This document shows, in pieces, positions 1 through 64,000 of a DNA stretch of 64,000 nt; within the stretch, counting starts at the first letter, position 1; each line of letters starts with the position of its first letter. The position numbers and the translations under genes are program-made. A model generated the notes under the pieces. It was not told the DNA's origin, made no database searches, and was given only the letters and a program-made list of their open reading frames with translations. The stretch spans positions 1,364,001-1,428,000 of the forward strand of contig NZ_CP051261.1 of the NCBI RefSeq assembly GCF_014236855.1, given 5' to 3'. The stretch comes from Xanthomonas sp. SI (GTDB taxonomy: Bacteria; Pseudomonadota; Gammaproteobacteria; Xanthomonadales; Xanthomonadaceae).

Positions 1-2
1 CC

Positions 3-518
3 GAACTGTGCCGGGCGACGATGATCTTCAGCGACAACCCGGCGGCCAACCTGCTGTTCCCGCTGGTCGGCGACCCGCCCGGGCTGACCCGTTTCCTGCG
101 CGGGCTCGGCGATCCGCAGACCCGCAGCGACCGCCACGAGCCGGAGATGAACCGGTTCGCCGCCGACGACCCGCGCGATACCACCACGCCTGCGGCGATG
201 GCCGCGACCCTGCGCACGCTGTTGCTCGGCGACGCGTTGCGGCCGGCTTCGCGCAAGCAGCTGACCGCGTGGCTGATCGACAACCGCACCGGCGACGACT
301 GCCTGCGCGCCGGCCTGCCGCCTGGCTGGAAGATCGGCGACAAGACCGGCAGCAACGGCACCGATACCCGCAACGACATCGCCATCGTGTGGCCGCCGGG
401 CCGGCGCACGCCATTGCTGCTGACCGCCTATCTCAATGGCGCCAAGGTCGACGACGCCGCACGCGACGCGGCACTGAAGGCGGTGGCGGTTGTGGTGCGA
501 GAGACGCTCGCGGGTTGA
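3..518 (+). CDS. bla: Class A beta-lactamase, C-terminal part (gene starts before the window)
   Basis: This is the 3' part of a serine beta-lactamase, a periplasmic enzyme that hydrolyses penicillins and cephalosporins. The frame is open from the first bases, so the signal peptide and the SxxK nucleophile lie upstream of the window. Three class A landmarks are visible in order: the SDN loop (ELCRATMIFSDN) at residues 10-12 of the fragment, the omega-loop segment RHEPEMN carrying the general base Glu, and the KTG triad (DKTGSNG) near residue 118. About 170 residues are present, matching the distance from the SDN region to the C-terminus in the family. An internal ATG at 21 is not the real start. 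Subclass, spectrum and any linked ampR-type regulator cannot be judged here. Confidence 0.93.
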   Translation, partial: ELCRATMIFSDNPAANLLFPLVGDPPGLTRFLRGLGDPQTRSDRHEPEMNRFAADDPRDTTTPAAMAATLRTLLLGDALRPASRKQLTAWLIDNRTGDDCLRAGLPPGWKIGDKTGSNGTDTRNDIAIVWPPGRRTPLLLTAYLNGAKVDDAARDAALKAVAVVVRETLAG

Positions 519-770
519 GCGTTGCGGCGCCGCTATGCCGCACGCCTTCGCGGCGTATCCATCGCGCGCTCGATAACTGTCGTGGCCCAGCGGATGTCCG
601 CCGCTGGCTGGCGGCATCGCGCATTCCCAGCTAGGCGCGGCAGCCGCGCACGCATTGCAGAGCACGACATCCAGGCGCATGCGTTGCCAGGCCTGCAATC
701 GGACGCATCGCGTTTTCCACGCATCGCATCCACTCCTCTCCCATCCTCGCCATCCACTGGATCACTGCCA

Positions 771-1745
771 ATGCGTAATCCGCTTCTTTTTGCAGTCGCA
801 GCCGCCGCACTTGTGCTCGCTCACACACCGGCGCAGGCGGAGATCTGGCAACCGGCGCCGGGCCATGTGCAGGTGCCGATCTGGCCTGGCAAGGTTCCCA
901 ATGCGTTGCCGCATCCGAAACCGGAATCGGTCGGTCCCGGCGAAGGGCACACGTGGTGGGCCAGGGCCAACGATGTCAGCCAGCCGACGATGACGGTGTA
1001 TGCGCCCACGGGCCGCAACACCGGTGCGGCGGTGGTGGTGTTTCCCGGCGGCGGCTATCAGGTCCTGGCGATGGATCTGGAAGGCACGGAGATCTGCGAT
1101 TGGCTGACATCGCGTGGCATCACCTGCGTGCTGCTGAAGTACCGCGTGCCGAATTCGGGGCCGACCTGGGTCAACGGCAGCCGCTACTACCCGAAAGTGC
1201 AGACCGCGCTGCAGGACGCGCAGCGCACGCTCGGCCTGGTGCGCCTGCATGCGGCGGAGTGGGGGATCGATCCGCACAAGGTCGGCGTGATCGGGTTTTC
1301 CGCGGGCGGGCACCTGGTCGCCGCGGCCAGCACGCATTTCGCAAAGCGCACGTATGCGGCGGTGGACGCCGCGGATGCGGAGAGTTGCCGCCCGGACTTC
1401 GCCATCGCCGCCTATCCCGGCCACCTGTGGGCGCACGAGGACGAGGATCGTGCCGAGCGCGATCCGACCCATCTGGAGCTGCGGCCGGACATCACCGTGA
1501 CCGCCGACACGCCGCCGACCTTCCTGCTGCAGGCCGAGGACGACGAGGTGGATGGGGTGACGCAGTCGTTGGCCTACTACGTCGCGCTCAAGCAGGCCGG
1601 TGTGCCGACGGAAATGCATCTGTACGCGCAGGGCGGCCACGCGTTCGGACTGCGACCGAGCACGTTGCCGATCGCGCAATGGCCAAGGTTGGTGGAGACG
1701 TGGCTGGGGACCATCGGCGTGCTGGACGCGGTTGCGACGCACTGA
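771..1745 (+). CDS. Secreted alpha/beta hydrolase, acetyl-esterase-like
   Basis: A 324-residue exported alpha/beta hydrolase. Residues 1-23 form a signal peptide (hydrophobic core, then AQA). The mature protein has an oxyanion-hole motif FPGGGYQ at about 91-97, the nucleophile elbow GFSAGGH with Ser177, an acidic residue near 257-258 (QAEDDEVD) and a terminal histidine in GGHAFG at 290, so the triad looks complete. The family includes carbohydrate acetylesterases such as xylan esterases, often secreted by plant-associated Xanthomonas; the substrate here is inferred only from family. The frame stays open upstream to 522, but the ATG at 771 gives the signal peptide and is the convincing start. 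The gene stands alone; 519-770 shows no gene. Confidence 0.85.
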   Translation: MRNPLLFAVAAAALVLAHTPAQAEIWQPAPGHVQVPIWPGKVPNALPHPKPESVGPGEGHTWWARANDVSQPTMTVYAPTGRNTGAAVVVFPGGGYQVLAMDLEGTEICDWLTSRGITCVLLKYRVPNSGPTWVNGSRYYPKVQTALQDAQRTLGLVRLHAAEWGIDPHKVGVIGFSAGGHLVAAASTHFAKRTYAAVDAADAESCRPDFAIAAYPGHLWAHEDEDRAERDPTHLELRPDITVTADTPPTFLLQAEDDEVDGVTQSLAYYVALKQAGVPTEMHLYAQGGHAFGLRPSTLPIAQWPRLVETWLGTIGVLDAVATH

Positions 1746-1829
1746 GCGCCGCTGCATTGCTGGCGGGGCATGCTCCACACGCAGAATCCCGCCTTGCGCG
1801 CCGCCATTGCGCTGCGTAAGGCGCAGCGC

Positions 1830-3980
1830 TCAGCCGAGCGCGCCGATCTCGACCGGGTCGTCCTGATACAGCCGCGCCGGCCCGCCCATCGCCGGATCGG
1901 TGACGCCGGGCTTGCCGGTTTCCACGCGCCCGGCCAGACGCTGGCGCGCGCCGTTCTGGATCAACCACAGGTCATACCAGCCGCCGCTCGGCGCCGCACT
2001 CCAACTGCGTCGCTGTTCGGTGCCGGGCGCCAGCGTCACGCTGTCGTGCGGTTGCGCCTGCGCATAGGCGCCGGGCTGCAGTTCCACGCGCAGCGTGCTG
2101 TTGCCGGGGTTGCGCAGCAGCAGGCACAAGGCGTGCGGATCGCCCGCGTCCTGGGCGATCTCGGCCTGCAGCGGCGGCGTGCCAAGGTCGCCGCGGTAAT
2201 GGCGGTGGAAGCCGTTGGGGCCGAGCAGCCACAGGTCGTAGCGGCCGTCGTAGGTGGTCCAGGTGGCGTCCAGCGTGGCGCCGGCGCCCAGCGTGTAGCG
2301 CCGCGGAATCGCGGCCAGGTCGTAGCGGTCGTAGACGTGCAGCACCGCGGCCGCGCCGGCATTGCCCATGCGCAACAGCACTTCGCCGCGTGCGTCCACG
2401 TGCTGCAACTGCACCGTCGGCCGATACGGCAACGCGCGGGAGCGGCGCACGCCGAACGGCTGCTGCGGCGCCTGCACGGTGTCCGGCAGCGGTGGCAGCG
2501 CGTGTTCGTGCAGGGCGGCCGCGCGTGCGGCGGCGGCGCTGACGTCGGGCAGCGTGGCGAAGAACGGGCGCGTATCGGCCTGGCGGAAATCGAAGGCATC
2601 GACCAGGTCGCCGCAGACCGCGCGGCGCCACGGCGTCAGCCCGCTAGCGGCGACGCCGAAGCGGCGTTCCAGCAGGCGCAACACCGAGGTGTGGTCGTAG
2701 ACCTGCGAATCGATCCAGCCGCCGCGGCTCCACGGCGAGATCACGTACATCGGCACCCGCGGGCCCAGTCCGTAGGGCCGGCCGCGCAGCTCGGGCAGAT
2801 CGGCCTTTTCGTCGCCCGGCGCAGGGTGCAGGTGGTATTCGCCGTCGGTGCTCACCGTCGACGCGCCGGCCCAGCCGCCGGCCGCTGCGGGATCGGGCGA
2901 GGGCGGCGCCGGCGGCGGCACGTGGTCGAAGAAGCCGTCGTTCTCGTCGAACATCAGCAGCAGCGCGGTGCGCGACCAGACCTTCGGGTCGGCGGTGAGC
3001 GCATCCAGCACGCGCGCGGTGTAGGCCGCGCCCTGCGCCGGACTGGACGGATCGGGATGCTCGCTGCCGGCGGCGTCGGCGATGATGAAGCTCACCGCTG
3101 GCAGCTGCGCGCCGAGCACGTCCTCGCGCAGCTGCGCCAGCGTGCGCGTGCCGACACCGCGTTCGCGCAGTTGCGGATCGTGCCCGGGCGCGCCGCGCCA
3201 GGCGGCGCGAAACGGGGCGAAGCCGGCCAGTGGGTTGTCGGTGAAGTTGTCGGCCATGTCCTGGTAGATCTGCCAGGACACGCCGGCCTGCTGCAGTGCT
3301 TCCACGTAGCTGGGCCAGTTGTAGTCGTCCGCGTACCCGCCCAGTTCGGGAAAGTTGTCGTGCGAGTTGGCGATCACCGGCCCGCCGGCGCGCGCCTGCG
3401 CATCGTTCTGTCCGGTCCACAGGAACACGCGGTTGGGATTGGTGCCGGCCTGGATCGCGCAGTGGTAGGCGTCGCACAGGGTGAAGGCCTCGGCCAGCGC
3501 GAACTGGAACGGCAGGTCGTCGCGTTCGAAGTGCGCCAGCGCGTGGTCGTGCTTGGCGGCGGCCCAGCGGCCCATGCGGCCATGGTCCCAGGCCTGCTGC
3601 GCGTTCGGCCAGGTGTGCGGGGTGCCCTGCACGCGCATGCTGCGGAAGTCGCGTGCGGTGTGCAGCGGGAACGGCGTCAGCAACCGGCTGCCGTCTTCGC
3701 TGGGTTGCAGCCACACGTTGCGCGGGGCGATGCCGGGCAACGGCGGCGCCGGGATCGGGAAGCGGTCGCCGAAGCCGCGCGCGCCGGCGAAGCTGCCGAA
3801 GTAATGGTCGAAGGCGCGGTTCTCCTGCATCAGGATCACCACGTGCTGCAGGTCCTGCAGGGTGCCGCTGCGCACGTCCGGGGCGATCGCGGCGGCGCGG
3901 GCGATACTGGGCGGCAACAGCGCGGCGGCGGCGCCGGCGACGCCGGCCTGGAGCAGGCGGCGGCGGGGAAGATCGGTCAT
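1830..3980 (-). CDS. Phosphocholine-specific phospholipase C, Tat-exported
   Basis: A 716-residue phosphoesterase of the PlcN/PlcH type, which splits phosphatidylcholine or sphingomyelin into phosphocholine and a neutral lipid outside the cytoplasm. The N-terminus carries a twin-arginine signal (PRRRLLQAG, then an alanine-rich stretch ending near residue 30), as expected for enzymes that fold before export. The phosphoesterase core begins with HVVILMQENRAFDHYFG (about 46-62) and contains the acidic metal site DENDGFFDHV. Two repeats of the bacterial phospholipase C C-terminal domain follow (about 505-600 and 605-700). The length fits the family. It lies 84 bases downstream of a TonB receptor on the same strand, so both may be co-transcribed. 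Haemolytic activity cannot be predicted. Confidence 0.9.
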   Translation of the reverse strand: MTDLPRRRLLQAGVAGAAAALLPPSIARAAAIAPDVRSGTLQDLQHVVILMQENRAFDHYFGSFAGARGFGDRFPIPAPPLPGIAPRNVWLQPSEDGSRLLTPFPLHTARDFRSMRVQGTPHTWPNAQQAWDHGRMGRWAAAKHDHALAHFERDDLPFQFALAEAFTLCDAYHCAIQAGTNPNRVFLWTGQNDAQARAGGPVIANSHDNFPELGGYADDYNWPSYVEALQQAGVSWQIYQDMADNFTDNPLAGFAPFRAAWRGAPGHDPQLRERGVGTRTLAQLREDVLGAQLPAVSFIIADAAGSEHPDPSSPAQGAAYTARVLDALTADPKVWSRTALLLMFDENDGFFDHVPPPAPPSPDPAAAGGWAGASTVSTDGEYHLHPAPGDEKADLPELRGRPYGLGPRVPMYVISPWSRGGWIDSQVYDHTSVLRLLERRFGVAASGLTPWRRAVCGDLVDAFDFRQADTRPFFATLPDVSAAAARAAALHEHALPPLPDTVQAPQQPFGVRRSRALPYRPTVQLQHVDARGEVLLRMGNAGAAAVLHVYDRYDLAAIPRRYTLGAGATLDATWTTYDGRYDLWLLGPNGFHRHYRGDLGTPPLQAEIAQDAGDPHALCLLLRNPGNSTLRVELQPGAYAQAQPHDSVTLAPGTEQRRSWSAAPSGGWYDLWLIQNGARQRLAGRVETGKPGVTDPAMGGPARLYQDDPVEIGALG

Positions 3981-4064
3981 GGCGCGGGCACCGGCAGGAC
4001 ATGAAAAGAGGACTCGCCGGCGGCGCCAGGCCGCCGGCGAGGACGCAGCATGGCGGCTGCGCGA

Positions 4065-6449
4065 TTACAGATCCAGCGTCAGGGTCAGGCCGACCGTGCG
4101 CGGTGCGGCGATGAACGCGCTGTCGCTGCCGTCCACGCCTTCCAGATAGCGCTTGTCGGCGAGGTTGCTGACGTTGAGGTCCAGCTTCACGCCCTGCAGC
4201 TGCGCCGACAGCTGCGACAGGCTCAGGCCCAGGTGCGCGTCGAAGGTGGTGACGCCGTCCAGGCTGTTGCTATTGGACGCATCCAGGTAGCGCTTGCCGA
4301 GGTAGCGCCCGGAGATGCCGAACGCCCAGGCCTGGCCCTGCCAGTCGGCCGAGGCCACCAAGGTGTTGCGTGGCTGGCCGATCACCTGCGAGCCGGGGGT
4401 GATCTCCAATGCCGTGTCGCGCGCGGCGTCGCCGCTGCCCAGGTAGGTCGCCTTGTTGAAGGTGTAGGCGCCGTTGACCCGCCAGCCGTTGTCCCAGCCG
4501 TAGCCCAACGCCGCTTCCACGCCGCGCGCATGCACGCCGCCGAAGTTCTCATAGACGCCGTCGGTCTCGCCGAGATAATCGATGCCGCTGACGAAGTTGG
4601 CCGGCACGTAGACGATGCGGTTGTCGAAGCGGATGTCGTACACGGTGACGCTGCCGGTCAGCGGCCAGCGGCTCATGCGTAGGCCCAGTTCGATGTTGTC
4701 GGCGGTTTCCGGCTTGACCCGGCTCAGCGCCACCGGGTCGGTCTCGCCGAGCACGCCGGAGGGAATCGCGGCGAAGTTCTGCGAGTAGCCGGCGAAGGCT
4801 TCCAGGCCCTTCACCGGCGTGGTCCAGGTCAGGCCGGCGGAGAACAGCGGATCGGAATGCGAGTCCGATTCGACGTGTTCGCTGTCGCCGATGCGGCGGT
4901 CGCGGGTCTGGTCGACGAAGAACTGCTTGACGCCCACGCGCCAGGCGAAGTTGCCGTAGCGCATCACGTCTTCCACGTAGTACATGCGCTCGTCGGTGTC
5001 GTAGTTGTCCTTGAACTGCACCCAGTACGGCACGTGGTCGAAGGCGATGTTGGTGCCGACATCGAGCAACCGGTGCCAGTCGCGGGTGACGCTGCGCCGG
5101 TATTTTTCCAGCCACACGCCGCTGCGCACGGTGTTGTCGATCGCGCCCAGGTCGGTGCGCCATTCGGCATCGGCGGTGAAGCCGGCGCGGTCGTTGTCGT
5201 AGTGGCTGTGACGGTAGGACTGCACCGCCTGCGAGCCGGCCGGGTAGCAGGCCGGATTCGACTCGGCCGGCACCGTCGCGCTGCCGCTGCAGCCGGCCAG
5301 CATCGTCGCCGCCGCGCCGGTGGGGGTGACGAAGTAGATCTTGCCCAGGTCGCTGCCGCCGTAGACGGTGCGTCCGCCTGTGTATTCGGATTCGGGCTTG
5401 CCGCTGCCGTCGTCGGTCACGTCCACCAGGTACGGCGGGATCCAGTCGCCGCGGCCTTGCATGCGGTGCGCGTAGCCGGCGAGGGTGGCCTTGAAGCCAT
5501 TGCCGCCGTCGAACGCGCCGCGCAGGTAGCCGAAGGTGTTCTTGCGCAGCGCGCGCGAGCCGGAGCGGTAGTTCTGGTCCAGATACGGAATGCCGGTGAG
5601 GGTACCGGTCAGCAGGTCGTGCTCAGGATCGCGCGCGAACTGTTCGGGGGTGACGCTGCTGTACTCGGATTCGTCGGCGTCGTTGTAGGACAGGTAGCCG
5701 CTGAGCTTCCACGCGCCCAGGTCGCTGTCGAACTTGCCGGCCAGGTGGTCGCGGGTGGTGTGGCCGCTGCCGTCGATCCAGTCGGTGTTGCTGCTGTGCG
5801 AGGCGCTGATCCAGGCCTTGCTGCTGCCGATCAGGCCGGTGTCGTAGCGCGCGTAGTACTTGCGCGCATCGTTGTCGCCGATGCCCACCGCCATGCGCAC
5901 GCGCTGCGCGTCGAGCGGTTCGCCGGTCAGGTAGTTGAGCGTGCCGCCCAGCGCTTCGTTGGAGCGCGATGCGATGTCGGCCGTACCCTGGCTGACTTCG
6001 ACCGTCTCCAGGTCGAGCGTGTCGATGAAGCGGTTGGCCTTGGAGCCGCCGCCATAGGCCGAGCCGCCATTGGGCAGGCCGTCGATGGTGGTGCCGATCT
6101 GCTGCGTATCGCGGTTGCTGACGAAGCCGCGCATGCTGATCTGCGTGCCCCAGTCGGAGGAGCCGAACGCATCGGCCTCGGTCACGATCACCCCGGGCAG
6201 TTCGTTGAGCACGTCGTTGACGCTGCCCATCGCGAACTGGCGGTCCAGCATTTCCTTGCTGACGCTGGTCTTGGCGTAGGTGGTGGCCTGGCCGACGACC
6301 TGCACCTGGTCCAGGGTGGAGACCTGCGCATCGGCGTCGGCGGCGGGAGTGCTGGCGTCGCTGGCGGCCTGGGCGTGGGCGACCATCGCCGACAGCAGCA
6401 GGGCAAGTGTCGTGCGCCGCGGAGCACGGAAACTTTTCGGAAAATTCAT
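4065..6449 (-). CDS. TonB-dependent outer membrane receptor
   Basis: A 794-residue outer-membrane receptor that imports a ligand using TonB energy. The ATG at 6449 (MNFPKSFRAPRR) gives a signal peptide ending near AHAQA, although the frame runs open to 6743. A TonB-box-like segment (STLDQVQVVGQ) precedes the plug (NDVLNELPGVIVTEADAFG, then the ISMRGF stretch), and a long beta-barrel follows with the usual C-terminal strand (GLTLTLDL). No Shine-Dalgarno sequence is obvious. The ligand is unknown. The downstream phospholipase C gene suggests a product of phospholipid breakdown, or phosphate or a lipid head group, but this is inference from position only. Confidence 0.88.
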   Translation of the reverse strand: MNFPKSFRAPRRTTLALLLSAMVAHAQAASDASTPAADADAQVSTLDQVQVVGQATTYAKTSVSKEMLDRQFAMGSVNDVLNELPGVIVTEADAFGSSDWGTQISMRGFVSNRDTQQIGTTIDGLPNGGSAYGGGSKANRFIDTLDLETVEVSQGTADIASRSNEALGGTLNYLTGEPLDAQRVRMAVGIGDNDARKYYARYDTGLIGSSKAWISASHSSNTDWIDGSGHTTRDHLAGKFDSDLGAWKLSGYLSYNDADESEYSSVTPEQFARDPEHDLLTGTLTGIPYLDQNYRSGSRALRKNTFGYLRGAFDGGNGFKATLAGYAHRMQGRGDWIPPYLVDVTDDGSGKPESEYTGGRTVYGGSDLGKIYFVTPTGAAATMLAGCSGSATVPAESNPACYPAGSQAVQSYRHSHYDNDRAGFTADAEWRTDLGAIDNTVRSGVWLEKYRRSVTRDWHRLLDVGTNIAFDHVPYWVQFKDNYDTDERMYYVEDVMRYGNFAWRVGVKQFFVDQTRDRRIGDSEHVESDSHSDPLFSAGLTWTTPVKGLEAFAGYSQNFAAIPSGVLGETDPVALSRVKPETADNIELGLRMSRWPLTGSVTVYDIRFDNRIVYVPANFVSGIDYLGETDGVYENFGGVHARGVEAALGYGWDNGWRVNGAYTFNKATYLGSGDAARDTALEITPGSQVIGQPRNTLVASADWQGQAWAFGISGRYLGKRYLDASNSNSLDGVTTFDAHLGLSLSQLSAQLQGVKLDLNVSNLADKRYLEGVDGSDSAFIAAPRTVGLTLTLDL

Positions 6450-6789
6450 CAAGGGTGAACGCTTGTGTGGGGGCTGTGATGGTGTCGACACATGGTTGCG
6501 TGTGTGTGACTGCCTGTTTGCGGCAGGCGCCACTTGGTGCGCGTATCCGAAAGACGGCATTAGCGGTGTGCGTACTCGTGGCGAGGGGAGCGGGCACGCA
6601 TCGTCGCTGCCGATGCAGCCGGCGCCATGCGGGCCTTGCCGCCTGCGTGCACGGCAGGTCGGGGCAGGTGCCGGTGCCGGTGCTGGCGCCGGGGCGAGCG
6701 CCGGTGCGCCGTAACGGCGCTCGCGCACGCCGCGCGGCATCATTGGCGCCGCTGCCGCCGGTGGCCCCCCTCGATGGACGCACTGCCCG
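6450..6789. other. Intergenic region between the TonB receptor and the antiporter, no gene seen
   Basis: These 340 bases separate divergent genes and must hold both promoters, but I could not pick convincing -35/-10 pairs. Around 6660-6710 there is a low-complexity GGTGCCGGTGCC-type run that would encode Gly-Ala repeats in one frame and Ala-Pro repeats on the other strand; neither looks like a real protein. Confidence 0.5.
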
Positions 6790-8040
6790 ATGAGCCACGA
6801 ACTGATCTACCTGCTGCTGATCTTCGCCCTGCTGGTGATCCCGCGCGCGCTGCAGCGCTTCAAGCTGCCGGCGCCGCTGACCTGCCTGCTGTTCGGCATC
6901 GTCGCGATGCTGGCGATGGGCGAGCGCGCGCACGATGCGGTGATCGCGCTGCTGGCCACGCTCGGCATCTCCTCGCTGTTCCTGTTCGCCGGGCTGGAGG
7001 TGGACCCGAAGGCGCTGCGCCGCGGGCTGTGGCCGCTGCTGCTGCATCTGCTGGTGCGCGGCGGCACCTTGGTCGGGGTCGGCTGGCTGGCCTGGCGCTA
7101 CGCCGCGCTGCCGTGGCAGGCGGCCGGATTGCTGGCGCTTGCCCTGCTGACCCCGTCCACCGGCTTCATCATCGATTCGCTGGGCCGGCTCGGGCTCAGC
7201 GAGGAGGAGCGCTTCTGGGTCACCAGCAAGGCCATCGCCGGCGAATTGCTGGCGCTGGCGGCGTTGTTCGTGATCCTGCAGGCCGGCGATCCCTGGCGGA
7301 TGGGCCTGTCCAGCCTGGCCTTGCTGGCGATGCTGGTCGGCCTGCCGCTGCTGTTCGTGGCGCTGGGACGCTGGGTGGCGCCGCAGGCGCCCGGGTCGGA
7401 GTTCTCGCTGCTGGTGATGGTCGGGCTGATCGCCGCCTACATCACCTATTCGCTGGGGGTGTACTACCTGGTCGGCGCGTTCATCGCCGGGCTGGTCGCG
7501 CGCCTGCTGCGCCAGCGCATGCCGCTGCTGGCCTCCGACGAGAACCTGCACGCGGTGCGCCTGTTCGCCTCGTTCTTCGTGCCGTTCTACTTCTTCAATG
7601 CCGGCACCAAGGTGCCGAGCGGGGCGTTGAGCCTGCAGGCGATGGGACTGGGCCTGGCGCTGACCGCGTGCGTGCTGCCGTTGCGGATCGGTATCGTCTG
7701 GCTGCAGCGGCGGCTGCTGTTCGGCGAGGACGCGCGCAGCAGCCTGCGGGTGTCGCTGGCGCTGGCGCCGACCCTGATCTTCACCCTGGTGCTGGCCGCG
7801 ATCCTGCGCGAGCGCTTCGCCATCGCCGATGCGCTGTTCGGCGCGCTGCTGCTGTATGCGGCGCTGAGCACGCTGCTGCCGTCGCTGCTGTTGCGCATGC
7901 CGTTCGACGTGGACCCGGTCGAGGCCGCGCCGCTGCCGGCGGCACCGGCCCAGGGCCTGCTCGAGGCGCCGGCTGCGGAAGATCCGGCGGCACCCCCAGT
8001 CGATCCGCCGCGGCCGCCGCTGCCGCAAGCGGCCGTTTGA
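6790..8040 (+). CDS. Cation:proton antiporter, CPA2-type membrane protein
   Basis: A 416-residue polytopic inner-membrane protein of the Na+/H+ or K+/H+ exchanger family. Hydrophobic helices run almost continuously from residue 5 to about 380. Family features include the LFLFAGLEVDPKALRR loop after the third helix, LLTPSTGFIIDSLGRLGL with the polar centre of the transport core, and YLVGAFIAGLVAR. The C-terminal 40 residues are Pro/Ala-rich and hydrophilic. No RCK/TrkA-N nucleotide-binding domain is attached, so it resembles short KefB-like or NapA-like proteins rather than full KefC. The start at 6790 is the first ATG giving the amphipathic N-terminus. It stands alone between a divergent receptor and the zinc-ribbon gene. 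The ion transported is not determinable. Confidence 0.85.
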   Translation: MSHELIYLLLIFALLVIPRALQRFKLPAPLTCLLFGIVAMLAMGERAHDAVIALLATLGISSLFLFAGLEVDPKALRRGLWPLLLHLLVRGGTLVGVGWLAWRYAALPWQAAGLLALALLTPSTGFIIDSLGRLGLSEEERFWVTSKAIAGELLALAALFVILQAGDPWRMGLSSLALLAMLVGLPLLFVALGRWVAPQAPGSEFSLLVMVGLIAAYITYSLGVYYLVGAFIAGLVARLLRQRMPLLASDENLHAVRLFASFFVPFYFFNAGTKVPSGALSLQAMGLGLALTACVLPLRIGIVWLQRRLLFGEDARSSLRVSLALAPTLIFTLVLAAILRERFAIADALFGALLLYAALSTLLPSLLLRMPFDVDPVEAAPLPAAPAQGLLEAPAAEDPAAPPVDPPRPPLPQAAV

Positions 8041-8183
8041 GCGGCCCGCGGTTCCCGAACCCGCGCGGCGGCGTCGCGGCCGGCTGGAGAATGCATGCCC
8101 GGGCGCCACGCGCCGGTATCGCTTGAAAGCCGGCGCCCGGGCCCCATACTGGCTGCCTCCGTTCCTTTCGCGTTTTTGCCGCC

Positions 8184-8519
8184 ATGCCGATCTATGCCTT
8201 CCAATGCGCCGAGTGCGGTCACAGCTTCGACCGCCTGCAGAAACTGTCCGATCCCGATCCCGAGGCCTGTCCGTCGTGCGGCGCGCCCGCGATCAAGCGC
8301 CAGCTGACCGCGCCGTCGTTCCGCCTGTCCGGCAGCGGCTGGTACGAGACCGACTTCAAGAAGGACGGCGACAAGAAGCGCAACCTGGCCGAATCCGGCA
8401 GCGGCAGCGCCGGCGAGGCCAAGCCAGCCGCCGCGGCCGCCTCCACCGACAGCGCGGCCAAGCCTGCCGCGGCACCTGCGGCCACGCCGGCACCGGCCGC
8501 CAAGCCCGCTGCCACCTGA
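8184..8519 (+). CDS. FmdB-family zinc-ribbon protein
   Basis: A 111-residue protein starting MPIYAFQCAECGHSFDRLQKL, the hallmark of the FmdB/CxxC-CxxC regulatory family. Two cysteine pairs (CAECG at 8-12 and CPSCGAP near residue 32) would bind one zinc. The region to about residue 65 matches the family in length; the rest is an Ala/Pro/Lys-rich tail of low complexity. In many proteobacteria, including Xanthomonadaceae, this gene lies just before aspS; here it is separated from aspS only by the opposing DUF3011 gene. The function of the family is not firmly known, although it is named after a putative regulator of amidase or formamidase genes. The ATG at 8184 is unambiguous. Confidence 0.85.
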   Translation: MPIYAFQCAECGHSFDRLQKLSDPDPEACPSCGAPAIKRQLTAPSFRLSGSGWYETDFKKDGDKKRNLAESGSGSAGEAKPAAAAASTDSAAKPAAAPAATPAPAAKPAAT

Positions 8520-8552
8520 GCGCGGCGTCGCGGAGCGTAGCGTCCCGAAAAT

Positions 8553-8586
8553 GCGAACGGCCCGGAGGCGCCTCCGGGCCGTTCGC
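8553..8586. terminator. Bidirectional intrinsic terminator
   Basis: A perfect 17-base inverted repeat (left 8553-8569, right 8570-8586, no spacer) lies between the convergent zinc-ribbon and DUF3011 genes. It is followed by GTTT on the + strand and, on the - strand, by TTTTC after one unpaired base pair, so it can end transcripts from both sides. Confidence 0.8.
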
Positions 8587-8602
8587 GTTTCTGCCTGAGA
8601 TC

Positions 8603-9576
8603 TTAGCGGGCGCCGAAGCGGGCCCGGCAGCCTTCCTTGACCCACACCGCATTGCCCTCGTAGCCCCAGTTGCGGCCTTCGACGCAGGTGGTGCCGGACA
8701 GCTGCTGGATCACCGCCGGTCGGCCCTGGCGGCGGTCCCAGGCGCAACTGCGCAGGCGCTTGTCGTCGCTGCTGCAGGTCACCGAGTAATCGCTGCCGGA
8801 CGGCGGGCGCCCCGGACCCCAGCCGCCCCGCCACCGCCCCGGCCTTCGGCGAACTCGCCGCGGCAACCATCGTCCACCCACACCGCGCCGTCGCGCTGGC
8901 CCCAGCTGCGGCCTTCGATGCAGCGGGTGTCGGACAGCTGCCGGACCAGCACCGCATTGCGCCAGCCGGTGTTGCAGACGCGCTGGCGCTGGTCCTGGCT
9001 CTCACAGCGGATGGTGCCGCCCGGGCCGGGACCTGGGCCAGGACCCGGACCCGGCCCCGGACCGCCGCCGTCGCCCCAGCCGCCGCGGCCTTCGGCGAAG
9101 CGGCCGCGGCAGCCGCGGTCCACCCACACCACGCCGGGGCCCGAGCCCCAGGTCTGGCCCTCGATGCACGGCGAATCCGACAGCGCGCCGACCAGCCGCG
9201 CGCGGCCGCGGAACGGCGTCGCGCACTGGCGGCGCTTGCGGTCGTTGCTGGAGCAGGCGATGGTCTGCGCATTGAAGCCGGGTTCCGGTCGCCACTGGCC
9301 GCTGCTGCCACGCAGCGAGGTGGAGATGTCCTGCTGGATGCGGCCGAAGCCCCAGCCGCGGTCGACCTGGTCCAGGTAGAACTCCAACTGGTCGTCGGGG
9401 ATCTGCCGGCCGCGGGTCTGGTCGGCGTATTCGCGCTCGATCACCCGCACCCGGCTCGGCACCGACAGCTGCCGCAGGTCCTCCGGCGCATAGGCGCGCG
9501 CGCTCTGCGCGGCCACCGGCCCGCTGGCCAAGGCCAGACCGGCCACCAACAACCAACCGCTCAGCTGCTTCAACAT
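8603..9576 (-). pseudogene. DUF3011 repeat protein split by a one-base frameshift
   Basis: A secreted protein with three DUF3011 units, interrupted by a frameshift. The first frame starts with ATG at 9576 and a signal peptide ending near PVAAQ. It encodes two DUF3011 units (each with paired Cys and a WVDxGCRGxFAEGRG ending) joined by a Gly-Pro repeat linker, and stops at 8779. The third unit (YSVTCSSDDKRLRSC to WVKEGCRARFGAR) continues in the next frame to 8603. The frames join in a glycine linker where the - strand reads GGGG (8826-8829 on +); one extra G restores a continuous product of about 324 residues. Either the gene has mutated or one base was lost in a homopolymer during sequencing. 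The truncated 265-residue form keeps two whole units and could still be made. The biochemical role of DUF3011 is not known to me. Confidence 0.75.
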
Positions 9577-9734
9577 GGGTCCCCTCCGACGCCCGTGACT
9601 GTGGGCGGACTATAGCCTCACGGAAACTTAAGGCCAGGTGAGTTGCGGCCGGATTTGCCCGGGCCGGCGCCGCGCCGCAGAATATCCGGCTTGCCGGCGC
9701 GTTCTGCGCCGGCGGCCCCACCTTGGAGTTTGCG

Positions 9735-11492
9735 ATGCGTACCCACTTCTGCGGCCTGGTCGACGAGACCCTGATCGGCCAAACCGTCACCCTGGCCGGC
9801 TGGACCGATGTCGCCCGCAATCTCGGCGGGGTCTGCTTCATCGACCTGCGCGACCACGAGGGCATCGTGCAGGTGACGGTGGAGCCGGAGAGCGCGGAGG
9901 TGTTCGCGGTCGCCGCCTCGCTGGGCTACGAGGACGTGCTGCAGGTGGAAGGCGTGGTGCGCGCGCGGCATGCGGTCAACGACAAGCTGCGCAGCGGCAA
10001 GGTCGAGGTGATCGCCACCCGCATCACCATCCTCAACAAGGCCGCGCCGCTGCCGTTCCATGCGCACGAGAACCCGGGCGAGGAAACCCGCCTGAAGTAC
10101 CGCTACCTGGACCTGCGCCGCCCGGAGATGCAGCGCATGCAGCGCACCCGCATCAAGCTGGTGCAGGGGCTGCGCCGCTACCTGGACGAGCGCGGCTTCC
10201 AGGACATCGAAACCCCGATCCTGACCAAGGCCACCCCGGAAGGCGCGCGCGACTTCCTGGTGCCGGCGCGCATGCATCCGGGCGAGTTCTACGCCTTGCC
10301 GCAGAGCCCGCAGCTGTTCAAGCAGATCCTGATGGTGGCCGGCTTCGACCGCTACTACCAGATCGCGCGCTGCTTCCGCGACGAGGCGCTGCGCGCCGAC
10401 CGCCAGCTCGAGTTCACCCAGCTCGACATGGAGTTCGCGTTCGTGCGCGAGCGCGATGTGCAAGATGCGGTGGAGCAGATGATCCGCCACATCTTCAAGG
10501 AAGTGGTGGACGTGGAGCTGGCCGCCGAATTCCCGCGCATGACCTGGGCCGAGGCGATGCGCCGCTTCGGCTCGGACAAGCCGGACCTGCGTATCGGCCT
10601 GGAACTGGTCGACGTGGCCGAGCTGGTCAAGTCCAGCGAGTTCCCGGTGTTCACCGCTGCTGCCAACGATGTCGACGGCCGCGTCGCCGCGCTGCGCATT
10701 CCCGGCGGCGCCACGCTGTCGCGCAAGCAGATCGACGACTACGCCGCGCACGCGGCCAAGTACGGTGCCAAGGGCCTGGCCTACATCAAGTTGTCGGAGA
10801 CCGGCGAAATCAGCTCGCCGATCGCCAAGTTCTTTTCCGAAGAAGCCTTCGCCGCATTGGTCGCGCACGTCGGCGCCGGCAACGGCGACATCGTGTTCTT
10901 CGGCGCCGGCGGCTACAACAAGGTCTCCGACTTCATGGGCGCGCTGCGCTTGAAGGCCGGCAAGGACTTCGGCCTGGTCGCGCAGGGCTGGGCGCCGCTG
11001 TGGGTCACCGATTTCCCGATGTTCGAATGGGACGATGAAGCGCAGCGCTACGTCGCCCTGCATCACCCCTTCACCGCGCCGGCGGTGGACGACATCGCGC
11101 AGCTGCGCACGCACGCCAGGACCGCGGTGTCGCGCGGCTACGACATGGTGCTCAACGGCAACGAGATCGGCGGCGGCTCGATCCGTATCCACCGCCCGGA
11201 AATGCAGAGTGCGGTGTTCGAACTGCTCGGCATCGGCGCCGAGGAAGCGCGCGCCAAGTTCGGCTTCCTGCTCGACGCGCTGAACTACGGCGCGCCGCCG
11301 CACGGCGGCATCGCCTTCGGCATCGACCGCATCGCCGCGCTGATGGCCGGCACCGAATCGATCCGCGATGTGATCCCGTTCCCCAAGACCACCGGCGCGC
11401 AGGACCTGATGACCGACGCGCCGTCGCCGATCGCCGATGCGCAGCTGGCCGAAGTGCACGTGCAGGTGCGCGCCAAGCCGGTGCAGGGCTGA
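9735..11492 (+). CDS. aspS: Aspartyl-tRNA synthetase
   Basis: A 585-residue class IIb synthetase that charges tRNA-Asp in the cytoplasm. The N-terminal OB-fold anticodon domain ([19 protein letters not shown]) is followed by the catalytic core with [22 protein letters not shown], motif 2 ([20 protein letters not shown]) and motif 3 ([16 protein letters not shown]). The bacterial insertion domain lies between motifs 2 and 3. The length is normal for the bacterial type. The ATG at 9735 gives the conserved start MRTHFCG; an in-frame TTG 12 bases earlier is less likely. Residue 30 is Leu, which as I recall is typical of discriminating enzymes (His in the nondiscriminating type); this is a weak hint only. 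It is followed after 3 bases by an acetyltransferase gene. Confidence 0.98.
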
Positions 11493-11495
11493 GCG

Positions 11496-12020
11496 ATGGC
11501 ATTGGCGATCCGCCAAGCCACGCCGGACGACGCCGCCACGCTGGCGGCGCTGGCCGCGGCCACCTTTACGGAAACGTTCGGCCACCTGTATTCGCCGGAA
11601 GACCTGCACGGGTTTCTCGACGAGCACTACACCGCGGCGCGGCAGCGCACGATCCTGCAGCATCCCGACTACGCGATCTGGCTGCTGGAGGACGACGGCG
11701 TGGCGGTGGGCCATGCCGCGGCGGGCCCCTGCGGCCTGCCGCATGCCGAGGTGCAGCCCGGCGACGGCGAGCTGAAGCGGCTGTACCTGCTGCGCTCGCA
11801 CCAGAACAGCGGCTGGGGCAGCCGCCTGTTCGAAATCGCGCTGGCCTGGCTGGAACGCGAAGGCCCACGCACGCTGTGGATCGGCGTGTGGTCGGAAAAC
11901 TTCGGCGCGCAACGCTTCTACGCGCGCTACGGCTTCGAGAAGGTCGGCACCTACGAATTCCCGGTCGGGCAGACCCGCGATCTGGAGTTCATCCTGCGTC
12001 GCGTGCCGCAGACGGCGTAG
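11496..12020 (+). CDS. GNAT-family N-acetyltransferase
   Basis: A 174-residue single-domain GCN5-type acetyltransferase that transfers acetyl from acetyl-CoA to an amine. The fold is recognisable from the N-terminal helix region (IRQATPDDAATLAALAAATF), the strand ELKRLYLL, and motif A for the CoA pyrophosphate (SHQNSGWGSRLFEIAL, about residues 97-112). The strand-helix LWIGVWSENFGAQRFYARYGF, which ends with the usual YxRxGF motif, follows. It starts 3 bases after aspS stops, so co-transcription is likely. Nothing indicates its substrate; small-molecule, antibiotic or protein amines are all possible. Confidence 0.88.
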   Translation: MALAIRQATPDDAATLAALAAATFTETFGHLYSPEDLHGFLDEHYTAARQRTILQHPDYAIWLLEDDGVAVGHAAAGPCGLPHAEVQPGDGELKRLYLLRSHQNSGWGSRLFEIALAWLEREGPRTLWIGVWSENFGAQRFYARYGFEKVGTYEFPVGQTRDLEFILRRVPQTA

Positions 12021-12114
12021 TCCACGTGGCGTGCCGAGTGCATGGCCGAACGGGCAGGGCTGGTGGCGGGACGCAGTAAACTGGCCACTCCTCCGTCCCT
12101 GACAGGAGATCGCC

Positions 12115-12426
12115 ATGTCGCGACTGATGAAATGCGCCGCCGCCTTGCTGCCGCTGCTGGCCGCGTGCGCGCCAACCGCTTCATTGCAATCGGCGAGTAG
12201 TGGGCCGGCGGTGCAGGGCGATGGCCGCTGTCAGGCCGAGCCGGTGGCGTGGGTGGTCGGTCAGGTCGCGACCGAGGCGACCCTGGCGCGGGTCCGCCAG
12301 GAGAGCGGCGCCGGCCAGCTGCGGCCGATCGCCCCCGGCCAGGCGACGACACGCGACCTGCGCCCGGACCGGCTCAACGTGTTCGTGGATGCGTCCAATG
12401 CCATCGTCCGCATCACCTGTGGCTGA
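12115..12426 (+). CDS. I78-family peptidase inhibitor lipoprotein
   Basis: A 103-residue lipoprotein. Residues 1-17 are a type II signal peptide ending LLAAC, with the lipidated Cys at 18. The C-terminal half carries the I78 inhibitor signature: a conserved Cys (GRCQAE), GQLRPIAPGQ, then TRDLRPDRLNVFVD and the final ITCG, with two cysteines placed to form the disulfide of the family. Known I78 proteins inhibit serine peptidases such as subtilisin-like enzymes, so a periplasmic protective role is plausible. A good Shine-Dalgarno sequence (CAGGAGA) precedes the ATG. The stop codon overlaps the GTG start of the next gene by 8 bases, indicating translational coupling. Confidence 0.87.
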   Translation: MSRLMKCAAALLPLLAACAPTASLQSASSGPAVQGDGRCQAEPVAWVVGQVATEATLARVRQESGAGQLRPIAPGQATTRDLRPDRLNVFVDASNAIVRITCG

Positions 12427-13084
12427 GGCCGGGCGCACGCTTGCCGCGGACGCCGCGGTCGACCCCTTGCCGCAGGTCCTGTTGCTGCATGGAATCTGGA
12501 ACGGCCGCATCTGGCTCGGGCCGCTGGCCTGGCGCATGCGCCGCGATGGCTTCCGGGTCGCCAGCTTCGGCTATTCGACCGCGTTCGGCGGTGCCGAGGC
12601 GGCGCTGCCGCGGCTGCAGCAGCGGATCCAGCGCCTGGCGCAGCAGGGGCCGGTGGCGCTGGTCGGGCACAGCCTGGGCGGGCTGATCGCGCTGCAGGCC
12701 TTGCGCCAGGCGCCGCAGTTGCCGGTGACCCGGGTGGTGTGCCTGGGCGCGCCGTTGGCCGGCAGCGCGGTGGCGCAGACGCTGCTGCGACGCGGCCTCG
12801 GCGTGGCTCTCGGGCGCAGCGCGGCCTTGCTGCAGCAGGGTCTCGGACACTGGGACGGTCGCGCCGCGGTCGGCATGGTGGCCGGCAGCGTCGCGTTGGG
12901 GCTGGGCAACCGCATCGCCGCGCTGGGGCCGGAATCGGACGGCACCGTGGCCCTGGCCGAGACCCGCGTGCCGGGCCTGCACGACCATTGCCTGGTGCGC
13001 GCCAGCCATAGCGGCCTGCTGTTCTCGCCGCTGGCCGCGCGCCAGGCCGCCGCGTTCCTGCGCCAAGGCCGCTTCGCCGCCTGA
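12419..13084 (+). CDS. Lipase-like alpha/beta hydrolase
   Basis: A 221-residue alpha/beta hydrolase with no signal peptide. It has the oxyanion segment LLLHGIWNGR (about 21-30), the nucleophile elbow VGHSLGGLIALQAL with Ser85, and a C-terminal histidine candidate in LHDHCLVRASHSG. The acid may be the Asp in GPESDGTVAL. The gene is best started at the GTG at 12419, which overlaps the stop of the I78 gene; the frame is open further upstream only in the shadow of that gene. The family (PGAP1-like or lipase class 3-like esterases) acts on lipid esters, but the substrate here is unknown. The overlap suggests the two are translated together, though a functional link between a peptidase inhibitor and an esterase is not obvious. 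Confidence 0.83.
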   Translation: MAEAGRTLAADAAVDPLPQVLLLHGIWNGRIWLGPLAWRMRRDGFRVASFGYSTAFGGAEAALPRLQQRIQRLAQQGPVALVGHSLGGLIALQALRQAPQLPVTRVVCLGAPLAGSAVAQTLLRRGLGVALGRSAALLQQGLGHWDGRAAVGMVAGSVALGLGNRIAALGPESDGTVALAETRVPGLHDHCLVRASHSGLLFSPLAARQAAAFLRQGRFAA

Positions 13085-13125
13085 GCGGGGCGCGTCGCCG
13101 ATGCGGGCGCGGCGGCGCAATCGAG

Positions 13126-13131
13126 TAAAAT
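13126..13131 (+). promoter_or_regulatory. -10-like element (TAAAAT) before yebC
   Basis: TAAAAT followed by a GC-rich CCGCC discriminator lies about 35 bases before the yebC ATG. A similar GATAATCCGCG occurs before tolB (21303-21313). No good -35 hexamer is seen, so this is tentative. Confidence 0.3.
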
Positions 13132-13166
13132 CCGCCGCTTGTCCTTACTGATGTCCGGAACGCCCC

Positions 13167-13898
13167 ATGGGTAGAGGCCCCTCGATCGAAGCCCGCAAGA
13201 ACGCATCCGATGCGAAGCGCGGCAAGATTTTCACCAAGATCATCCGCGAGATCGGCGTCGCCGCGCGCGCCGGCGGCGGCGACCCGTCCAACAATCCGCG
13301 CCTGCGCGTGGCGATGGACAAGGGCCTGGCCTCGAACATGTCCAAGGACGTGATCGAGCGCGCGATCAAGAAAGCCACCGGCGAGCTGGAAGGGGTGGAG
13401 TACGAGGAGATCCGCTACGAGGGCTACGCGCCGGGCGGGGTCGCGGTGATCGTCGATTGCCTGACCGACAACCGCGTGCGTACCGTGGCCGACGTGCGCC
13501 ACGCCTTCAGCAAGTGCGGCGGCAACATGGGTACCGAAGGCTCGGTGGCGTTCATGTTCAAGCGCCTGGGCGTGCTCAGCTTCGCCGCCGGTGCCGACGA
13601 GGAAGCCATCACCGAAGCGGCGATCGAGGCCGGTGCCGACGACATCGTGGTGTATCCGGAGGACGGCGCGATTGACGTGCTGACCTCGGCGGACGCGTTC
13701 CACGCGGTCAAGGACGCGATGCAGGCCGCCGGCCTGGCCGCCGACCACGCCGAGCTCAGCTTCCGTGCCGACAACGACATCGCGGTGGAAGGCGATACCG
13801 CGCTGCAGGTGCGCAAGCTGCTGGACATGCTGGAAGACCTGGACGATGTGCAGGCGGTCTATTCCAATGCCGATCAGTCCGCGTTGAGTGGCGGCTGA
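13167..13898 (+). CDS. yebC: YebC/PmpR-family regulatory protein
   Basis: A 243-residue protein of the universal YebC/TACO1 family. The N-terminus [20 protein letters not shown] matches the conserved start of the family, followed by [19 protein letters not shown] and the central KKATGE and [14 protein letters not shown] segments. The length is standard. Family members were described as DNA-binding transcription regulators; more recent work links some of them to translation of polyproline stretches, so either role is possible. It directly precedes ruvC (TGA, one base, ATG), the usual gammaproteobacterial order yebC-ruvC-ruvA-ruvB. A TAAAAT element about 35 bases upstream may be its promoter. 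Confidence 0.95.
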
Positions 13899-13899
13899 G

Positions 13900-14592
13900 A
13901 TGGCGACGGCCGGGACTCGGGACGCTGCCGGGACTCGGGACCCGGGACTCGGGACTCGGAACAGCGAGGTGCCAGGACCTGACGGATCGTCGGCGCAGCC
14001 TGCCGCAGCCGTTAGCCCCGGCCGCGCTGCAGCGCCTTCGAGTCCCGAGTCCCGAGTCCCGAGTCCCGCCAAGGTCCGCATCCTCGGCATCGATCCGGGC
14101 TCGCAGCGCACCGGCGTGGGCATCATCGACATCGACGGCAGCGGCCGCACCACCCATGTCCACCACGCGCCGCTGCTGTTGCTCGGCGAGGGCGACTTCT
14201 CGCAGCGGCTGAAGCGCCTGCTGCACGGGCTGGGCGCGCTGATCGAGGAGTACCAGCCGCAGGAAGTGGCGATCGAGCGGGTGTTCATGGGCAAGAGCGC
14301 CGACGCGGCGCTGAAGCTCGGCCACGCGCGCGGCGCGGCGATCTGCGCGGTGGTGCTGCGCGATCTGCCGGTGCACGAGTACGCGGCCAAGGAGATCAAG
14401 CTGGCCATCGTCGGCAAAGGTGCGGCCGAGAAGCAGCAGGTACAACATATGGTCGGTCTGATGCTGAGTCTGACCGGAAAACTGCAGGCCGACGCCGCCG
14501 ACGCGCTGGCGGTGGCCATCACCCATGCCCACGTGCGCGCCACCGCGCAGCGCCTGGGTGTCAGTACGCAACAGGCTTGGAGCAGGAAATGA
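13900..14592 (+). CDS. ruvC: Holliday junction resolvase RuvC with a repeat-encoded N-terminal extension
   Basis: RuvC cuts four-way junctions delivered by RuvAB during recombinational repair. The core starts at [14 protein letters not shown] and has all four acidic metal ligands: Asp65 (GIDPGS), the Glu in VAIERVFMG, and the two Asp in [10 protein letters not shown]. The core is about 170 residues, as in E. coli. Ahead of it are about 57 extra residues encoded by a GGGACTC heptad hairpin (RDPGLGTRN and SPESRVPSP are the two arms). No ATG lies between 13900 and the core. The only other start I see is a GTG in AGCGAGGTGCCA near 13967, which would still retain the second arm. The ATG at 13900 sits one base after the yebC stop, favouring coupled translation. 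Whether the tail is translated in vivo is unproven. Confidence 0.9.
13911..14069. repeat. Heptad hairpin element 1 (GGGACTC type)
   Basis: The left arm (13911-13960) is made of GGGACTC heptads, interrupted once; the right arm (14039-14068) is the reverse complement (CGAGTCC)n. The loop of about 78 bases between them is unrelated to the other elements. The whole element lies inside the open frame of ruvC, immediately after yebC. Confidence 0.85.
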
Positions 14593-14600
14593 GTGGAGCA

Positions 14601-14696
14601 GGGATTCGGGATTCGGGATTCGGGATTCGTAAGAGCGGGGTGCCTGTGCCTGCGCGCGGCTGTACCCAATCCCCAATCCCGAATCCCCAATCCCGG
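14601..14696. repeat. Heptad hairpin element 2, between ruvC and ruvA
   Basis: Four GGGATTC heptads (14601-14629) pair with CCAATCC/CGAATCC heptads (14665-14695) across a 35-base loop. The element occupies almost all of the ruvC-ruvA gap (14593-14716). Confidence 0.88.
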
Positions 14697-14714
14697 CGCC
14701 TCGCACGAGGCGCC
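14695..14714 (+). promoter_or_regulatory. Small hairpin covering the ruvA ribosome binding site
   Basis: GGCGCCTC (14695-14702) pairs with GAGGCGCC (14707-14714) around a GCAC loop, two bases before the ruvA ATG. The only Shine-Dalgarno candidate, GAGG at 14707-14710, is inside the stem, so folding would hide it. Confidence 0.5.
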
Positions 14715-14716
14715 CA

Positions 14717-15301
14717 ATGATCGGCCGTCTGCGCGGCATCCTCGCCTACAAGCAGCCGCCGTGGCTGGTGATCGACGTGGGCGGGGTCGGCTATGAGCTG
14801 GAGGCGCCGATGAGCACCTTCTACGACCTGCCCGACGTCGGCCGCGACGTGATCCTGTTCACCCACTACGCGCAGAAGGAAGACAGCGTCTCGCTGTACG
14901 GCTTCCTGCGCGAGGGCGAGCGGCGCCTGTTCCGCGACGTGCAGCGGGTCACCGGGATCGGCGCCAAGATCGCGCTGGCGGTGCTGTCCGGGGTCAGCGT
15001 GGACGAGTTCGCGCGCATGGTCACCAGCGCCGACGTCACTGCGCTGACCCGCATTCCCGGCATTGGCAAGAAGACCGCCGAGCGCATGGTGGTGGAACTG
15101 CGCGACCGCGCCGCGGACTTCAGCGGCGGCGCGCCGGTCACCGGGCAGCTCGGCACCGATGCGGTGTCCGAGGCCACCGTGGCGCTGCAGCAGCTCGGTT
15201 ACAAGCCGGCCGAAGCGGCGAAGATGGCGCGCGATGCCGCCGCCGACGGCGACGAGGTCGCCAGCGTGATCCGCAAGGCCTTGCAGGCCGCGTTGCGCTG
15301 A
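14717..15301 (+). CDS. ruvA: Holliday junction DNA helicase subunit RuvA
   Basis: A 194-residue protein, the usual length. RuvA tetramers bind Holliday junctions and load the RuvB motor. Domain I ([27 protein letters not shown]) is the OB fold. Domain II has the two helix-hairpin-helix motifs ([15 protein letters not shown] and [16 protein letters not shown], the latter near residues 113-128). Domain III ([20 protein letters not shown] to the end) contacts RuvB. Its start is preceded by a heptad hairpin and a short stem that contains the GAGG ribosome site. It is separated from ruvB by kup, a split also seen in other Xanthomonadaceae as I recall. Confidence 0.97.
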
Positions 15302-15353
15302 CCGCGCGCCGTACCTCCTTCTTCACGCCTCGCGGCGCTAACCTGATCCCCAC

Positions 15354-17273
15354 ATGTCCACCACTCCCGCTCCGTCCCCCGGCTCCGGCCATTCGGCCGA
15401 TGCCTCGCATGGAAAAGCCGGCTTTGCGCTGATCATCGGCGCCATCGGCGTGGTGTTCGGCGACATCGGCACCAGCCCGCTGTACACGCTCAAGGAAGCG
15501 TTCTCGCCGCACTACGGCCTGAGCAGCGACCACGACACCGTGCTCGGCGTGCTGTCGCTGGCGTTCTGGTCGCTGATGATCGTGGTCACGCTGAAGTACG
15601 TCACCATCATCATGCGCGCCGACAACGAAGGCGAGGGCGGCATCATGGCGCTGATGGCGCTGACCCAGCGCACCATGCGCAAGGGCTCGCGCTCGGCCTA
15701 CGTGGTCGGCATTCTCGGCATCTTCGGCGCCTCGCTGTTCTTCGGCGACGGGGTGATCACCCCGGCGATCTCGGTGCTGGGCGCGGTCGAAGGCCTGGAG
15801 GTGGCCGCGCCGGGGCTGCATGCGTTCATCGTGCCGATCACCGTGGTGGTGCTGGTGATCCTGTTCCTGGGCCAGCGCTTCGGCACCGAGAAGGTCGGCA
15901 AGGTATTCGGCCCGATCACCTGCCTGTGGTTCCTGTCGCTGGCGGCGATCGGCATCTGGAACATCGTCGACGCGCCGGAAGTGCTGAAGGCGTTCAACCC
16001 GTGGTGGGCGATCCGCTTCTTCCTCGACCACGGCTGGCACGGGGTGTGGATCCTCGGCGCGGTGGTGCTGGCGGTGACCGGCGGCGAGGCGCTGTACGCG
16101 GACATGGGCCACTTCGGCGCGCGCCCGATCCGCCACGCCTGGTACTTCTTCGTGCTGCCGTGCCTGGTGCTGAACTACCTGGGGCAGGGCGCGCTGGTGC
16201 TCAAGCATCCGGCGGCGCTGAAGAACCCGTTCTTCGAAGCGGTGCCCGGCTGGGCGCTGTACCCGATGATCGTGCTGGCCACGCTGGCGGCGGTGATCGC
16301 CTCGCAGGCGGTGATCACCGGCGCGTTCTCGATCGCGCGCCAGGCCATGCAGCTGGGCTACATCCCGCGCATGCTGATCAAGCACACCTCGCACGACACC
16401 ATCGGCCAGATCTACATCCCCGGCATCAACTGGCTGCTGATGGTGATGGTGATCGCGCTGGTGCTGATCTTCCGCAGTTCCACCAACCTGGCGGTGGCCT
16501 ACGGCATTTCGGTGTCGGCGACGATGCTGATCGACACCCTGCTGCTGGCGCTGGTGGCGCGCGCGCTGTGGCCGCGCTGGCGCAACTGGGTGTTGCCGCT
16601 GTGCGTGGTGTTCTTCGTCATCGACGCCGCGTTCCTGATCGCCAACGGCGCCAAGCTGCTGCAGGGCGCCTGGTTCCCGGTGGCGCTGGGCATCGTGATG
16701 TTCACCATGATGCGCACCTGGCGCCGCGGCCGCGAGCTGCTGCGCGAGGAGATCCGCAAGGACGGCATCCAGATCGACAGCTTCCTGCCCGGGCTGATGC
16801 TGGCGCCGCCGGTGCGCGTGCCGGGCACCGCGGTGTTCCTGACCGCCGACGCGACCGTGGTGCCGCATGCGCTGATGCACAACCTCAAGCACAACAAGGT
16901 GCTGCACGAGCGCAACGTGTTCCTGACCGTGGAGACCCTGCCGGTGCCGTACGCCTCGGCCAAGCAGCGGCTGAAGATGGACGCCATCGGCGACGAGTTC
17001 TACCGGGTGATCGTGCGCTTCGGCTTCATGGAAACCCCCGACGTGCCGCTGGCGCTGATGCGCTCCTGCGACCAGGGCGGCATCTACTTCGACCCGATGG
17101 ACACCACCTATTTCGCCAGCCGCGAGACCATCGTCGCCAGCGCCAACCGCGGCATGCCGATCTGGCGCGACAAGCTGTTCGCGGTCATGCACCGCAACGC
17201 CGCCCCGGCCACCGGCTTCTTCCGCATCCCCGGCAACCGGCTGGTGGAGCTGGGGGCGCAGGTGGAGATCTGA
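15354..17273 (+). CDS. kup: Low-affinity potassium uptake protein Kup
   Basis: A 639-residue KUP/HAK/KT-type K+:H+ symporter of the inner membrane. The diagnostic first helix is present ([24 protein letters not shown], about residues 25-48). About twelve hydrophobic helices run to around residue 450, including GFFGDG-like [20 protein letters not shown] and [21 protein letters not shown]-terminal cytoplasmic domain with LFVTVE-like [11 protein letters not shown] follows. Length and architecture match E. coli Kup. The gene sits inside the ruv cluster with 52 bases to ruvA and a heptad hairpin before ruvB. Nothing suggests a role in recombination; the position is probably an ancestral insertion. 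Confidence 0.96.
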
Positions 17274-17289
17274 AGCCGCCTGCGGCGGC

Positions 17290-17399
17290 CGGGATTGGGG
17301 ATTGGAGATTCGGGATTGGTCAAGGCCATAGCGCCGAAGCCGTCCTGCAGTCGATACTATTGCGCTACCAATCCCGAATCTCGATTCCCCAATCCCGGC
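17290..17399. repeat. Heptad hairpin element 3, between kup and ruvB
   Basis: The left arm 17291-17319 (GGGATTG heptads with one GGAGATT variant) and the right arm 17368-17398 (CCAATCC, CGAATCT, CGATTCC units) flank a loop of about 48 bases. The right arm ends 6 bases before the ruvB ATG. Confidence 0.87.
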
Positions 17400-17404
17400 T
17401 CTAA

Positions 17405-18439
17405 ATGGACCGCATCATCGCCAGCAGCGCCACCCGCGAAGACGACGCGGTCGAGGCCAGCATCCGTCCCAAGCGGCTGGCCGACTATCTCGGCCAGCAG
17501 CCGGTGCGCGAGCAGCTGTCGATCTACATCGAAGCGGCCAAGGCGCGCGGCGAGGCGATGGACCATGTGCTGATCTTCGGGCCGCCGGGCCTGGGCAAGA
17601 CCACGCTCAGCCATGTCATCGCCAACGAGCTGGGGGTCAATCTGCGCGCGACCTCCGGCCCGGTGATCGAGAAGGCCGGCGACCTGGCGGCGCTGCTGAC
17701 CAACCTGCAGCCGCACGACGTGCTGTTCGTGGACGAGATCCACCGCCTGTCGCCGGTGGTCGAGGAAGTGCTGTATCCGGCGATGGAAGACTTCCAGATC
17801 GACATCATGATCGGCGAGGGTCCGGCCGCGCGCTCGATCAAGATCGACCTGCCGCCGTTCACCCTGATCGGCGCCACCACCCGCGCCGGCCTGCTGACCG
17901 CGCCGCTGCGCGACCGCTTCGGCATCGTGCAGCGCCTGGCGTTCTATACCCCGGAAGAACTGGGCAAGATCGTGCGCCGTTCCGCCGCCATCCTCGGCAT
18001 CGCCTGCGACGCCGACGGCTGCGCGGAGATCGCGCGGCGCGCGCGCGGCACCCCGCGCATCGCCAACCGGCTGCTGCGGCGGGTCCGCGATTTCGCCCAG
18101 GTCCGCGCCGGCGGGCTGATCGACCTGGCCGTCGCGCAGGCGGCGATGCAGATGCTCGGGGTCGACCCGGAAGGCTTCGACGACCTGGATCGGCGCCTGC
18201 TGCGCACCATCATCGACTACTTCGACGGCGGACCGGTCGGGGTCGAGTCGCTGGCCGCCTCGCTGTCGGAAGAACGCGGCACCCTGGAAGACGTGATCGA
18301 GCCCTACCTGATCCAGCAGGGCTACCTGATCCGCACCGCACGCGGGCGCATGGCGACCAACAAGGCGTATCTGCACTTGGGCTTGCCGCCCAAGCGGGAT
18401 TCGGGATTGGGGATTGGGGATTCGGGAGGGCTGTTTTGA
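17405..18439 (+). CDS. ruvB: Holliday junction branch-migration ATPase RuvB
   Basis: A 344-residue AAA+ motor that drives branch migration with RuvA. Walker A is GPPGLGKTT (about residues 59-67) and Walker B is LFVDEIHRL. Sensor-region [18 protein letters not shown], the arginine-finger region and the C-terminal winged-helix domain (ending [21 protein letters not shown]) are all present. After that conserved end, a 12-residue tail ([14 protein letters not shown] region) is encoded by the left arm of a heptad hairpin. The stop codon overlaps the TTG start of ybgC. No Shine-Dalgarno sequence is visible before the ATG because the right arm of another hairpin lies there. Confidence 0.97.
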
Positions 18440-18501
18440 CTGATAGCCGCCAGGACACGCCTTTGCTCGGCGAATCCCGAATCCCGAATCCCGAATCCCG
18501 G
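18396..18501. repeat. Heptad hairpin element 4, shared by ruvB and ybgC coding sequence
   Basis: The left arm 18396-18427 (five GGG tracts) encodes the RuvB tail; the right arm 18472-18501 (CGAATCC heptads) encodes residues 13-22 of YbgC. The loop (about 44 bases) holds the ruvB stop and the ybgC TTG start. Confidence 0.9.
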
Positions 18502-18936
18502 CAGCTATTCAGTTGGCCGACACGCATCTACTGGGAAGATACCGACGCCGGTGGCGTGGTCTACCATGCACGCTACGTCGCCTTTCTGGAGCGGGCGCGC
18601 ACGGAGTGGCTACGCGCGCTGGGCTACGGACAGGAACGCCTGCGCCTGCAGCACGATCTGGTGTTCGCGGTGCGCGCGATGCAGCTCGACTTCCTGCGCC
18701 CGGCCCACCTGGACGATACGCTGCAGGTCGGCGTCGCGCTGACCCAGTGCAAGCGCGCCAGCCTGCTGTTCGCGCAGTCGATCCATCGCGACGGCGAGCT
18801 GCTGTTGCGCGCGCAGGTGAAGGTGGCGGCGCTGGGCGCCGGCAATTTCCGCCCGCGCGGCATGGACGACGCGTTGTACGACATTTTGAAAGCTCTCGAA
18901 ATCACTGAAGCAGCATTACTGAGGAACGACGGATGA
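18436..18936 (+). CDS. ybgC: YbgC acyl-CoA thioesterase of the Tol-Pal cluster
   Basis: A 166-residue hot-dog-fold thioesterase of the 4-hydroxybenzoyl-CoA family, found at the head of tol-pal operons and linked to phospholipid metabolism at the membrane. The core begins [26 protein letters not shown], with the catalytic Asp in EDTDAGG, and ends at the normal position. The first 25 residues are unusual: only TTG codons (18436, 18463) are available, both upstream of a heptad-repeat arm, so [10 protein letters not shown] is part of the protein whichever is used. The TTG at 18436 overlaps the ruvB stop. The stop overlaps the tolQ ATG (ATGA). Confidence 0.92.
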
Positions 18937-19709
18937 TCGCATTGCTCCTGGCCCTGCAGGACACGGTGGCGGAGGCGCTACCGCAGGACGTGACCCAGAC
19001 CGCCGCGCAGGCCGTCGCCAGCACCGCCGCCCATGGCGGCATCAACTACCTGGATCTGCTGATCAAGGCCAGCCTGCCGGTCAAGGTGATCGTGCTGTTG
19101 CTGCTGCTCGGCTCGCTGATCAGCTGGGTGATCATTTTCCGCAAGGCGCGGGTGTTCAAGCAGGCCAACCGCGACGCGGACGACTTCGAGAACCGCTTCT
19201 GGTCCGGCACCGACCTGACCAAGCTCTACGCCGGGGCGGCCGACCGCAACCGCGTGGTCGGCGGACTTGAGGCGATCTTCGAGGCCGGTTTCCGCGAATT
19301 CACCCGCCTGCGCGACAAGCGCAAGCTCGACGCGCGCATCCAGCTGGAAGGCGCGCAGCGGGCGATGCGCGCCACCTATGCGCGCGAAGTGGACCGCCTG
19401 GAGCGCAACCTGGAACTGCTCGCCAACATCGGTTCCACCGCGCCGTACGTCGGCCTGGTCGGCACCGTGTTCGGCATCATGGTGACCATGCACGACATGC
19501 TCAACAGCGGCCAGCAGGCGGGCATCGCCGCGGTCGCGCCGGGCATTTCCGAGGCGCTGTTCGCCACCGCCATCGGCCTGTTCGTGGCGATCCCGGCAGT
19601 GTGGGCGTACAACCGCTTCACTACCCGGGTCGAGCGGATGGCGGTGCGCTTCGAGACCTTCTCCGAAGAGTTCAGCTCCATCCTGCAGCGCCAGGCCAGC
19701 GGCGACTGA
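18933..19709 (+). CDS. tolQ: Tol-Pal inner membrane proton channel subunit TolQ
   Basis: A 258-residue ExbB/MotA-type protein. With TolR it forms the proton channel that energises TolA. The first transmembrane helix lies around residues 47-68 (VKVIVLLLLLGSLISWVIIF), followed by a cytoplasmic loop. Two more helices contain the conserved NIGSTAPYVGLVGTVFGIM and EALFATAIGLFVAIPAVWAYN, including the Thr that lines the channel. The length is slightly above E. coli TolQ because of a periplasmic N-terminus of about 45 residues. The ATG overlaps the ybgC stop by 4 bases. It is the first membrane gene of the operon tolQRA. Confidence 0.97.
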   Translation: MIALLLALQDTVAEALPQDVTQTAAQAVASTAAHGGINYLDLLIKASLPVKVIVLLLLLGSLISWVIIFRKARVFKQANRDADDFENRFWSGTDLTKLYAGAADRNRVVGGLEAIFEAGFREFTRLRDKRKLDARIQLEGAQRAMRATYAREVDRLERNLELLANIGSTAPYVGLVGTVFGIMVTMHDMLNSGQQAGIAAVAPGISEALFATAIGLFVAIPAVWAYNRFTTRVERMAVRFETFSEEFSSILQRQASGD

Positions 19710-19749
19710 GCGCCGCCGCGCGCTCCGCCCACGACCCCAGGATTCCCGC

Positions 19750-20176
<427 letters not shown>

Positions 20177-20187
<11 letters not shown>

Positions 20188-21178
20188 AGCCGATTCCCGA
20201 CCGCCCCGCGAACAGGACAGCGACCAGGGCCTGATCGTCGGCGTGCTCCTCGCGCTGGCCGTGCACGTGCTGCTCGGGCTGCTGTTCTTCCTTGCCTGGT
20301 GGTGGTCGCCGGTGCGCGAGGTGGAGCCGGCGGCCGGGTCGCCGATGGTCGAGGCCTCGCTTGTGGTCTCGGCCGCCGACGTGCGTTCGGCGCAGAAGGC
20401 GGTGCAGGACGCGCCCAAGCCCTTGCCCGAGCCGCTGCCCGAACCGGTCAAGGACGTCGCCGAGGACGACACCGTGCCGCCGCCGCAACCGGTGCCCGTG
20501 CCCAAGCCGCAGCAGGCGCCGACCGAGCAGCAGCAGAAAGCGCAGGACTTCATCCCGGTGCCGGACAAGGTCGACCAGGACCGCGCCAGCCGCACCGCGA
20601 TCTCGCAGGAAAAGGAGAAGCAGGAGCAGGAAGCCAAGCGCCGCCAGGAGCAGATCGACCTGACCGAGCAGAAGCGCCAGCAGGAGGCCGAGCAGAAGCA
20701 GCGCCTGGCCGCGCAGCAGGAAGAGGAGCGGCAGAAGAAGATCGCCGACATCCGCAAGCAGCGCGAGCAGGCCGACCGCGAAGCCAAGCTGGCCGAGCAG
20801 AAGCTGCGCCAGCTGGCCGACGTGCGCGCCAAGCAGGCCTCGGCCACCGCCGCGTCCACGCCGCAGGCCGCGCCCGGTCAGAACGGGACCAATACCGATC
20901 TGTCGGCCAAGTACGCCGCGGCGATCCAGCAGGCCGTGCTGAGCCAGTGGGTGCGCCCGGATTCGGTGCCGCTGGGGCAGAAGTGCAAGATCGCGATCAA
21001 GCAGATCGTCGGCGGGCAGGTGATCGAGGCCAAGGTCAGCCCCGACTGTCCCTACGACGAAGCGGGCCGACGCTCGATCGAGGCCGCGGTGCTGCGAGCG
21101 CAGCCGCTGCCGTACCGGGGCTTCGAATCGGTGTTCGCGCGCGACCTGACCTTCAACTTCACTGCGCAGGATCGCTGA
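20177..21178 (+). CDS. tolA: Tol-Pal periplasm-spanning protein TolA
   Basis: A 333-residue protein that links TolQR in the inner membrane to TolB and Pal at the outer membrane. A hydrophilic start is followed by one transmembrane helix (about residues 16-38, with the family SHLH-like histidine in ALAVHVLLG). A Pro-rich stretch leads to a long charged coiled coil of Glu/Gln/Lys/Arg/Ala (about 125-225). The globular C-terminal TolA domain starts near SAKYAAAIQQAVLSQWVRP and contains two cysteines (GQKCKIAI and SPDCPYDEA). The length is shorter than in E. coli, mainly in the helical stalk. The start overlaps tolR. Confidence 0.95.
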
Positions 21179-21183
21179 GAAGC

Positions 21184-21216
21184 CGGGATTAGGGATTCGG
21201 GATTGGGGATTCGGGA
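21184..21216 (+). repeat. Heptad half-element 5 (left arm only) after tolA
   Basis: Five GGGATTN units lie 6 bases after the tolA stop; no CCAATCC arm follows before tolB. It could be a truncated element. The remaining sequence to 21414 must carry any tolB promoter; GATAAT at 21303-21308 is a -10 candidate. Confidence 0.8.
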
Positions 21217-21414
21217 TGCGTACGCCCCCTGTCCCGGGTCCAAAAAGCCCGCGTCCGGGCCTGGCGAGGCCCGGGAACTCCCCGGGCGGCGGTGCGATAG
21301 GCGATAATCCGCGCTTCCTGCCATCGGCTTCACATCTCGATGGTTCATGATTGCGAATACGTTCACCCGCGCATTGCTATCTCTTGCGCCTTCCCGAGTA
21401 CCGCTGAGCGACCC

Positions 21415-22734
21415 ATGAAGAAACTGCCGCGCTGGCTTGCCGTCCTGACTGCCCTGTTGCTCCCCTTGGCCGCGTCCGCGCAGGACAAGGGCCTGGAAAT
21501 CGACATCGTCGGCGGCAACGCGTCGGCGACCCCGATCACCGTCGTGCCGATGCCCTACCAGGGTTCGGCCGCCGCACCGTCCACCGACGTGTCCGCGGTG
21601 GTCCGCGCCGACCTGGACCGTTCCGGCCAGTTCCGCAACCTGCCCGAGGCGCAGATCGTCGAGCGCCCGACCCGCGGCAGCGAAGTGCAGTACGCCACCT
21701 GGCGCGCGCTGAAGCAGGATTACCTGGTCGCCGGCCGGGTGATGGATGCCGGCGAGGGCACCTACCGGGTCGAGTACGAACTGTTCAACGTGGCCAAGGG
21801 CGAGCGCATGCTCGGCCTGGCGATGACCGCGCGCGCCAGCGCGATGCGCGACGTGGCGCACCAGATGGCCGATGCGATCTACGAGAAGATCACCGGCGTG
21901 CGCGGCGCGTTCTGGACCCGCATCGCCTACGTCACCGCCAGCGGCAAGGGCGGCGCCATGCGCTATGCGCTGATGGTCGCCGACTCCGACGGCTACAACC
22001 CGCAGACCATCGTGCGCTCGGCCGAACCGCTGCTGTCGCCGAACTGGAGCCCGGACGGCAAGAAGCTGGCCTACGTGAGCTTCGAGCGCGGCAACTCCTC
22101 GATCTACCTGCAGGACATCTCCACCGGCGCCCGCCAGTTGGTGTCCAGCTTCCGTGGCATCAACGGCGCGCCCTCGTTCTCGCCGGACGGCCGCAAGCTG
22201 GCCCTGGCGCTGTCGCGCAGCGGCAACCCGGAGATCTACGTGATGGACCTGGGCAGCAAGCAGCTGACCCAGCTGACCAACCACTTCGGCATCGACACCG
22301 AGCCGACCTGGGCGCCGGACGGCAGCAGCATCTACTTCACCTCCGATCGCGGCGGCCGGCCGCAGATCTACCAGGTAGCGGCGACCGGCGGCAGCGCCAA
22401 CCGCGTGACCTTCCAGGGCAACTACAACGCCACCGCCAGCGTGTCCTTCGACGGCAACAAGATCGCCGTCGCCCAGGGCAGCGGCAACACCTACAAGATC
22501 GCGATGATGGACCGCAGCCTGGGTTCGCCGCGCTGGAGCACATTGTCTACGGGGTCGCTGGACGAATCGCCGAGCTTCGCCCCGAACGCCAGCATGGTCC
22601 TGTACGCCGCCCGCGAAGGCGGGCGAGGGGTGCTTTACGCGGTCTCGGCCGATGCCCGCGTGCGCCAGCGCCTGGTCCTGGCCGACGGCGATGTGCGCGA
22701 GCCGTCGTGGTCGCCGTATCGGACTGCGCGTTGA
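21415..22734 (+). CDS. tolB: Tol-Pal periplasmic protein TolB
   Basis: A 439-residue periplasmic beta-propeller that binds Pal and TolA. The ATG at 21415 gives a signal peptide (MKKLPRWLAVLTALLLPLAASAQ) cleaved near residue 22; the frame is open further upstream but without a signal. The N-terminal domain (to about 165) precedes the six-bladed WD-like propeller, seen as repeats of SPNWSPDGKKLAYVS, PSFSPDGRKLALALS, PTWAPDGSSIYFTSDRGG and similar. The protein ends EPSWSPYRTAR, as expected. About 236 bases, including a heptad half-element, separate it from tolA, so it may have its own promoter. Confidence 0.97.
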   Translation: MKKLPRWLAVLTALLLPLAASAQDKGLEIDIVGGNASATPITVVPMPYQGSAAAPSTDVSAVVRADLDRSGQFRNLPEAQIVERPTRGSEVQYATWRALKQDYLVAGRVMDAGEGTYRVEYELFNVAKGERMLGLAMTARASAMRDVAHQMADAIYEKITGVRGAFWTRIAYVTASGKGGAMRYALMVADSDGYNPQTIVRSAEPLLSPNWSPDGKKLAYVSFERGNSSIYLQDISTGARQLVSSFRGINGAPSFSPDGRKLALALSRSGNPEIYVMDLGSKQLTQLTNHFGIDTEPTWAPDGSSIYFTSDRGGRPQIYQVAATGGSANRVTFQGNYNATASVSFDGNKIAVAQGSGNTYKIAMMDRSLGSPRWSTLSTGSLDESPSFAPNASMVLYAAREGGRGVLYAVSADARVRQRLVLADGDVREPSWSPYRTAR

Positions 22735-22759
22735 CACGTAAGTTTGATGTTAATATTTC
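22731..22759 (+). promoter_or_regulatory. Probable promoter of pal-cpoB
   Basis: A perfect -35 TTGACA (22731-22736) overlaps the tolB stop. A -10 of TATTTC (22754-22759) is 17 bases away; TAATAT at 22751-22756 is closer to consensus but only 14 bases away. The AT-rich stretch stands out in this GC-rich DNA, and pal is usually strongly expressed. Confidence 0.6.
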
Positions 22760-22805
22760 GCTGCGTTGAACCCCCTTTCGGCTCAGGAGCCATATAGGTA
22801 TCCCC

Positions 22806-23324
22806 ATGAACAAGACCACCCGCGTACTGCTTGTTTCGCTGTTGTCCGTTGCAGCTCTGGCCGGCTGCTCCAAGAAGGTCAAGGAAGTTCCCCAGACCGA
22901 CACCACCGGCACCACCGGTTCCACCACCCCGACCGGCCCGTCGACCTCCGGCCTGTACGGCCCGGGCGATCTGGATACCGATGCTTGCCTGCGCCAGCGC
23001 GTGGTCTACTTCGATCTGGACCAGGACTCGCTGAAGCCGGAGTTCCAGGCGATCATGGCCTGCCACGCGAAGTACCTGCGTGACCGTCCGTCCTCGCGCA
23101 TCACCCTGCAGGGCAATGCCGACGAGCGCGGTTCGCGCGAGTACAACATGGGCCTGGGCGAGCGTCGTGGCAACGCCGTGTCTTCGGCGCTGCAGGCTGC
23201 CGGCGGTTCGGCTGCGCAGCTGACCGTGGTCAGCTACGGCGAAGAGCGTCCGGTGTGCACCGAGTCGGGCGAGTCCTGCTGGTCGCAGAACCGCCGCGTC
23301 GAGATCGTGTACACGGCTCAGTAA
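22806..23324 (+). CDS. pal: Peptidoglycan-associated lipoprotein Pal
   Basis: A 172-residue outer-membrane lipoprotein that anchors the Tol system to peptidoglycan. Residues 1-20 are a lipoprotein signal ending LAGC, with Cys21 lipidated and a Lys-rich start to the mature part. A Thr/Pro/Gly linker follows. The OmpA-like domain begins VVYFDLDQDSLKPEFQ and has the peptidoglycan-binding segment TLQGNADERGSREYNMGLGERR. It ends NRRVEIVYTAQ. It sits 71 bases after tolB behind a probable promoter and 3 bases before cpoB. Confidence 0.98.
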   Translation: MNKTTRVLLVSLLSVAALAGCSKKVKEVPQTDTTGTTGSTTPTGPSTSGLYGPGDLDTDACLRQRVVYFDLDQDSLKPEFQAIMACHAKYLRDRPSSRITLQGNADERGSREYNMGLGERRGNAVSSALQAAGGSAAQLTVVSYGEERPVCTESGESCWSQNRRVEIVYTAQ

Positions 23325-23327
23325 TAG

Positions 23328-24140
23328 ATGCGTATCGGTGTCCTCACATCGATGATCGTCGCGGCGGCCCTGGTGGCCGCCGCGCCGGCTCATGCGCAGC
23401 GCGCAAGTCTTGCCGATCGCGTCTCCGCGCTCGAGCAGCAGGCAATGAACACCCAGGGCAACACCGACATGCTGAACCAGCTCAACCAGCTGCGGACGCA
23501 GGTGCAGTCGCTGGAAGCCACGATCGAGCAGTTGCAGCACGATAACGAACAACTCAAGCAGCGCGCCAAGGACCAGTACCTGGACCTGGACGGTCGCCTG
23601 AACCGGATCGAGGGTGGCGCGACGCCGCCGTTGCCGCCGGCTGGGGCTGCCGCACCCGCCGCTTCCGCACCCGCTGCCAAGCCGGCTGCCGCCGTTTCCG
23701 AACGGCCGCCGTCGGTGCATGGCGACGCCGGCACGCTCGCCGCCAGCGGCGACGAGCGCACCAGCTACAACGTCGCCTTCGATGCGCTGAAGGCCGGCAA
23801 GTACGCCGACTCGGCGAATCTGTTCCAGAGCTTTCTCGAGCTGTACCCGAACGGCGTCTACGCCCCCAATGCCTTGTACTGGCTGGGCGAGAGTTATTAC
23901 GCCACCAAGAATTTCCCGCTGGCCGAGGCGCAGTTCCGCGACCTGATCGGCCGCTACCCGACCCACGACAAGGCCTCCGGCGCCCTGCTCAAGCTGGGCC
24001 TGTCCCAGTACGGCGAAGGCCGCGCCCAGGATGCCGAGCAGACCCTGCAGCAGGTGATCAGCCAGTATCCGGGATCGGATGCCGCGCGCACCGCGCAGGA
24101 CCGCCTGCAGTCGATCCGCATCGGCCAGCAGTTGCGCTGA
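23328..24140 (+). CDS. cpoB: Cell division coordinator CpoB (YbgF)
   Basis: A 270-residue periplasmic protein that coordinates PBP1b activity with Tol-driven outer-membrane constriction in E. coli. A signal peptide (cleavage near HAQR, about residue 24) precedes an N-terminal coiled coil (LADRVSALEQQ to LNRIEGG) that trimerises the protein. A Pro/Ala linker and C-terminal TPR repeats follow (SYNVAFDALKAGKYADSANL, PNALYWLGESYYATKNFPLA, SGALLKLGLSQYGEGRAQDA). It starts 3 bases after pal, the conserved end of the Tol-Pal operon. Its E. coli partner PBP1b is encoded elsewhere in this window (mrcB). Confidence 0.94.
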   Translation: MRIGVLTSMIVAAALVAAAPAHAQRASLADRVSALEQQAMNTQGNTDMLNQLNQLRTQVQSLEATIEQLQHDNEQLKQRAKDQYLDLDGRLNRIEGGATPPLPPAGAAAPAASAPAAKPAAAVSERPPSVHGDAGTLAASGDERTSYNVAFDALKAGKYADSANLFQSFLELYPNGVYAPNALYWLGESYYATKNFPLAEAQFRDLIGRYPTHDKASGALLKLGLSQYGEGRAQDAEQTLQQVISQYPGSDAARTAQDRLQSIRIGQQLR

Positions 24141-24186
24141 GCCCCCGAACGCTGCCGCCATCGTCGCGGGGGCATACTTTCCCGCC

Positions 24187-24864
24187 ATGGCCGCCGTTCC
24201 CAGCGATATCGTACAAAGCCCGCTGCCGCGCCTGAAGCTGACGGAGATCTTCCTGTCGCTGCAGGGCGAGGCCGAGAGCGCCGGCTGGCCGACCGTGTTC
24301 GTGCGCCTGACCGGCTGCCCGCTGCGCTGCAGTTATTGCGACACGGCCTACGCCTTCCACGGCGGGCAGTGGTGGGACATCGACGCGATCCTGGCCGAAG
24401 TGGCGCGCCATGGCGTGCGCCATGTTTGCGTGACCGGCGGCGAGCCGCTGGCGCAGAAGCGCTGCCTGCGCCTGCTCGAGCAACTGTGCGACGCCGGCTA
24501 CGACGTATCGTTGGAAACATCCGGCGCGCTGGACATCGCCGAAGTGGACCCGCGCGTATCGCGGGTGCTCGACATCAAGACCCCGGCCTCGCAGGAAGCG
24601 CATCGCAACCGCTGGGAGAACCTGCCGCTGCTGACCGCCCACGACCAGATCAAGTTCGTGCTGTGCGGCCGCGCCGACTACGACTGGGCGCGCGCGATCG
24701 TCGCCGAACACCGCCTGCACGAACGCTGCACCGTGTGGTTCTCGCCGAGCAAGAGCGAACTGGCGCCGCGCGACCTGGCCGACTGGATCGTCGCCGACCG
24801 CCTGCCGGTGCGCTTCCAGATGCAGCTGCACAAGCTGCTGTGGAACGACGAGCCGGGCCGGTAA
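24187..24864 (+). CDS. queE: 7-carboxy-7-deazaguanine synthase QueE
   Basis: A 225-residue radical-SAM enzyme that converts 6-carboxytetrahydropterin to 7-carboxy-7-deazaguanine in the queuosine pathway. The substrate-binding start [27 protein letters not shown] leads into the cluster motif [14 protein letters not shown], a CX3CX2C that binds the 4Fe-4[11 protein letters not shown] provides the SAM-binding GGE. The ATG at 24187 precedes the conserved region by about 15 residues. It lies between cpoB and queC, the common tol-pal-queE-queC arrangement of this group. QueC, the next enzyme, is 115 bases downstream behind a heptad hairpin. Confidence 0.96.
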
Positions 24865-24870
24865 GAAGCC

Positions 24871-24972
24871 GGGATTGGGCATTCGGGATTGGGGATTCGC
24901 AGAAGCCCTCGCCGACGTCCGATCGCGTGCTGTAGCTTTTGCAAATCCCCAATCTCCAATCCCAAATCCCGG
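24871..24972. repeat. Heptad hairpin element 6, between queE and queC
   Basis: The left arm 24871-24899 (four GGG tracts) and the right arm 24943-24971 flank a 43-base loop starting AGAAGC. The element begins 7 bases after the queE stop and ends about 7 bases before the queC ATG. Confidence 0.88.
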
Positions 24973-24979
24973 CCCTCCA

Positions 24980-25645
24980 ATGAAAAACGCCGTCGTCCTA
25001 CTCTCAGGTGGCATGGATTCCGCCGTCGTCGTCGCCATCGCCCGCGAGCAGGGCTATGCCGTGCATGCGCTGAGCGTCAGCTATGGGCAGCGGCATACCT
25101 CCGAACTGGACGCGGCCACGCGCGTGGCCGCCGCGCTCGGTGCGGTGGCGCACAAGACCGTCAACGTCGACCTGCGCAGCATCGGCGGCTCCGCGTTGAC
25201 CGACGACATCGATGTGCCGGACGCGGGCGGCGAGGGCATCCCGATCACCTACGTGCCGGCGCGCAACACCATCATGCTGTCGGTGGCGCTGGGCTGGGCC
25301 GAGGTGCTGGGCGCGGCGGACATCTTCTGCGGCGTCAACGCGGTGGACTATTCCGGTTACCCCGACTGCCGTCCCGAGTTCATCGACGCGTTCCAGACCC
25401 TGGCCAACCTGGCGACCAAGGCCGGCGTGGAAGGTGCCGGGCTGCGCGTGCACGCGCCGCTGCAGCGCATGAGCAAGGCCGACATCGTGCGCGAAGGCGA
25501 ACGCCTGGGCGTGGATTTCGGCCTCACCGTGTCCTGCTACCGCGCCGATGCCGACGGCCGCGCCTGCGGCCACTGCGACGCCTGCCGCCTGCGCGCCGCC
25601 GGCTTCGCCGATGCCGGCGTGGCCGACCCGACCCGCTACGCCTGA
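24980..25645 (+). CDS. queC: 7-cyano-7-deazaguanine synthase QueC
   Basis: A 221-residue PP-loop ATPase that makes preQ0 from 7-carboxy-7-deazaguanine, ammonia and ATP. The start [17 protein letters not shown] contains the SGGxDS loop. The core follows with [11 protein letters not shown] and the [17 protein letters not shown] segment. Near the C-terminus the zinc site [20 protein letters not shown] gives the four cysteines. Length is normal. The ATG at 24980 follows the right arm of a heptad hairpin by only a few bases, with no Shine-Dalgarno sequence. It precedes the tRNA-Lys gene, though queuosine itself modifies Asp, Asn, His and Tyr tRNAs. Confidence 0.97.
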
Positions 25646-25669
25646 TTTCGCGTTGACGCGGGGCTGGGG

Positions 25670-25699
25670 TAGAATACGCACCCCGGCGCAAGGCCGGGG
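25670..25699 (+). promoter_or_regulatory. tRNA-Lys leader: -10-like TAGAAT and a leader hairpin
   Basis: TAGAAT (25670-25675) could be a -10 element. It is followed by CCCCGGC/GCCGGGG (25681-25699) with a GCAAG loop, nine bases before the mature tRNA. No well-spaced -35 was found. Confidence 0.35.
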
Positions 25700-25708
25700 C
25701 ATTGTTTT

Positions 25709-25784
25709 GGGCCGTTAGCTCAGTCGGTAGAGCAGAAGACTTTTAATCTTTTGGTCGATGGTTCGAATCCATCACGGCCCACCA
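25709..25784 (+). tRNA. tRNA-Lys (anticodon UUU)
   Basis: The 76-base sequence folds as a complete cloverleaf: acceptor stem GGGCCGU with ACGGCCC, D arm GCTC/GAGC, and anticodon loop CTTTTAA with anticodon TTT. The T arm is GATGG/CCATC with TTCGAAT, and the encoded end is ACCA, so the CCA tail is genomic. It follows queC on the same strand. The next 250 bases to argP (25785-26037) show no gene I can support. Confidence 0.97.
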
Positions 25785-26037
25785 ATTCGATCAGCGATTC
25801 AAGCATCGTCTTCGCTGGTTTCGCCACAGCCTCCTGAATCACGCCTGAGAACGCTCGCAGTGAACGGGAACGCGGAACTTTGGTTGCCGCAGTGAGTGCG
25901 GCGCCGTGATACGTCGAATGAATCCGCAGGCAGCTTTCGTAGTCGAAGCTTCTTTGCCGTGAACCTGGGTGCCTGACCGCAAGTCACTGTGCGAAGTGCT
26001 TCGGTCGCGACAAGCGCAGCAACTGAGCACGCTCGGT

Positions 26038-26946
26038 TCAAACGCGTTGCCGGCCACCCTGCATGCCGCGCGCCGCCGTGCGCAGCGCCTGTCCGATGTG
26101 CTGCAGCACGCTTGAGCGCACCGCCGCGTGCTGCCAATACAGCGGCACGTCGAGCCAGCGCTGCGGATCGATGACGACGATCCGCTTCTCGCGTAATCCG
26201 GACGTGAGCATCTGCTCGGGAGCGAGGCACCATCCGAGGCCGCGCGCGGCGGCTTCGACGAAGCCGGTCGAGGTCGGCAGGTAGTGGATGGGCGGGCTCA
26301 GGCGGGTGCGGGTGATGCGCCGCACGAAGCGGGCCTGCAGCGCATCCTTGCGGTTGAACACCATCATCGGTGCCTGTGCCAGCGCCGCCGCTGTGAATCC
26401 TGCGGCGAAGTGGCGCGCGACGAACGCCGGCGAGGCGATCGCGTGGTAGCGCATGCTGCCCAGGGCATGCACGTTGCAGCCCTGCAGCGGCTTGCTCGCG
26501 GAGGTGACCGCGCCGAGCACGGTGCCGTTGCGCAGCAGCTCCAGCGTGTGGTCCTGGTCGTCCACGTGCACGTCGAACAGGAAACCGTGCGCGTCGTGCA
26601 GGGCCGACAGCGCGGCGAGAAACCAGGTCTGCAGCGAGTCGTCGTTGACCGCGATCGCGATGCTGCGCGCGGGTCCGGCGTCGGCCGCACTCGGCCGGAA
26701 ATCGGCCATCGCCTCGGCCTCCAGCGCCTGCATCGGCCGCACCCGGCGCAGCAGCGCTTCGCCTGCGGGCGTCGGCCGGCAGGGTGACTGGCGCACCACA
26801 AGCACCTGCCCGAGGCGGTCCTCGAGCGCCTTGATCCGTTGCGAGACCGCCGACGGCGTCAGCGACAGCCGGCGCGCGGCCGCCTCGAAGCTGCCTTCGT
26901 CGAGCACGGCGGCGAAGGCAGACAATTGCGGATGAAGCAGGTCCAT
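26038..26946 (-). CDS. argP: LysR-family regulator ArgP/LysG
   Basis: A 302-residue LysR-type activator, the usual size. The N-terminal helix-turn-helix reads LSAFAAVLDEGSFEAAARRLSLTPSAVSQRIKALEDRLG (in parts), very close to E. coli ArgP, and a type 2 periplasmic-binding effector domain fills the rest (from about residue 90). ArgP senses lysine and arginine and activates the amino-acid exporter gene argO/lysE. Here the divergent neighbour across 102 bases is exactly such an exporter, so the pair is a classical regulator-target unit. The AT-rich stretch 26960-27000 probably holds both promoters and the operator. Confidence 0.93.
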   Translation of the reverse strand: MDLLHPQLSAFAAVLDEGSFEAAARRLSLTPSAVSQRIKALEDRLGQVLVVRQSPCRPTPAGEALLRRVRPMQALEAEAMADFRPSAADAGPARSIAIAVNDDSLQTWFLAALSALHDAHGFLFDVHVDDQDHTLELLRNGTVLGAVTSASKPLQGCNVHALGSMRYHAIASPAFVARHFAAGFTAAALAQAPMMVFNRKDALQARFVRRITRTRLSPPIHYLPTSTGFVEAAARGLGWCLAPEQMLTSGLREKRIVVIDPQRWLDVPLYWQHAAVRSSVLQHIGQALRTAARGMQGGRQRV

Positions 26947-27048
26947 GCATCCAGCCGGTTAGAATTTCTTCATAGCCTACAGAATATTTAGTTTGGCTAA
27001 TCACCCTGCCCAGGCCAGCATGCGCTTCCCGCAGTCCTGGCCATCCTC

Positions 27049-27666
27049 ATGATTCTCGAAGCATCGCTTGCCGGCTTCATCGCCGGTGCCGGCTTGATCG
27101 TCGCGATCGGCGCGCAGAACGCGTTCGTGCTGCGCCAGGGCTTGCAGCGGCAGCATGTGGGCATGGTGGTGGCGGTCTGCGCCTTCGGGGATATCGCCTT
27201 GATCGTGCTTGGGGTCGCCGGCATCGGTGCGCTGGTGCAGCAATGGCCCGCACTGCTGCAGCTGCTGCGCTACGCAGGCGCGGCCTTCCTCGGCGTCTAC
27301 GGCCTGAAGGCGGCGCGACGCGCCTGGCGCGGTGCCGGTGCATTGAAGGCGCAGGGCGAGGTGCCGGCGAGCTGGCGCCGTGTGTTGCTGACCTGCCTGG
27401 CTTTTACCTTTCTCAATCCGCACGTGTACCTCGACACGATGGTCCTGCTCGGCAGCCTGTCCACCCGCTATCCGGGCGCGCTGCGCTGGGCGTTCGCGTG
27501 CGGCGCCTGCCTGGCGAGCGTGGCCTGGTTCTGCAGCCTGGGCTATGGCGCGCGATTGCTGCAGCCGCTGTTCCGCAAGCCCGGCGCATGGCGGGTGTTG
27601 GACGCCTGCATCGCGGTGTTCATGCTGGTGCTCTGCCTATTGCTGCTGCTGCGACCGCTCGGCTGA
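27049..27666 (+). CDS. lysE: LysE/ArgO-family basic amino acid exporter
   Basis: A 205-residue inner-membrane protein with about six hydrophobic helices. It begins with the family-typical GFIAGAGLIVAIGAQNAFVLRQGL (about residues 9-32). It also carries the conserved CAFGDIALIVLGVAG and the central TFLNPHVYLDTMVLLGS motif. The family exports lysine and arginine to prevent toxic accumulation, for example during peptide catabolism. Divergent argP next door supports induction by basic amino acids. The ATG at 27049 starts the first helix after four residues. Which of lysine or arginine is preferred cannot be told from sequence. Confidence 0.93.
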   Translation: MILEASLAGFIAGAGLIVAIGAQNAFVLRQGLQRQHVGMVVAVCAFGDIALIVLGVAGIGALVQQWPALLQLLRYAGAAFLGVYGLKAARRAWRGAGALKAQGEVPASWRRVLLTCLAFTFLNPHVYLDTMVLLGSLSTRYPGALRWAFACGACLASVAWFCSLGYGARLLQPLFRKPGAWRVLDACIAVFMLVLCLLLLLRPLG

Positions 27667-27765
27667 CGCGCTCGGCCGCAATGCGAAGTACTGCAACGGC
27701 ACGCGCCGGGTGCGGTTACGCCAGCGGCAAGCAGCTGCAAGCGAAGCGCCGGCCCCGCGTGGCCG

Positions 27766-28398
27766 CTACGCGGAGGCGGGCGCGCTCCTGAGCATCCCGG
27801 CCAGGCTTTCGCTGAGGATCAATTGCAGGTGCATGCGCTTGAGTTCCACGCCCATCATCATCAGTTGCAGACCAGCGCACATCGCCGCGACCGCGTAGAC
27901 GCGCGCCTGGAATTCCTGCTCGCTGCCGTTCCAGCTGCCGTGTTCGCGCAACAGACGCTTGAGCATGTTGCCGAGATGTTCGACCAGGGAGACGGCCAGA
28001 CGCCGCGCATACGCGGTCAGCTCGGGGTCGCGCGCGGCGGCCAGGTCCATTTCCAGGTTGAACCTCAACCGCCGCTCGTCGACCTCGGACAGCAGCCATT
28101 CTTCCAGCGTACCGGCGATGAAGTCGGTCGCGTCCAGGTGCGGCGGCCGTTCGGTCGTCCACATCGCGCGCAGCGACCTCTCGTAACTGCGCTCCATCAG
28201 CGCCCGCACCAATCCGCGCCTGTCGCCGAAGCGCCGGCGCAATGCGCTGCAGGAGACGTCGCTGGTCTCGGCGATCAGTTCGAAGGTGGTCGCGCCGACA
28301 CCCTTGTCGGCGATGCACTGTTCGGCCGCGTCCAACGCGGCGTCGTAGCGGCGTTGCTCGCGTTCCCTGACGCTGCGCAGGTCAACGAGGTTGGACAT
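27766..28398 (-). CDS. TetR-family transcriptional regulator
   Basis: A 210-residue TetR-type repressor. The N-terminal DNA-binding domain is seen as RYDAALDAAEQCIADKGVGATTFELIAETSDVSCSALRRRFGDRRGLVRAL (read in parts, about residues 17-67); the rest is an all-helical ligand and dimer domain. The ATG at 28398 gives MSNLVDLRSVRE; the frame is open further upstream but without TetR similarity. It is divergent from a TonB-dependent siderophore-type receptor 188 bases away, so it may control that receptor or itself. Its ligand is unknown. Confidence 0.87.
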   Translation of the reverse strand: MSNLVDLRSVREREQRRYDAALDAAEQCIADKGVGATTFELIAETSDVSCSALRRRFGDRRGLVRALMERSYERSLRAMWTTERPPHLDATDFIAGTLEEWLLSEVDERRLRFNLEMDLAAARDPELTAYARRLAVSLVEHLGNMLKRLLREHGSWNGSEQEFQARVYAVAAMCAGLQLMMMGVELKRMHLQLILSESLAGMLRSAPASA

Positions 28399-28520
28399 GG
28401 AGATCGATCCTGGACGGGAAAGTACATGGTGACGCGGTTGTGCCGTTGGCGCCATGCCGGACCAGCGCGAGTGCGGAGTTGCGATACGGGGACGACGGCG
28501 GCCGAATCATGTCTTCGCGT

Positions 28521-28539
28521 ATAATAATCATTCTCGTTA
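28521..28539 (+). promoter_or_regulatory. Fur-box-like operator before the siderophore receptor
   Basis: The 19 bases ATAATAATCATTCTCGTTA closely resemble the Fur consensus GATAATGATAATCATTATC, especially in the central AATAATCATT. They lie 47 bases before the receptor ATG, and the TATAAT overlapping the 5' end could be the -10. This predicts iron repression. Confidence 0.7.
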
Positions 28540-28585
28540 GTCGGCGGCGCCTGGATGGTGCCGTCTCGTCCCCAAGGACCCGTTG

Positions 28586-30694
28586 ATGCGTTTGCCGCTT
28601 TCCCTGTTCGCCGCGATGTTGCCGGCGACGGCCGCCATTCCCGATGCCCGGGCGCAGTCGCCCTCCACGCAAACGCTGGACGCCGTGGTCGTCAGCGCAT
28701 CGCGTACCGACCAACCCGCTGATACGGCGCCGCAGACCGTGGTGGTGATCGACCAGCAGGAGATCGCCCAGCAGCTCAGCATCAGCAGCAATTCGTCGGA
28801 TCTGCTGTCCAGCCTGCTGCCGTCGTATACGCCCAGCCGCGGCAAGATGAACGGCAGCGGCGAGACCTTGCGCGGACGCACGCCGCTGATCCTGGTCGAC
28901 GGCATCCCGCAGTCCAATCCGCTGCGCCCGACCGGGCGCGAAGCGCACACCATCGACTATGCGATGGTCGAGCGCATCGAGGTGATCCAGGGCGCCAACG
29001 CGATGAACGGCCTGGGCGCCACCGGCGGCACCATCAACCTGGTCACGCGCCGCCCGCAGCCGGGCGCGCTCAACCAGCATGTCGAGGTGCAGGCTACCGT
29101 GCCTACCACCGACGTCGATGCCGAGACCACGGGCTACAGGACCAGCTACCGCATCGACGGGCGCCGCGACAAGCTCGACTACCTGCTCGCGGTCGGCTAC
29201 GAGGACCAGGGCTTGTACCTGGACGGCGACGGGCGCGCGATCGGCACCGACGTGACTCAGGGCGATCTGATGGCCACGCGCGCCTACGACGTGCACGCCA
29301 AGCTGGGCTACTGGATCGACGACCGGCAGGAGCTGCAGTTCAGTTCCAACCGCTACCGGATCAAGTCCAAGGCCGAGTACCTCGGCGTGGCCGGCGACCG
29401 CGATCTCGGCATCCCGACTACGTCGGTGCGCGGCCGGCCCGAAGGCACGCCGCCATGGAACGACGTGTGGACCACCGGCCTGTCCTATGCCCATCACGAC
29501 CTGGCGGGCATGGAACTGAAGGCGATGGTGTTCAATCAGGAATTCGAAGGCCTGTTCGGCGCCGACAACTCGGCGACCTTCCAGGATCCGCGTATCGCGC
29601 CCAATGGCACGCTGTACGACCAGTCGCGTTCGGTCGCGTCCAAGTGGGGGTCCAAGACCAGCCTCGGCAAGGACGATCTGCTCGATGGCCGGCTCAAGCT
29701 CACCGGCGGCTTCGACACCCTATGGGACAGCGGCAAGCAGGACCTGTACGGCACCGGCCGCACCTATGTGCCCGAGTCGGAGTACCGCGACCTGGCCGCG
29801 TTCGTGCAGGGCGAATACCGGCTGCTGCCGCAGCTGACCGTGCATGGCGGCGTGCGCCACGAAGACGCGAAGCTGAGCATCGACAGCTACCAGACCCTGG
29901 CCCGCTACAACCGGGTGCAGGTGCAGGGCGGCAGCCTGTCCTTCGCCGAGACGCTGTACAACGCCGGCGCGGTGCTGGCGCCGAGCGAGCGCTTCAACGT
30001 CTTCGCCAGCTATTCCGAAGGCTTCGGCATGCCCGACGTGGGCCGCGTGCTGCGCTCGATCAACACGCCCGGCACCAGCGTCGCCAGCCTGAGTGCGCTG
30101 CAGCCGGTGCTGACCCGCAATGTCGAACTGGGCACGCGCCTGCGCGGCGCGGCGTGGGATGTCGATGTCGGCGTGTTCCAGTCGCGCTCGGACTACGGCA
30201 CCCGGGTGATCGCGGTGGACGGCGCGTTCCAGATGGCGCGGGAGAAGACCCGCATCGAGGGCGTGGACGCCAGCGCCAAGTACCGGCTCAATGAGCGGCA
30301 GCGCCTCGGCCTGGCCTATGCGTACACGCGCGGGCGCTACGACAGCGACGGCAATGGCAGCCTGGACGCGCATCTGGACGGGCTGAACATCGCGCCCAAT
30401 CGCGTCATCGGCAGCTGGTCGTCGCAATGGACGCCGCGGCTGTCCAGCTTCGTACAGGCGCAATACGCGTTCAGCCGCAGCTTCGACGATCCGCAAAAGC
30501 GCTTCAGCGGCTACGCGTTGGTCGATGCGGCGCTGAACTACCGGCTGCGCCAGGGCGAACTGCGCCTGGCCGTGGCCAACCTGCTCGATCGCCAGTACAT
30601 CACCTACTACTCGCAGAGCGCGCTGGTCGAACCGGACCGCTACTTCGCCGGGCGCGGGCGCACGCTGACGGTGGGCTACAGCCTGGATTTCTGA
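28586..30694 (+). CDS. TonB-dependent siderophore receptor
   Basis: A 702-residue outer-membrane receptor for ferric siderophores. A signal peptide (MRLPLSLFAAMLPATAAIPDAR, cleavage near RAQS) is followed by a TonB box (TLDAVVVSASR). The plug domain (ISSNSSDLLSSLLPSYTPSRGK, LRGRTPLILVDGIPQ, MVERIEVIQGANAMNGLGATGG) comes next, then the barrel, ending in aromatic GYSLDF. The plug resembles IutA-type hydroxamate receptors, but the ligand is unproven. A Fur-box-like site sits at 28521-28539 and a divergent TetR gene lies upstream. No siderophore synthesis genes are present, so it may take up foreign siderophores. ATG 28586 is preferred over the TTG three bases earlier. Confidence 0.93.
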   Translation: MRLPLSLFAAMLPATAAIPDARAQSPSTQTLDAVVVSASRTDQPADTAPQTVVVIDQQEIAQQLSISSNSSDLLSSLLPSYTPSRGKMNGSGETLRGRTPLILVDGIPQSNPLRPTGREAHTIDYAMVERIEVIQGANAMNGLGATGGTINLVTRRPQPGALNQHVEVQATVPTTDVDAETTGYRTSYRIDGRRDKLDYLLAVGYEDQGLYLDGDGRAIGTDVTQGDLMATRAYDVHAKLGYWIDDRQELQFSSNRYRIKSKAEYLGVAGDRDLGIPTTSVRGRPEGTPPWNDVWTTGLSYAHHDLAGMELKAMVFNQEFEGLFGADNSATFQDPRIAPNGTLYDQSRSVASKWGSKTSLGKDDLLDGRLKLTGGFDTLWDSGKQDLYGTGRTYVPESEYRDLAAFVQGEYRLLPQLTVHGGVRHEDAKLSIDSYQTLARYNRVQVQGGSLSFAETLYNAGAVLAPSERFNVFASYSEGFGMPDVGRVLRSINTPGTSVASLSALQPVLTRNVELGTRLRGAAWDVDVGVFQSRSDYGTRVIAVDGAFQMAREKTRIEGVDASAKYRLNERQRLGLAYAYTRGRYDSDGNGSLDAHLDGLNIAPNRVIGSWSSQWTPRLSSFVQAQYAFSRSFDDPQKRFSGYALVDAALNYRLRQGELRLAVANLLDRQYITYYSQSALVEPDRYFAGRGRTLTVGYSLDF

Positions 30695-30995
30695 TCTGAG
30701 TGGCGGCTGCTGCACGGCGCAGGCGTGGAATGCACGGGTTCGTGTGTTGCCGCGCGCACGTCGCGACGTGCTTTGGTCTGGCGACGGATGCGGGGAGGCG
30801 GCGGAAGTGGACGTTTCGCCTGCTGATCCCGTCACGGCGAATTCTCCTGCGCGGCGCGGCGCGGAGCTTGGCTTGGCGCATGCGCTGGCTGGCGCGCATG
30901 CCGAAACGTTGGTTGCCTAGACCTCGGTGCGACGGGTGCATGCGCGCGCGATGCTGGCGCAAGCACGCAGTCCCTCCTGCGTGGCTGGCTAGCCG
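30695..30995. other. Intergenic region without a recognisable gene
   Basis: About 300 bases between the receptor stop and the convergent secreted-protein stop. Open frames on both strands have Arg/Cys-rich compositions typical of GC-rich noncoding sequence. I saw no strong hairpin or repeat. Confidence 0.5.
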
Positions 30996-31496
30996 CTACC
31001 AGCCGCCGTAGGGATAGCCATAGCCGCCGCGGCCGTAATAGCCGCCGTGGCCTTCGCTCTGGCCCACGCTGATGCTGATGCCGACTTCGCGCGGCTTGCC
31101 GTCGTCGTTGTAGTAGGTCTTGCACAGGTTGAGGTTGGCGGCCTGATAGTTGCTGTTGCCGCCGCGCGAGGAATAGCCGAAGCCGGTGGCGACGCTGCCG
31201 TGCACGTCGCCCTTGCAGCGGTCGGCGCGCGCCTGCTCGGCCTCGGCCAGGGCCTGGGTGGCCGCGGCTTTCTGCGCCGAGGCCGAGGTGCCGCTGGTGT
31301 CGCCGTAGTAGGCGCCGGGCGGATCGGCCTTGTACACAGGGTCGGTGCCGTAGGTGATCGGCTGCTGCGGCACGCTCAGGTCCAGCGCGCGCTTGGCCGC
31401 TTCGCTGTCGCTGCTGCCGGAACCGCCGTCGGCGGAGGTTTGCGCCATTGCCGGGCCGGCGAGCAGGGCGCAGGCGAGCAGGAGGGATCGTTTCAT
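30996..31496 (-). CDS. Small secreted protein with a Gly/Tyr-rich tail
   Basis: A 166-residue protein that I do not recognise by family. Residues 1-18 are a clean signal peptide (MKRSLLLACALLAGPAMAQ). The mature part has a Ser/Asp-rich start, a middle segment with alanine-rich helix (SAQKAAATQALAEAEQARADR) and two cysteines (DRCKGDV and NLCKTYY) that could form a disulfide. The tail is rich in Gly and Tyr (GHGGYYGRGGYGYPYGGW). It is probably periplasmic or outer-membrane associated. It stands alone between convergent and same-strand neighbours; codon use looks normal for the window, and the start at 31496 is the only one giving the signal. Confidence 0.75.
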   Translation of the reverse strand: MKRSLLLACALLAGPAMAQTSADGGSGSSDSEAAKRALDLSVPQQPITYGTDPVYKADPPGAYYGDTSGTSASAQKAAATQALAEAEQARADRCKGDVHGSVATGFGYSSRGGNSNYQAANLNLCKTYYNDDGKPREVGISISVGQSEGHGGYYGRGGYGYPYGGW

Positions 31497-31670
31497 CGGA
31501 CGTACGCCAAGGAAAGAGGGACTGGATGGCGGCAGCGCCGCTGCGCGCCACCATGAGCCGACGCTATCAATATCACGTTGAACCCGGCCTGTCGGCGCCG
31601 GGGAATTTTCTTGCCGGCGCCGGCCATCTTTCGCGATGCGGCGGCAAGCGCCGTCTTCCGCCTACTGCCG

Positions 31671-33479
<1,809 letters not shown>

Positions 33480-33538
33480 GCGCCTAGGATACCGCGTAGG
33501 TCAAGCGCGGCAGTGCGCTGCTGCCACGCAGCGCGATG

Positions 33539-34075
33539 TCAGGCGCCAGCGGTCGCGTGCGTAGGCATCGACCGACGCGCGCGGCGCCTGCCGACGAAGT
33601 GGCCTATCAGCAGCACCGGCAACGCGACCAGCAGCGCCACCGAGCAGGCCAGCACCGGCGCGATCATCGCCAGCACTTGCGCGGTATCGTCGGCGTCGTA
33701 TCCGCGCGCCCGCACCGCCATTGCCACCAGGCCCAGGCCGCTCAGCAGCACCAGCAGCGCCAGTGCGGTCATCTTCGGCACGCTGCGCTGCTGCGGCTGG
33801 CAGCAGTCCACTGCCAGGGCCAGGGCGACGCACGCGGCCCATACCCCGGCGAACCAGTTCAGCGCGGGGACGAGAAAACTGATGCTGTAGCCGATCGCGG
33901 TGAGCACGGCGAGCAACAACGTGACCAGGCCATGTCCGCCATTGGTGGGCACGCCCGAGTCGCCGAGCTGCCACAACGCATAAAAGCCGGCGGACAAGCC
34001 AGCCGCGATAGCGACGACGCATCCCAGCACGATGGCCAGCAGCGGGCGACGCAGCGAGGGATACGCAGCACTCAT
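33539..34075 (-). CDS. Predicted inner membrane protein of unknown function
   Basis: A 178-residue protein I cannot assign to a family. Four hydrophobic stretches are visible, at about residues 12-33, 47-68, 100-117 and 135-158, connected by short loops. A cysteine pair (VDCCQPQQRS) sits in the middle, and the C-terminus is basic (GRRRARR). The architecture suggests a four-helix inner-membrane protein with cytoplasmic ends. It lies 59 bases upstream of recQ on the same strand, so a joint transcript is possible. The start at 34075 is the first ATG and gives a plausible N-terminus. Confidence 0.7.
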   Translation of the reverse strand: MSAAYPSLRRPLLAIVLGCVVAIAAGLSAGFYALWQLGDSGVPTNGGHGLVTLLLAVLTAIGYSISFLVPALNWFAGVWAACVALALAVDCCQPQQRSVPKMTALALLVLLSGLGLVAMAVRARGYDADDTAQVLAMIAPVLACSVALLVALPVLLIGHFVGRRRARRSMPTHATAGA

Positions 34076-34173
34076 CGAACGTCCATGTGGGCGGGCCGCG
34101 ACCCTGGTGCGTCAGTATGCAGGATGTACGTGAGGCAGGAGGCCTCTTGCGCAGAGGCTTCCAGCGTGCAAGC

Positions 34174-34192
34174 CCCCCTTGAGTCAAGGGGG
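34174..34192. repeat. Short perfect palindrome near dps
   Basis: CCCCCTTGA (34174-34182) and TCAAGGGGG (34184-34192) form a near-perfect inverted repeat with a one-base centre. It is part of a hairpin-rich stretch downstream of dps. Confidence 0.55.
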
Positions 34193-34235
34193 CGCGCCGA
34201 CAGGCGCGGGGTTGTGGCAGGCGAGTGAGCAGGGG

Positions 34236-34266
34236 CCCAAAGTTTCGCCATCGGCGAAACTTTGGG
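34236..34266. terminator. 14-bp perfect hairpin downstream of dps
   Basis: CCCAAAGTTTCGCC (34236-34249) and its exact complement (34253-34266) surround an ATC loop, 31 bases after the dps stop. It may be the dps terminator although no T-run follows on the - strand. A second imperfect stem (AAGCCC to GGGCTT, 34268-34298) overlaps the dps stop. Confidence 0.5.
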
Positions 34267-34296
34267 TAAGCCCGCCAGGGGGCGAAGCCCCAGGGC

Positions 34297-34863
34297 TTAT
34301 TGCAGCAGCGACCGCAGCATCCACGCGTACTTCTCGTGGGTCTGCAGGCGCTGGGTCAGCATGTCCACCGACGGGTCGTCGCCGGCATCGTCGGCGGTCT
34401 TGAGCGCCTTGCGCGCGGTGCGACACAGCGCCTCGTTGCCGACCACCAGCTGGCGCACCATCTCGCGCCAGTCGGCGCTGTCGCTCAGGCCCGGCTCTTC
34501 CGGGATCGAGGTCAGCGCGGCGAATTCCTTGTACGAACCCGGCGCGTTGAAGCCCAGCGCGCGGATGCGCTCGGCGACGTCGTCCAGCGCCGCCCACTGC
34601 TCGGTGTACTGGGTCTCGAACATCAGGTGCAGCGAGTTGAACATCGACCCGGTCACGTTCCAGTGGAAGTTGTGGGTCTTCAGGTACAGGGTGAACGCGT
34701 CGGCCATGAAGTGCGACAGGCCGTCGGCGATCTTCTTGCGGTCGCCGCCGCTGATCCCGATATCGATGTTGGGCGCGGACGGCGCCAGCGCCGCCAGCGG
34801 CGTGGTGGACGCGGCCTGCTTGGCGGGGCTCTTGGTCTTGCCGGGGGTCTTGCTCTTGGCCAT
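34297..34863 (-). CDS. dps: Dps-family DNA starvation/iron storage protein
   Basis: A 188-residue ferritin-like protein that forms dodecamers, stores iron and protects DNA in stationary phase and oxidative stress. The conserved helix pair HNFHWNVTGSMFNSLHLMFETQYTE and WAALDDVAERIRALG supplies the inter-subunit ferroxidase His, Asp and Glu residues. The N-terminus is Lys-rich (MAKSKTPGKTKSPAKQA), which in Dps mediates DNA binding. The length is slightly above the E. coli protein because of this tail. The ATG at 34863 is preceded by an AGAGGA-like ribosome site. Three hairpins lie downstream. Confidence 0.93.
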   Translation of the reverse strand: MAKSKTPGKTKSPAKQAASTTPLAALAPSAPNIDIGISGGDRKKIADGLSHFMADAFTLYLKTHNFHWNVTGSMFNSLHLMFETQYTEQWAALDDVAERIRALGFNAPGSYKEFAALTSIPEEPGLSDSADWREMVRQLVVGNEALCRTARKALKTADDAGDDPSVDMLTQRLQTHEKYAWMLRSLLQ

Positions 34864-34957
34864 CAGGGAATCCTCTTGAGGGGTTGGGAACGATATGGCG
34901 TCACAATAGACAGACTAAAGCATGCGCTGTTATTCAAAGTTCAACGGCACCCGATTG

Positions 34958-37900
34958 ATGAGCACTATCGAAAAACACCTGTCCACCCGCCTGCGCGAGC
35001 GCCGCGACGCGATCGACGGGGCGCTGACCCGCGACCGCGGCCGCCTGTTCGGCCTATGGTCGCGCTGGCAGGCCGCGCCCGGCAATCCCGCATTGGAGGC
35101 AGCGTTCGAGCAGGCGCTGGGCCAATCGCGGGCGCGCTGCGAGGCGCGTGCGGCGGCGGCGCCGGCGATCACCCTGGACGAGCAGTTGCCGATCGCGCGC
35201 GAGGCCGAACGCATCGTGGCGCTGATCCGCGCGCACCAGGTGGTGGTCATCGCCGGCGAGACCGGCTCGGGCAAGACCACGCAGCTGCCCAAGCTGTGCC
35301 TGGCCGCAGGCCGCGGCGCCGCCGGCATGATCGGCTGCACCCAGCCGCGGCGCATCGCCGCGCGCGCGGTGGCCGCGCGCGTGGCCGAGGAACTGCGCAC
35401 GCCTGTGGGCGGCGCGGTGGGCTTCCAGGTGCGCTTCAACGACCGGGTCGGCGAGGAGACCCGGATCAAGTTCATGACCGACGGCATCCTGCTGGCCGAG
35501 ATCGCCAGCGACCGCTGGCTGTCCAGCTACGACACGATCATCGTCGACGAGGCGCACGAGCGCAGCCTCAACATCGATTTCCTGCTCGGTTACATCAAGC
35601 AGCTGCTGCGCAAGCGCCCGGAGCTGAAGGTGATCGTGACCTCGGCGACGATCGACACCGCGCGCTTCGCCGAGCATTTCGACGGCGCGCCGGTGATCAG
35701 CGTCGAGGGCCGCACCTTCCCGGTGGAAGTGCGCTACCGGCCGCTGGAAGAGCCGGGATTGGAGAGTGGGGATTCGGGATTGGCAGAAGCGCGAGAAGGC
35801 CAACGTTCGCCGCGAACGGCCGTTGCGGTTGCGAATCCCGACTCCCGAATCCCCAATCCCGGCCTCACCGTCAACGATGCGATCGTGGCGGCGGTGGACG
35901 AGATCACCCGGCTCGACCCGCGCGGCGACGTGTTGCTGTTCCTGCCCGGCGAGCGCGAGATCCGCGATGCGCACCAGGCGCTGGAGCGGCGCAAGTACCG
36001 CGAGACCGAAGTGCTGCCGCTGTACGCGCGGCTGTCCAACAGCGATCAGGACCGGGTGTTCAATCCCGGCCCGCGGCGGCGCCTGGTGCTGGCCACCAAC
36101 GTCGCCGAGACATCGCTGACGGTGCCGCGGATCCGCTACGTGGTCGATCCCGGCTATGCGCGGGTCAAGCGCTACAGCCCGCGGCAGAAGCTGGACCGGC
36201 TGCACATCGAACCGATCTCGCAGGCCAGCGCCAACCAGCGCAAGGGCCGCTGCGGACGCGTGGCCGAGGGCATCTGCTACCGGCTGTACGCCGAGGCCGA
36301 TTTCCAGGCGCGGCCGGAATTCACCGATCCGGAGATCCGCCGCTCCAGCCTGGCCGGGGTGATCCTGCGCATGCTGCAGCTGGGGCTGGGGCGGATCGAG
36401 GATTTCCCGTTCCTGGAGCCGCCGGACGAGCGCGCGGTGGCCGACGGCTGGCAGCAGCTGGTGGAACTGGGCGCGGTCGGCGAACCCGACCGCCATGGCC
36501 TGCGCAAGCTCACCGAGATCGGCCGCAAGATGGCGCGGCTGCCGGTGGACGTGAAGCTGGCGCGGATGCTTGTGGCGGCGCAGCAGCATAGTTGCCTGCG
36601 GCCGATGCTGGTGATCGCCGCGTTCCTGGGCATCCAGGACCCGCGCGAGCGCCCGCCGGAAGCGCGCGAGGCGGCCGACAACGCGCACGCCAGGTTCGCC
36701 GATGCGCGCTCGGAATTCGTCGGCATCCTGCGCCTGTGGGACGGCTACCGGCAGGCGCACGAGGAGCTGACCCAGTCCAAGCTGCGCGACTGGTGCGGGC
36801 GCAACTTCCTCGGTTTCCTGCGCATGCGCGAATGGCGCGAACTGCATCGCCAACTGCACCTGCTGTGCGAGGAGCTGGGCTGGAGCGAGGAGCCGGCGGC
36901 GGCCTCGCTGCTGCCGTTGCTGGCCGGCGCCGCGTCGCCGCCGCCCGCGCGCGATGCCGAGACCAACGCGCGCGCCACGCGTGGGCAGCTGCATCGCGCG
37001 GCGCGGCTGGCGCGCGAAGGGCGCAGCGAGCCGGCAGCGGTCGCGCCGGCCGCTGCCACGCCCGCGCCGCCCGCCAACGAAACCGACGACGCACCACGTG
37101 CCAGCGAGCGCGAACGCGCCGCCGCCTACCAGGCGCTGCACCGCGCGCTGCTCGCCGGCCTGCCGACGCAGGTCGGCCATCGCACCGAGAAGGGCGATTT
37201 CCTGGCGCCGCGGCAGCGCCGCTTCCTGCTGTTCCCCGGCTCCACGCTTGCCCGCAAGCCGCCGCCGTGGGTGCTGCCGGCCACGCTGCTGGACACGCAG
37301 AAGGTGTGGGGCATGACCAACGCCGCGGTCGAGCCGGACTGGGTCATCGCCGAGCTGCCGCACCTGCTGGCGCGCAAGCATTTCGATCCGCATTGGTCGC
37401 GCGCGCAGGGGCAGGTGCTGGCGTCGGAGCAGATCAGTCTGTTCGGGCTGGTGCTGGCGCCGAAGAAGCCGGTGCATTACGGCCGCATCGACCCGCCCGG
37501 CGCGCACGAGCTGTTCGTGCGCCAGGGCCTGGTGCCGGGCGAGATCAACACCCGTGCCAGTTTCGTCGCCGACAACCAGAAAGTGTTGGCGCAGGCGCAC
37601 GAGGAAGAAGCCAAGCTGCGCCGCGCCGGCATCGTCGCCGACGAGGACTGGCAGGCGCGCTGGTACCTGGACCGGATTCCCGGCGAAATCCACTCGGCCG
37701 CCGGCCTGGACGCGTGGTGGAAGGCGCTGCCGCCGGAGCAGCGGCGCGCGCTGCACTGGTCGCTGACCGATCTGCTGCCGGGCGAAGGCAGCGAGGCCGA
37801 CCGCTATCCGAAGTATTTCGCGCTGGGCGATGCGCGGCTGGCGCTGCACTACAAGTTCGAACCCGGTGCGGCCGACGACGGTGTGACTCTGGAGGTGCCG

Positions 37901-39148
37901 CTGCACCTGCTCAATGCGCTGGATGCGGCGCGGCTGTCGTGGCTGGCGCCGGGCTTCGTCGCCGACAAAGCCGCGGCGCTGATCCGCAGCCTGCCCAAGG
38001 CGCTGCGCCGCAACTACGTGCCGGCGCCGGACTTCGCCCGCGCCTTCTACGAGGCGTTCCCGCAGCCCAGCGCCGACGACATGCGCGGCGAGCTGGCGCG
38101 CTTCCTGCAACGCGCCACCGGCGCGGCGCTGAGCGCGCTGGACTTCGACGAAAGCGCGCTGGAACCGCACCTGCGCATGAACCTGCGATTGCGCGACGAT
38201 GCCGGCAAGGTGCTGGCCGAATCGCGCGACCTGGACGCGTTGCGCGCGCGCTTCGGCGACCGCGCCGGGCAGGCGTTCGCCGCACGCGCCGGGCGCGAGA
38301 TGGCCGCGGACGGACTGCGCGAGTTCCCGTCCGCGCCGATCCCGCTGCAGGTACCGGGCGAAGCCGGGGTGCCGGCGTATCCGGCGCTGGTGGACGAAGG
38401 CGAGGCGGCGGCGCTGCGCATCTTCGCCGACCGTGCGCAGGCCGAGGCGGCGCATCCGCGCGGCGTGCGCCGGCTGCTGGAGATCGCGCTGGCCGACAAG
38501 GTCAAGCAGGCGCGCAAGCAGCTGCCGGTGTCGCCGAAGACCGGACTGCTGTATGCGGCGATCGAGTCGCAGGAGCGGCTGCGCGGCGATCTGGTCGATG
38601 CGGCGTTGAATGCCTTGCTCGAAGATGGCCTGGACGCGATCCGCGACCCGGGCAGCTTCGCCCAGCGCCGCGATGCCGCCGGCAAGCAGTTGTTCGGCGA
38701 GGCGATGGAGCGGCTGAAGCTGGCCGAGGCGATCATGGGCGCGGCGGCGGAACTGAAACCGCAGCTGGAATCGCCGCTGATGGGCTGGGCCAGCGGCAAC
38801 CTCGACGACCTGCGCGCGCAGCTGGCGGCGCTGGTGCATCCGGGCTTCCTGCGCGAAACGCCGGCGACCGCGCTGGCGCAGTTCCCGCGCTACCTGCGCG
38901 CGATGATCCTGCGCGCCGAACGCGCCAAGCGCGATCCGGCGCGCGACCAGGCGCGGATGCTGGAGCTGAAGCCGTTCGTGGATGCGCTGGCCGCTGCCGC
39001 CGCGGCCGGGCGCAGCGCCGATCCGCAGTGGCAGGCACTGCGCTGGGACCTGGAGGAATTGCGCGTGTCGCTGTTCGCGCAGGAACTGGGCGCCAAGCCG
39101 GGGATCTCGGCGAAGAAGCTGGCGCAGAGAGTTACGGCGTTGAGGTGA
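34958..39148 (+). CDS. hrpA: ATP-dependent RNA helicase HrpA with an in-frame repeat insertion
   Basis: A 1396-residue DEAH-box helicase, similar in length to E. coli HrpA (about 1300). Motifs in order: VVIAGETGSGKTTQLPKL (Walker A), TQPRRIAARAVA, IIVDEAHERSLNIDFLLG (DEAH), VTSATID, VLATNVAETSLTVP and QRKGRCGRV. The helicase-associated, OB and long HrpA C-terminal domains follow. Between RecA1 and RecA2, at about residues 266-302, a 111-base heptad hairpin is inserted in frame (GLESGDSGLAEAR and NPDSRIPNPG are its arms). E. coli HrpA has a short linker there. The ATG at 34958 is chosen over the in-frame ATG at 34922 because MSTIEKHL resembles related starts. HrpA rescues stalled ribosomes in E. 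coli. Confidence 0.94.
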   Translation: MSTIEKHLSTRLRERRDAIDGALTRDRGRLFGLWSRWQAAPGNPALEAAFEQALGQSRARCEARAAAAPAITLDEQLPIAREAERIVALIRAHQVVVIAGETGSGKTTQLPKLCLAAGRGAAGMIGCTQPRRIAARAVAARVAEELRTPVGGAVGFQVRFNDRVGEETRIKFMTDGILLAEIASDRWLSSYDTIIVDEAHERSLNIDFLLGYIKQLLRKRPELKVIVTSATIDTARFAEHFDGAPVISVEGRTFPVEVRYRPLEEPGLESGDSGLAEAREGQRSPRTAVAVANPDSRIPNPGLTVNDAIVAAVDEITRLDPRGDVLLFLPGEREIRDAHQALERRKYRETEVLPLYARLSNSDQDRVFNPGPRRRLVLATNVAETSLTVPRIRYVVDPGYARVKRYSPRQKLDRLHIEPISQASANQRKGRCGRVAEGICYRLYAEADFQARPEFTDPEIRRSSLAGVILRMLQLGLGRIEDFPFLEPPDERAVADGWQQLVELGAVGEPDRHGLRKLTEIGRKMARLPVDVKLARMLVAAQQHSCLRPMLVIAAFLGIQDPRERPPEAREAADNAHARFADARSEFVGILRLWDGYRQAHEELTQSKLRDWCGRNFLGFLRMREWRELHRQLHLLCEELGWSEEPAAASLLPLLAGAASPPPARDAETNARATRGQLHRAARLAREGRSEPAAVAPAAATPAPPANETDDAPRASERERAAAYQALHRALLAGLPTQVGHRTEKGDFLAPRQRRFLLFPGSTLARKPPPWVLPATLLDTQKVWGMTNAAVEPDWVIAELPHLLARKHFDPHWSRAQGQVLASEQISLFGLVLAPKKPVHYGRIDPPGAHELFVRQGLVPGEINTRASFVADNQKVLAQAHEEEAKLRRAGIVADEDWQARWYLDRIPGEIHSAAGLDAWWKALPPEQRRALHWSLTDLLPGEGSEADRYPKYFALGDARLALHYKFEPGAADDGVTLEVPLHLLNALDAARLSWLAPGFVADKAAALIRSLPKALRRNYVPAPDFARAFYEAFPQPSADDMRGELARFLQRATGAALSALDFDESALEPHLRMNLRLRDDAGKVLAESRDLDALRARFGDRAGQAFAARAGREMAADGLREFPSAPIPLQVPGEAGVPAYPALVDEGEAAALRIFADRAQAEAAHPRGVRRLLEIALADKVKQARKQLPVSPKTGLLYAAIESQERLRGDLVDAALNALLEDGLDAIRDPGSFAQRRDAAGKQLFGEAMERLKLAEAIMGAAAELKPQLESPLMGWASGNLDDLRAQLAALVHPGFLRETPATALAQFPRYLRAMILRAERAKRDPARDQARMLELKPFVDALAAAAAAGRSADPQWQALRWDLEELRVSLFAQELGAKPGISAKKLAQRVTALR
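35755..35862. repeat. Heptad hairpin element 7, inside hrpA
   Basis: The left arm 35755-35782 (GGGATTG-type units with one GAGAGTG variant) and the right arm 35833-35862 surround a loop of about 50 bases that starts AGAAGC. It lies wholly in coding sequence and keeps the frame. Confidence 0.9.
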
Positions 39149-39399
39149 GACTCGGGACTCGGGACTCGGGACTCGGGACGACAGGATGATGTTCCTGCGC
39201 AAATCGCTGTCAAGCGATTTGATGAAAAAAGTGCCGCTTTCTTTGAAGAAAAAGCGACTTTTCTAGCTGTGGATCATTCGCTTTTCTGTAGGAGCGGCTT
39301 CAGCCGCGACGCGTTATCGGTAAAGCGTCGCGGCTGAAGCCGCTCCTACAGAAAAGCAAACATGCGGCGCACTTGCGAAAATCCCGAGTCCCGAGTCTC
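39149..39399. repeat. Heptad element 8 (GGGACTC type) flanking a GTAG palindrome
   Basis: The left arm (39149-39179, four GGGACTC heptads) begins one base after the hrpA stop. A right arm of CGAGTCC heptads is at 39380-39399, just before the clc stop. About 200 bases between them include the GTAG palindrome at 39281-39356. No gene is seen in 39149-39402. Confidence 0.75.
39281..39356. repeat. GTAG-type REP palindrome, head to head
   Basis: A perfect 32-base inverted repeat (39281-39312 and 39325-39356) with a 12-base loop. Each arm contains TGTAGGAGCGGCTTCAGCCG, a unit that is itself a small hairpin (GCGGCT/AGCCGC). It belongs to the GTAG REP class known from Stenotrophomonas and Xanthomonas. 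Confidence 0.88.
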
Positions 39400-39402
39400 C
39401 GA

Positions 39403-41184
39403 TCAATCATCCACCCGCTCGCCCATCAGCTCGCGCTGTCGCTTGTCCAGCTCCTCGGCGTAGCGCTTGCGCACGAAGCTCTCGGTCAGCACGCCGAGCA
39501 CCTTGCCGTCGGCGTCGACCACCGCCAGTTCGTCGCTCTGGGTCAGGTCGAACTGGCGCATCGCGGTGACCACGTCGGTCTCGGCGCGTAGCGCCACGTC
39601 GCGGTTGCCGGCGTAGTCGGCAATGGCCGCGTCGGCGTTCACGCCATCGGCGTAGGCCGCGGCCAGCGTCACCAGCCCGGCGTAGTGGCCGTGTTCGTCT
39701 TCCAGCACCACGCGCACGCCCGAGCCGAGCGGGAAACGGCGGCGGAACTCGGCCACCGAGGTGCCGGCGGCGAGCGGGTGCACGTCCTGGCGCATCATCC
39801 GCCCGGCGCTCAGGTGCTTGACCCAGCCTACGTCGCGCGCGCTCTTGATGGTCTCGCCGCGCAGGTGCAGGCGCCAGGTCGAGAACGAATAGCCGAATAC
39901 CTGGCGCACGATGGTGTTGGCCACCAGCACCGCCACCATCACCGCGCTGGCCAGCACGAAATCGTGGGTGCCCTCGAGCACCAGCATCGCCATCGTCATC
40001 GGCGCGCCGACCACCGCCGCGGCCAGCGCGGCCATGCCCGCCAGCGAGGCGGCGGTGCCGTCGACCAGGGCCATGCCGGTACCCAGGTTCAACAGCCCGG
40101 CGAACAGGCCGCCGACCAGCGAGCCCATGAACAGCGAGGCGAAGAACAGGCCGCCGCGGAAGCCGAAACCCAGGGAAATGCCAGAGGCCAGGCACTTGAG
40201 CAGCAACAGCACGCCCAGCCAGCGCAGCGAGGTCGGGCTGGTCAGGTCCAGGTGCAGCGCGCCGTGCCCGGAGGAGAGCACCTGCGGGGTGATCAGCGCC
40301 AGCGGGATCAGCATCAGGCCGCCGGCCACCGGCCGCGCCCAGCGCGGCAGCGGGCTGCGGTTGACCGCCTGCTCGATCGCGGTGACCAGGCGCATCACCG
40401 CCACCGCCAGCAGCGCGCAGATCACGCCGAGCAACGCATACAGCACGTAGTCGCGCGCTTCCAGCGCGGACGCCGCCGAGGCCGGCAGCAGGTACGGCTG
40501 CACGCCGGCGGCCTGGGCCACGAACACCGCGCCCAGCGAGGCCACCGCCACCGGCGCCAGCGCCGATGGCGAATACGCGCCGATCACGATCTCGAATGCG
40601 TAGAACGCGCCGGCCAGCGGCGCGCCGAACGCGGCGGCGATGGCCGCGCCGGCGCCGGCGCCGACCAGGGTGCGGATGTCGGCGCGGCGCAGGCGCAGGA
40701 TCCGTCCCAGATGCGAGCCGCTGCCCGCGCCCATCTGCGTGTACGCCGCCTCCAGCCCGACCGAGGCGCCGCAGCCGTTGGACAGCAGGGTCTGCGCGGA
40801 CACGATCAGGTTGTCGCGCATCGACATGCGCCCGCCGTACAGCGCATTGGCTTCGACCGCATCGATCAACTGGCGCTTGCGCGCGCGTGCGGCCATGCCG
40901 AGCAGGCCGACCAGCAGCCCGCCCAGCGGCAGCACCAGCAACTGGCCCAGGCTCAGTTCGGGCATCGCGCTGAGCCGGGCATCCACGTCCAGGCCGTACA
41001 GCCAGGCCTGCGCGCCGTGCGCCAGGCCGCTCTGCAGCAGGGTCAGCAGGCCGGCGACCAGGCCGACCAGCAGGGCCAGCGCGATGAACCAGACATCGCT
41101 GGCGCGGAAGCGCCGGCGCAGCGCGTCGGCGAGGCTGTGCGAGGCGTCGGCCAGGCCCAGCCGAGGTTGCTGGCGCACGTTCAC
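39403..41184 (-). CDS. ClC-family chloride channel/transporter with C-terminal CBS domains
   Basis: A 593-residue protein. The ClC membrane core (about residues 28-430) has the hallmark loops GCGASVGLEAAYTQMGAG (with the gating Glu in GLEAA), SGISLGFGFRGGLFFASLFMG and GMAALAAAVVGAPMTMAMLVLE. Two CBS domains fill 440-580 (RMMRQDVHPLAAGTSVAEF and DVVTAMRQFDLTQSDELAVVDADG). CBS domains often bind adenine nucleotides and regulate transport. The presence of the gating Glu is compatible with a Cl-/H+ antiporter. GTG at 41184 is the start; no in-frame ATG is nearby. It begins 10 bases after the preceding secreted-protein gene, suggesting an operon. Confidence 0.93.
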   Translation of the reverse strand: MNVRQQPRLGLADASHSLADALRRRFRASDVWFIALALLVGLVAGLLTLLQSGLAHGAQAWLYGLDVDARLSAMPELSLGQLLVLPLGGLLVGLLGMAARARKRQLIDAVEANALYGGRMSMRDNLIVSAQTLLSNGCGASVGLEAAYTQMGAGSGSHLGRILRLRRADIRTLVGAGAGAAIAAAFGAPLAGAFYAFEIVIGAYSPSALAPVAVASLGAVFVAQAAGVQPYLLPASAASALEARDYVLYALLGVICALLAVAVMRLVTAIEQAVNRSPLPRWARPVAGGLMLIPLALITPQVLSSGHGALHLDLTSPTSLRWLGVLLLLKCLASGISLGFGFRGGLFFASLFMGSLVGGLFAGLLNLGTGMALVDGTAASLAGMAALAAAVVGAPMTMAMLVLEGTHDFVLASAVMVAVLVANTIVRQVFGYSFSTWRLHLRGETIKSARDVGWVKHLSAGRMMRQDVHPLAAGTSVAEFRRRFPLGSGVRVVLEDEHGHYAGLVTLAAAYADGVNADAAIADYAGNRDVALRAETDVVTAMRQFDLTQSDELAVVDADGKVLGVLTESFVRKRYAEELDKRQRELMGERVDD

Positions 41185-41194
41185 GGCATGCGCC

Positions 41195-41707
41195 TTACTT
41201 GACGCGGCGCACCTTGGCCTGGGTGTTGTAGTTATCGACCTGCATGTACCACACGCCGGCGATGCCCGGCTTGATCCGCACCTTGGGCGCGCTGCGGCGC
41301 ACGCTGCTCAGGCTGGCGGACTCGGTCTGCTCCCATTCCTGGCCGTTGGCCAGCACGTAGCGGCGGCCCTTGGAGAAGCCGGTGAACTCGCCGACCAGGG
41401 TGCTTTCGATCGGCTCCTGGCTGCCGAAGTCGAAGAAGCCGCGGTTCTTCACGATCACTTCCTGGCGGCCTTCTTCCTTGGCTTTCTCCAGCGCCACCGC
41501 GGTCTCCTTGGCGACCTTGCCCTGCAGCCAGTCGTTCAGTGCGGTCAGTTCCTGCGGCGACAGCTTGTCCAGCCCGGCGGCCTTGAACTCCTGCGCCGAC
41601 ATCTGCGTCTGCAGGTCGCCGGCGACAGTGCGCTGGGCGGCGGCGGGAGCGGCGGACACGGCGAGCGCCGCGCACAGGACCAGGGGAGTGAGGCGCGCAA
41701 GCAGCAT
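41195..41707 (-). CDS. Secreted protein of unknown function
   Basis: A 170-residue protein without a family I can name. A signal peptide (MLLARLTPLVLCAALAVSAAP, cleavage near PAAAQ) is followed by a helical segment (MSAQEFKAAGLDKLSPQELTALNDWLQGK). A C-terminal beta-rich part follows (IESTLVGEFTGFSKGRRYVLANGQEWEQTE, read in parts, ending DNYNTQAKVRRVK). Similar small exported proteins with LSPQELxxLNxWL motifs occur in Xanthomonadaceae, as I recall, but their role is unknown. It is probably periplasmic. It lies 10 bases upstream of the ClC gene on the same strand. Confidence 0.72.
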   Translation of the reverse strand: MLLARLTPLVLCAALAVSAAPAAAQRTVAGDLQTQMSAQEFKAAGLDKLSPQELTALNDWLQGKVAKETAVALEKAKEEGRQEVIVKNRGFFDFGSQEPIESTLVGEFTGFSKGRRYVLANGQEWEQTESASLSSVRRSAPKVRIKPGIAGVWYMQVDNYNTQAKVRRVK

Positions 41708-41858
41708 GGCGGGATCCGGGCAGTGGGATGCGAGCTAGTGTAGTCGCAAGCCGCACCGCCGGTGCCGGGTGCGTGGCGGCGCGCCGTCATGCCGGGTTGC
41801 GCGCCATCCACGCCGCCGCCGAGCGCCGCTGGCGCAGGCGGACAGGGCGATCCGACGC

Positions 41859-42980
41859 TCAGCCGGTGCCTGGCTCGGTGGCGGCGTGCGGCCGCGCCGG
41901 ACGCCGGTACACGAATTCCGGCGCCGCGCCGGCCGCCTCGCGCTGGGCCAGCGCCTGCAGGTCGGCATGCTCCGGCGCGCGCTCGCAGACCGGGTCCAGC
42001 GTGGCCGCGTCGCCGCTCAGCGCCAGCGCCTGGCAGCGGCAGCCGCCCCAGTCGATCTCGCGTTTCGGACAGCCCTGGCACACCTCCGGCATCCACGCCG
42101 TGCCGCGGTAGCGGGCGAACGCCTCGCCGTCCTGCCAGATCGCCGCCAGCGGCCGCTCGCGCAGGTTTTCGAACACCATGTCCGGCAGGGTTTCGGCGGC
42201 GTGGCAGGGCAGCACGTCGCCGCGCGGGGAAATGTTGACGAAGCGCTGGCCCCAGCCGCCCATGCAGGCCTTGGGCCGGTGCGCGTAGTAATCGGGGGTG
42301 ACGAAGTCGATGGTCAGCCGCTCGCGCAGCCGTTCGCGCGCCGCGGTCACCGCGACCACGGTGGCGTCGATCTGCGCGCGACTGGGCATCAGCGCGGCGC
42401 GGTTGCGCAGGCCCCAGCCGTAGTACTGGGTGTGGGCCACTTCCAGGCGTTCGGCGCCCAGTTCCAGCGCCAGCTCGATCATCGCCGGCACCCGTTCGGC
42501 GTTGTGGCGGTGGATCACCGCGTTGATCGTCAGCGGCAGGCCGAGCGCGGTGACCGCGGCGGCGAAGGCGCGCTTCTTGGCCAGGCTGTCGCGGTAGCCG
42601 GCGATGAAGTCGGCGCTGGCGGCGTCGGCGTCCTGCACGCTCAGTTGCACGTGTTCCAGCCCGGCGGCCGCCAGTTGCGCCAGCATCGGCGCGCCGCCGG
42701 CCACGCCGGAGGTGATCAGATTGCTGTACAGGCCCAGCCCGCGCGCATGCGCGACCAGCTCCGGCAGGTCCTTGCGCAGCATCGGTTCGCCGCCGGAGAA
42801 ATGCGCCTGCAGCACACCCATCGCCGCGGCCTGGTCCAGCGCCGAGCGCCAGCCGGCGGTGTCCATCTCCTCGCGCAGGGCGGCCAGGGCGATCGGGTTG
42901 GAGCAGTACGGGCAGGCCAGCGGGCAGCGGTGGGTCAGCTCGAGCAGCAGCGACAGCGGCGGCGGCACGGTCGCGTTCAT
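41859..42980 (-). CDS. pqqE: PqqE, radical-SAM PqqA peptide cyclase
   Basis: A 373-residue radical-SAM enzyme that joins the Glu and Tyr side chains of PqqA in the first step of PQQ formation, working with the chaperone PqqD. The cluster motif [11 protein letters not shown] (CX3CX2C) is near residue 19. The SPASM-type C-terminal cysteines appear in [28 protein letters not shown] and GGCRCQAL. The ATG at 42980 overlaps the pqqD stop by 4 bases, indicating coupling. The frame is open upstream, but the conserved start [21 protein letters not shown] is at this ATG. No pqqF follows. Confidence 0.97.
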
Positions 42981-43255
42981 GCGCGCAGCAGGCGCTTGCG
43001 GTGCAGGTCCGCGGCCAGTTCGAGCACGTCGCGCTCGACCTCGGCCGGATCGGCGTCGAACTCCGTGGCCAGTTCCGCGGCGATCGCCGCCAGCGAGCGC
43101 ACACCGTCGCAGCGCGAGACGATCGCATGCGCGATCTCGTCCAGTTCGACCACTCGTTCCGGCGCCAGCAGCACCCATTGCGCGCGGGTGCGGTCGTGCT
43201 GCAGGCGCACGCCGACCGCCAGTCGCGGGCAGCTGTCGGGCGCCAAGGCGCTCAT
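42977..43255 (-). CDS. pqqD: PqqD, PqqA-binding chaperone
   Basis: A 92-residue protein of the RiPP-recognition-element type, which holds the PqqA peptide for PqqE. Conserved segments include the strand [24 protein letters not shown] and the helix [21 protein letters not shown] with the winged-helix-like fold. The length is typical of a separate PqqD (in some species it is fused to PqqC). The ATG overlaps the pqqC stop by 4 bases and its stop overlaps the pqqE ATG, so all three are translationally coupled. Confidence 0.95.
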
Positions 43256-43998
43256 GCCGCCGCCTGCGCCGGTGCGGCGACGAATGCCTCCGGCCAGGCC
43301 ACGCCGGGTTGCACGTAGGCGAAGTGCAGTGCGTCGAGCTGCGACCACAGCACGCCGCACTTGAAGCGCAGCGCGTCCTGCACCAGTTGCTGCTTTTCCA
43401 CCGTGTCGGCGTGGCGCTTGACGTAGTCCAGGGCGAAGTCCGAATCGCGCGGCGCCTCGTGCAGGCGGTGTTCGAAATACGCCAGCGCCTCGCGCGAGAC
43501 GAAATCGTAGTGCTGCAGCATGCCGGCGACCCGGCGGCCGATGATGCCGGGCGCGAACAGCTCGGTCAGCGACGAGGCGATCGCCTCCAGCAGGCTCTTC
43601 TCGCGCACGAAGTGCAGGTAGGCCTGCACCGCAAAGCGGGTGCCGGGCAGCAGCGCACGGCCGGATTGCACCAGCTCGCGGTCCAGGCCCAGCGCGTCGG
43701 TCAGGTGCAGCCAGCGCGCGATGCCGCCTTCGCCCTCGGCGCTGCCGTCGTGGTCGACGATGCGCTGGCGCCAGATCCGGCGCAGCGCCGGATCGTCCAT
43801 CCGCGCCAGGATCGCCGCGTCCTTCAACGGGATGCAGCGCTGGTATTCGTAGCGGTTCAGCGCCCAGGCCTGGACCTGGCCGCGTTCGAGCCGGCCGCTG
43901 TGCAGCAGCGCGTGGAACGGATGCTGGTCGTGGTACAGGCGCGCGCCGATCGCGCGCAGTTCCGCTTCCAACTGCTCGGGGCTCAGCAATGCGTTCAC
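43252..43998 (-). CDS. pqqC: PqqC, pyrroloquinoline-quinone synthase
   Basis: A 248-residue cofactorless oxidase that catalyses the last ring closure and oxidation to PQQ. It is all helical, with the active-site pattern [12 protein letters not shown] (His residues), [20 protein letters not shown] and [10 protein letters not shown]. The start is GTG at 43998 ([15 protein letters not shown]); no ATG gives a better match. Length fits the family. It starts 25 bases after pqqB and overlaps pqqD. PQQ then serves periplasmic glucose and alcohol dehydrogenases encoded elsewhere. Confidence 0.96.
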
Positions 43999-44023
43999 GG
44001 GCGGATGCTCGCAGGGGGAGTGT

Positions 44024-44923
44024 TCACAGGGTGATGGCCATGCCGTCGTGGGCGACGTCCCAGCCGTGCGCGGCCACTGCCGCGCGCTCGGCCGAGCCGG
44101 CGTCGAGGATCGGGTTGGTGGTGTTGATGTGGATGAAGACCTTGCGTGCCACGTCCAGGTCGGCGAACGTACTCAGGGTGCCGGCCTCGCCATCGATGCT
44201 GAGATGGCCCATGCGCTGGCCGGTCTTGGCGCTGACCCCGAGCTGCACCAGTTCGTCGTCGCGCCACAGGGTGCCGTCGAAGAACACCAGTTCGGCGCCG
44301 CGCAGGCGTGCCCGCAGCGCGTCGGTCATGGCCGCGCAGCCCGGAATGTAGTGGAAGCGATGGTGGCCATCGTCGATGGTCAGCCCCAAGGTCTCCTCGT
44401 CGGAGCCGGCCAGGTCGCCGCTGTGGCGGCTTTCCATGAACAGCGGCACCTTGCCCGGCACCGCGAACGGGGTCACCTGCAGGCCGAGCAGCGACAGCGG
44501 CGTGTCCAGGGCGAAGGCATGGCGCTGCACGTAGGCCGGGTGCAGCGCGTCGAAGATCGGATTCTGCGCCAGCAGGTCCAGCACGCGGCCGCTGGCATGC
44601 AGGTCGAAGCGCTGGCTTTCGCGCATCGACAGCAGGCCGGCGATATGGTCGATCTCGCCGCTGGTCAGCAGCACGGCTTCGATCGGGGAATGGCGCAGGT
44701 CGCGTTGCGGCCACAGCGCCGGGGTCGCCAGCAGTTGCTGGCGGAAATCGGGCGAGGCGTTGATCAACAGCCAGCGCTGGTTGTCGGCGCTGACCGCGAT
44801 GCTGGCCTGAGTACGACGTTGGGCACCCGCAAGCTGTTGCCATGCCCGCAGGCTCGCGGGTGTGTGGCAGTTCCATTGCGGGTGCCCGCCGCCGGCCGCC
44901 GATCCCAATACGATGAGGTGCAT
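44024..44923 (-). CDS. pqqB: PqqB, metallo-hydrolase/hydroxylase of PQQ synthesis
   Basis: A 299-residue metallo-beta-lactamase-fold protein needed in PQQ biosynthesis; recent work on the family indicates hydroxylation of the tyrosine of the cross-linked peptide. It starts MHLIVLGSAAGGGHPQWNCHTP, very typical of PqqB, and contains TSGEIDHIAGLLSMR (the altered HxHxDH-type metal site) and FFDGTLWRDDEL. The ATG at 44923 is preferred to the open frame upstream. It is 63 bases after pqqA and 25 bases before pqqC in the same operon. Confidence 0.96.
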   Translation of the reverse strand: MHLIVLGSAAGGGHPQWNCHTPASLRAWQQLAGAQRRTQASIAVSADNQRWLLINASPDFRQQLLATPALWPQRDLRHSPIEAVLLTSGEIDHIAGLLSMRESQRFDLHASGRVLDLLAQNPIFDALHPAYVQRHAFALDTPLSLLGLQVTPFAVPGKVPLFMESRHSGDLAGSDEETLGLTIDDGHHRFHYIPGCAAMTDALRARLRGAELVFFDGTLWRDDELVQLGVSAKTGQRMGHLSIDGEAGTLSTFADLDVARKVFIHINTTNPILDAGSAERAAVAAHGWDVAHDGMAITL

Positions 44924-44986
44924 CCGGCCTCCGTCTACGGCGCCTGGCCGGTCACGCATCGTCTCGGGAACGGGGCTGTCACGCGA

Positions 44987-45067
44987 TCAAAGCTCGCCGG
45001 AGGCGTAACAGTTGATTTCCGCACCGACGCAGATTTCGCGGATCACAGGCTTGTTCCACTTCTTCAT
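44987..45067 (-). CDS. pqqA: PqqA, PQQ precursor peptide
   Basis: A 26-residue peptide that is the precursor of pyrroloquinoline quinone. It starts MKKWNKPVIREICVGAEINC and ends YASGEL, with the obligatory Glu17 and Tyr21 spaced E-x3-Y whose side chains become the cofactor. The ATG at 45067 follows an AGGAACG-like ribosome site. It is the first gene of pqqABCDE. The frame is open upstream to 45211 but that part does not resemble PqqA. A 63-base spacer before pqqB may allow differential expression of this peptide. Confidence 0.96.
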   Translation of the reverse strand: MKKWNKPVIREICVGAEINCYASGEL

Positions 45068-45322
45068 GGGCGTTCCTCTTCGGGTGGGATCACAGGGCGA
45101 CGACGACGACATCGGTTTCAGCGGAGCGCGGCGTCGGTTTCGAGAATAGGCTTGCCCCTTACGGGTGGTGTGAAATTTCCGGTAAGGCCGGCCAAGTCGC
45201 AAGCCGGTCACAATGAGCTTCCGGTGCGTATGCGGTCGCGGCGGTCCGCGCGGCGCGCAATTGTGGCCAGGCGCGCAAGCGCGCTAGTGTAGGCAGCACC
45301 GCTTCGTCACGACCATCCGTCC

Positions 45323-47479
45323 TTGAATCACTCTCCCCATCCCGGCCTGGAGGCGCTGCTGCAGCGTCCGGCCGCCGCTGCGCTGGCGCCCGCGCTGCGC
45401 GAGGCACTGCTGCAGACCTGGCAGGCGCAGCCGGAACAGACCGCGCGCGCGCCATGGCCGGTGCTGGCCGATACGCTGGACGCGCTGGCGCTGCTGTCCG
45501 CCGACGAAGCGGCGCTGCTGGCCGCACTGCTGTTCGACCTGCCCGGCTTGCGTGCGCAGCTGGCGCAGTTGCCGGTCGCGCCGCCGGCGCGGGCGCAGGC
45601 GGTGGTCGGCCTGCTCGACGGCCAGGACGCGGCCGACCAGGTCTGGGCGCTGCACGCCGGGCGCGAGGCCGGGCGCAACAGCGAGGGCCTGCGCCGGCTG
45701 CTGCTGTCGATCGTGCAGGACCTGCGTGTGGTGCCGATCCTGCTGGCGCGGCAGCTGGCGAAGATGCGCGTGGCCGACAAGCTGCCCGAGGCGCAGCGTC
45801 GCGCGCTGGCGCAGCTGACCCGCGACATCCACGCGCCGCTGGCGAACCGGCTGGGCATCTGGCAGCTGAAATGGGAACTGGAGGATCTGGCGTTCCGCCA
45901 CCTGGAGCCGGACACCTACCGGCGCATCGCGCGCGAAGTGGACGAGAGCCGGGTGGCGCGCGAGCGCTACATCGAAGCGGTCAAGAAGCTGCTGTCCAAG
46001 GCGCTGGGCGAGCAGGGCCTGCAGGCGGAGATCAGCGGCCGGCCCAAGCACATCTACAGCATCTGGCGGAAGATGCAGAAGAAGCGGCTGGCCTTCGACC
46101 AGCTGTACGACCTGCGCGCGGTGCGGGTGATGGTCGACGATGTCGCCGCCTGCTACGCCGCGCTGGGCGTGGTGCACGCGCTGTGGGCGCCGGTGCCCAG
46201 CGAGTTCGACGATTACATCGCCCGGCCCAAGGCCAACGACTACCGCTCGCTGCACACCGCCGTGGTCGGCCCGGAAGGGCGCACGATCGAGGTGCAGATC
46301 CGTACCCACGAGATGCACGCGCAGGCCGAGCTGGGCGTGGCCGCGCACTGGAAGTACAAGGAAGGCGGCAAGGGCGCGGAGAAGGCGTTCGACCGCAAGA
46401 TCACCTGGATGCGGCAACTGCTGGAGCAGTCGCAGGACGGCGAGCAGGGCGGGCTGGCCGGCGCGCTGGATGCCGAACTGGTCGAGGACCGGGTGTATGC
46501 GCTGACCCCGATGGGCGAGGTGATCGACTTGCCGCAGGGCGCCACACCGCTGGATTTCGCCTACCACGTGCACACCATGGTCGGGCATCGCTGCCGCGGC
46601 GCCAAGGTCAACAACCGCATCGTGCCGCTGACCCACAAGCTGCGCAGCGGCGACCGCGTCGAGATCCTGACCGGCAAGGAGGCCGAGCCGCGCCGCGACT
46701 GGCTGCTGCCGGCCAACGGCTACCTGGCCAGCGGTCGTTCGCGCGACAAGGTGCGCGCCTGGTTCCACAAGCTCGATCGCGCGCGCAACGTGCAGGCCGG
46801 CAAGGACCTGCTCGAGCGCGAACTCAAGCGCCTGGGCCTGCAGCATGCCGATCTGCTGCCGGCGGCGAAGAAGTTCCATGCCGACGGCATCGAGGAGCTG
46901 TACATCCAGGTCGCGCTGGGCGACGTCGGCCCCAGCCAGGTCGGCCGCGCCTTGCACGAGGCCGAACGCGCTGCGGCGCAGCCAGCCGCGCCGGCGCTGC
47001 CGCGGCCGACCGCGCGCCGCAGCGGCTTGGCCAAGTCCAAGTTCACCGTGCAGGGCGTGGGCAACCTGCTGGTGCAACTGGCGCGCTGCTGCCAGCCGGT
47101 GGCCGGCGAGCCGATCGCCGGCTACCTGACCCGCACCCGCGGCGTCACCGTGCACCGCGTCGATTGCGCGTCCTTCGCCCGGCTCGCCGCCAGCAACCCG
47201 CAACGGGTGCTGCCGGTGGAGTGGGGCCAGGCCGGCGGCGGCTACGAGGTGGACGTGCTGGTGCGGGCGATGGACCGGCGCTGGCTGCTCAAGGACATCA
47301 CCAACCTGATCGCACAGGAGGACGCGCACGTGCTGGAGATCAACAGCGACAACGTGCGCGACAGCGGCCGTACCCAGCTGCGGCTGCGGCTGAAGGTCGG
47401 CGACTACGGTCAGCTGTCCACCTTGCTCGGCAAGCTCGACGCGCTGCCCGGGGTGGACGAGGCGCGGCGTCTGGGCTGA
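45323..47479 (+). CDS. relA: (p)ppGpp synthetase RelA
   Basis: A 718-residue stringent-response synthetase. The N-terminal HD hydrolase region is degenerate (the HDxxED motif is replaced around LLFDLPGLRA), so hydrolysis is not expected. The synthetase domain reads SGRPKHIYSIWRKM, LYDLRAVRVMV and EFDDYIARPKANDYRSLHTAV, where EFDD is the ExDD signature of monofunctional RelA. It is followed by the TGS domain (VYALTPMGEVIDLPQGATPLDF) and C-terminal zinc-finger-like and ACT regions (MDRRWLLKDITNLIAQEDAHVLE). The start is TTG at 45323 (MNHSPHPG); I found no ATG nearby. It is divergent from pqqA across 255 bases. Confidence 0.95.
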   Translation: MNHSPHPGLEALLQRPAAAALAPALREALLQTWQAQPEQTARAPWPVLADTLDALALLSADEAALLAALLFDLPGLRAQLAQLPVAPPARAQAVVGLLDGQDAADQVWALHAGREAGRNSEGLRRLLLSIVQDLRVVPILLARQLAKMRVADKLPEAQRRALAQLTRDIHAPLANRLGIWQLKWELEDLAFRHLEPDTYRRIAREVDESRVARERYIEAVKKLLSKALGEQGLQAEISGRPKHIYSIWRKMQKKRLAFDQLYDLRAVRVMVDDVAACYAALGVVHALWAPVPSEFDDYIARPKANDYRSLHTAVVGPEGRTIEVQIRTHEMHAQAELGVAAHWKYKEGGKGAEKAFDRKITWMRQLLEQSQDGEQGGLAGALDAELVEDRVYALTPMGEVIDLPQGATPLDFAYHVHTMVGHRCRGAKVNNRIVPLTHKLRSGDRVEILTGKEAEPRRDWLLPANGYLASGRSRDKVRAWFHKLDRARNVQAGKDLLERELKRLGLQHADLLPAAKKFHADGIEELYIQVALGDVGPSQVGRALHEAERAAAQPAAPALPRPTARRSGLAKSKFTVQGVGNLLVQLARCCQPVAGEPIAGYLTRTRGVTVHRVDCASFARLAASNPQRVLPVEWGQAGGGYEVDVLVRAMDRRWLLKDITNLIAQEDAHVLEINSDNVRDSGRTQLRLRLKVGDYGQLSTLLGKLDALPGVDEARRLG

Positions 47480-47503
47480 CCCGGGCCGCGCGCTGCGTGC
47501 GCA

Positions 47504-47522
47504 TGCATGGTCTTGCCATGCA
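47504..47522. terminator. Possible weak relA terminator hairpin
   Basis: TGCATGG (47504-47510) and CCATGCA (47516-47522) pair around TCTTG, 25 bases after the relA stop and 20 before the next start. No T-run follows. Confidence 0.3.
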
Positions 47523-47541
47523 CGCACGCTAAGCTTGCGCG

Positions 47542-49071
47542 GTGAGCAAGCCGCCAGATCAGATCAAGGACGAACGCCGGCGCCCGCAACGGTCGGTGCC
47601 GCTGTGGCGCGATCGCCGTGTCTGGCGTTGCGTGCTGGCGGCCTTGCTGCTGGTGGCGATGACCCTGGTGGTGTTCCGCCGCCCGCTGGCCGATCTGCTG
47701 TGGCCGGAAACGCGTATCCAGCAACTGCTCGATCAGGGCAACGCCGCATTGCGCGCCGGCCGCCTCAGCGCGGCCGACGGCAGCGGCGCGCGCGAGCGCT
47801 ACGAGGCGGCGCTGGCGCTGGACGGCGACCGCTCGCAGGCGCGGGCCGGGCTGGCCGCGACCGGCCGCGCCGCGCTCGGCCAGGCGCGTGCGGCGCTGGC
47901 CGCCGGGCGCTATGCGCAGGTGCGCTCGGCGTTGGCGCTGGCGCGCGCGCTGCAGGTGCCGCGCGCCGACGCCGATCGCATCGACGCCGCCTTGCGCCAG
48001 CGCGAGGCGGCGCATGCCGGGCTCGACCAACTGCTGCAAAAGGCGGCGCAGGCCCAGCGCGAGGGCCGCCTGGACGGCACGCCCGACGCGGCGCTGCCGC
48101 TGTACCGGCAGGTGCTGGAGTTCGCACCGGAACGGACCGAGGCACTGGAAGGTCGCGAGGATGCCTTGTCGGAATTGCTGCAGCGCGCGCAGGCGGCGCT
48201 GGCGCGCGGCGACGTGGCGGCGGCCGCGGCGCTGGTGGACAGCGCCCGCGACTACGATCCCGGACACGTCGACCTGCCGGCGGCGCAGGCGGCGCTGAAT
48301 CGCGCGCTGGAAGCCTTGCAGCGCGAAGCCGATGCCGCGCTGCGCCGGCAGCGGCCGGACGCCGCGGCGCGCGCCCTGGCCAAGCTGCGTGCCGCGGCCC
48401 CCGATGCGGCCGGCGTGCGCGATGGCGAGGAACGCGTGGCCGCGGCGTATGCGGCGCAGGCCACGCGCGCCGCGGCCGATTTCCGTTTCGCCGAGGCCGA
48501 GCGCGCGCTGCAGAAGGGGCAGGCGATAGCGCCCGACAACCGTGCGCTGGCCGACGCGCGGCAGGCGCTGACGCGTGCGCGGCAAAGCCAGGCCACGCTG
48601 CATTCGCCGCTGTCGCCCGCCGCGCGCGCGCGCCGGCTGCAGACAGTGCTGACGCAGCTGCAGGCGGCCGAGGCGCGCGGCGACTGGCTGACCCCGCCAG
48701 GCAGCAGCGCCTACGACGCGCTGCAGGCGGCGCAGGTGCTGGCGCCGCGCGATGTGCGCGTGCGCAGTGCCGAGCAGCGTGTGCTGGCGGCGCTGCGGCG
48801 CTGCTTCGACGACGAGTTGCGGGGCAATCGGGTGCTGGCGGCGAGCGCGTGCTACGACGCCTGGCGTGCGCTGGCGCCGGGCGGCAACGGCGTAGCCGCG
48901 GCACGCCGGCGCCTGGCGCAGCGCTGGCTCGCGGTCGGCGACGAGCGCCTGAGCGCCGGCGATGCCGACTTCGCGCGCGAAGCCCTGCGCCGCGCCCGCG
49001 CGATCGATCCGGGCACACCGGAACTCGCCGCGTTCGAGCGCCGCTTGCGGAGTTTGTCGCCTGGGGGTTGA
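47542..49071 (+). CDS. Membrane-anchored TPR-like repeat protein
   Basis: A 509-residue protein with a cytoplasmic basic N-terminus (KDERRRPQRS), one transmembrane helix at about residues 30-47 (CVLAALLLVAMTLVVF), and a long Ala/Leu/Arg-rich helical region. Degenerate TPR-like repeats of about 34-60 residues recur, for example GNAALRAGRLSA, GQARAALAAGRYAQ, RAQAALARGDVAAA, ERALQKGQAIAPDN and GDERLSAGDADF. It probably scaffolds other proteins in the periplasm. The start is GTG at 47542. It follows relA by 62 bases. I know of no named homologue; a link to stringent response is not implied. Confidence 0.72.
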   Translation: MSKPPDQIKDERRRPQRSVPLWRDRRVWRCVLAALLLVAMTLVVFRRPLADLLWPETRIQQLLDQGNAALRAGRLSAADGSGARERYEAALALDGDRSQARAGLAATGRAALGQARAALAAGRYAQVRSALALARALQVPRADADRIDAALRQREAAHAGLDQLLQKAAQAQREGRLDGTPDAALPLYRQVLEFAPERTEALEGREDALSELLQRAQAALARGDVAAAAALVDSARDYDPGHVDLPAAQAALNRALEALQREADAALRRQRPDAAARALAKLRAAAPDAAGVRDGEERVAAAYAAQATRAAADFRFAEAERALQKGQAIAPDNRALADARQALTRARQSQATLHSPLSPAARARRLQTVLTQLQAAEARGDWLTPPGSSAYDALQAAQVLAPRDVRVRSAEQRVLAALRRCFDDELRGNRVLAASACYDAWRALAPGGNGVAAARRRLAQRWLAVGDERLSAGDADFAREALRRARAIDPGTPELAAFERRLRSLSPGG

Positions 49072-49418
49072 GCGGTTTTGTGTCGCGCCCGACCTTGCAG
49101 GAGGCTCCAGTGCCAGCGACGCCAAAGCTTGCTGTTTCTGTCGCGGTTGATTACCCGAGGACGCCGCAACCGCTCCTGCAGAAGCTGGCCGGCATACTGC
49201 TTGCGCTTCTTCGGACGCAATCCGAAACCGTTGGATCCACCGCTTCGTTTGTCGCGGCTGAAGCCGCTCCTACAGTGCACCCAGCAAGTTCGCTGCAAGC
49301 TTCTGTAGGAGCGGCTTCAGCCGCGACGCCTTACCGGTAGCGCATCCGGTCGATGGCCCGACTCCAGCCAGCGCCGCTTCTGTCCGGTTCTGTCGGGCGT
49401 CAACGAATCGCAGCACTC
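49072..49418. other. Intergenic region with GTAG repeats and decayed copies
   Basis: These 347 bases contain the GTAG pair at 49251-49327 and, around 49135-49195, a degenerate version (GTCGCGG to CCGCTCCTGCAGAAG). The open frame running across it from 47535 is a shadow of the repeat protein. No gene supported. Confidence 0.6.
49251..49327. repeat. GTAG-type REP pair, tail to tail
   Basis: GTCGCGGCTGAAGCCGCTCC plus TACA (49251-49274) and its exact reverse complement (49304-49327) flank 29 bases. Relative to the copy at 39281 the two monomers are in the opposite order. Confidence 0.85.
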
Positions 49419-51515
49419 CTAGTCCAGAAACACCTGCCGCACCGTGGCGCGCGCCGCGTCCAGCGAGAAGTGAGTGGCGATGTTGCGCAGGCCGTTGCCG
49501 GCGAGCGTGTTCCACAGCGCCTCGTCGGTGTACAGCTGCGCCAGTGCGGCGACGAACTGCGGCGCGCTGTCGGCGATCAGCACGTCCTCGCCGTGGCGCA
49601 GGTGCATGCCTTCCACCGCGCAGGGCGTGGCCACCACCGGTTGCCCGTGCGCCATGCTCAGGTTGACCTTGCCCTTGACCCCGGCGCCGAAGCGCAGCGG
49701 CGCCACCGCGATGCGGATCTCGTCCATGTAGGCGGCGATGTCCGGTACGTAGCCGTGCAATTCCACCCCGGGTGTGGCCGCGCCGAGACGGCGGATGTCG
49801 TCGGGCATGTCGGCGCCGATGCAGTGGAAGTGCAGCTCCGGCAGCAGCGCGCGCAGCGGCGGGAATACCTCGTGCAGGAACCAGCGCACCGCATCCACGT
49901 TGGGCGCATGGCGGAAGCCGCCGACGAACACCAGATCGCGGCGCTGCGCCCACGGCAGGCCCGGTCCGGCCACCTCGTGCAGGTTGGAGATCAGCGCGGT
50001 GCGCACCTGCGGCGCCTCGCGTTGCAGCTGTTCGCGCTCGACCCCGCTGACCAGCACGGTGACATCGACCTGGGCCATCACCTCCAGCTCGCGCGTGCGG
50101 GTGCGTTCGGCCTCGCGCAGCAGCCGTGCGTCGCCGGCCAGCTCGGCGCCGCGGCGCTCGCGCAGGTAGTGCAGGTCGACGGTATCGAACAGTCGCCGCG
50201 CCTGCGGCGCGAAGCGGCGCAGCAGCGGCAGGCAGGCGTGGGCGACATGGTGGCGTACCAGCAGTACCGCATGGAAGCGCGCGCCGTGCTGCTGCAGGAA
50301 CCCGCTCACGCTCTTCAGGTACGGCGCGTACCACACCTCCACGCCGAGCCGCTGCAGCGCCTCGCTGTGGCGGCTGGCGTACTCGCGGCCGCTGGGCACG
50401 AACACCACGTGCGCGCCTTCCTGCAGCAGCAGGCGGATCAGGTTGAGCTGGCGCAGCGAGGCCGAGTCGCGGTCCGGCTGCGGCACCGCCTCGTCGAGGA
50501 TCAGCACCTGGCGCTGCTGCCGGTGCAGTTGCGCCGGGGTTGGCGTGGTGCCTGGCAGCAGCTGCTGCGCCAGCACATCGACCCATTTGGCCGCGAACAC
50601 GCCGCGGTTGCGCACCTGATAGGCCTTGATGCCGCTGCCGGTATCGGTGCCGTTGCTGGTGCCCTCGTCGTGCACCACTTGGCTCGCTGGCTGCAGCAGG
50701 GTGCGCAGTCCGGCCTTGCGCACGGCGAAGGCGAGGTCGGTGTCTTCGTAGTAGGCCGGCATGTAGCGCGTGTCGAAGCCGCCCAGCGCCAGGAAGCGTT
50801 GGCGCTCGATCGCCAGCGCCGCGCCAGCGCCGTAATCGATGTCGCGCAGGTAGGCGTAGCGCGGATCGTCCGGCGATTCGAAGCGGCCGTAGCTCCAGGC
50901 GCTGCCGTCGGCGAAGACCACGCCGCCGGCTTCCTGCAGGCGTCCGTCCGGGTACAGCAGCTGCGCGGTGACCAGGCCGGCCTGCGGCACCTGCGCGAAG
51001 GTGTCCAGCAGCGCGTCCAGCCAGCCCGGCTGCGGCACCGTGTCGTTGTTGAGGAACACCAAGTAGCGTCCGCGCGCGCGCGCCGCGCCGTCGTTGCAGG
51101 TGGCGATGAAGCCGCCGTTCTGGCTGCGTACGTGGTAGTGCAGGCCCTGGAGTTGCGGCAGCCAGTGAATGGTCTCGTCGCTGCTGCCGTCGTCGATCAC
51201 CAGGATCTCGCAGGCCGCCGCCGGCGGGTGCGCGGCCAGCGCGCGCAGGCAGGCGAGGGTATGCGCGACGTGGTTGTAGACCGGGATCACGATGCTGACC
51301 AGCGGCGCGTCGCTGGCCGGCACCGCGAAGGCGGCGAACGGCTGCGGCGCGACCGCGAACAGCGTGCGCCGCGGCGGCGGCAACGGCTGCGCATGCACCC
51401 GCAGCCGCTGCCAGGTGCTGCGCCAGCCGCGCGCGCGCAGGCTGGCCAGGCCGCGCCGCAACAGGCCGGCAAAACGGTTCAGGGCGTAGCGCAGGTTCGC
51501 CCAGGACATCGACAT
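49419..51515 (-). CDS. Two-domain glycosyltransferase (GT2 plus GT4-like)
   Basis: A 698-residue cytoplasmic or membrane-associated enzyme with two glycosyltransferase modules. The GT2 domain begins near residue 90 (PLVSIVIPVYNHVAHTLACL) and shows ILVIDDGSSDET, FLNNDTVPQPGW (the DxD-like metal site) and YYEDTDLAFAVRKAG. The second module (about 330-698) is GT-B/GT4-like: VLILDEAVPQPDRDSASLRQ, DLVFVGGFRHAPNVDAVRWF and APLRFGAGVKGKVNLSMAHG. Such fused proteins decorate LPS O-chains, capsules or surface proteins. No other polysaccharide genes are nearby, so its acceptor is unknown. The ATG at 51515 has a GGAG ribosome site 8 bases upstream; 51509 is an alternative. Confidence 0.88.
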   Translation of the reverse strand: MSMSWANLRYALNRFAGLLRRGLASLRARGWRSTWQRLRVHAQPLPPPRRTLFAVAPQPFAAFAVPASDAPLVSIVIPVYNHVAHTLACLRALAAHPPAAACEILVIDDGSSDETIHWLPQLQGLHYHVRSQNGGFIATCNDGAARARGRYLVFLNNDTVPQPGWLDALLDTFAQVPQAGLVTAQLLYPDGRLQEAGGVVFADGSAWSYGRFESPDDPRYAYLRDIDYGAGAALAIERQRFLALGGFDTRYMPAYYEDTDLAFAVRKAGLRTLLQPASQVVHDEGTSNGTDTGSGIKAYQVRNRGVFAAKWVDVLAQQLLPGTTPTPAQLHRQQRQVLILDEAVPQPDRDSASLRQLNLIRLLLQEGAHVVFVPSGREYASRHSEALQRLGVEVWYAPYLKSVSGFLQQHGARFHAVLLVRHHVAHACLPLLRRFAPQARRLFDTVDLHYLRERRGAELAGDARLLREAERTRTRELEVMAQVDVTVLVSGVEREQLQREAPQVRTALISNLHEVAGPGLPWAQRRDLVFVGGFRHAPNVDAVRWFLHEVFPPLRALLPELHFHCIGADMPDDIRRLGAATPGVELHGYVPDIAAYMDEIRIAVAPLRFGAGVKGKVNLSMAHGQPVVATPCAVEGMHLRHGEDVLIADSAPQFVAALAQLYTDEALWNTLAGNGLRNIATHFSLDAARATVRQVFLD

Positions 51516-51608
51516 CCGTTGCAACTCCAGCTTAAACAAATGGGACCCCGCGCCGCGCTGCCTGCTGGCCTGCGCTAGACTCGCCGGAATTTACATTCTC
51601 GCATCCCC

Positions 51609-54053
51609 GTGCCACGACGCTACGACGACAACGACACCGACGATCAGGACACCGACGATCTCGACAGCGGCGCCTCGCCCTGGCGCCGGCGCCTGCTCAC
51701 CTGGGGCCTGGCGGCCACCGCGCTGGGCCTGGGCTTCCTGATCCCGTACACGGTCTATCTGAACAAGCAGGTGACGCAGCGCTTCGGCGAACTGCGCTGG
51801 CAGATTCCGACCCGGGTCTACGCCCGCCCGCTGGGGCTGGCGCCGGACACGGCGATGGATGCGCAGACGCTGAAGACCGAACTGGACGCGGCCAGCTACC
51901 GCGAGGACGCCGGCGCGCAGCGTCCCGGCACCTACCAGCAGGACGGCAGCCGCTTCGTCATCGCCAGCCGCGGCTATATCGACGTGGACGGCCGGGTCGC
52001 GCCCAGGCGCGTGGAAGTGAGCCTGTCCGGCGGCCGCGTGGCGGCGCTGCGCGATGCGCAGACGCGCAAGTCGCTGACCGCCGCGCGGCTGGATCCGGCG
52101 CGCATCGCCACCTTGTACGGGCAGAAACAGGAAGAGCGGCGGCTGGTGCGGGTGGACGAAGTGCCCGAGCTGCTGGTCACCGGCCTGCAGGCGGTGGAAG
52201 ACCGCGACTTCAACTACCACCACGGCATCGACCTCAGCGGCATGGTGCGCGCGGCGTGGGTGATGGTGCGCTCCGGCGGCAAGAGCCGGCAGGGTGCCAG
52301 CACCTTGACCCAGCAGCTGGCGCGCAGCGGCCTGCTCGGCATCGGCAAGGAGCAGACGCTCACCCGCAAGTTCAACGAGATCCTGTACGCGCTGATCATG
52401 GAAGCGCGCTACGACAAGCGCACCATCCTCGAGGCCTATCTGAACCAGGTCTACCTGGGCCAGCGCGGCAGCCAGGCGATCCACGGCGTGGCTTCGGGCG
52501 CGGAATTCTGGTTCGGGCGCGAACTGGATTCGCTGCCGCCGGAGCAGGTGGCGTTGCTGATCGGCCTGGTCAAGGGGCCGTCGTACTACGACCCGCGGCG
52601 CTTCCCCGAGCGCGCGATGGACCGGCGCAATTTCGTGCTCGGCAAGCTGCGCGAGAGCGAGCTGATCGACGAACCCACCTACCGCAAGGCGCTGGCCGCG
52701 CCGTTGGGCGTGCCGGCCAATCCGGGACTGGTCGCGGCCAACCGCTTCCCGGCCTACGTGGACCTGGTGCGCCGCCAGCTGGCGCGCGACTACCCGGAAA
52801 GCGCGCTGCAGGGCGCCGGGCTGAGCGTGCTGACCGGCATGTCGCCGTCGGCGCAGGCCTATGCCGAAGGCGCGGTGACCCGCACCCTCACCGCGCTGGA
52901 AACCAACAAGAAGCGCCCGCCGCTGCAGGCCGGGCTGGTGCTGACCGACACCCACAACGGCGACGTGCTGGCGGTGGTCGGCAGCCGCGACGTGTCGCAG
53001 CCTGGCTTCAACCGCGCGATCGAGGCGCAGCGTCAGGTCGGCTCGCTGCTCAAGCCGTTCGTGTATCTGCTGGCGCTGGCGCAGCCGGACCACTACTCGC
53101 TGGCCAGTTGGGTCGACGATTCGCCGGTGACGGTGCAGCTCAGCCGCGGCAAGCGCTGGACCCCGGGCAATTCCGACAACCGCAGCCACGGCACGGTGCG
53201 GGTGGTCGATGCGCTGGCGCATTCGTACAACCAGGCCACGGTGCGGATCGGCATGCAGGTCGGGCCGGAGCGGGTGGCGCAGCTGATCAAGGTGCTGGCC
53301 GGGCTCGAGGCCGAGAACAATCCGTCGCTGATCCTGGGCGCGACCGACCAGAGCCCGTACGCGATGACCCAGCTGTACCAGTTCCTCGCCTCCGGCGGCG
53401 AGATCCAGCCGCTGCACGCGGTGCGCGGCGTGCTCGATCCGCAGGGCAAGCTGCTCAAGCGCTACGACAAGGCTCCGGCGCCGGCGCAGGAAGGCGATTC
53501 GGTCGCCGCCAACCTGGTCGGGCTGGCGCTGCAGCAGGTGGTCAGCAACGGCACCGCGCGGCAGCTGCTCGGCGACGGCCTGGGCAAGCTGACCCCGGCC
53601 GGCAAGACCGGCACCAGCAACGATGGCGTGGACAGCTGGTACGCCGGCTACACCGGCGATCATCTGGCGGTGATCTGGATCGGCAACGACCAGAACAAGC
53701 AGACCGGCCTGTACGGCGCCACCGGCGCGATGCGGGTATGGTCGGGCATCTTCGCGCGGCTGCCGAGTTCGCCGTTGAAGGTGCAGGGCAAGGGCATCGA
53801 CTGGCAATGGATGGACCCGGCCGGCAGCAACAGCACCGATCCCAGCTGCCCCGGCGCGCGCCAGTTCCCGTTCGTGGTCGGCTTCGCCCCGGCGTTTGCG
53901 CCATGCGCGCCGCCGCAGGCGCTGCCCGAAGAAGGCCAGCCCGCCGCCGAGGGCGAGCAGAGCCGTGGCGGCGGCTGGCGCAGCTGGTTCGGCCTGGACA
54001 AGAAGAAAGAAACGCCGCCCGCCGACGCGGCGTCCACCCCTCCGGCGCAATGA
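51609..54053 (+). CDS. mrcB: Penicillin-binding protein 1B (class A PBP)
   Basis: An 814-residue bifunctional peptidoglycan synthase of the inner membrane. A short acidic cytoplasmic tail and one transmembrane helix (about residues 30-50) come first, then the UB2H-like domain. The glycosyltransferase domain (GT51) has AVEDRDFNYHHGIDLSGMVRA and QGASTLTQQLARS. The transpeptidase domain has the active Ser in GSLLKPFVYLLALA, SYNQATV and KTGTSNDGVDSWYAGY (KTG). The tail after about 770 is Pro/Glu/Lys-rich. The start is GTG at 51609. Downstream is a TPR lipoprotein gene whose position matches the PBP1b activator LpoP in Pseudomonas. Confidence 0.96.
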   Translation: MPRRYDDNDTDDQDTDDLDSGASPWRRRLLTWGLAATALGLGFLIPYTVYLNKQVTQRFGELRWQIPTRVYARPLGLAPDTAMDAQTLKTELDAASYREDAGAQRPGTYQQDGSRFVIASRGYIDVDGRVAPRRVEVSLSGGRVAALRDAQTRKSLTAARLDPARIATLYGQKQEERRLVRVDEVPELLVTGLQAVEDRDFNYHHGIDLSGMVRAAWVMVRSGGKSRQGASTLTQQLARSGLLGIGKEQTLTRKFNEILYALIMEARYDKRTILEAYLNQVYLGQRGSQAIHGVASGAEFWFGRELDSLPPEQVALLIGLVKGPSYYDPRRFPERAMDRRNFVLGKLRESELIDEPTYRKALAAPLGVPANPGLVAANRFPAYVDLVRRQLARDYPESALQGAGLSVLTGMSPSAQAYAEGAVTRTLTALETNKKRPPLQAGLVLTDTHNGDVLAVVGSRDVSQPGFNRAIEAQRQVGSLLKPFVYLLALAQPDHYSLASWVDDSPVTVQLSRGKRWTPGNSDNRSHGTVRVVDALAHSYNQATVRIGMQVGPERVAQLIKVLAGLEAENNPSLILGATDQSPYAMTQLYQFLASGGEIQPLHAVRGVLDPQGKLLKRYDKAPAPAQEGDSVAANLVGLALQQVVSNGTARQLLGDGLGKLTPAGKTGTSNDGVDSWYAGYTGDHLAVIWIGNDQNKQTGLYGATGAMRVWSGIFARLPSSPLKVQGKGIDWQWMDPAGSNSTDPSCPGARQFPFVVGFAPAFAPCAPPQALPEEGQPAAEGEQSRGGGWRSWFGLDKKKETPPADAASTPPAQ

Positions 54054-54060
54054 TCCACGG

Positions 54061-54594
54061 ATGCCTGCCATGACCCGATACGCCCCTACCGTCGCCATCG
54101 CCGCGCTCAGCCTGCTGCTGGCCTCCTGCGTCAGCGCGCCGCCGCCGCCGCCCCCGCCGCCGGTGGACACCACTACCCCGGCGCAGCGCGTGGCCGTGAT
54201 CGACGCCAGCGGCGGTGCCGACGACACCGAACTGAGCGTGCAGCCGTTGCGCGATCCGCAGGTCGAGGACCTGCGCGACAGCGCCAAGCGCAAGCGCGCG
54301 GCCGGCGACCTGGCCGGCGCGGCGGCGGCGCTGGACCAGGCCCTGCAACTGGTGCCGGAAGATCCGGCGCTGCTGCAGGACCGCGCCGAACTGGCCTTGC
54401 TGCTGAAGGACGACGCGGGCGCCGAGGTCTTCGCCAAGCGCGCCGTGGACCTGGGCTCGCAGACCGGTCCGCTGTGCCGGCGCCACTGGGCCACCATCGA
54501 GCAGTCGCGCCTGGCCCGCGGGCAGAAGGAGAACGCGGCGTCCGCGCATGCGCATATCGAGGGCTGCACGGTGGCGGGGATCAAGCGGTATTGA
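54061..54594 (+). CDS. TPR lipoprotein next to mrcB, candidate PBP1b activator (LpoP-like)
   Basis: A 177-residue outer-membrane-type lipoprotein. Residues 1-22 are a lipoprotein signal with lipobox LLASC, followed by a run of eight prolines (APPPPPPPPVD). A TPR-like helical region follows (EDLRDSAKRKRAAGDLAGAAAALDQALQLVPEDPALLQDRAELALLL). Two Cys occur late (PLCRRH and EGCTV). It starts 7 bases after mrcB stops, with ATG codons at 54061 and 54070. In Pseudomonas aeruginosa a TPR lipoprotein, LpoP, is encoded beside ponB and activates PBP1b; the same arrangement here makes this a likely counterpart. That is inference from position and architecture; a direct match was not tested. Confidence 0.78.
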   Translation: MPAMTRYAPTVAIAALSLLLASCVSAPPPPPPPPVDTTTPAQRVAVIDASGGADDTELSVQPLRDPQVEDLRDSAKRKRAAGDLAGAAAALDQALQLVPEDPALLQDRAELALLLKDDAGAEVFAKRAVDLGSQTGPLCRRHWATIEQSRLARGQKENAASAHAHIEGCTVAGIKRY

Positions 54595-54602
54595 TTGAGA
54601 GC

Positions 54603-54753
54603 TGGGATTGGGGATTGGGGATTCGGGATTGGTAGAAGCGACGGCGGTTCGGTTGTTTGTGGCAGGCAGATATCGCCACTTCGGTGGGCGCACTAAATAG
54701 CGAAACCGACGTGCCGCTCTAACGAATCCCCAATCCCGAATCCCCAATCCCGG
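54603..54753. repeat. Heptad hairpin element 9, before yoaA
   Basis: The left arm 54603-54632 (GGGATTG, GGGATTC units) and the right arm 54723-54751 enclose an 89-base loop that begins TAGAAGCG. The right arm ends about 7 bases before the yoaA ATG. Confidence 0.88.
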
Positions 54754-54759
54754 CCCCCA

Positions 54760-56760
54760 ATGTCCCTCAGCCATGCCAGCACCGAAGCGCTCAGCGAAGG
54801 CGGTGCGCTCGCCCGCCAGCTGGATGCGTTCGTGCCGCGTGCGGCGCAGCTGCGGCTGACCGCGGCGATCGCCGAGGCGTTCGAGCAGCGCGATGTGCTG
54901 CTCGCCGAGGCCGGCACCGGCACCGGCAAGACCTATGCGTACCTGGTGCCGGCGCTGCTGTCGGGGCTGAAGACCATCGTCTCCACCGGCACCCGCGCGC
55001 TGCAGGACCAGCTCTACCACCGCGATCTGCCGCGGGTGCGCGCGGCGCTGGGCGTGGGCTTGAACAGTGCGTTGCTGAAGGGCCGCGCCAACTATCTGTG
55101 CAAGTACCGGCTGGAGCAGGCCAAGGGCGAGCCGCGCTTCACCTCGCGCGAGCAGATCGCGCAGTTCCAGCGCATCGTCGCCTGGGGCGGGCGCACTCGC
55201 TTCGGCGACATCGCCGAGCTGGAGGCGCTGCCCGACGATTCGCCGCTGCTGCCGATGGTCACTTCGACCATGGACAACTGCCTGGGCACCGAATGCCCGT
55301 TCTGGGGCGAGTGCTTCGTGGTGCAGGCGCGGCAGCGCGCGCAGGCCGCCGACGTGGTGGTGGTCAACCATCACCTGCTGCTGGCCGACCTGGCGCTGAA
55401 GCAGGAAGGCTTCGGCGAGATTCTGCCCGGCGCGCAGGTCTTCGTCATCGACGAGGCGCATCAATTGCCGGAACTGGCGGCGAACTTCTTCGGCGAAAGC
55501 TTCGGCATGCGCCCGCTGCAGGAGCTGGCGCGCGACTGCCTGGCCGAGAGCCGCCACGTCGCCGGCGCGCTGGCCAGCCTGCAGGCGCCGGTGCAGGCGC
55601 TGGAGCAGGCCTTGCGCGAACTGCGCGCGGCGATGGAAGGCTTGCCCACCCGCGGCACGCAATGGCGGCTGCTGGCCAAGCCGCAGGTGCGCGACGGTTT
55701 CGATGCGCTGCTGGCGGAACTGGCGCGGCTGCAGGAGAGCCTGGCGGCGCTGCGCGAGGCCTCGCCTGGTTTCGACGCCTGCGCTGCGCGTGCGCAGGAG
55801 ATGCGCGCGCGCCTGGGCCATTGGCTCGGCGACGACGCGCCGATCGCCGATTTCGACGCCGAGCCGGAACCGCCGTCCAACGATGTGCTGTGGTACGAAC
55901 TCAGCGCGCGCGGCTTCCGCTGCCAGCGCACGCCGCTGGACGTGTCCGGCCCGTTGCGCCTGCATCGCGAGAAGTCGCACGCGGCGTGGGTGTTCACCTC
56001 GGCGACGCTGGCGGTGAAGGGCGATTTCGAGCACATCGCCACCCGCCTGGGCCTGAGCGATCCGATGACCCTGCTGCAGCCCAGCCCGTTCGATTGGGCG
56101 CGGCAGGCGCTGTGCTATCTGCCGGCGCTGCCGGATCCGAACGCGCGCGGTTTCGGCACCGCCTTGATCGCCGCGCTGCATCCGGTGCTGCAGGCCTCGC
56201 AGGGCCGCGCCTTCCTGCTGTTCGCCTCGCACCGCGCCTTGCGCGAAGCCGCCGAGGCATTGCGCGACGGGCCATGGCCGCTGTTCGTGCAGGGCGAGGC
56301 GCCGCGCGCGAGCCTGCTGCAGCGTTTTCGCGAGTCCGGCAACGGCGTGCTGCTCGGCTCGGCCAGCTTCCGCGAAGGCGTGGACGTGGTCGGCGATGCG
56401 CTGAGCGTGGTGGTGATCGACAAGCTGCCGTTCGCCGCGCCGGACGATCCGGTGTTCGAGGCGCGGCTGGACGCGATCCGCCGCGACGGCGGCAACCCGT
56501 TCCGCGACGAACAGCTGCCGCAGGCGGTGATCGCGCTGAAGCAGGGCGTGGGCCGGCTGATCCGCAGCGAGACCGACCGCGGCGTGCTGGTGCTGTGCGA
56601 TCCGCGCCTGCTGTCCAAATCCTACGGCCGCACTTTCCTGGAATCGCTGCCGCCGTTCGCGCGCACCCGCGATGTCGAGGACGTGCGCCAGTTCTTCGGC
56701 GCCGGCGCCGCGGCGCCGGTGGATAATCACGAACACGTCGCGTCGCCGCCGTTCGACTAG
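54760..56760 (+). CDS. yoaA: DinG/XPD-like DNA helicase YoaA
   Basis: A 666-residue superfamily 2 helicase of the iron-sulfur DinG/YoaA group, involved in replication-fork repair and damage tolerance (E. coli YoaA works with the chi subunit of polymerase III). Walker A is AEAGTGTGKTYAYL (about residues 50-63). The 4Fe-4S site has Cys in NYLCKYR, DNCLGTECPFWGEC. The DEAH box is FVIDEAHQLPE. Motifs V and VI appear in GSASFREGVDVVGD and QGVGRLIRSETDRG. The length fits YoaA and is shorter than DinG. No Shine-Dalgarno sequence is visible because the ATG directly follows a heptad arm. Confidence 0.92.
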   Translation: MSLSHASTEALSEGGALARQLDAFVPRAAQLRLTAAIAEAFEQRDVLLAEAGTGTGKTYAYLVPALLSGLKTIVSTGTRALQDQLYHRDLPRVRAALGVGLNSALLKGRANYLCKYRLEQAKGEPRFTSREQIAQFQRIVAWGGRTRFGDIAELEALPDDSPLLPMVTSTMDNCLGTECPFWGECFVVQARQRAQAADVVVVNHHLLLADLALKQEGFGEILPGAQVFVIDEAHQLPELAANFFGESFGMRPLQELARDCLAESRHVAGALASLQAPVQALEQALRELRAAMEGLPTRGTQWRLLAKPQVRDGFDALLAELARLQESLAALREASPGFDACAARAQEMRARLGHWLGDDAPIADFDAEPEPPSNDVLWYELSARGFRCQRTPLDVSGPLRLHREKSHAAWVFTSATLAVKGDFEHIATRLGLSDPMTLLQPSPFDWARQALCYLPALPDPNARGFGTALIAALHPVLQASQGRAFLLFASHRALREAAEALRDGPWPLFVQGEAPRASLLQRFRESGNGVLLGSASFREGVDVVGDALSVVVIDKLPFAAPDDPVFEARLDAIRRDGGNPFRDEQLPQAVIALKQGVGRLIRSETDRGVLVLCDPRLLSKSYGRTFLESLPPFARTRDVEDVRQFFGAGAAAPVDNHEHVASPPFD

Positions 56761-56801
56761 CCAGCGCACGGCATCCGCTTTTTCGCCCTCGCTTCGCTTT
56801 T

Positions 56802-56831
56802 CGAATCCCCAATCCCGAATCCCCAATCCCG
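56802..56831. repeat. Heptad half-element 10 (right arm only) before tsaB
   Basis: Four CCAATCC/CGAATCC units are preceded by a loop-like TTTTTCGCCCTC stretch but no GGGATT arm, which would have to lie inside yoaA. It ends 7 bases before the tsaB ATG. Confidence 0.8.
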
Positions 56832-56838
56832 GCCTCCA

Positions 56839-57540
56839 ATGAAAATCCTCGCCTTCGAAACCGCCACAGAAGCCCTCTCCGTCGCCGTACATGTCGATGG
56901 CACGGTCCTGGAGCGCTTCGAACTCGCGCCGCGCCGGCATGCCGAACTGGCGCTGCCGTGGGCCGAGCAGTTGCTGGCCGAGGCCGGCATCGCCCGCAGC
57001 CAGCTCGATGCGATCGCCTTCGGCCGCGGCCCCGGCGCGTTCACCGGCGTGCGCCTGGCGATCGCGCTGGCGCAGGGCATCGCGCTGGCGCTGGACCTGC
57101 CAGTGTTGCCGGTGTCCACCTTGCATGCGCTGGCCTTGCGCGCGCCGGCCGACGCGCCGCAGGTGCTGGCCGCGATCGACGCGCGCATGGGCGAGATCTA
57201 TGCGGCGGCGTTCGTGCGCGATGCCGATGGCCTGCGCGCGCTGACGCCCGAGCAGGTGCTGATCCCGGACGCGTTCGTGCTGCCGCAGACGGACGCGCCC
57301 TGGCACGGCGTCGGCACCGGTTTCGCCGCCATCGACGCGACGCTGCAGCGGCGCCTGCACGCGCAGTTGCGCAGCGTCGATGCGCAGGCCTTGCCGCATG
57401 CCGCCGACGTGCTGACCCTGGCGCTGGCCGCCCATGCGCGCGGCGAAGCGATCGCGCCGGAGCGCGCCGAGCCGGCCTATCTGCGCGACAACGTCGCGCT
57501 GACCCTGGCCGAACAGCAGGCGCAGCGGGCCGCACGATGA
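56839..57540 (+). CDS. tsaB: tRNA threonylcarbamoyladenosine synthesis protein TsaB
   Basis: A 233-residue ASKHA-fold protein that with TsaD and TsaE makes the t6A modification at position 37 of ANN-decoding tRNAs. It starts MKILAFETATEALSVAV and has HAELALPWAEQLLAEAG, AIAFGRGPGAFTGVRLAIALAQG and LPVLPVSTLHALAL, all typical of TsaB. It lacks the metal-binding histidines of its paralogue TsaD. Length is normal. The ATG directly follows a half heptad element. Its stop overlaps the start of the next gene (ATGA). Confidence 0.96.
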   Translation: MKILAFETATEALSVAVHVDGTVLERFELAPRRHAELALPWAEQLLAEAGIARSQLDAIAFGRGPGAFTGVRLAIALAQGIALALDLPVLPVSTLHALALRAPADAPQVLAAIDARMGEIYAAAFVRDADGLRALTPEQVLIPDAFVLPQTDAPWHGVGTGFAAIDATLQRRLHAQLRSVDAQALPHAADVLTLALAAHARGEAIAPERAEPAYLRDNVALTLAEQQAQRAAR

Positions 57541-58454
57541 GCGCGGCCGAGAGCGAGCGCACGCGGTTTCGCGGCTGCCTGCTGGGCCTGGCGGTCGGCG
57601 ATGCAGTGGGGACCACGCTGGAATTCAAGGCGCCCGGCAGCTTCGCGCCGATCGACGACATGGTGGGCGGTGGTCCGTTCGAGCTGCAGCCCGGGCAGTG
57701 GACCGACGACACCTCGATGGCGCTGTGCCTGGCGCACAGCCTGCTGTACCGCGAAGGCTTCGACGCCGCCGACCAGATGAACCGCTATTGCAACTGGTAC
57801 CGCCATGGCTACCTGAGCAGTACCGGCGCGTGTTTCGACATCGGCAACACCGTGCGCCAAGCGCTGGAGCGTTACCTGGACGGCGGCCCGGCGTTCAGCG
57901 GCAGCGACGACCCGCGCGCGGCCGGCAACGGCTCGCTGATGCGGCTGGCGCCGGTGGCGATGTACTACGCGCATCGCCCCGCCGTGCTGGCCGACCGCGC
58001 GGCGGACAGTTCGCGCACCACCCACGCCGCCGCCGAGGCGCTGGATGCCTGCCGGCTGTTCGCGTTGCAGTTGCGCGCGGCCATGCTCGGCGGCGAGCGC
58101 GCGCAGGTGCTGCAGGCGCCGGATGTGGCGCTGGACACGCCGGCGCTGCGTGCGCTGGCCATGCGCGATCATGCCGCGGTGCCGGCAACGCAGATCCGCG
58201 GTACCGGCTACGTGGTCGATGCGCTGTCGGCGGCGCTGTGGTGTTTCGCAACGACCGATTGCTTCGCCGATGCGGTATTGCGCGCGGCCAACCTCGGCGA
58301 CGACGCCGACACCACCGCGGCGATCTGCGGCCAGCTGGCCGGCGCCTTCTACGGCATCGACGGCATCCCCGCCGCCTGGCGCGCGCGCGTGCAGGACGCG
58401 GCGGAGATCGTGGCGCTGGCCGATCGCCTGCACCAGGCCAGCGTGGCGGGATGA
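57537..58454 (+). CDS. ADP-ribosylglycohydrolase (DraG-like)
   Basis: A 305-residue hydrolase of the ADP-ribosylglycohydrolase family, which removes ADP-ribose from proteins or nucleic acids with two magnesium ions. The family landmarks are present: FRGCLLGLAVGDAVGTTLEF at the start, GQWTDDTSMALCLA (metal-binding TDD, about residues 58-66) and NGSLMRLAPVAMYYA. Near the C-terminus comes ANLGDDADTTAAICGQLAGAFYG (DDADT, second metal site). The substrate, including whether it reverses a toxin such as DarT, is unknown. The ATG at 57537 overlaps the tsaB stop by 4 bases. A terminator hairpin follows. Confidence 0.92.
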   Translation: MSAAESERTRFRGCLLGLAVGDAVGTTLEFKAPGSFAPIDDMVGGGPFELQPGQWTDDTSMALCLAHSLLYREGFDAADQMNRYCNWYRHGYLSSTGACFDIGNTVRQALERYLDGGPAFSGSDDPRAAGNGSLMRLAPVAMYYAHRPAVLADRAADSSRTTHAAAEALDACRLFALQLRAAMLGGERAQVLQAPDVALDTPALRALAMRDHAAVPATQIRGTGYVVDALSAALWCFATTDCFADAVLRAANLGDDADTTAAICGQLAGAFYGIDGIPAAWRARVQDAAEIVALADRLHQASVAG

Positions 58455-58460
58455 ACGCAT

Positions 58461-58496
58461 GCGGGGAGGCCGGCGATGGCGCGCCGGCCTCCCCGC
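58461..58496. terminator. Bidirectional terminator hairpin
   Basis: A perfect 15-base stem (58461-58475 and 58482-58496) with a 6-base loop lies between the convergent ADP-ribosylglycohydrolase and Oar-type receptor genes. There is no strong T-run on either side. Confidence 0.6.
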
Positions 58497-58517
58497 GTTG
58501 CGACCGCGCAGTCGCGG

Positions 58518-61506
58518 TCAGTAGTCGTAGCTGACGCTCAACCGCAGCGAGCGCGGTGCCTGGCGCAGCAGCGCCGCGCCGTACACCGGATCGCTGTTGC
58601 CCGGATCCGTTTCCGAATACGGATACTTCCACAGCGTGGCCTGACCGTTGAAGGCGTTGAACACGTCCAGGTTGAAGGCCAGCTTGTGGTCGGCGTAGGC
58701 CGGCCGCCACGACACCCCGAGATCGAGCTGCTTCAGCCACGGCAGGCGGCCCTGGCTGCCCGGGGGCGCCGCTTGGCCCTGGTAGTAGTGGTAGGCGATG
58801 CCGTAGCCGGACGGGTCGCTCTGGTCGGCCCCGTACGAACCCAGCGCACTGAACGGCGTGCCGGACACCAGCTTGAGATTGGCCGATACCAGCCATTCCG
58901 GAGTGAACTGGTAATAGCCGTAGAACTTGAACTGATGGGTGTGGTCGTTGCTCTGCGGGCCGTTGGTGTGTTCCATCAACTGCGCGTAGTCCCAGGCCTG
59001 GGTGGTGGACACCGCGGTCTGACCGATGCCCGACAGCAGCTGGCCTTCGGTGGTGCCGTAGCTGCGCGACCAGGTGTAGTCGAAGCGCCCGTACCAGCGC
59101 TGGTCGAACGGGTGTTCCAGCGACAGGTTGAGCCCGTAGTAGTTGCGCTTGAACTTGGGAAAGCCGAGTTCGGCATTGCTCAGCGGCACACTGACGTAGT
59201 TGCCCGAGGTATCCACCAGGGTGAAGGTGTTGGACTTGCCCGGATTGATCAGCCAGCAGCTGACCGGATTGCTGTCCAGGGTCACCGAATGCCCTTGCGC
59301 GGCCGCCGCGGCGAACACCGTGTCGCTGTCGCAGTAGTCGTCCACGCCGCTGCGCAACACGCGGTAGGTGCCCTTGGCGCCGTAGACCCAGCTGTCGCCC
59401 CAGGCCTTGGTGAAGCCGAGAATGAACTCGTCCTGGAACGAGGGCTTGATGCCCTGCGTGGCCACGGTCTTGGCATCGGGCAGGATGCCGTAGTTGTTGT
59501 TGGAGGAGACCGCGCCGGAGATCTGGGTCAGGTCGGTGGGGTAGCCGTTGCCGTCGATGCCGCCGTAGGTGTAGTAGGTCGAGGTCGCCAGGGTCGCGCC
59601 GGCGGCATTGAATGCCGGATTCAGCGGCAGCGCCAGGTAGTAGCGGCCGGCGTTGCCGTAGACCTTGAAGCGCGCGTCGCCGTCGACGTCCCAGCTGAAG
59701 CCCAGGCGCGGCGCCCACTGCCCGCTGGTCTGCTTGATGTAGGCGTCGCCGTCGCGGTTGTAGTTGGTGAACTGGTCCAGGCGCAGGCCGAGGCTGAGCA
59801 GCAAGCGATCGCTGACCTGCCAGTTGTCCTCGATGTATTGCGCGCGCTGCACCGCGCGCACCGAGGCCAGGGCGCTATAGACGTATTGGCGCACGTAGTA
59901 GCCGTCCTCGCCGTTGGCGTAGCCGCCGGTGGCCGGCACGCCGAGTCCGGTATTGATCGGTATGCCCGGATTGGACTGGCCGTAGATCCACTGGTAGCCA
60001 TCGCCCGAGGCCACCGAGCCGCGGTTGAGCGCGCGCGTTCTGGTTGTCGATGCCGACGGTGATGCTGTGCTCGCCGATGACGTAGTTCAGGTCCAGCCGC
60101 AGGTTGTCGGTGCGGTTGCCGCGGTCGGGGTCGACCAGCAGCGCGGTGGTCTGGGCGTTGGTGATCGGGGTGCCGCCGGTGTAGGCCGGGTTCTGGAACG
60201 AGGCGTCGTCGACGTAGGTCAGCGCGCCGTTGTAGTTGGGGTTGCCGGTGTAGTCGTCGGTGCGCTGCTTGCCGTACTGGGCGCTGAAGGTTAGGCGGTC
60301 GGTGAGGTAGCCGGTGTACTTGGCGGTCCACAGGTCGCCGCCGGTCTTGGTGGTGTCGGCGCTGCCGCGGCGCGCGCCGATGTCATAACCGCTGTAGTCG
60401 TAGTAGCTGCCGCGGGTGATGTAGCGGCTGGAGGCGCCGGTGATTTCCAGCAACTGGTTGTCGCTGATGTTCCAGTCGAGCTTGGCGTACCAGCTCGGCC
60501 GGCGGTAGTGGTAATCGTAGTAGCCCGTGTTGGTCTCGCGCGTCCCGTAGAACCTGTCGCCGTCCTGGCGCTGCAACTCGTAGGAGCCGAAGAAGAACAG
60601 CTTGTCCTGGATCAGCGGGCCGCCCGCGTACAGGCTCTGCGTGCTGAGCGTGGAACTGCTCTTGCTGTCCGGCCGGTACAGGCTGCCGTCGCCGGGCGCG
60701 TAGACGTCCTGCTGCGAGGAGCGCAGGCCGTCCGGTTCCCAGGTGGCCTGGCCGCCGAAATGCCATTCGTTGCTGCCGCGCTTGCCGACCGCGTTGATCA
60801 CGCCGCCGTCGGAACGCCCGTACTTGGCGCTGTAGCCGCCGGTGTAGACCTCCAACTGGTCGATGCTGCCGTAGGGCAGGGTCAGCCCGCCCAGTCCGCG
60901 CAGCGGGTCGGTGGTGTTGAAGCCGTTGATGTAATAGGCGTTCTCCGCGGCCGAGGAGCCGCCGAAGCTGAGCAGTTGCGCGCCGGTCGGACCGGTATAG
61001 GTGCCGCTGCCGCTGTTGCCGGCCACGCCGGGCGCCAGCTGCGCGATCGCCTCGGCCGAGCGTCCAAGCGGCAGCCGCTGCAACTGTTCGGCGTTGATCA
61101 CCGTGCGCGAGTCGACGCTGCTGACGTCGATCGCGGCGGCGGCGCGGTCGGCGCTGACGGTGACCCCGGTCAGGCTGGTGACCGCGGCGAAGGAGACGTC
61201 GGTGACCGCGCCGACGGTCAGGCCCACGCCCTCGCGGCTGCCGAGCACGGCGTCGTCGGCGCCCTTGGCGACGACGCTGTAGGTGCCCAGCGGCAGCTGG
61301 CCGATGCTGTAGCGGCCGCGCGCATCGACCGCGACTTCGCGGCTGAGGCCGCTGTCGCTGCGCACCTGCACGCGTTGCGCGTTGGCCGGCGCCTGGCCGG
61401 CGACGGTGCCGGTGGTGGACTGGGCCATGGCGGCCGGCGCAGCGAGGGCGACGCTCAGCGCCAGCGCGAGCAGGGCGGGCCTGCGAAGGAGGGGGTGCTT
61501 TTTCAT
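58518..61506 (-). pseudogene. Oar-type TonB-dependent receptor split by a frameshift
   Basis: A very large outer-membrane receptor (about 996 residues if joined) of the Oar/carboxypeptidase-regulatory type. The ATG at 61506 gives MKKHPLLRRPALLALALS and a signal peptide ending AAMAQ. A carboxypeptidase-like domain (VDARGRYSIGQLPLGTYSV) precedes the plug (RSAEAIAQLAPGVAG, GGVINAVGKRGSNEW). The first frame stops at 59875 after a shift near residue 492; the rest of the barrel continues in another frame to 58518, ending SVSYDY. The junction is at (GC)n on the + strand (60029-60037): restoring one GC unit joins NARA to LNRGS. It could be slippage-based phase variation, decay, or a sequencing error. 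Confidence 0.8.
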
Positions 61507-61719
61507 GGAGGAGGCGGCTCGGGTGGTGGGGGCGGAGATGCGTCGCGCCGGCTTCCGAGTCACTCGTCCTTGGCGATACGGTGTGCGCGGTAACGTTCCC
61601 CGCCACCATTAACCTTAATGTGACGCCTATTCAGAAATGCCGCGTCGTTATGTCAGTGGCACGAATGGTTATCTCGATCGTTGCCGTGGGCGCGCATGCG
61701 GCGCCACGTGAGGCAACTC

Positions 61720-61877
61720 CCTTCTCCCGTCGGGAGAAGGTGCCCCGTAGGGGCGGATGAGGGTATGGGCGAAGCCTCGAAATGTTCAGTGCCGCCAGGC
61801 GATCCATGGCGGCCGTACCCTCACCCCAACCCCTCTCTCCCACGGGGACTCCCTTCGGTCGCCGGTGGGAGAGGGGC
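61720..61877. repeat. Intergenic repeat, copy 1
   Basis: The copy starts with the palindrome CCTTCTCCCGTCGGGAGAAGG, passes GGGGCGGATGAGGGTATGGG and a CGAAGCCTCGAAATGTTC segment, and ends with ACCCTCACCCCAACCCCTCT. A closing stem (CTCTCCCAC with GTGGGAGAG) has a loop of about 27 bases that is absent from copy 2. Confidence 0.8.
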
Positions 61878-61887
61878 TCGATTTGTT

Positions 61888-62022
61888 CCTTCTCCCGTCG
61901 GGAGAAGGTGCCCCGAAGGGGCGGATGAGGGTACGGGCGAAGCCTCGAAATGTTCGGCGCCCTCAGGCGATCCGTGGCGGCCGTACCCTCACCCCAACCC
62001 CTCTCCCGATGGGAGAGGGGCT
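61888..62022. repeat. Intergenic repeat, copy 2
   Basis: Nearly identical in order to copy 1 but with a shorter final stem (CCCCTCTCCCGATGGGAGAG region). It ends 15 bases before the stop of the TonB gene. Confidence 0.8.
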
Positions 62023-62037
62023 TGTCGCTGCGCGCGC

Positions 62038-62919
62038 TCAGCGGTCGTCGCGCAGCGTGCCGCCGGGCAGGAACACCCAGGTGCGGGTCACCTGCAGGAT
62101 GTCGATGTTGTCTTCGGTATGCGGCAGCGGCGGGAACGGTTGCGCCAGTTGCACCACCCGCATCGCCGCGGCGTCGAGCATCGGCACCCCGCTGGAGCGC
62201 AGGATGCGGCTGCTCTCGACGCTGCCGTCGCGGCGCACGCCGACGCTGATCACCACCTGGCCGCCCAGCCGCTGCCGGCGCGCCTCGTCGGGATAGTTGA
62301 GGTTGCCGACGCGTTCGGCGCGGTCCACCCAGGCGCGCAAATAATTGGCGTAGGCGTATTCGCGGGTGCTGGCGGAGACGAACTTGCGGTTCGGGCGCTT
62401 GGCGTACTGCTCCGACCGCAGGTGCACTTCGGCGGCCAGGCGCGCCATCTCCGCATCGCGCTGCTCGCGCTGCGCATCCACCGGCTGGGTCGGGGCGTCG
62501 GTGCGCGGCTGGGTCTGCGGAGCCGGCTGCGGCTGCTCGCCGCGCGCGCTGCTGACCACGCGCGGGGTCGGCTCCGGCGCCGCCGCCGCGGTCTGCGCGC
62601 GCAGCGCCTGCGGCGCCAGGCCGTCGTGCTGCTGCGGCACGATGCCGGGCTGGCTGTCGCGCGGGCGCTGCGCCTTGTCGTGGTCGCCGCCGCCCTGCTG
62701 GTTGGCCTGGGCCAGGAAATCGGCCTGCTTCGGCGTCAGCGGGGTGCTGGTCTGGCTGAAGATCACGTCCAGGGTCGGCACCAGCGGCGCGTCGTCGTCG
62801 ATCGCGAAGCCCACCCCCAGGATCAGCAGGCCGTGCACGATCAGCGACAGCACCAGGGTGGCGCTGAGCCTGTCGCGCTCGCCGATGCGCGGCGCGGGCG
62901 TCGCGGCGGCCGCGCTCAT
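62038..62919 (-). CDS. TonB-family energy transducer
   Basis: A 293-residue TonB-like protein that transmits proton-motive force to outer-membrane receptors. A short cytoplasmic start is followed by a signal-anchor helix (about residues 18-40, TLVLSLIVHGLLILGVGFAI, with the Ser/His pair in SLIVHG). A Pro/Gln/Ala-rich periplasmic linker (to about 190) leads to the C-terminal TonB domain (YPDEARRQRLGGQVVISVGVRRDGSVES, AAMRVVQLAQPFPPLP). No exbB/exbD are adjacent, so it may use those elsewhere or TolQR. The ATG overlaps the gshB stop by 4 bases. Xanthomonads carry several TonB paralogues; which receptors this one serves is unknown. Confidence 0.9.
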   Translation of the reverse strand: MSAAAATPAPRIGERDRLSATLVLSLIVHGLLILGVGFAIDDDAPLVPTLDVIFSQTSTPLTPKQADFLAQANQQGGGDHDKAQRPRDSQPGIVPQQHDGLAPQALRAQTAAAAPEPTPRVVSSARGEQPQPAPQTQPRTDAPTQPVDAQREQRDAEMARLAAEVHLRSEQYAKRPNRKFVSASTREYAYANYLRAWVDRAERVGNLNYPDEARRQRLGGQVVISVGVRRDGSVESSRILRSSGVPMLDAAAMRVVQLAQPFPPLPHTEDNIDILQVTRTWVFLPGGTLRDDR

Positions 62920-63866
62920 CGCGCCGGGTAGGCCTCGATCGCGTCGAACAGCAGCCCGGCGATGTTCAGCCCGAACTGCGCGTCCAGTTCGCGCACGCAG
63001 GTCGGGCTGGTGACGTTGACCTCGGTCAGGAAATCGCCGATCACGTCCAGGCCGACGAAGCGCATGCCGCGCCGTTTCATCTCCGGGCCGACCTGGGCGG
63101 CGATCCAGCGGTCGCGCTCGCTCAGCGGGCGGCCTTCGCCGCGGCCGCCGGCGGCCAGGTTGCCGCGGAATTCGTCGCCCTGCGGGATCCGCGCCAGGCA
63201 GTAGTCCACCGGCACCCCATCCACCAGCAGGATGCGCTTGTCGCCGGCGCTGATGTCGGGAATGAAGCGCTGCGCCAGGGCCAGCGTGCGGCCGCCGTCG
63301 GTCAGCGTCTCCAGGATCACGTTGAGGTTGGGGTCGCCGGTGCCGCTGCGGAAGATCGAACGCCCGCCCATGCCGTCCAGCGGCTTCAGCACCGCCTGGC
63401 CGTGTTCGAGCACGAACGCCTTCAGCGCGGCCGCGTCGCGGCTGACCAGGGTCGGCGGGCAGCATTGCGGGAACAGCTGCGCAGCCAGCTTCTCGTTGAA
63501 GTCGCGCAGGCCCTGCGGGTCGTTGACCACCTGCGCGCCGGCGCGCTGGGCCACGCTCAGCACGTGGGTGTCGTACAGGAATTCCGAATCGAACGGCGGG
63601 TCCTTGCGCATCAGCACCACCTGCCCGGTACCGAACGCCAGCTCGGCGAACGCGCCCAGTTCGAACCAGCCGCTCTTGTCGTCGCGCACCTGCAGCGGCG
63701 CGGCCTGGGCCAGTGCGCGGCCTTCGCGCAGCGACAGCCCGCCGGGGCGCACGTAGTGCAAGCGGTGCCCGCGGCGCTGCGCTTCCAGCAACATCGCGAA
63801 GGTAGTGTCTTTGGCAATCTTGATGCTGGCGATGGGATCCATCACCACGATGACATCGAACGACAT
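62916..63866 (-). CDS. gshB: Glutathione synthetase
   Basis: A 316-residue ATP-grasp enzyme joining glycine to gamma-glutamylcysteine in the last step of glutathione synthesis. It starts MSFDVIVVMDPIASIKIAKD, typical of bacterial GshB. It contains MRKDPPFDSEFLYDTHVL, AVLKPLDGMGGRSIFR (ATP-grasp loop), GDKRILLVDGVPV and FLTEVNVTSPTCVRELD near the end. The ATG at 63866 is chosen although the frame is open to 63968. Its stop overlaps the TonB gene start, so the two are translationally coupled. The remaining 134 bases to the window end show no gene. Confidence 0.96.
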   Translation of the reverse strand: MSFDVIVVMDPIASIKIAKDTTFAMLLEAQRRGHRLHYVRPGGLSLREGRALAQAAPLQVRDDKSGWFELGAFAELAFGTGQVVLMRKDPPFDSEFLYDTHVLSVAQRAGAQVVNDPQGLRDFNEKLAAQLFPQCCPPTLVSRDAAALKAFVLEHGQAVLKPLDGMGGRSIFRSGTGDPNLNVILETLTDGGRTLALAQRFIPDISAGDKRILLVDGVPVDYCLARIPQGDEFRGNLAAGGRGEGRPLSERDRWIAAQVGPEMKRRGMRFVGLDVIGDFLTEVNVTSPTCVRELDAQFGLNIAGLLFDAIEAYPAR

Positions 63867-64000
63867 GGCGTTACCCGGGGGACTGAGCGGAGGATGGTAG
63901 CGGGTCGGCGGCGGGGGTGCGCAAGGGCTGCGGCACGGGGCCGTGCGGTGACCTGCGGCGGCAATCAAACTGTGACATAGTTAGCGCTGGAAAGTGACAC

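Follow-up and report, generated by a model that had tools for sequence, protein, structure and literature searches.

Heptad-repeat hairpins recur along the window, as we call the whole 64,000-nt stretch of Xanthomonas sp. SI DNA analysed here. We favor, at a probability of about 0.4, a reading in which they would be stop-proximal mRNA stem-loops that are kept for their shape while their arms are renewed from a genomic pool. The working form would be RNA. The stem-loop would start a few bases past the upstream stop codon and often end just short of the following start codon, and because of this location it may serve as a 3'-end structure between cistrons that protects the upstream message against 3' exonucleases and limits run-on or initiation downstream. 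REP/BIME elements are placed near stop codons, where they are thought to act likewise at message 3' ends. Arms would be replaced singly from the genomic pool of other arms, by ectopic conversion or an undescribed dispersal process, and selection for pairing would then bring the second arm to the matching heptad type; the seventh base may stay free because one mismatch per seven is tolerated. A broader version is more tentative: across the family, a period-7, purine-first stem-loop would outlast any given heptad at fixed gene ends, while its four-unit arms would be rewritten from a genome-wide pool by an undescribed enzyme or guided process, each genome drifting to its own dominant heptad.

The initial annotation had described ten elements or half-elements of period 7, with arms of 28 to 32 bases, loops of 35 to about 90 bases (about 200 at 39149) and the G-rich side always first. 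This description held: the ten are eight two-armed elements and two single arms, the period is 7, arms are about 30 bp long (four units), loops measure 35 to 90 bp (201 bp at 39149), and the G-rich arm leads in 8/8 pairs. The elements are mostly but not, as that annotation had it, all intergenic, the exceptions being the one at 35754 in hrpA, the one at 13929 in the ruvC frame and the left arm at 18395, which overlaps the ruvB end. The family is not confined to 43 kb but spread genome-wide: exact 14-mers number 224 + 226 over the 5.25 Mb, and a reversed control gave 0 + 0. When as many as 2 mismatches were allowed, GGGATTSGGGATTS matched the window 52 times, whereas 100 shuffles averaged 0.85 matches. 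A heptad profile found 18 arms in the window, no arm in four of five Markov sequences and one arm in the fifth. In 81 sequences, 57 hairpins were found at period 7 versus 0 to 1 at each of periods 5, 6 and 8 to 12, and the G-rich arm came first in 55 of these 57. Samples from three other genera gave 8, 14 and 4 period-7 hairpins versus 0 to 1 at other periods. Within 464 kb of the own genome, neighboring arms formed 36 convergent (+-) combinations and one -- combination, with no ++ or -+, and 72 of the 86 arms were in convergent pairs; ++ neighbors were present elsewhere (3 in G018 and 1 in G022). An Rfam search returned a tRNA as its sole match and no heptad element.

In the eight convergent pairs of the window, left arms lie on the + strand and right arms on the - strand. 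At 13929-14068, a left arm of four GGGACTC-type units (13929..13959) lies within the open ruvC reading frame and is paired with a (GGGACTC)4 right arm (14039..14068); an extra partial heptad array begins near 13912, beside this left arm. The pair at 14601-14695 has a (GGGATTC)4 left arm (14601..14629), with the ruvC stop codon (14592) 8 nt earlier, and a right arm of four GGGATTS units (14665..14695), with the ruvA ATG about 22 nt downstream. At the kup-ruvB junction (17290-17397), the left arm (17290..17319) lies 16 nt past the kup stop codon (17273), and the ruvB ATG is about 8 nt downstream of the right arm (17368..17397). The ruvB-ybgC element (18395-18500) has a left arm (18395..18427) that overlaps the ruvB frame at its 3' end, the stop codon (18437-18439) within its loop and a right arm at 18471..18500. 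Directly 3' of the queE stop codon (24864) begins the pair 24870-24971 (left arm, 24870..24899), with the queC ATG about 9 nt downstream of its right arm (24942..24971). Both arms of 35754-35861 (35754..35783 and 35832..35861) are in frame within hrpA, and the long-loop element at 39149-39404 has a GGGACTC-type left arm (39149..39178) that follows the hrpA stop codon (39148) without a gap and a right arm at 39380..39404. The last pair, 54604-54752, has its left arm (54604..54632) upstream of a YoaA-type helicase gene and its right arm (54723..54752) about 8 nt before an ATG at 54760. As for the single arms, the G-rich left one (21184..21217, + strand) is directly 3' of the tolA stop codon (21178), and the right one (56802..56831, - strand), C-rich on the coding strand, precedes the tsaB ATG at 56839. 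The proposed 3'-end role cannot apply to the hrpA element or to the one in the ruvC frame.

The positions of arms relative to stop codons were then counted with gene calls from a simple codon-usage script rather than an annotation. Among 181 arms from four genera, 67 were G-rich on the coding strand and lay -10 to +12 nt from a stop codon (null, 2.0 to 4.4%), whereas 0/181 were C-rich on the coding strand in the same interval; the own-genome, G018 and G084 regions had been picked as dense in heptads, the G022 stretch came from the beginning of its contig, and the G138 regions, taken around Y1 matches, held one arm. In the own genome, 37 of 86 arms adjoined a stop codon (null, 4.4%). Of the single arms, 10/14 came after a stop codon, 8 of these within 10 nt. 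By these counts, G-rich coding-strand arms abut stop codons far above chance, a rule that points towards mRNA ends or translation termination.

RNA folding of seven of the eight window pairs (all but 39149) gave z scores of -5.4 to -8.8, with none of 200 shuffles equally stable. The concern raised in the initial annotation, that the arms might pair no better than shuffled sequence, was not borne out, since the arms of these seven pairs did so far better; by prediction, they can form a very stable stem-loop. A GAGGAGT-type element still folded strongly (z = -12.0). Loss of structure was also seen. Folding z scores of L010 and L012 were -1.4 to +1.6, two X. albilineans-type genomes retained the spacer and lost the hairpin, and folding was weak despite both arms in L036 at ruvB-ybgC (z = -1.3) and in L051 at yebC-ruvC (z = -2.2). 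The ruvB-ybgC spacers of five Xanthomonas (L015, L033, L051, L057 and L062) gave z scores of -0.6 to +1.2; L033 had neither arm by detection, and the other four had the right arm alone. No T-run suggestive of an intrinsic terminator was seen by eye after the right arms, and terminator scans of 13500-25800 and 35000-39600 with a tool allowing loops of 3 to 8 only listed no heptad hairpin. A promoter in the loop was rejected: a -10-like box was noticed by eye at kup-ruvB, yet a sigma-70 scan gave 0 promoters in 13500-25800.

We compared orthologous junctions across 80 named loci; as these come from one syntenic region of related species, the counts are not independent. The heptads seen across species were GGGATTS, GGGAATC, GGGACTC and GGGACCS, with GGTGATT at ruvB-ybgC and GAGGAGT at kup-ruvB in addition. 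Arm types were concordant in 74 of 78 scored elements, scoring being limited to elements with GGGA-type units and both arms detected (other heptads and, for example, the half-converted L014 are excluded), and at four junctions 0 to 1 of 1,000 partner shuffles did as well. On a quick tree, counting any shift of the majority dinucleotide, rare labels (CG and GT) included, as a type change, the changes in left and right arms numbered 10/11, 7/7, 5/5 and 5/6 at four junctions (27 to 29 in total). These comparisons show that, at one gene junction, the hairpin can persist while species differ in heptad, both arms together. A one-arm replacement was found in L014, where a TT right arm stands opposite a CC-like left arm (CC/CC in its sister, L013). 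Elements were also exchanged as cassettes, gained and lost at fixed sites, even within hrpA; presence and absence were surveyed with an arm profile that favors GGGATTS and misses some GGGACCS arms, and a wider profile was used for concordance. Some positions were common to genera, with nonidentical sequences; the finding that the initial annotation had named as refuting it, identity of the elements at every orthologous position of distant genera, was not made. A recombination footprint is suggested by hybrid arms in L016, L019, L044 and L056; a general test for such a footprint, with inner units newer than outer ones, was negative (10 versus 12). Joint arm turnover offers a comparative handle, as paired, half-converted, decayed and empty natural alleles occur at one junction, and models based on structure, G-quadruplexes or sequence recognition are therefore separable with natural sequences. 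If a pool is indeed the source from which arms are rewritten, the process behind it would be of wide interest.

The arm consensus was GCC-(GGGATTS)4-GCAAAAGCG, and a full element consists of two such arms facing each other. After trimming, 72 of 86 own-genome arms had four units. In 48 comparisons that are not mutually independent, changes per site were 0.022 at heptad positions 1 to 4 and 6 versus 0.12 in loops. G-tract conservation and the clear four-unit mode fit a G-quadruplex equally well, and each arm might be a self-folding unit of four G tracts (DNA or RNA), with inverted pairing secondary. Formation of such structures by related oligonucleotides has been reported from CD (Rehm et al. 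2015, PMC4692102), and the C/G freedom at position 7 is irrelevant to them. We nevertheless consider this reading unlikely. The A at position 4 and the T at position 6, unneeded for a quadruplex, were constrained as strongly as the Gs (partly an effect of the trimming rule in one count), the L088 ruvB-ybgC element (GGTGATT heptad) and the L073 kup-ruvB element (GAGGAGT heptad) still formed a hairpin without repeated GGG, and most own-genome arms are in convergent pairs, as described above.

The two arms of an element match in type rather than base by base. Heptad type (positions 5 and 6) matched between arms in 30 of 36 own-genome elements, with a concordance score of 238 versus 195.6 after shuffling (0/2,000 as high); in G018, concordance was 9/17 versus 6.5 expected. 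Position 7 (C or G) was unmatched between arms (82 versus 79.8 shuffled; 654/2,000), and TT-type elements alone showed no partner-specific match. Compensation at the base-pair level was rejected on these two negative shuffles, and selection for base-by-base pairing is therefore not supported. The arms could instead be a local mutational product of no function, slippage building the arrays and template switching copying one arm to the other. Complement swaps were over-represented at position 5 (A<->T in 28 of 68 changes versus 1 of 245 in loops) and position 7 (C<->G in 35 of 63 changes versus 41 of 245 in loops), counted over the same 48 nonindependent comparisons; arms were mostly homogeneous inside one element, and other genera hold long pure heptad arrays. 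This account is improbable all the same: arm copying would have matched position 7 too, slippage would scatter the unit number, the dominance of a single type in some genomes (TT in 30/31 arms of G022; CT in 15/15 of G084) requires a process across loci, and the adjacency to stop codons is left unexplained.

The initial annotation had called the family possibly mobile. Presence, absence and replacement at fixed sites agree with this; a shared loop or a link to a transposase was not found. A nonautonomous REPIN- or MITE-like element, mobilized by a Y1 (RAYT) transposase or another one, is slightly less probable again than a mutational origin. An all-against-all comparison in 464 kb of the own genome yielded nothing beyond REP-like pieces and 12- to 20-nt matches, and a mobile element with a common body was rejected since loops were not shared between loci. 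One allele had a 72-nt loop that was not dispersed: a 27-nt piece of it was matched in 2 of 20 genus-group genomes, own genome included, although the 20 may hold few kin of the source. By eye, no target duplication was seen at filled and empty ruvC-ruvA, kup-ruvB and hrpA sites, and the hrpA linker looked replaced, not split. The arm tail GYARRAGCG does resemble GTAGGAGCG, the start of Xanthomonas REPs. According to tables hand-transcribed from heptad and Y1 match listings, Y1 genes were commoner in heptad-rich genomes (40/44 versus 94/154; p = 1e-4), but among genomes of at least 4 Mb the association was weaker (30/32 versus 24/31; p = 0.08). No Y1 gene was detected in 4/44 heptad-rich genomes; one of the heptad-rich genomes, G020, had 816 heptad matches and zero Y1 matches. 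No heptad hairpin lay near Y1 genes at five loci (7.5 to 9 kb each; one of the own genome's two Y1 matches included). RAYT as the maker is not supported although the raw Y1 association is significant, and neither is classical transposition.

Least likely of all is translational coupling, with the hairpin base joining stop and start codons across an enlarged spacer: in 8/31 flanks the left arm begins 2 to 7 nt past the stop and the right arm finishes 6 to 15 nt before the start codon, and near starts are poor in Shine-Dalgarno 4-mers (2/16 versus 105/306 background starts), but such cases are sparse, the deficit is weak, the downstream start is >20 nt away in 16/31 flanks and six of 36 elements sit between convergent genes.

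Heptad repeats number hundreds in many genomes of the Xanthomonas family. Short repeats that also occur by the hundreds, mostly between genes, are REP/BIME elements with their RAYT transposases (2010, PMC2817692); as described there, a REP combines a GT(A/G)G head with a palindrome inside the repeat, whereas heptad arms have neither, and a RAYT link was not found. A MITE has internal sequence common to its copies, whereas the heptad loops compared in the 464 kb have only the REP-like pieces and short matches named above in common. The TAACTGA repeats of Beggiatoaceae (2015, PMC4679880) are likewise numerous intergenic heptad arrays of no known function, but in that account they differ in sequence and are repeated directly, with 169 direct sets and a single indirect repeat. 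Cyanobacterial short tandem repeats, intergenic heptad arrays of no known function, are named in the introduction of PMC4692102. The initial annotation had suspected a miniature family common to Xanthomonas, and one had indeed been published: by their sequence, the window elements belong to the group of G-rich heptad repeats that Rehm et al. (2015, PMC4692102) described. Their account describes GGGAATC (GGGNATC) heptads in Xanthomonas and GGGGA(C/T)T repeats in Nostoc. The Xanthomonas repeats are reported there to prefer four units, to be mostly intergenic, on the coding strand near stop codons, and to form convergent pairs (70 in one genome, 75 in another), with conserved gene context and ruvA among the loci; no function was found for them. 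Shared with our elements are thus tandem GGGANTN heptads, usually in four units, convergent pairs, stop-codon proximity and the ruvA locus. Relative to what that account describes, the replacement of the heptad in both arms of a junction, the presence of other heptads at these sites, the lack of a match at the seventh base, the swapping of cassettes and the insertion in hrpA appear new. The search rule given there asks for at least one GGGAATC unit, whereas GGGATTS and GGGACTC dominate the window; among its eight pairs, a GGGAATC unit occurs in the right arm at 17368 only.

The initial annotation had placed heptad-repeat hairpins at ten sites in the window, and all ten were real, eight of them being convergent pairs and the other two single arms. 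The window is a piece of a 5.25-Mb single-contig genome, and its nearest neighbor on a three-protein tree was Xanthomonas bonasiae FX4. The arms were ~30 bp each and usually consisted of four GGGATTS or GGGACTC heptads, and the seven pairs folded as RNA, of the eight, were 5.4 to 8.8 SD more stable than shuffled sequences. The family was spread over the whole genome. A GGGANNS profile found 86 arms in 464 kb (the window plus 400 kb picked for heptad density) and none in a Markov null. Neighboring arms within 400 bp were convergent ("+-") in 36 cases, "--" in 1, and "++" or "-+" in none, and after trimming, 72 of the 86 arms had exactly four units. Named after heptad positions 5 and 6, 64 arms were TT, 11 were CT, and 8 were AT. 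In TT-type arms, positions 1, 4, and 6 were near-invariant (252, 253, and 252 of 253 units), an invariance partly built in by the trimming rule (which requires three of the four GGGA letters and bars G from position 6). Position 7 was C or G in 234/253 units and weakly followed a G,C,G,C order. The arms had in common an inward tail with the consensus GYARRAGCG and an outer GCC. Loops of different loci in this genome were unrelated, apart from REP-like GTAGGAG inserts of ~65 bp in three loops and short matches (12 to 20 nt common to a few). One REP-like inverted pair (GTAGGAGCGGCTTCAGCC...) at 39281-39356 was nested in the loop of the long element; similar inserts were present in two other loops.

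The discovery of this heptad family is due to Rehm et al. 2015 (PMC4692102), and the family was already known. For two Xanthomonas genomes, that paper counts 186 and 183 G-rich heptad repeats and 70 and 75 convergent pairs. It describes a preference for four units, positions close to stop codons, an association with ruvA among other genes, and 83% common context between the two species. It also reports that G4 formed in vitro and that no function was found. A G-quadruplex reading of the arms remains a rival to the one preferred below. No further work on these repeats was recognized in the literature, among the matches listed.

A sequence-free hairpin search of 81 sequences (80 named syntenic loci from related species and the window; 1.64 Mb) gave 57 hairpins of period 7, compared with 0 or 1 at every other period tried (5, 6, and 8 to 12), and the G-rich arm came first in 55 of the 57. 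Samples of three other genera contained 8, 14, and 4 period-7 hairpins versus 0 to 1 for other periods, and their neighboring arms gave 10, 17, and 4 "+-" and 1, 3, and 0 "++" arrangements; a fourth sample (G138) had no period-7 hairpin. GGGANNS triplets were found in 132/198 genomes of the Xanthomonas family (at least 30 in 64 of them) and in 13/182 genomes from the class's other families, with at most 11 matches in any one. In G351, a genome from one of those other families, the reversed control pattern matched 163 times forward and 175 times in reverse; its G-rich heptads of other make-up are possibly a parallel family outside that of Xanthomonas. The Pseudoxanthomonas composti locus (L073) carried period-7 hairpins of GAACGAG and GAGGAGT units, at 515-612 and at kup-ruvB.

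On the coding strand, the G-rich arm started -10 to +12 nt from a stop codon in 37/86 cases in the window's own genome and in 13/31, 11/49, and 6/15 cases in the other-genus samples G022, G018, and G084, respectively. The C-rich sense did so in 0/181 cases, and random intergenic placement gave 2.0 to 4.4%. Single arms followed a stop on the coding strand in 10 of 14 cases, within 10 nt in eight. Genes flanking elements were oriented ++ in 16, -- in 12, convergently in 6, and divergently in 2 cases, compared with 136, 140, 59, and 60 among all neighboring pairs. The second arm ended 0 to 15 nt before a start codon at 14/31 flanks, and a translational-bridge reading remains a rival. The placement resembles that of stop-proximal REP elements. 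REPs near stop codons reportedly affect translation, and no report of this effect was found in the literature searched. One published passage says only that mRNAs containing REPs are acted on by RNase R and PNPase.

Within window 13167-25784, the gene order, conserved across many of the 80 loci, is yebC-ruvC-ruvA-kup-ruvB-ybgC-tolQRAB-pal-cpoB-queE-queC-tRNA-Lys, in which a potassium transporter gene separates ruvA from ruvB. GGGA-type two-armed elements were scored at five junctions in these loci and the window, leaving out kup-ruvB gaps that exceeded 1 kb in several other Xanthomonas. There were 78 such elements: 28 at ruvC-ruvA, 21 at yebC-ruvC, 14 at kup-ruvB, 9 at ruvB-ybgC, and 6 at queE-queC. 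They were found in Xanthomonas, some Pseudoxanthomonas, and some Luteimonas, and in Stenotrophomonas MMGLT7 except at kup-ruvB. Most Stenotrophomonas had no junction element, with a ruvC-ruvA gap of 13 to 16 bp versus 124 to 166 bp in Xanthomonas. At ruvB-ybgC, many other Xanthomonas had the right arm alone. With a narrower profile on the same sequences, no arm was found at tolQ-tolR, tolB-pal, or cpoB-queE; ruvA-kup gave a single weak match (L079), and tolA-tolB gave a left arm in three sequences.

The heptad at one junction varied by species among GGGATTS, GGGAATC, GGGACTC, and GGGACCS, and other heptads occurred at the same junctions (GGTGATT at ruvB-ybgC in Luteimonas L088; GAGGAGT at kup-ruvB in L073). 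Left and right arms agreed in type in 74/78 elements, an agreement that shuffling partners among species within a junction reached 0 to 1 times in 1,000 (four junctions). A quick tree built from RuvB, TolQ, and TolB required at least 10 type changes in the left arm and 11 in the right at ruvC-ruvA, and 7/7, 5/5, and 5/6 at the other three junctions. Positions 5 and 6 were concordant between arms (238 versus 195.6 after shuffling, 0/2,000), whereas position 7 was not (82 versus 79.8, 654/2,000), and no partner-specific match was found within TT-type elements. Therefore, the two arms have a type in common, not every base pair. In 48 close, non-independent orthologous comparisons, loops had 0.12 changes per site, whereas positions 1 to 4 and 6 had 0.022, position 5 had 0.169, and position 7 had 0.156. 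A<->T exchanges made up 28/68 changes at position 5 versus 1/245 in loops, and C<->G exchanges made up 35/63 at position 7 versus 41/245 in loops. A purely mutational reading remains a rival. We did not encounter the two arms turning over together while position 7 stays unmatched, either in the sections consulted of Rehm et al. (PMC4692102) or in the other literature searched.

Three ruvC-ruvA alleles were scattered over Xanthomonas: GGGAATC (gap of 124 bp), GGGATTS (163 bp), and GGGACCS (136 to 160 bp). A tree built from the 600 flanking bases gave seven changes among them. The flanks were only slightly more identical within alleles than between them (ruvC, 0.935 versus 0.923; ruvA, 0.943 versus 0.935). 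In X. arboricola NL_P126 (L016), both flanks were 97 to 99% identical to those of X. arboricola and X. euroxanthea with the 124-bp allele, and the center was the 163-bp allele with a hybrid left arm. A general comparison of inner and outer units was negative. The locus L014 had a GGGATTG right arm and a CC-like left arm, whereas its sister L013 had GGGACCC in both. Folding of this half-replaced element was weak (z -0.5, versus -9.7 in L013); one arm can be replaced alone. A single type dominated some genomes (TT in 30/31 arms of G022; CT in 15/15 of G084), and G018 was mixed, with arm concordance in 9/17 versus 6.5 expected. The possible mobility suggested in the initial annotation is supported in part only, and a mobile-element reading remains a rival.

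The best-supported reading is that the elements would form stop-proximal stem-loops in mRNA that are kept for their shape, a functional step that we infer, and that their arms would be renewed from a pool of arms. Spacer RNAs with other heptads were still strongly folded (in L073, z -8.5 for GGGACCG at ruvC-ruvA and -12.0 at kup-ruvB). In L010 and L012 (X. albilineans and a close relative), which keep the spacer length, the RNAs of four junctions did not fold beyond chance (z -1.4 to +1.6). Two elements had both arms yet folded weakly (L036 ruvB-ybgC, z -1.3; L051 yebC-ruvC, z -2.2), and z was -0.6 to +1.2 for five ruvB-ybgC spacers of Xanthomonas that lack a full pair; these cases count against a strict folding rule.

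Some elements lay inside genes. The one at 35754-35861 was in frame within the hrpA RNA helicase gene, where ~10 residues separate the aligned blocks in solved HrpA (9ggr) versus ~41 in the window protein. Among eight genomes searched (L204-L211), four had an hrpA hairpin (G134, G058, G153, and G001, the last from another genus), differing in length and all in frame, and four had a plain linker (G006, G186, G170, and G022). At 13888-14592, the ruvC frame was open across the entire yebC-ruvC hairpin, and no start codon was found near the conserved RuvC start in the window, the candidates lying 102, 171, and 183 nt upstream. Because the nearest in-frame starts in the window and in four named loci (L009, L011, L013, and L014) were 51 to 171 nt upstream of the conserved start, at least the right arm is probably translated in all five. 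Judging from the open frame and the missing nearby start, the window RuvC probably bears a hairpin-encoded N-terminal extension of 34 to 61 residues; the four other loci are similar. At 18395-18439, the left arm encodes the last RuvB residues and the stop codon lies within the loop, a layout also found in Luteimonas L088 with GGTGATT units.
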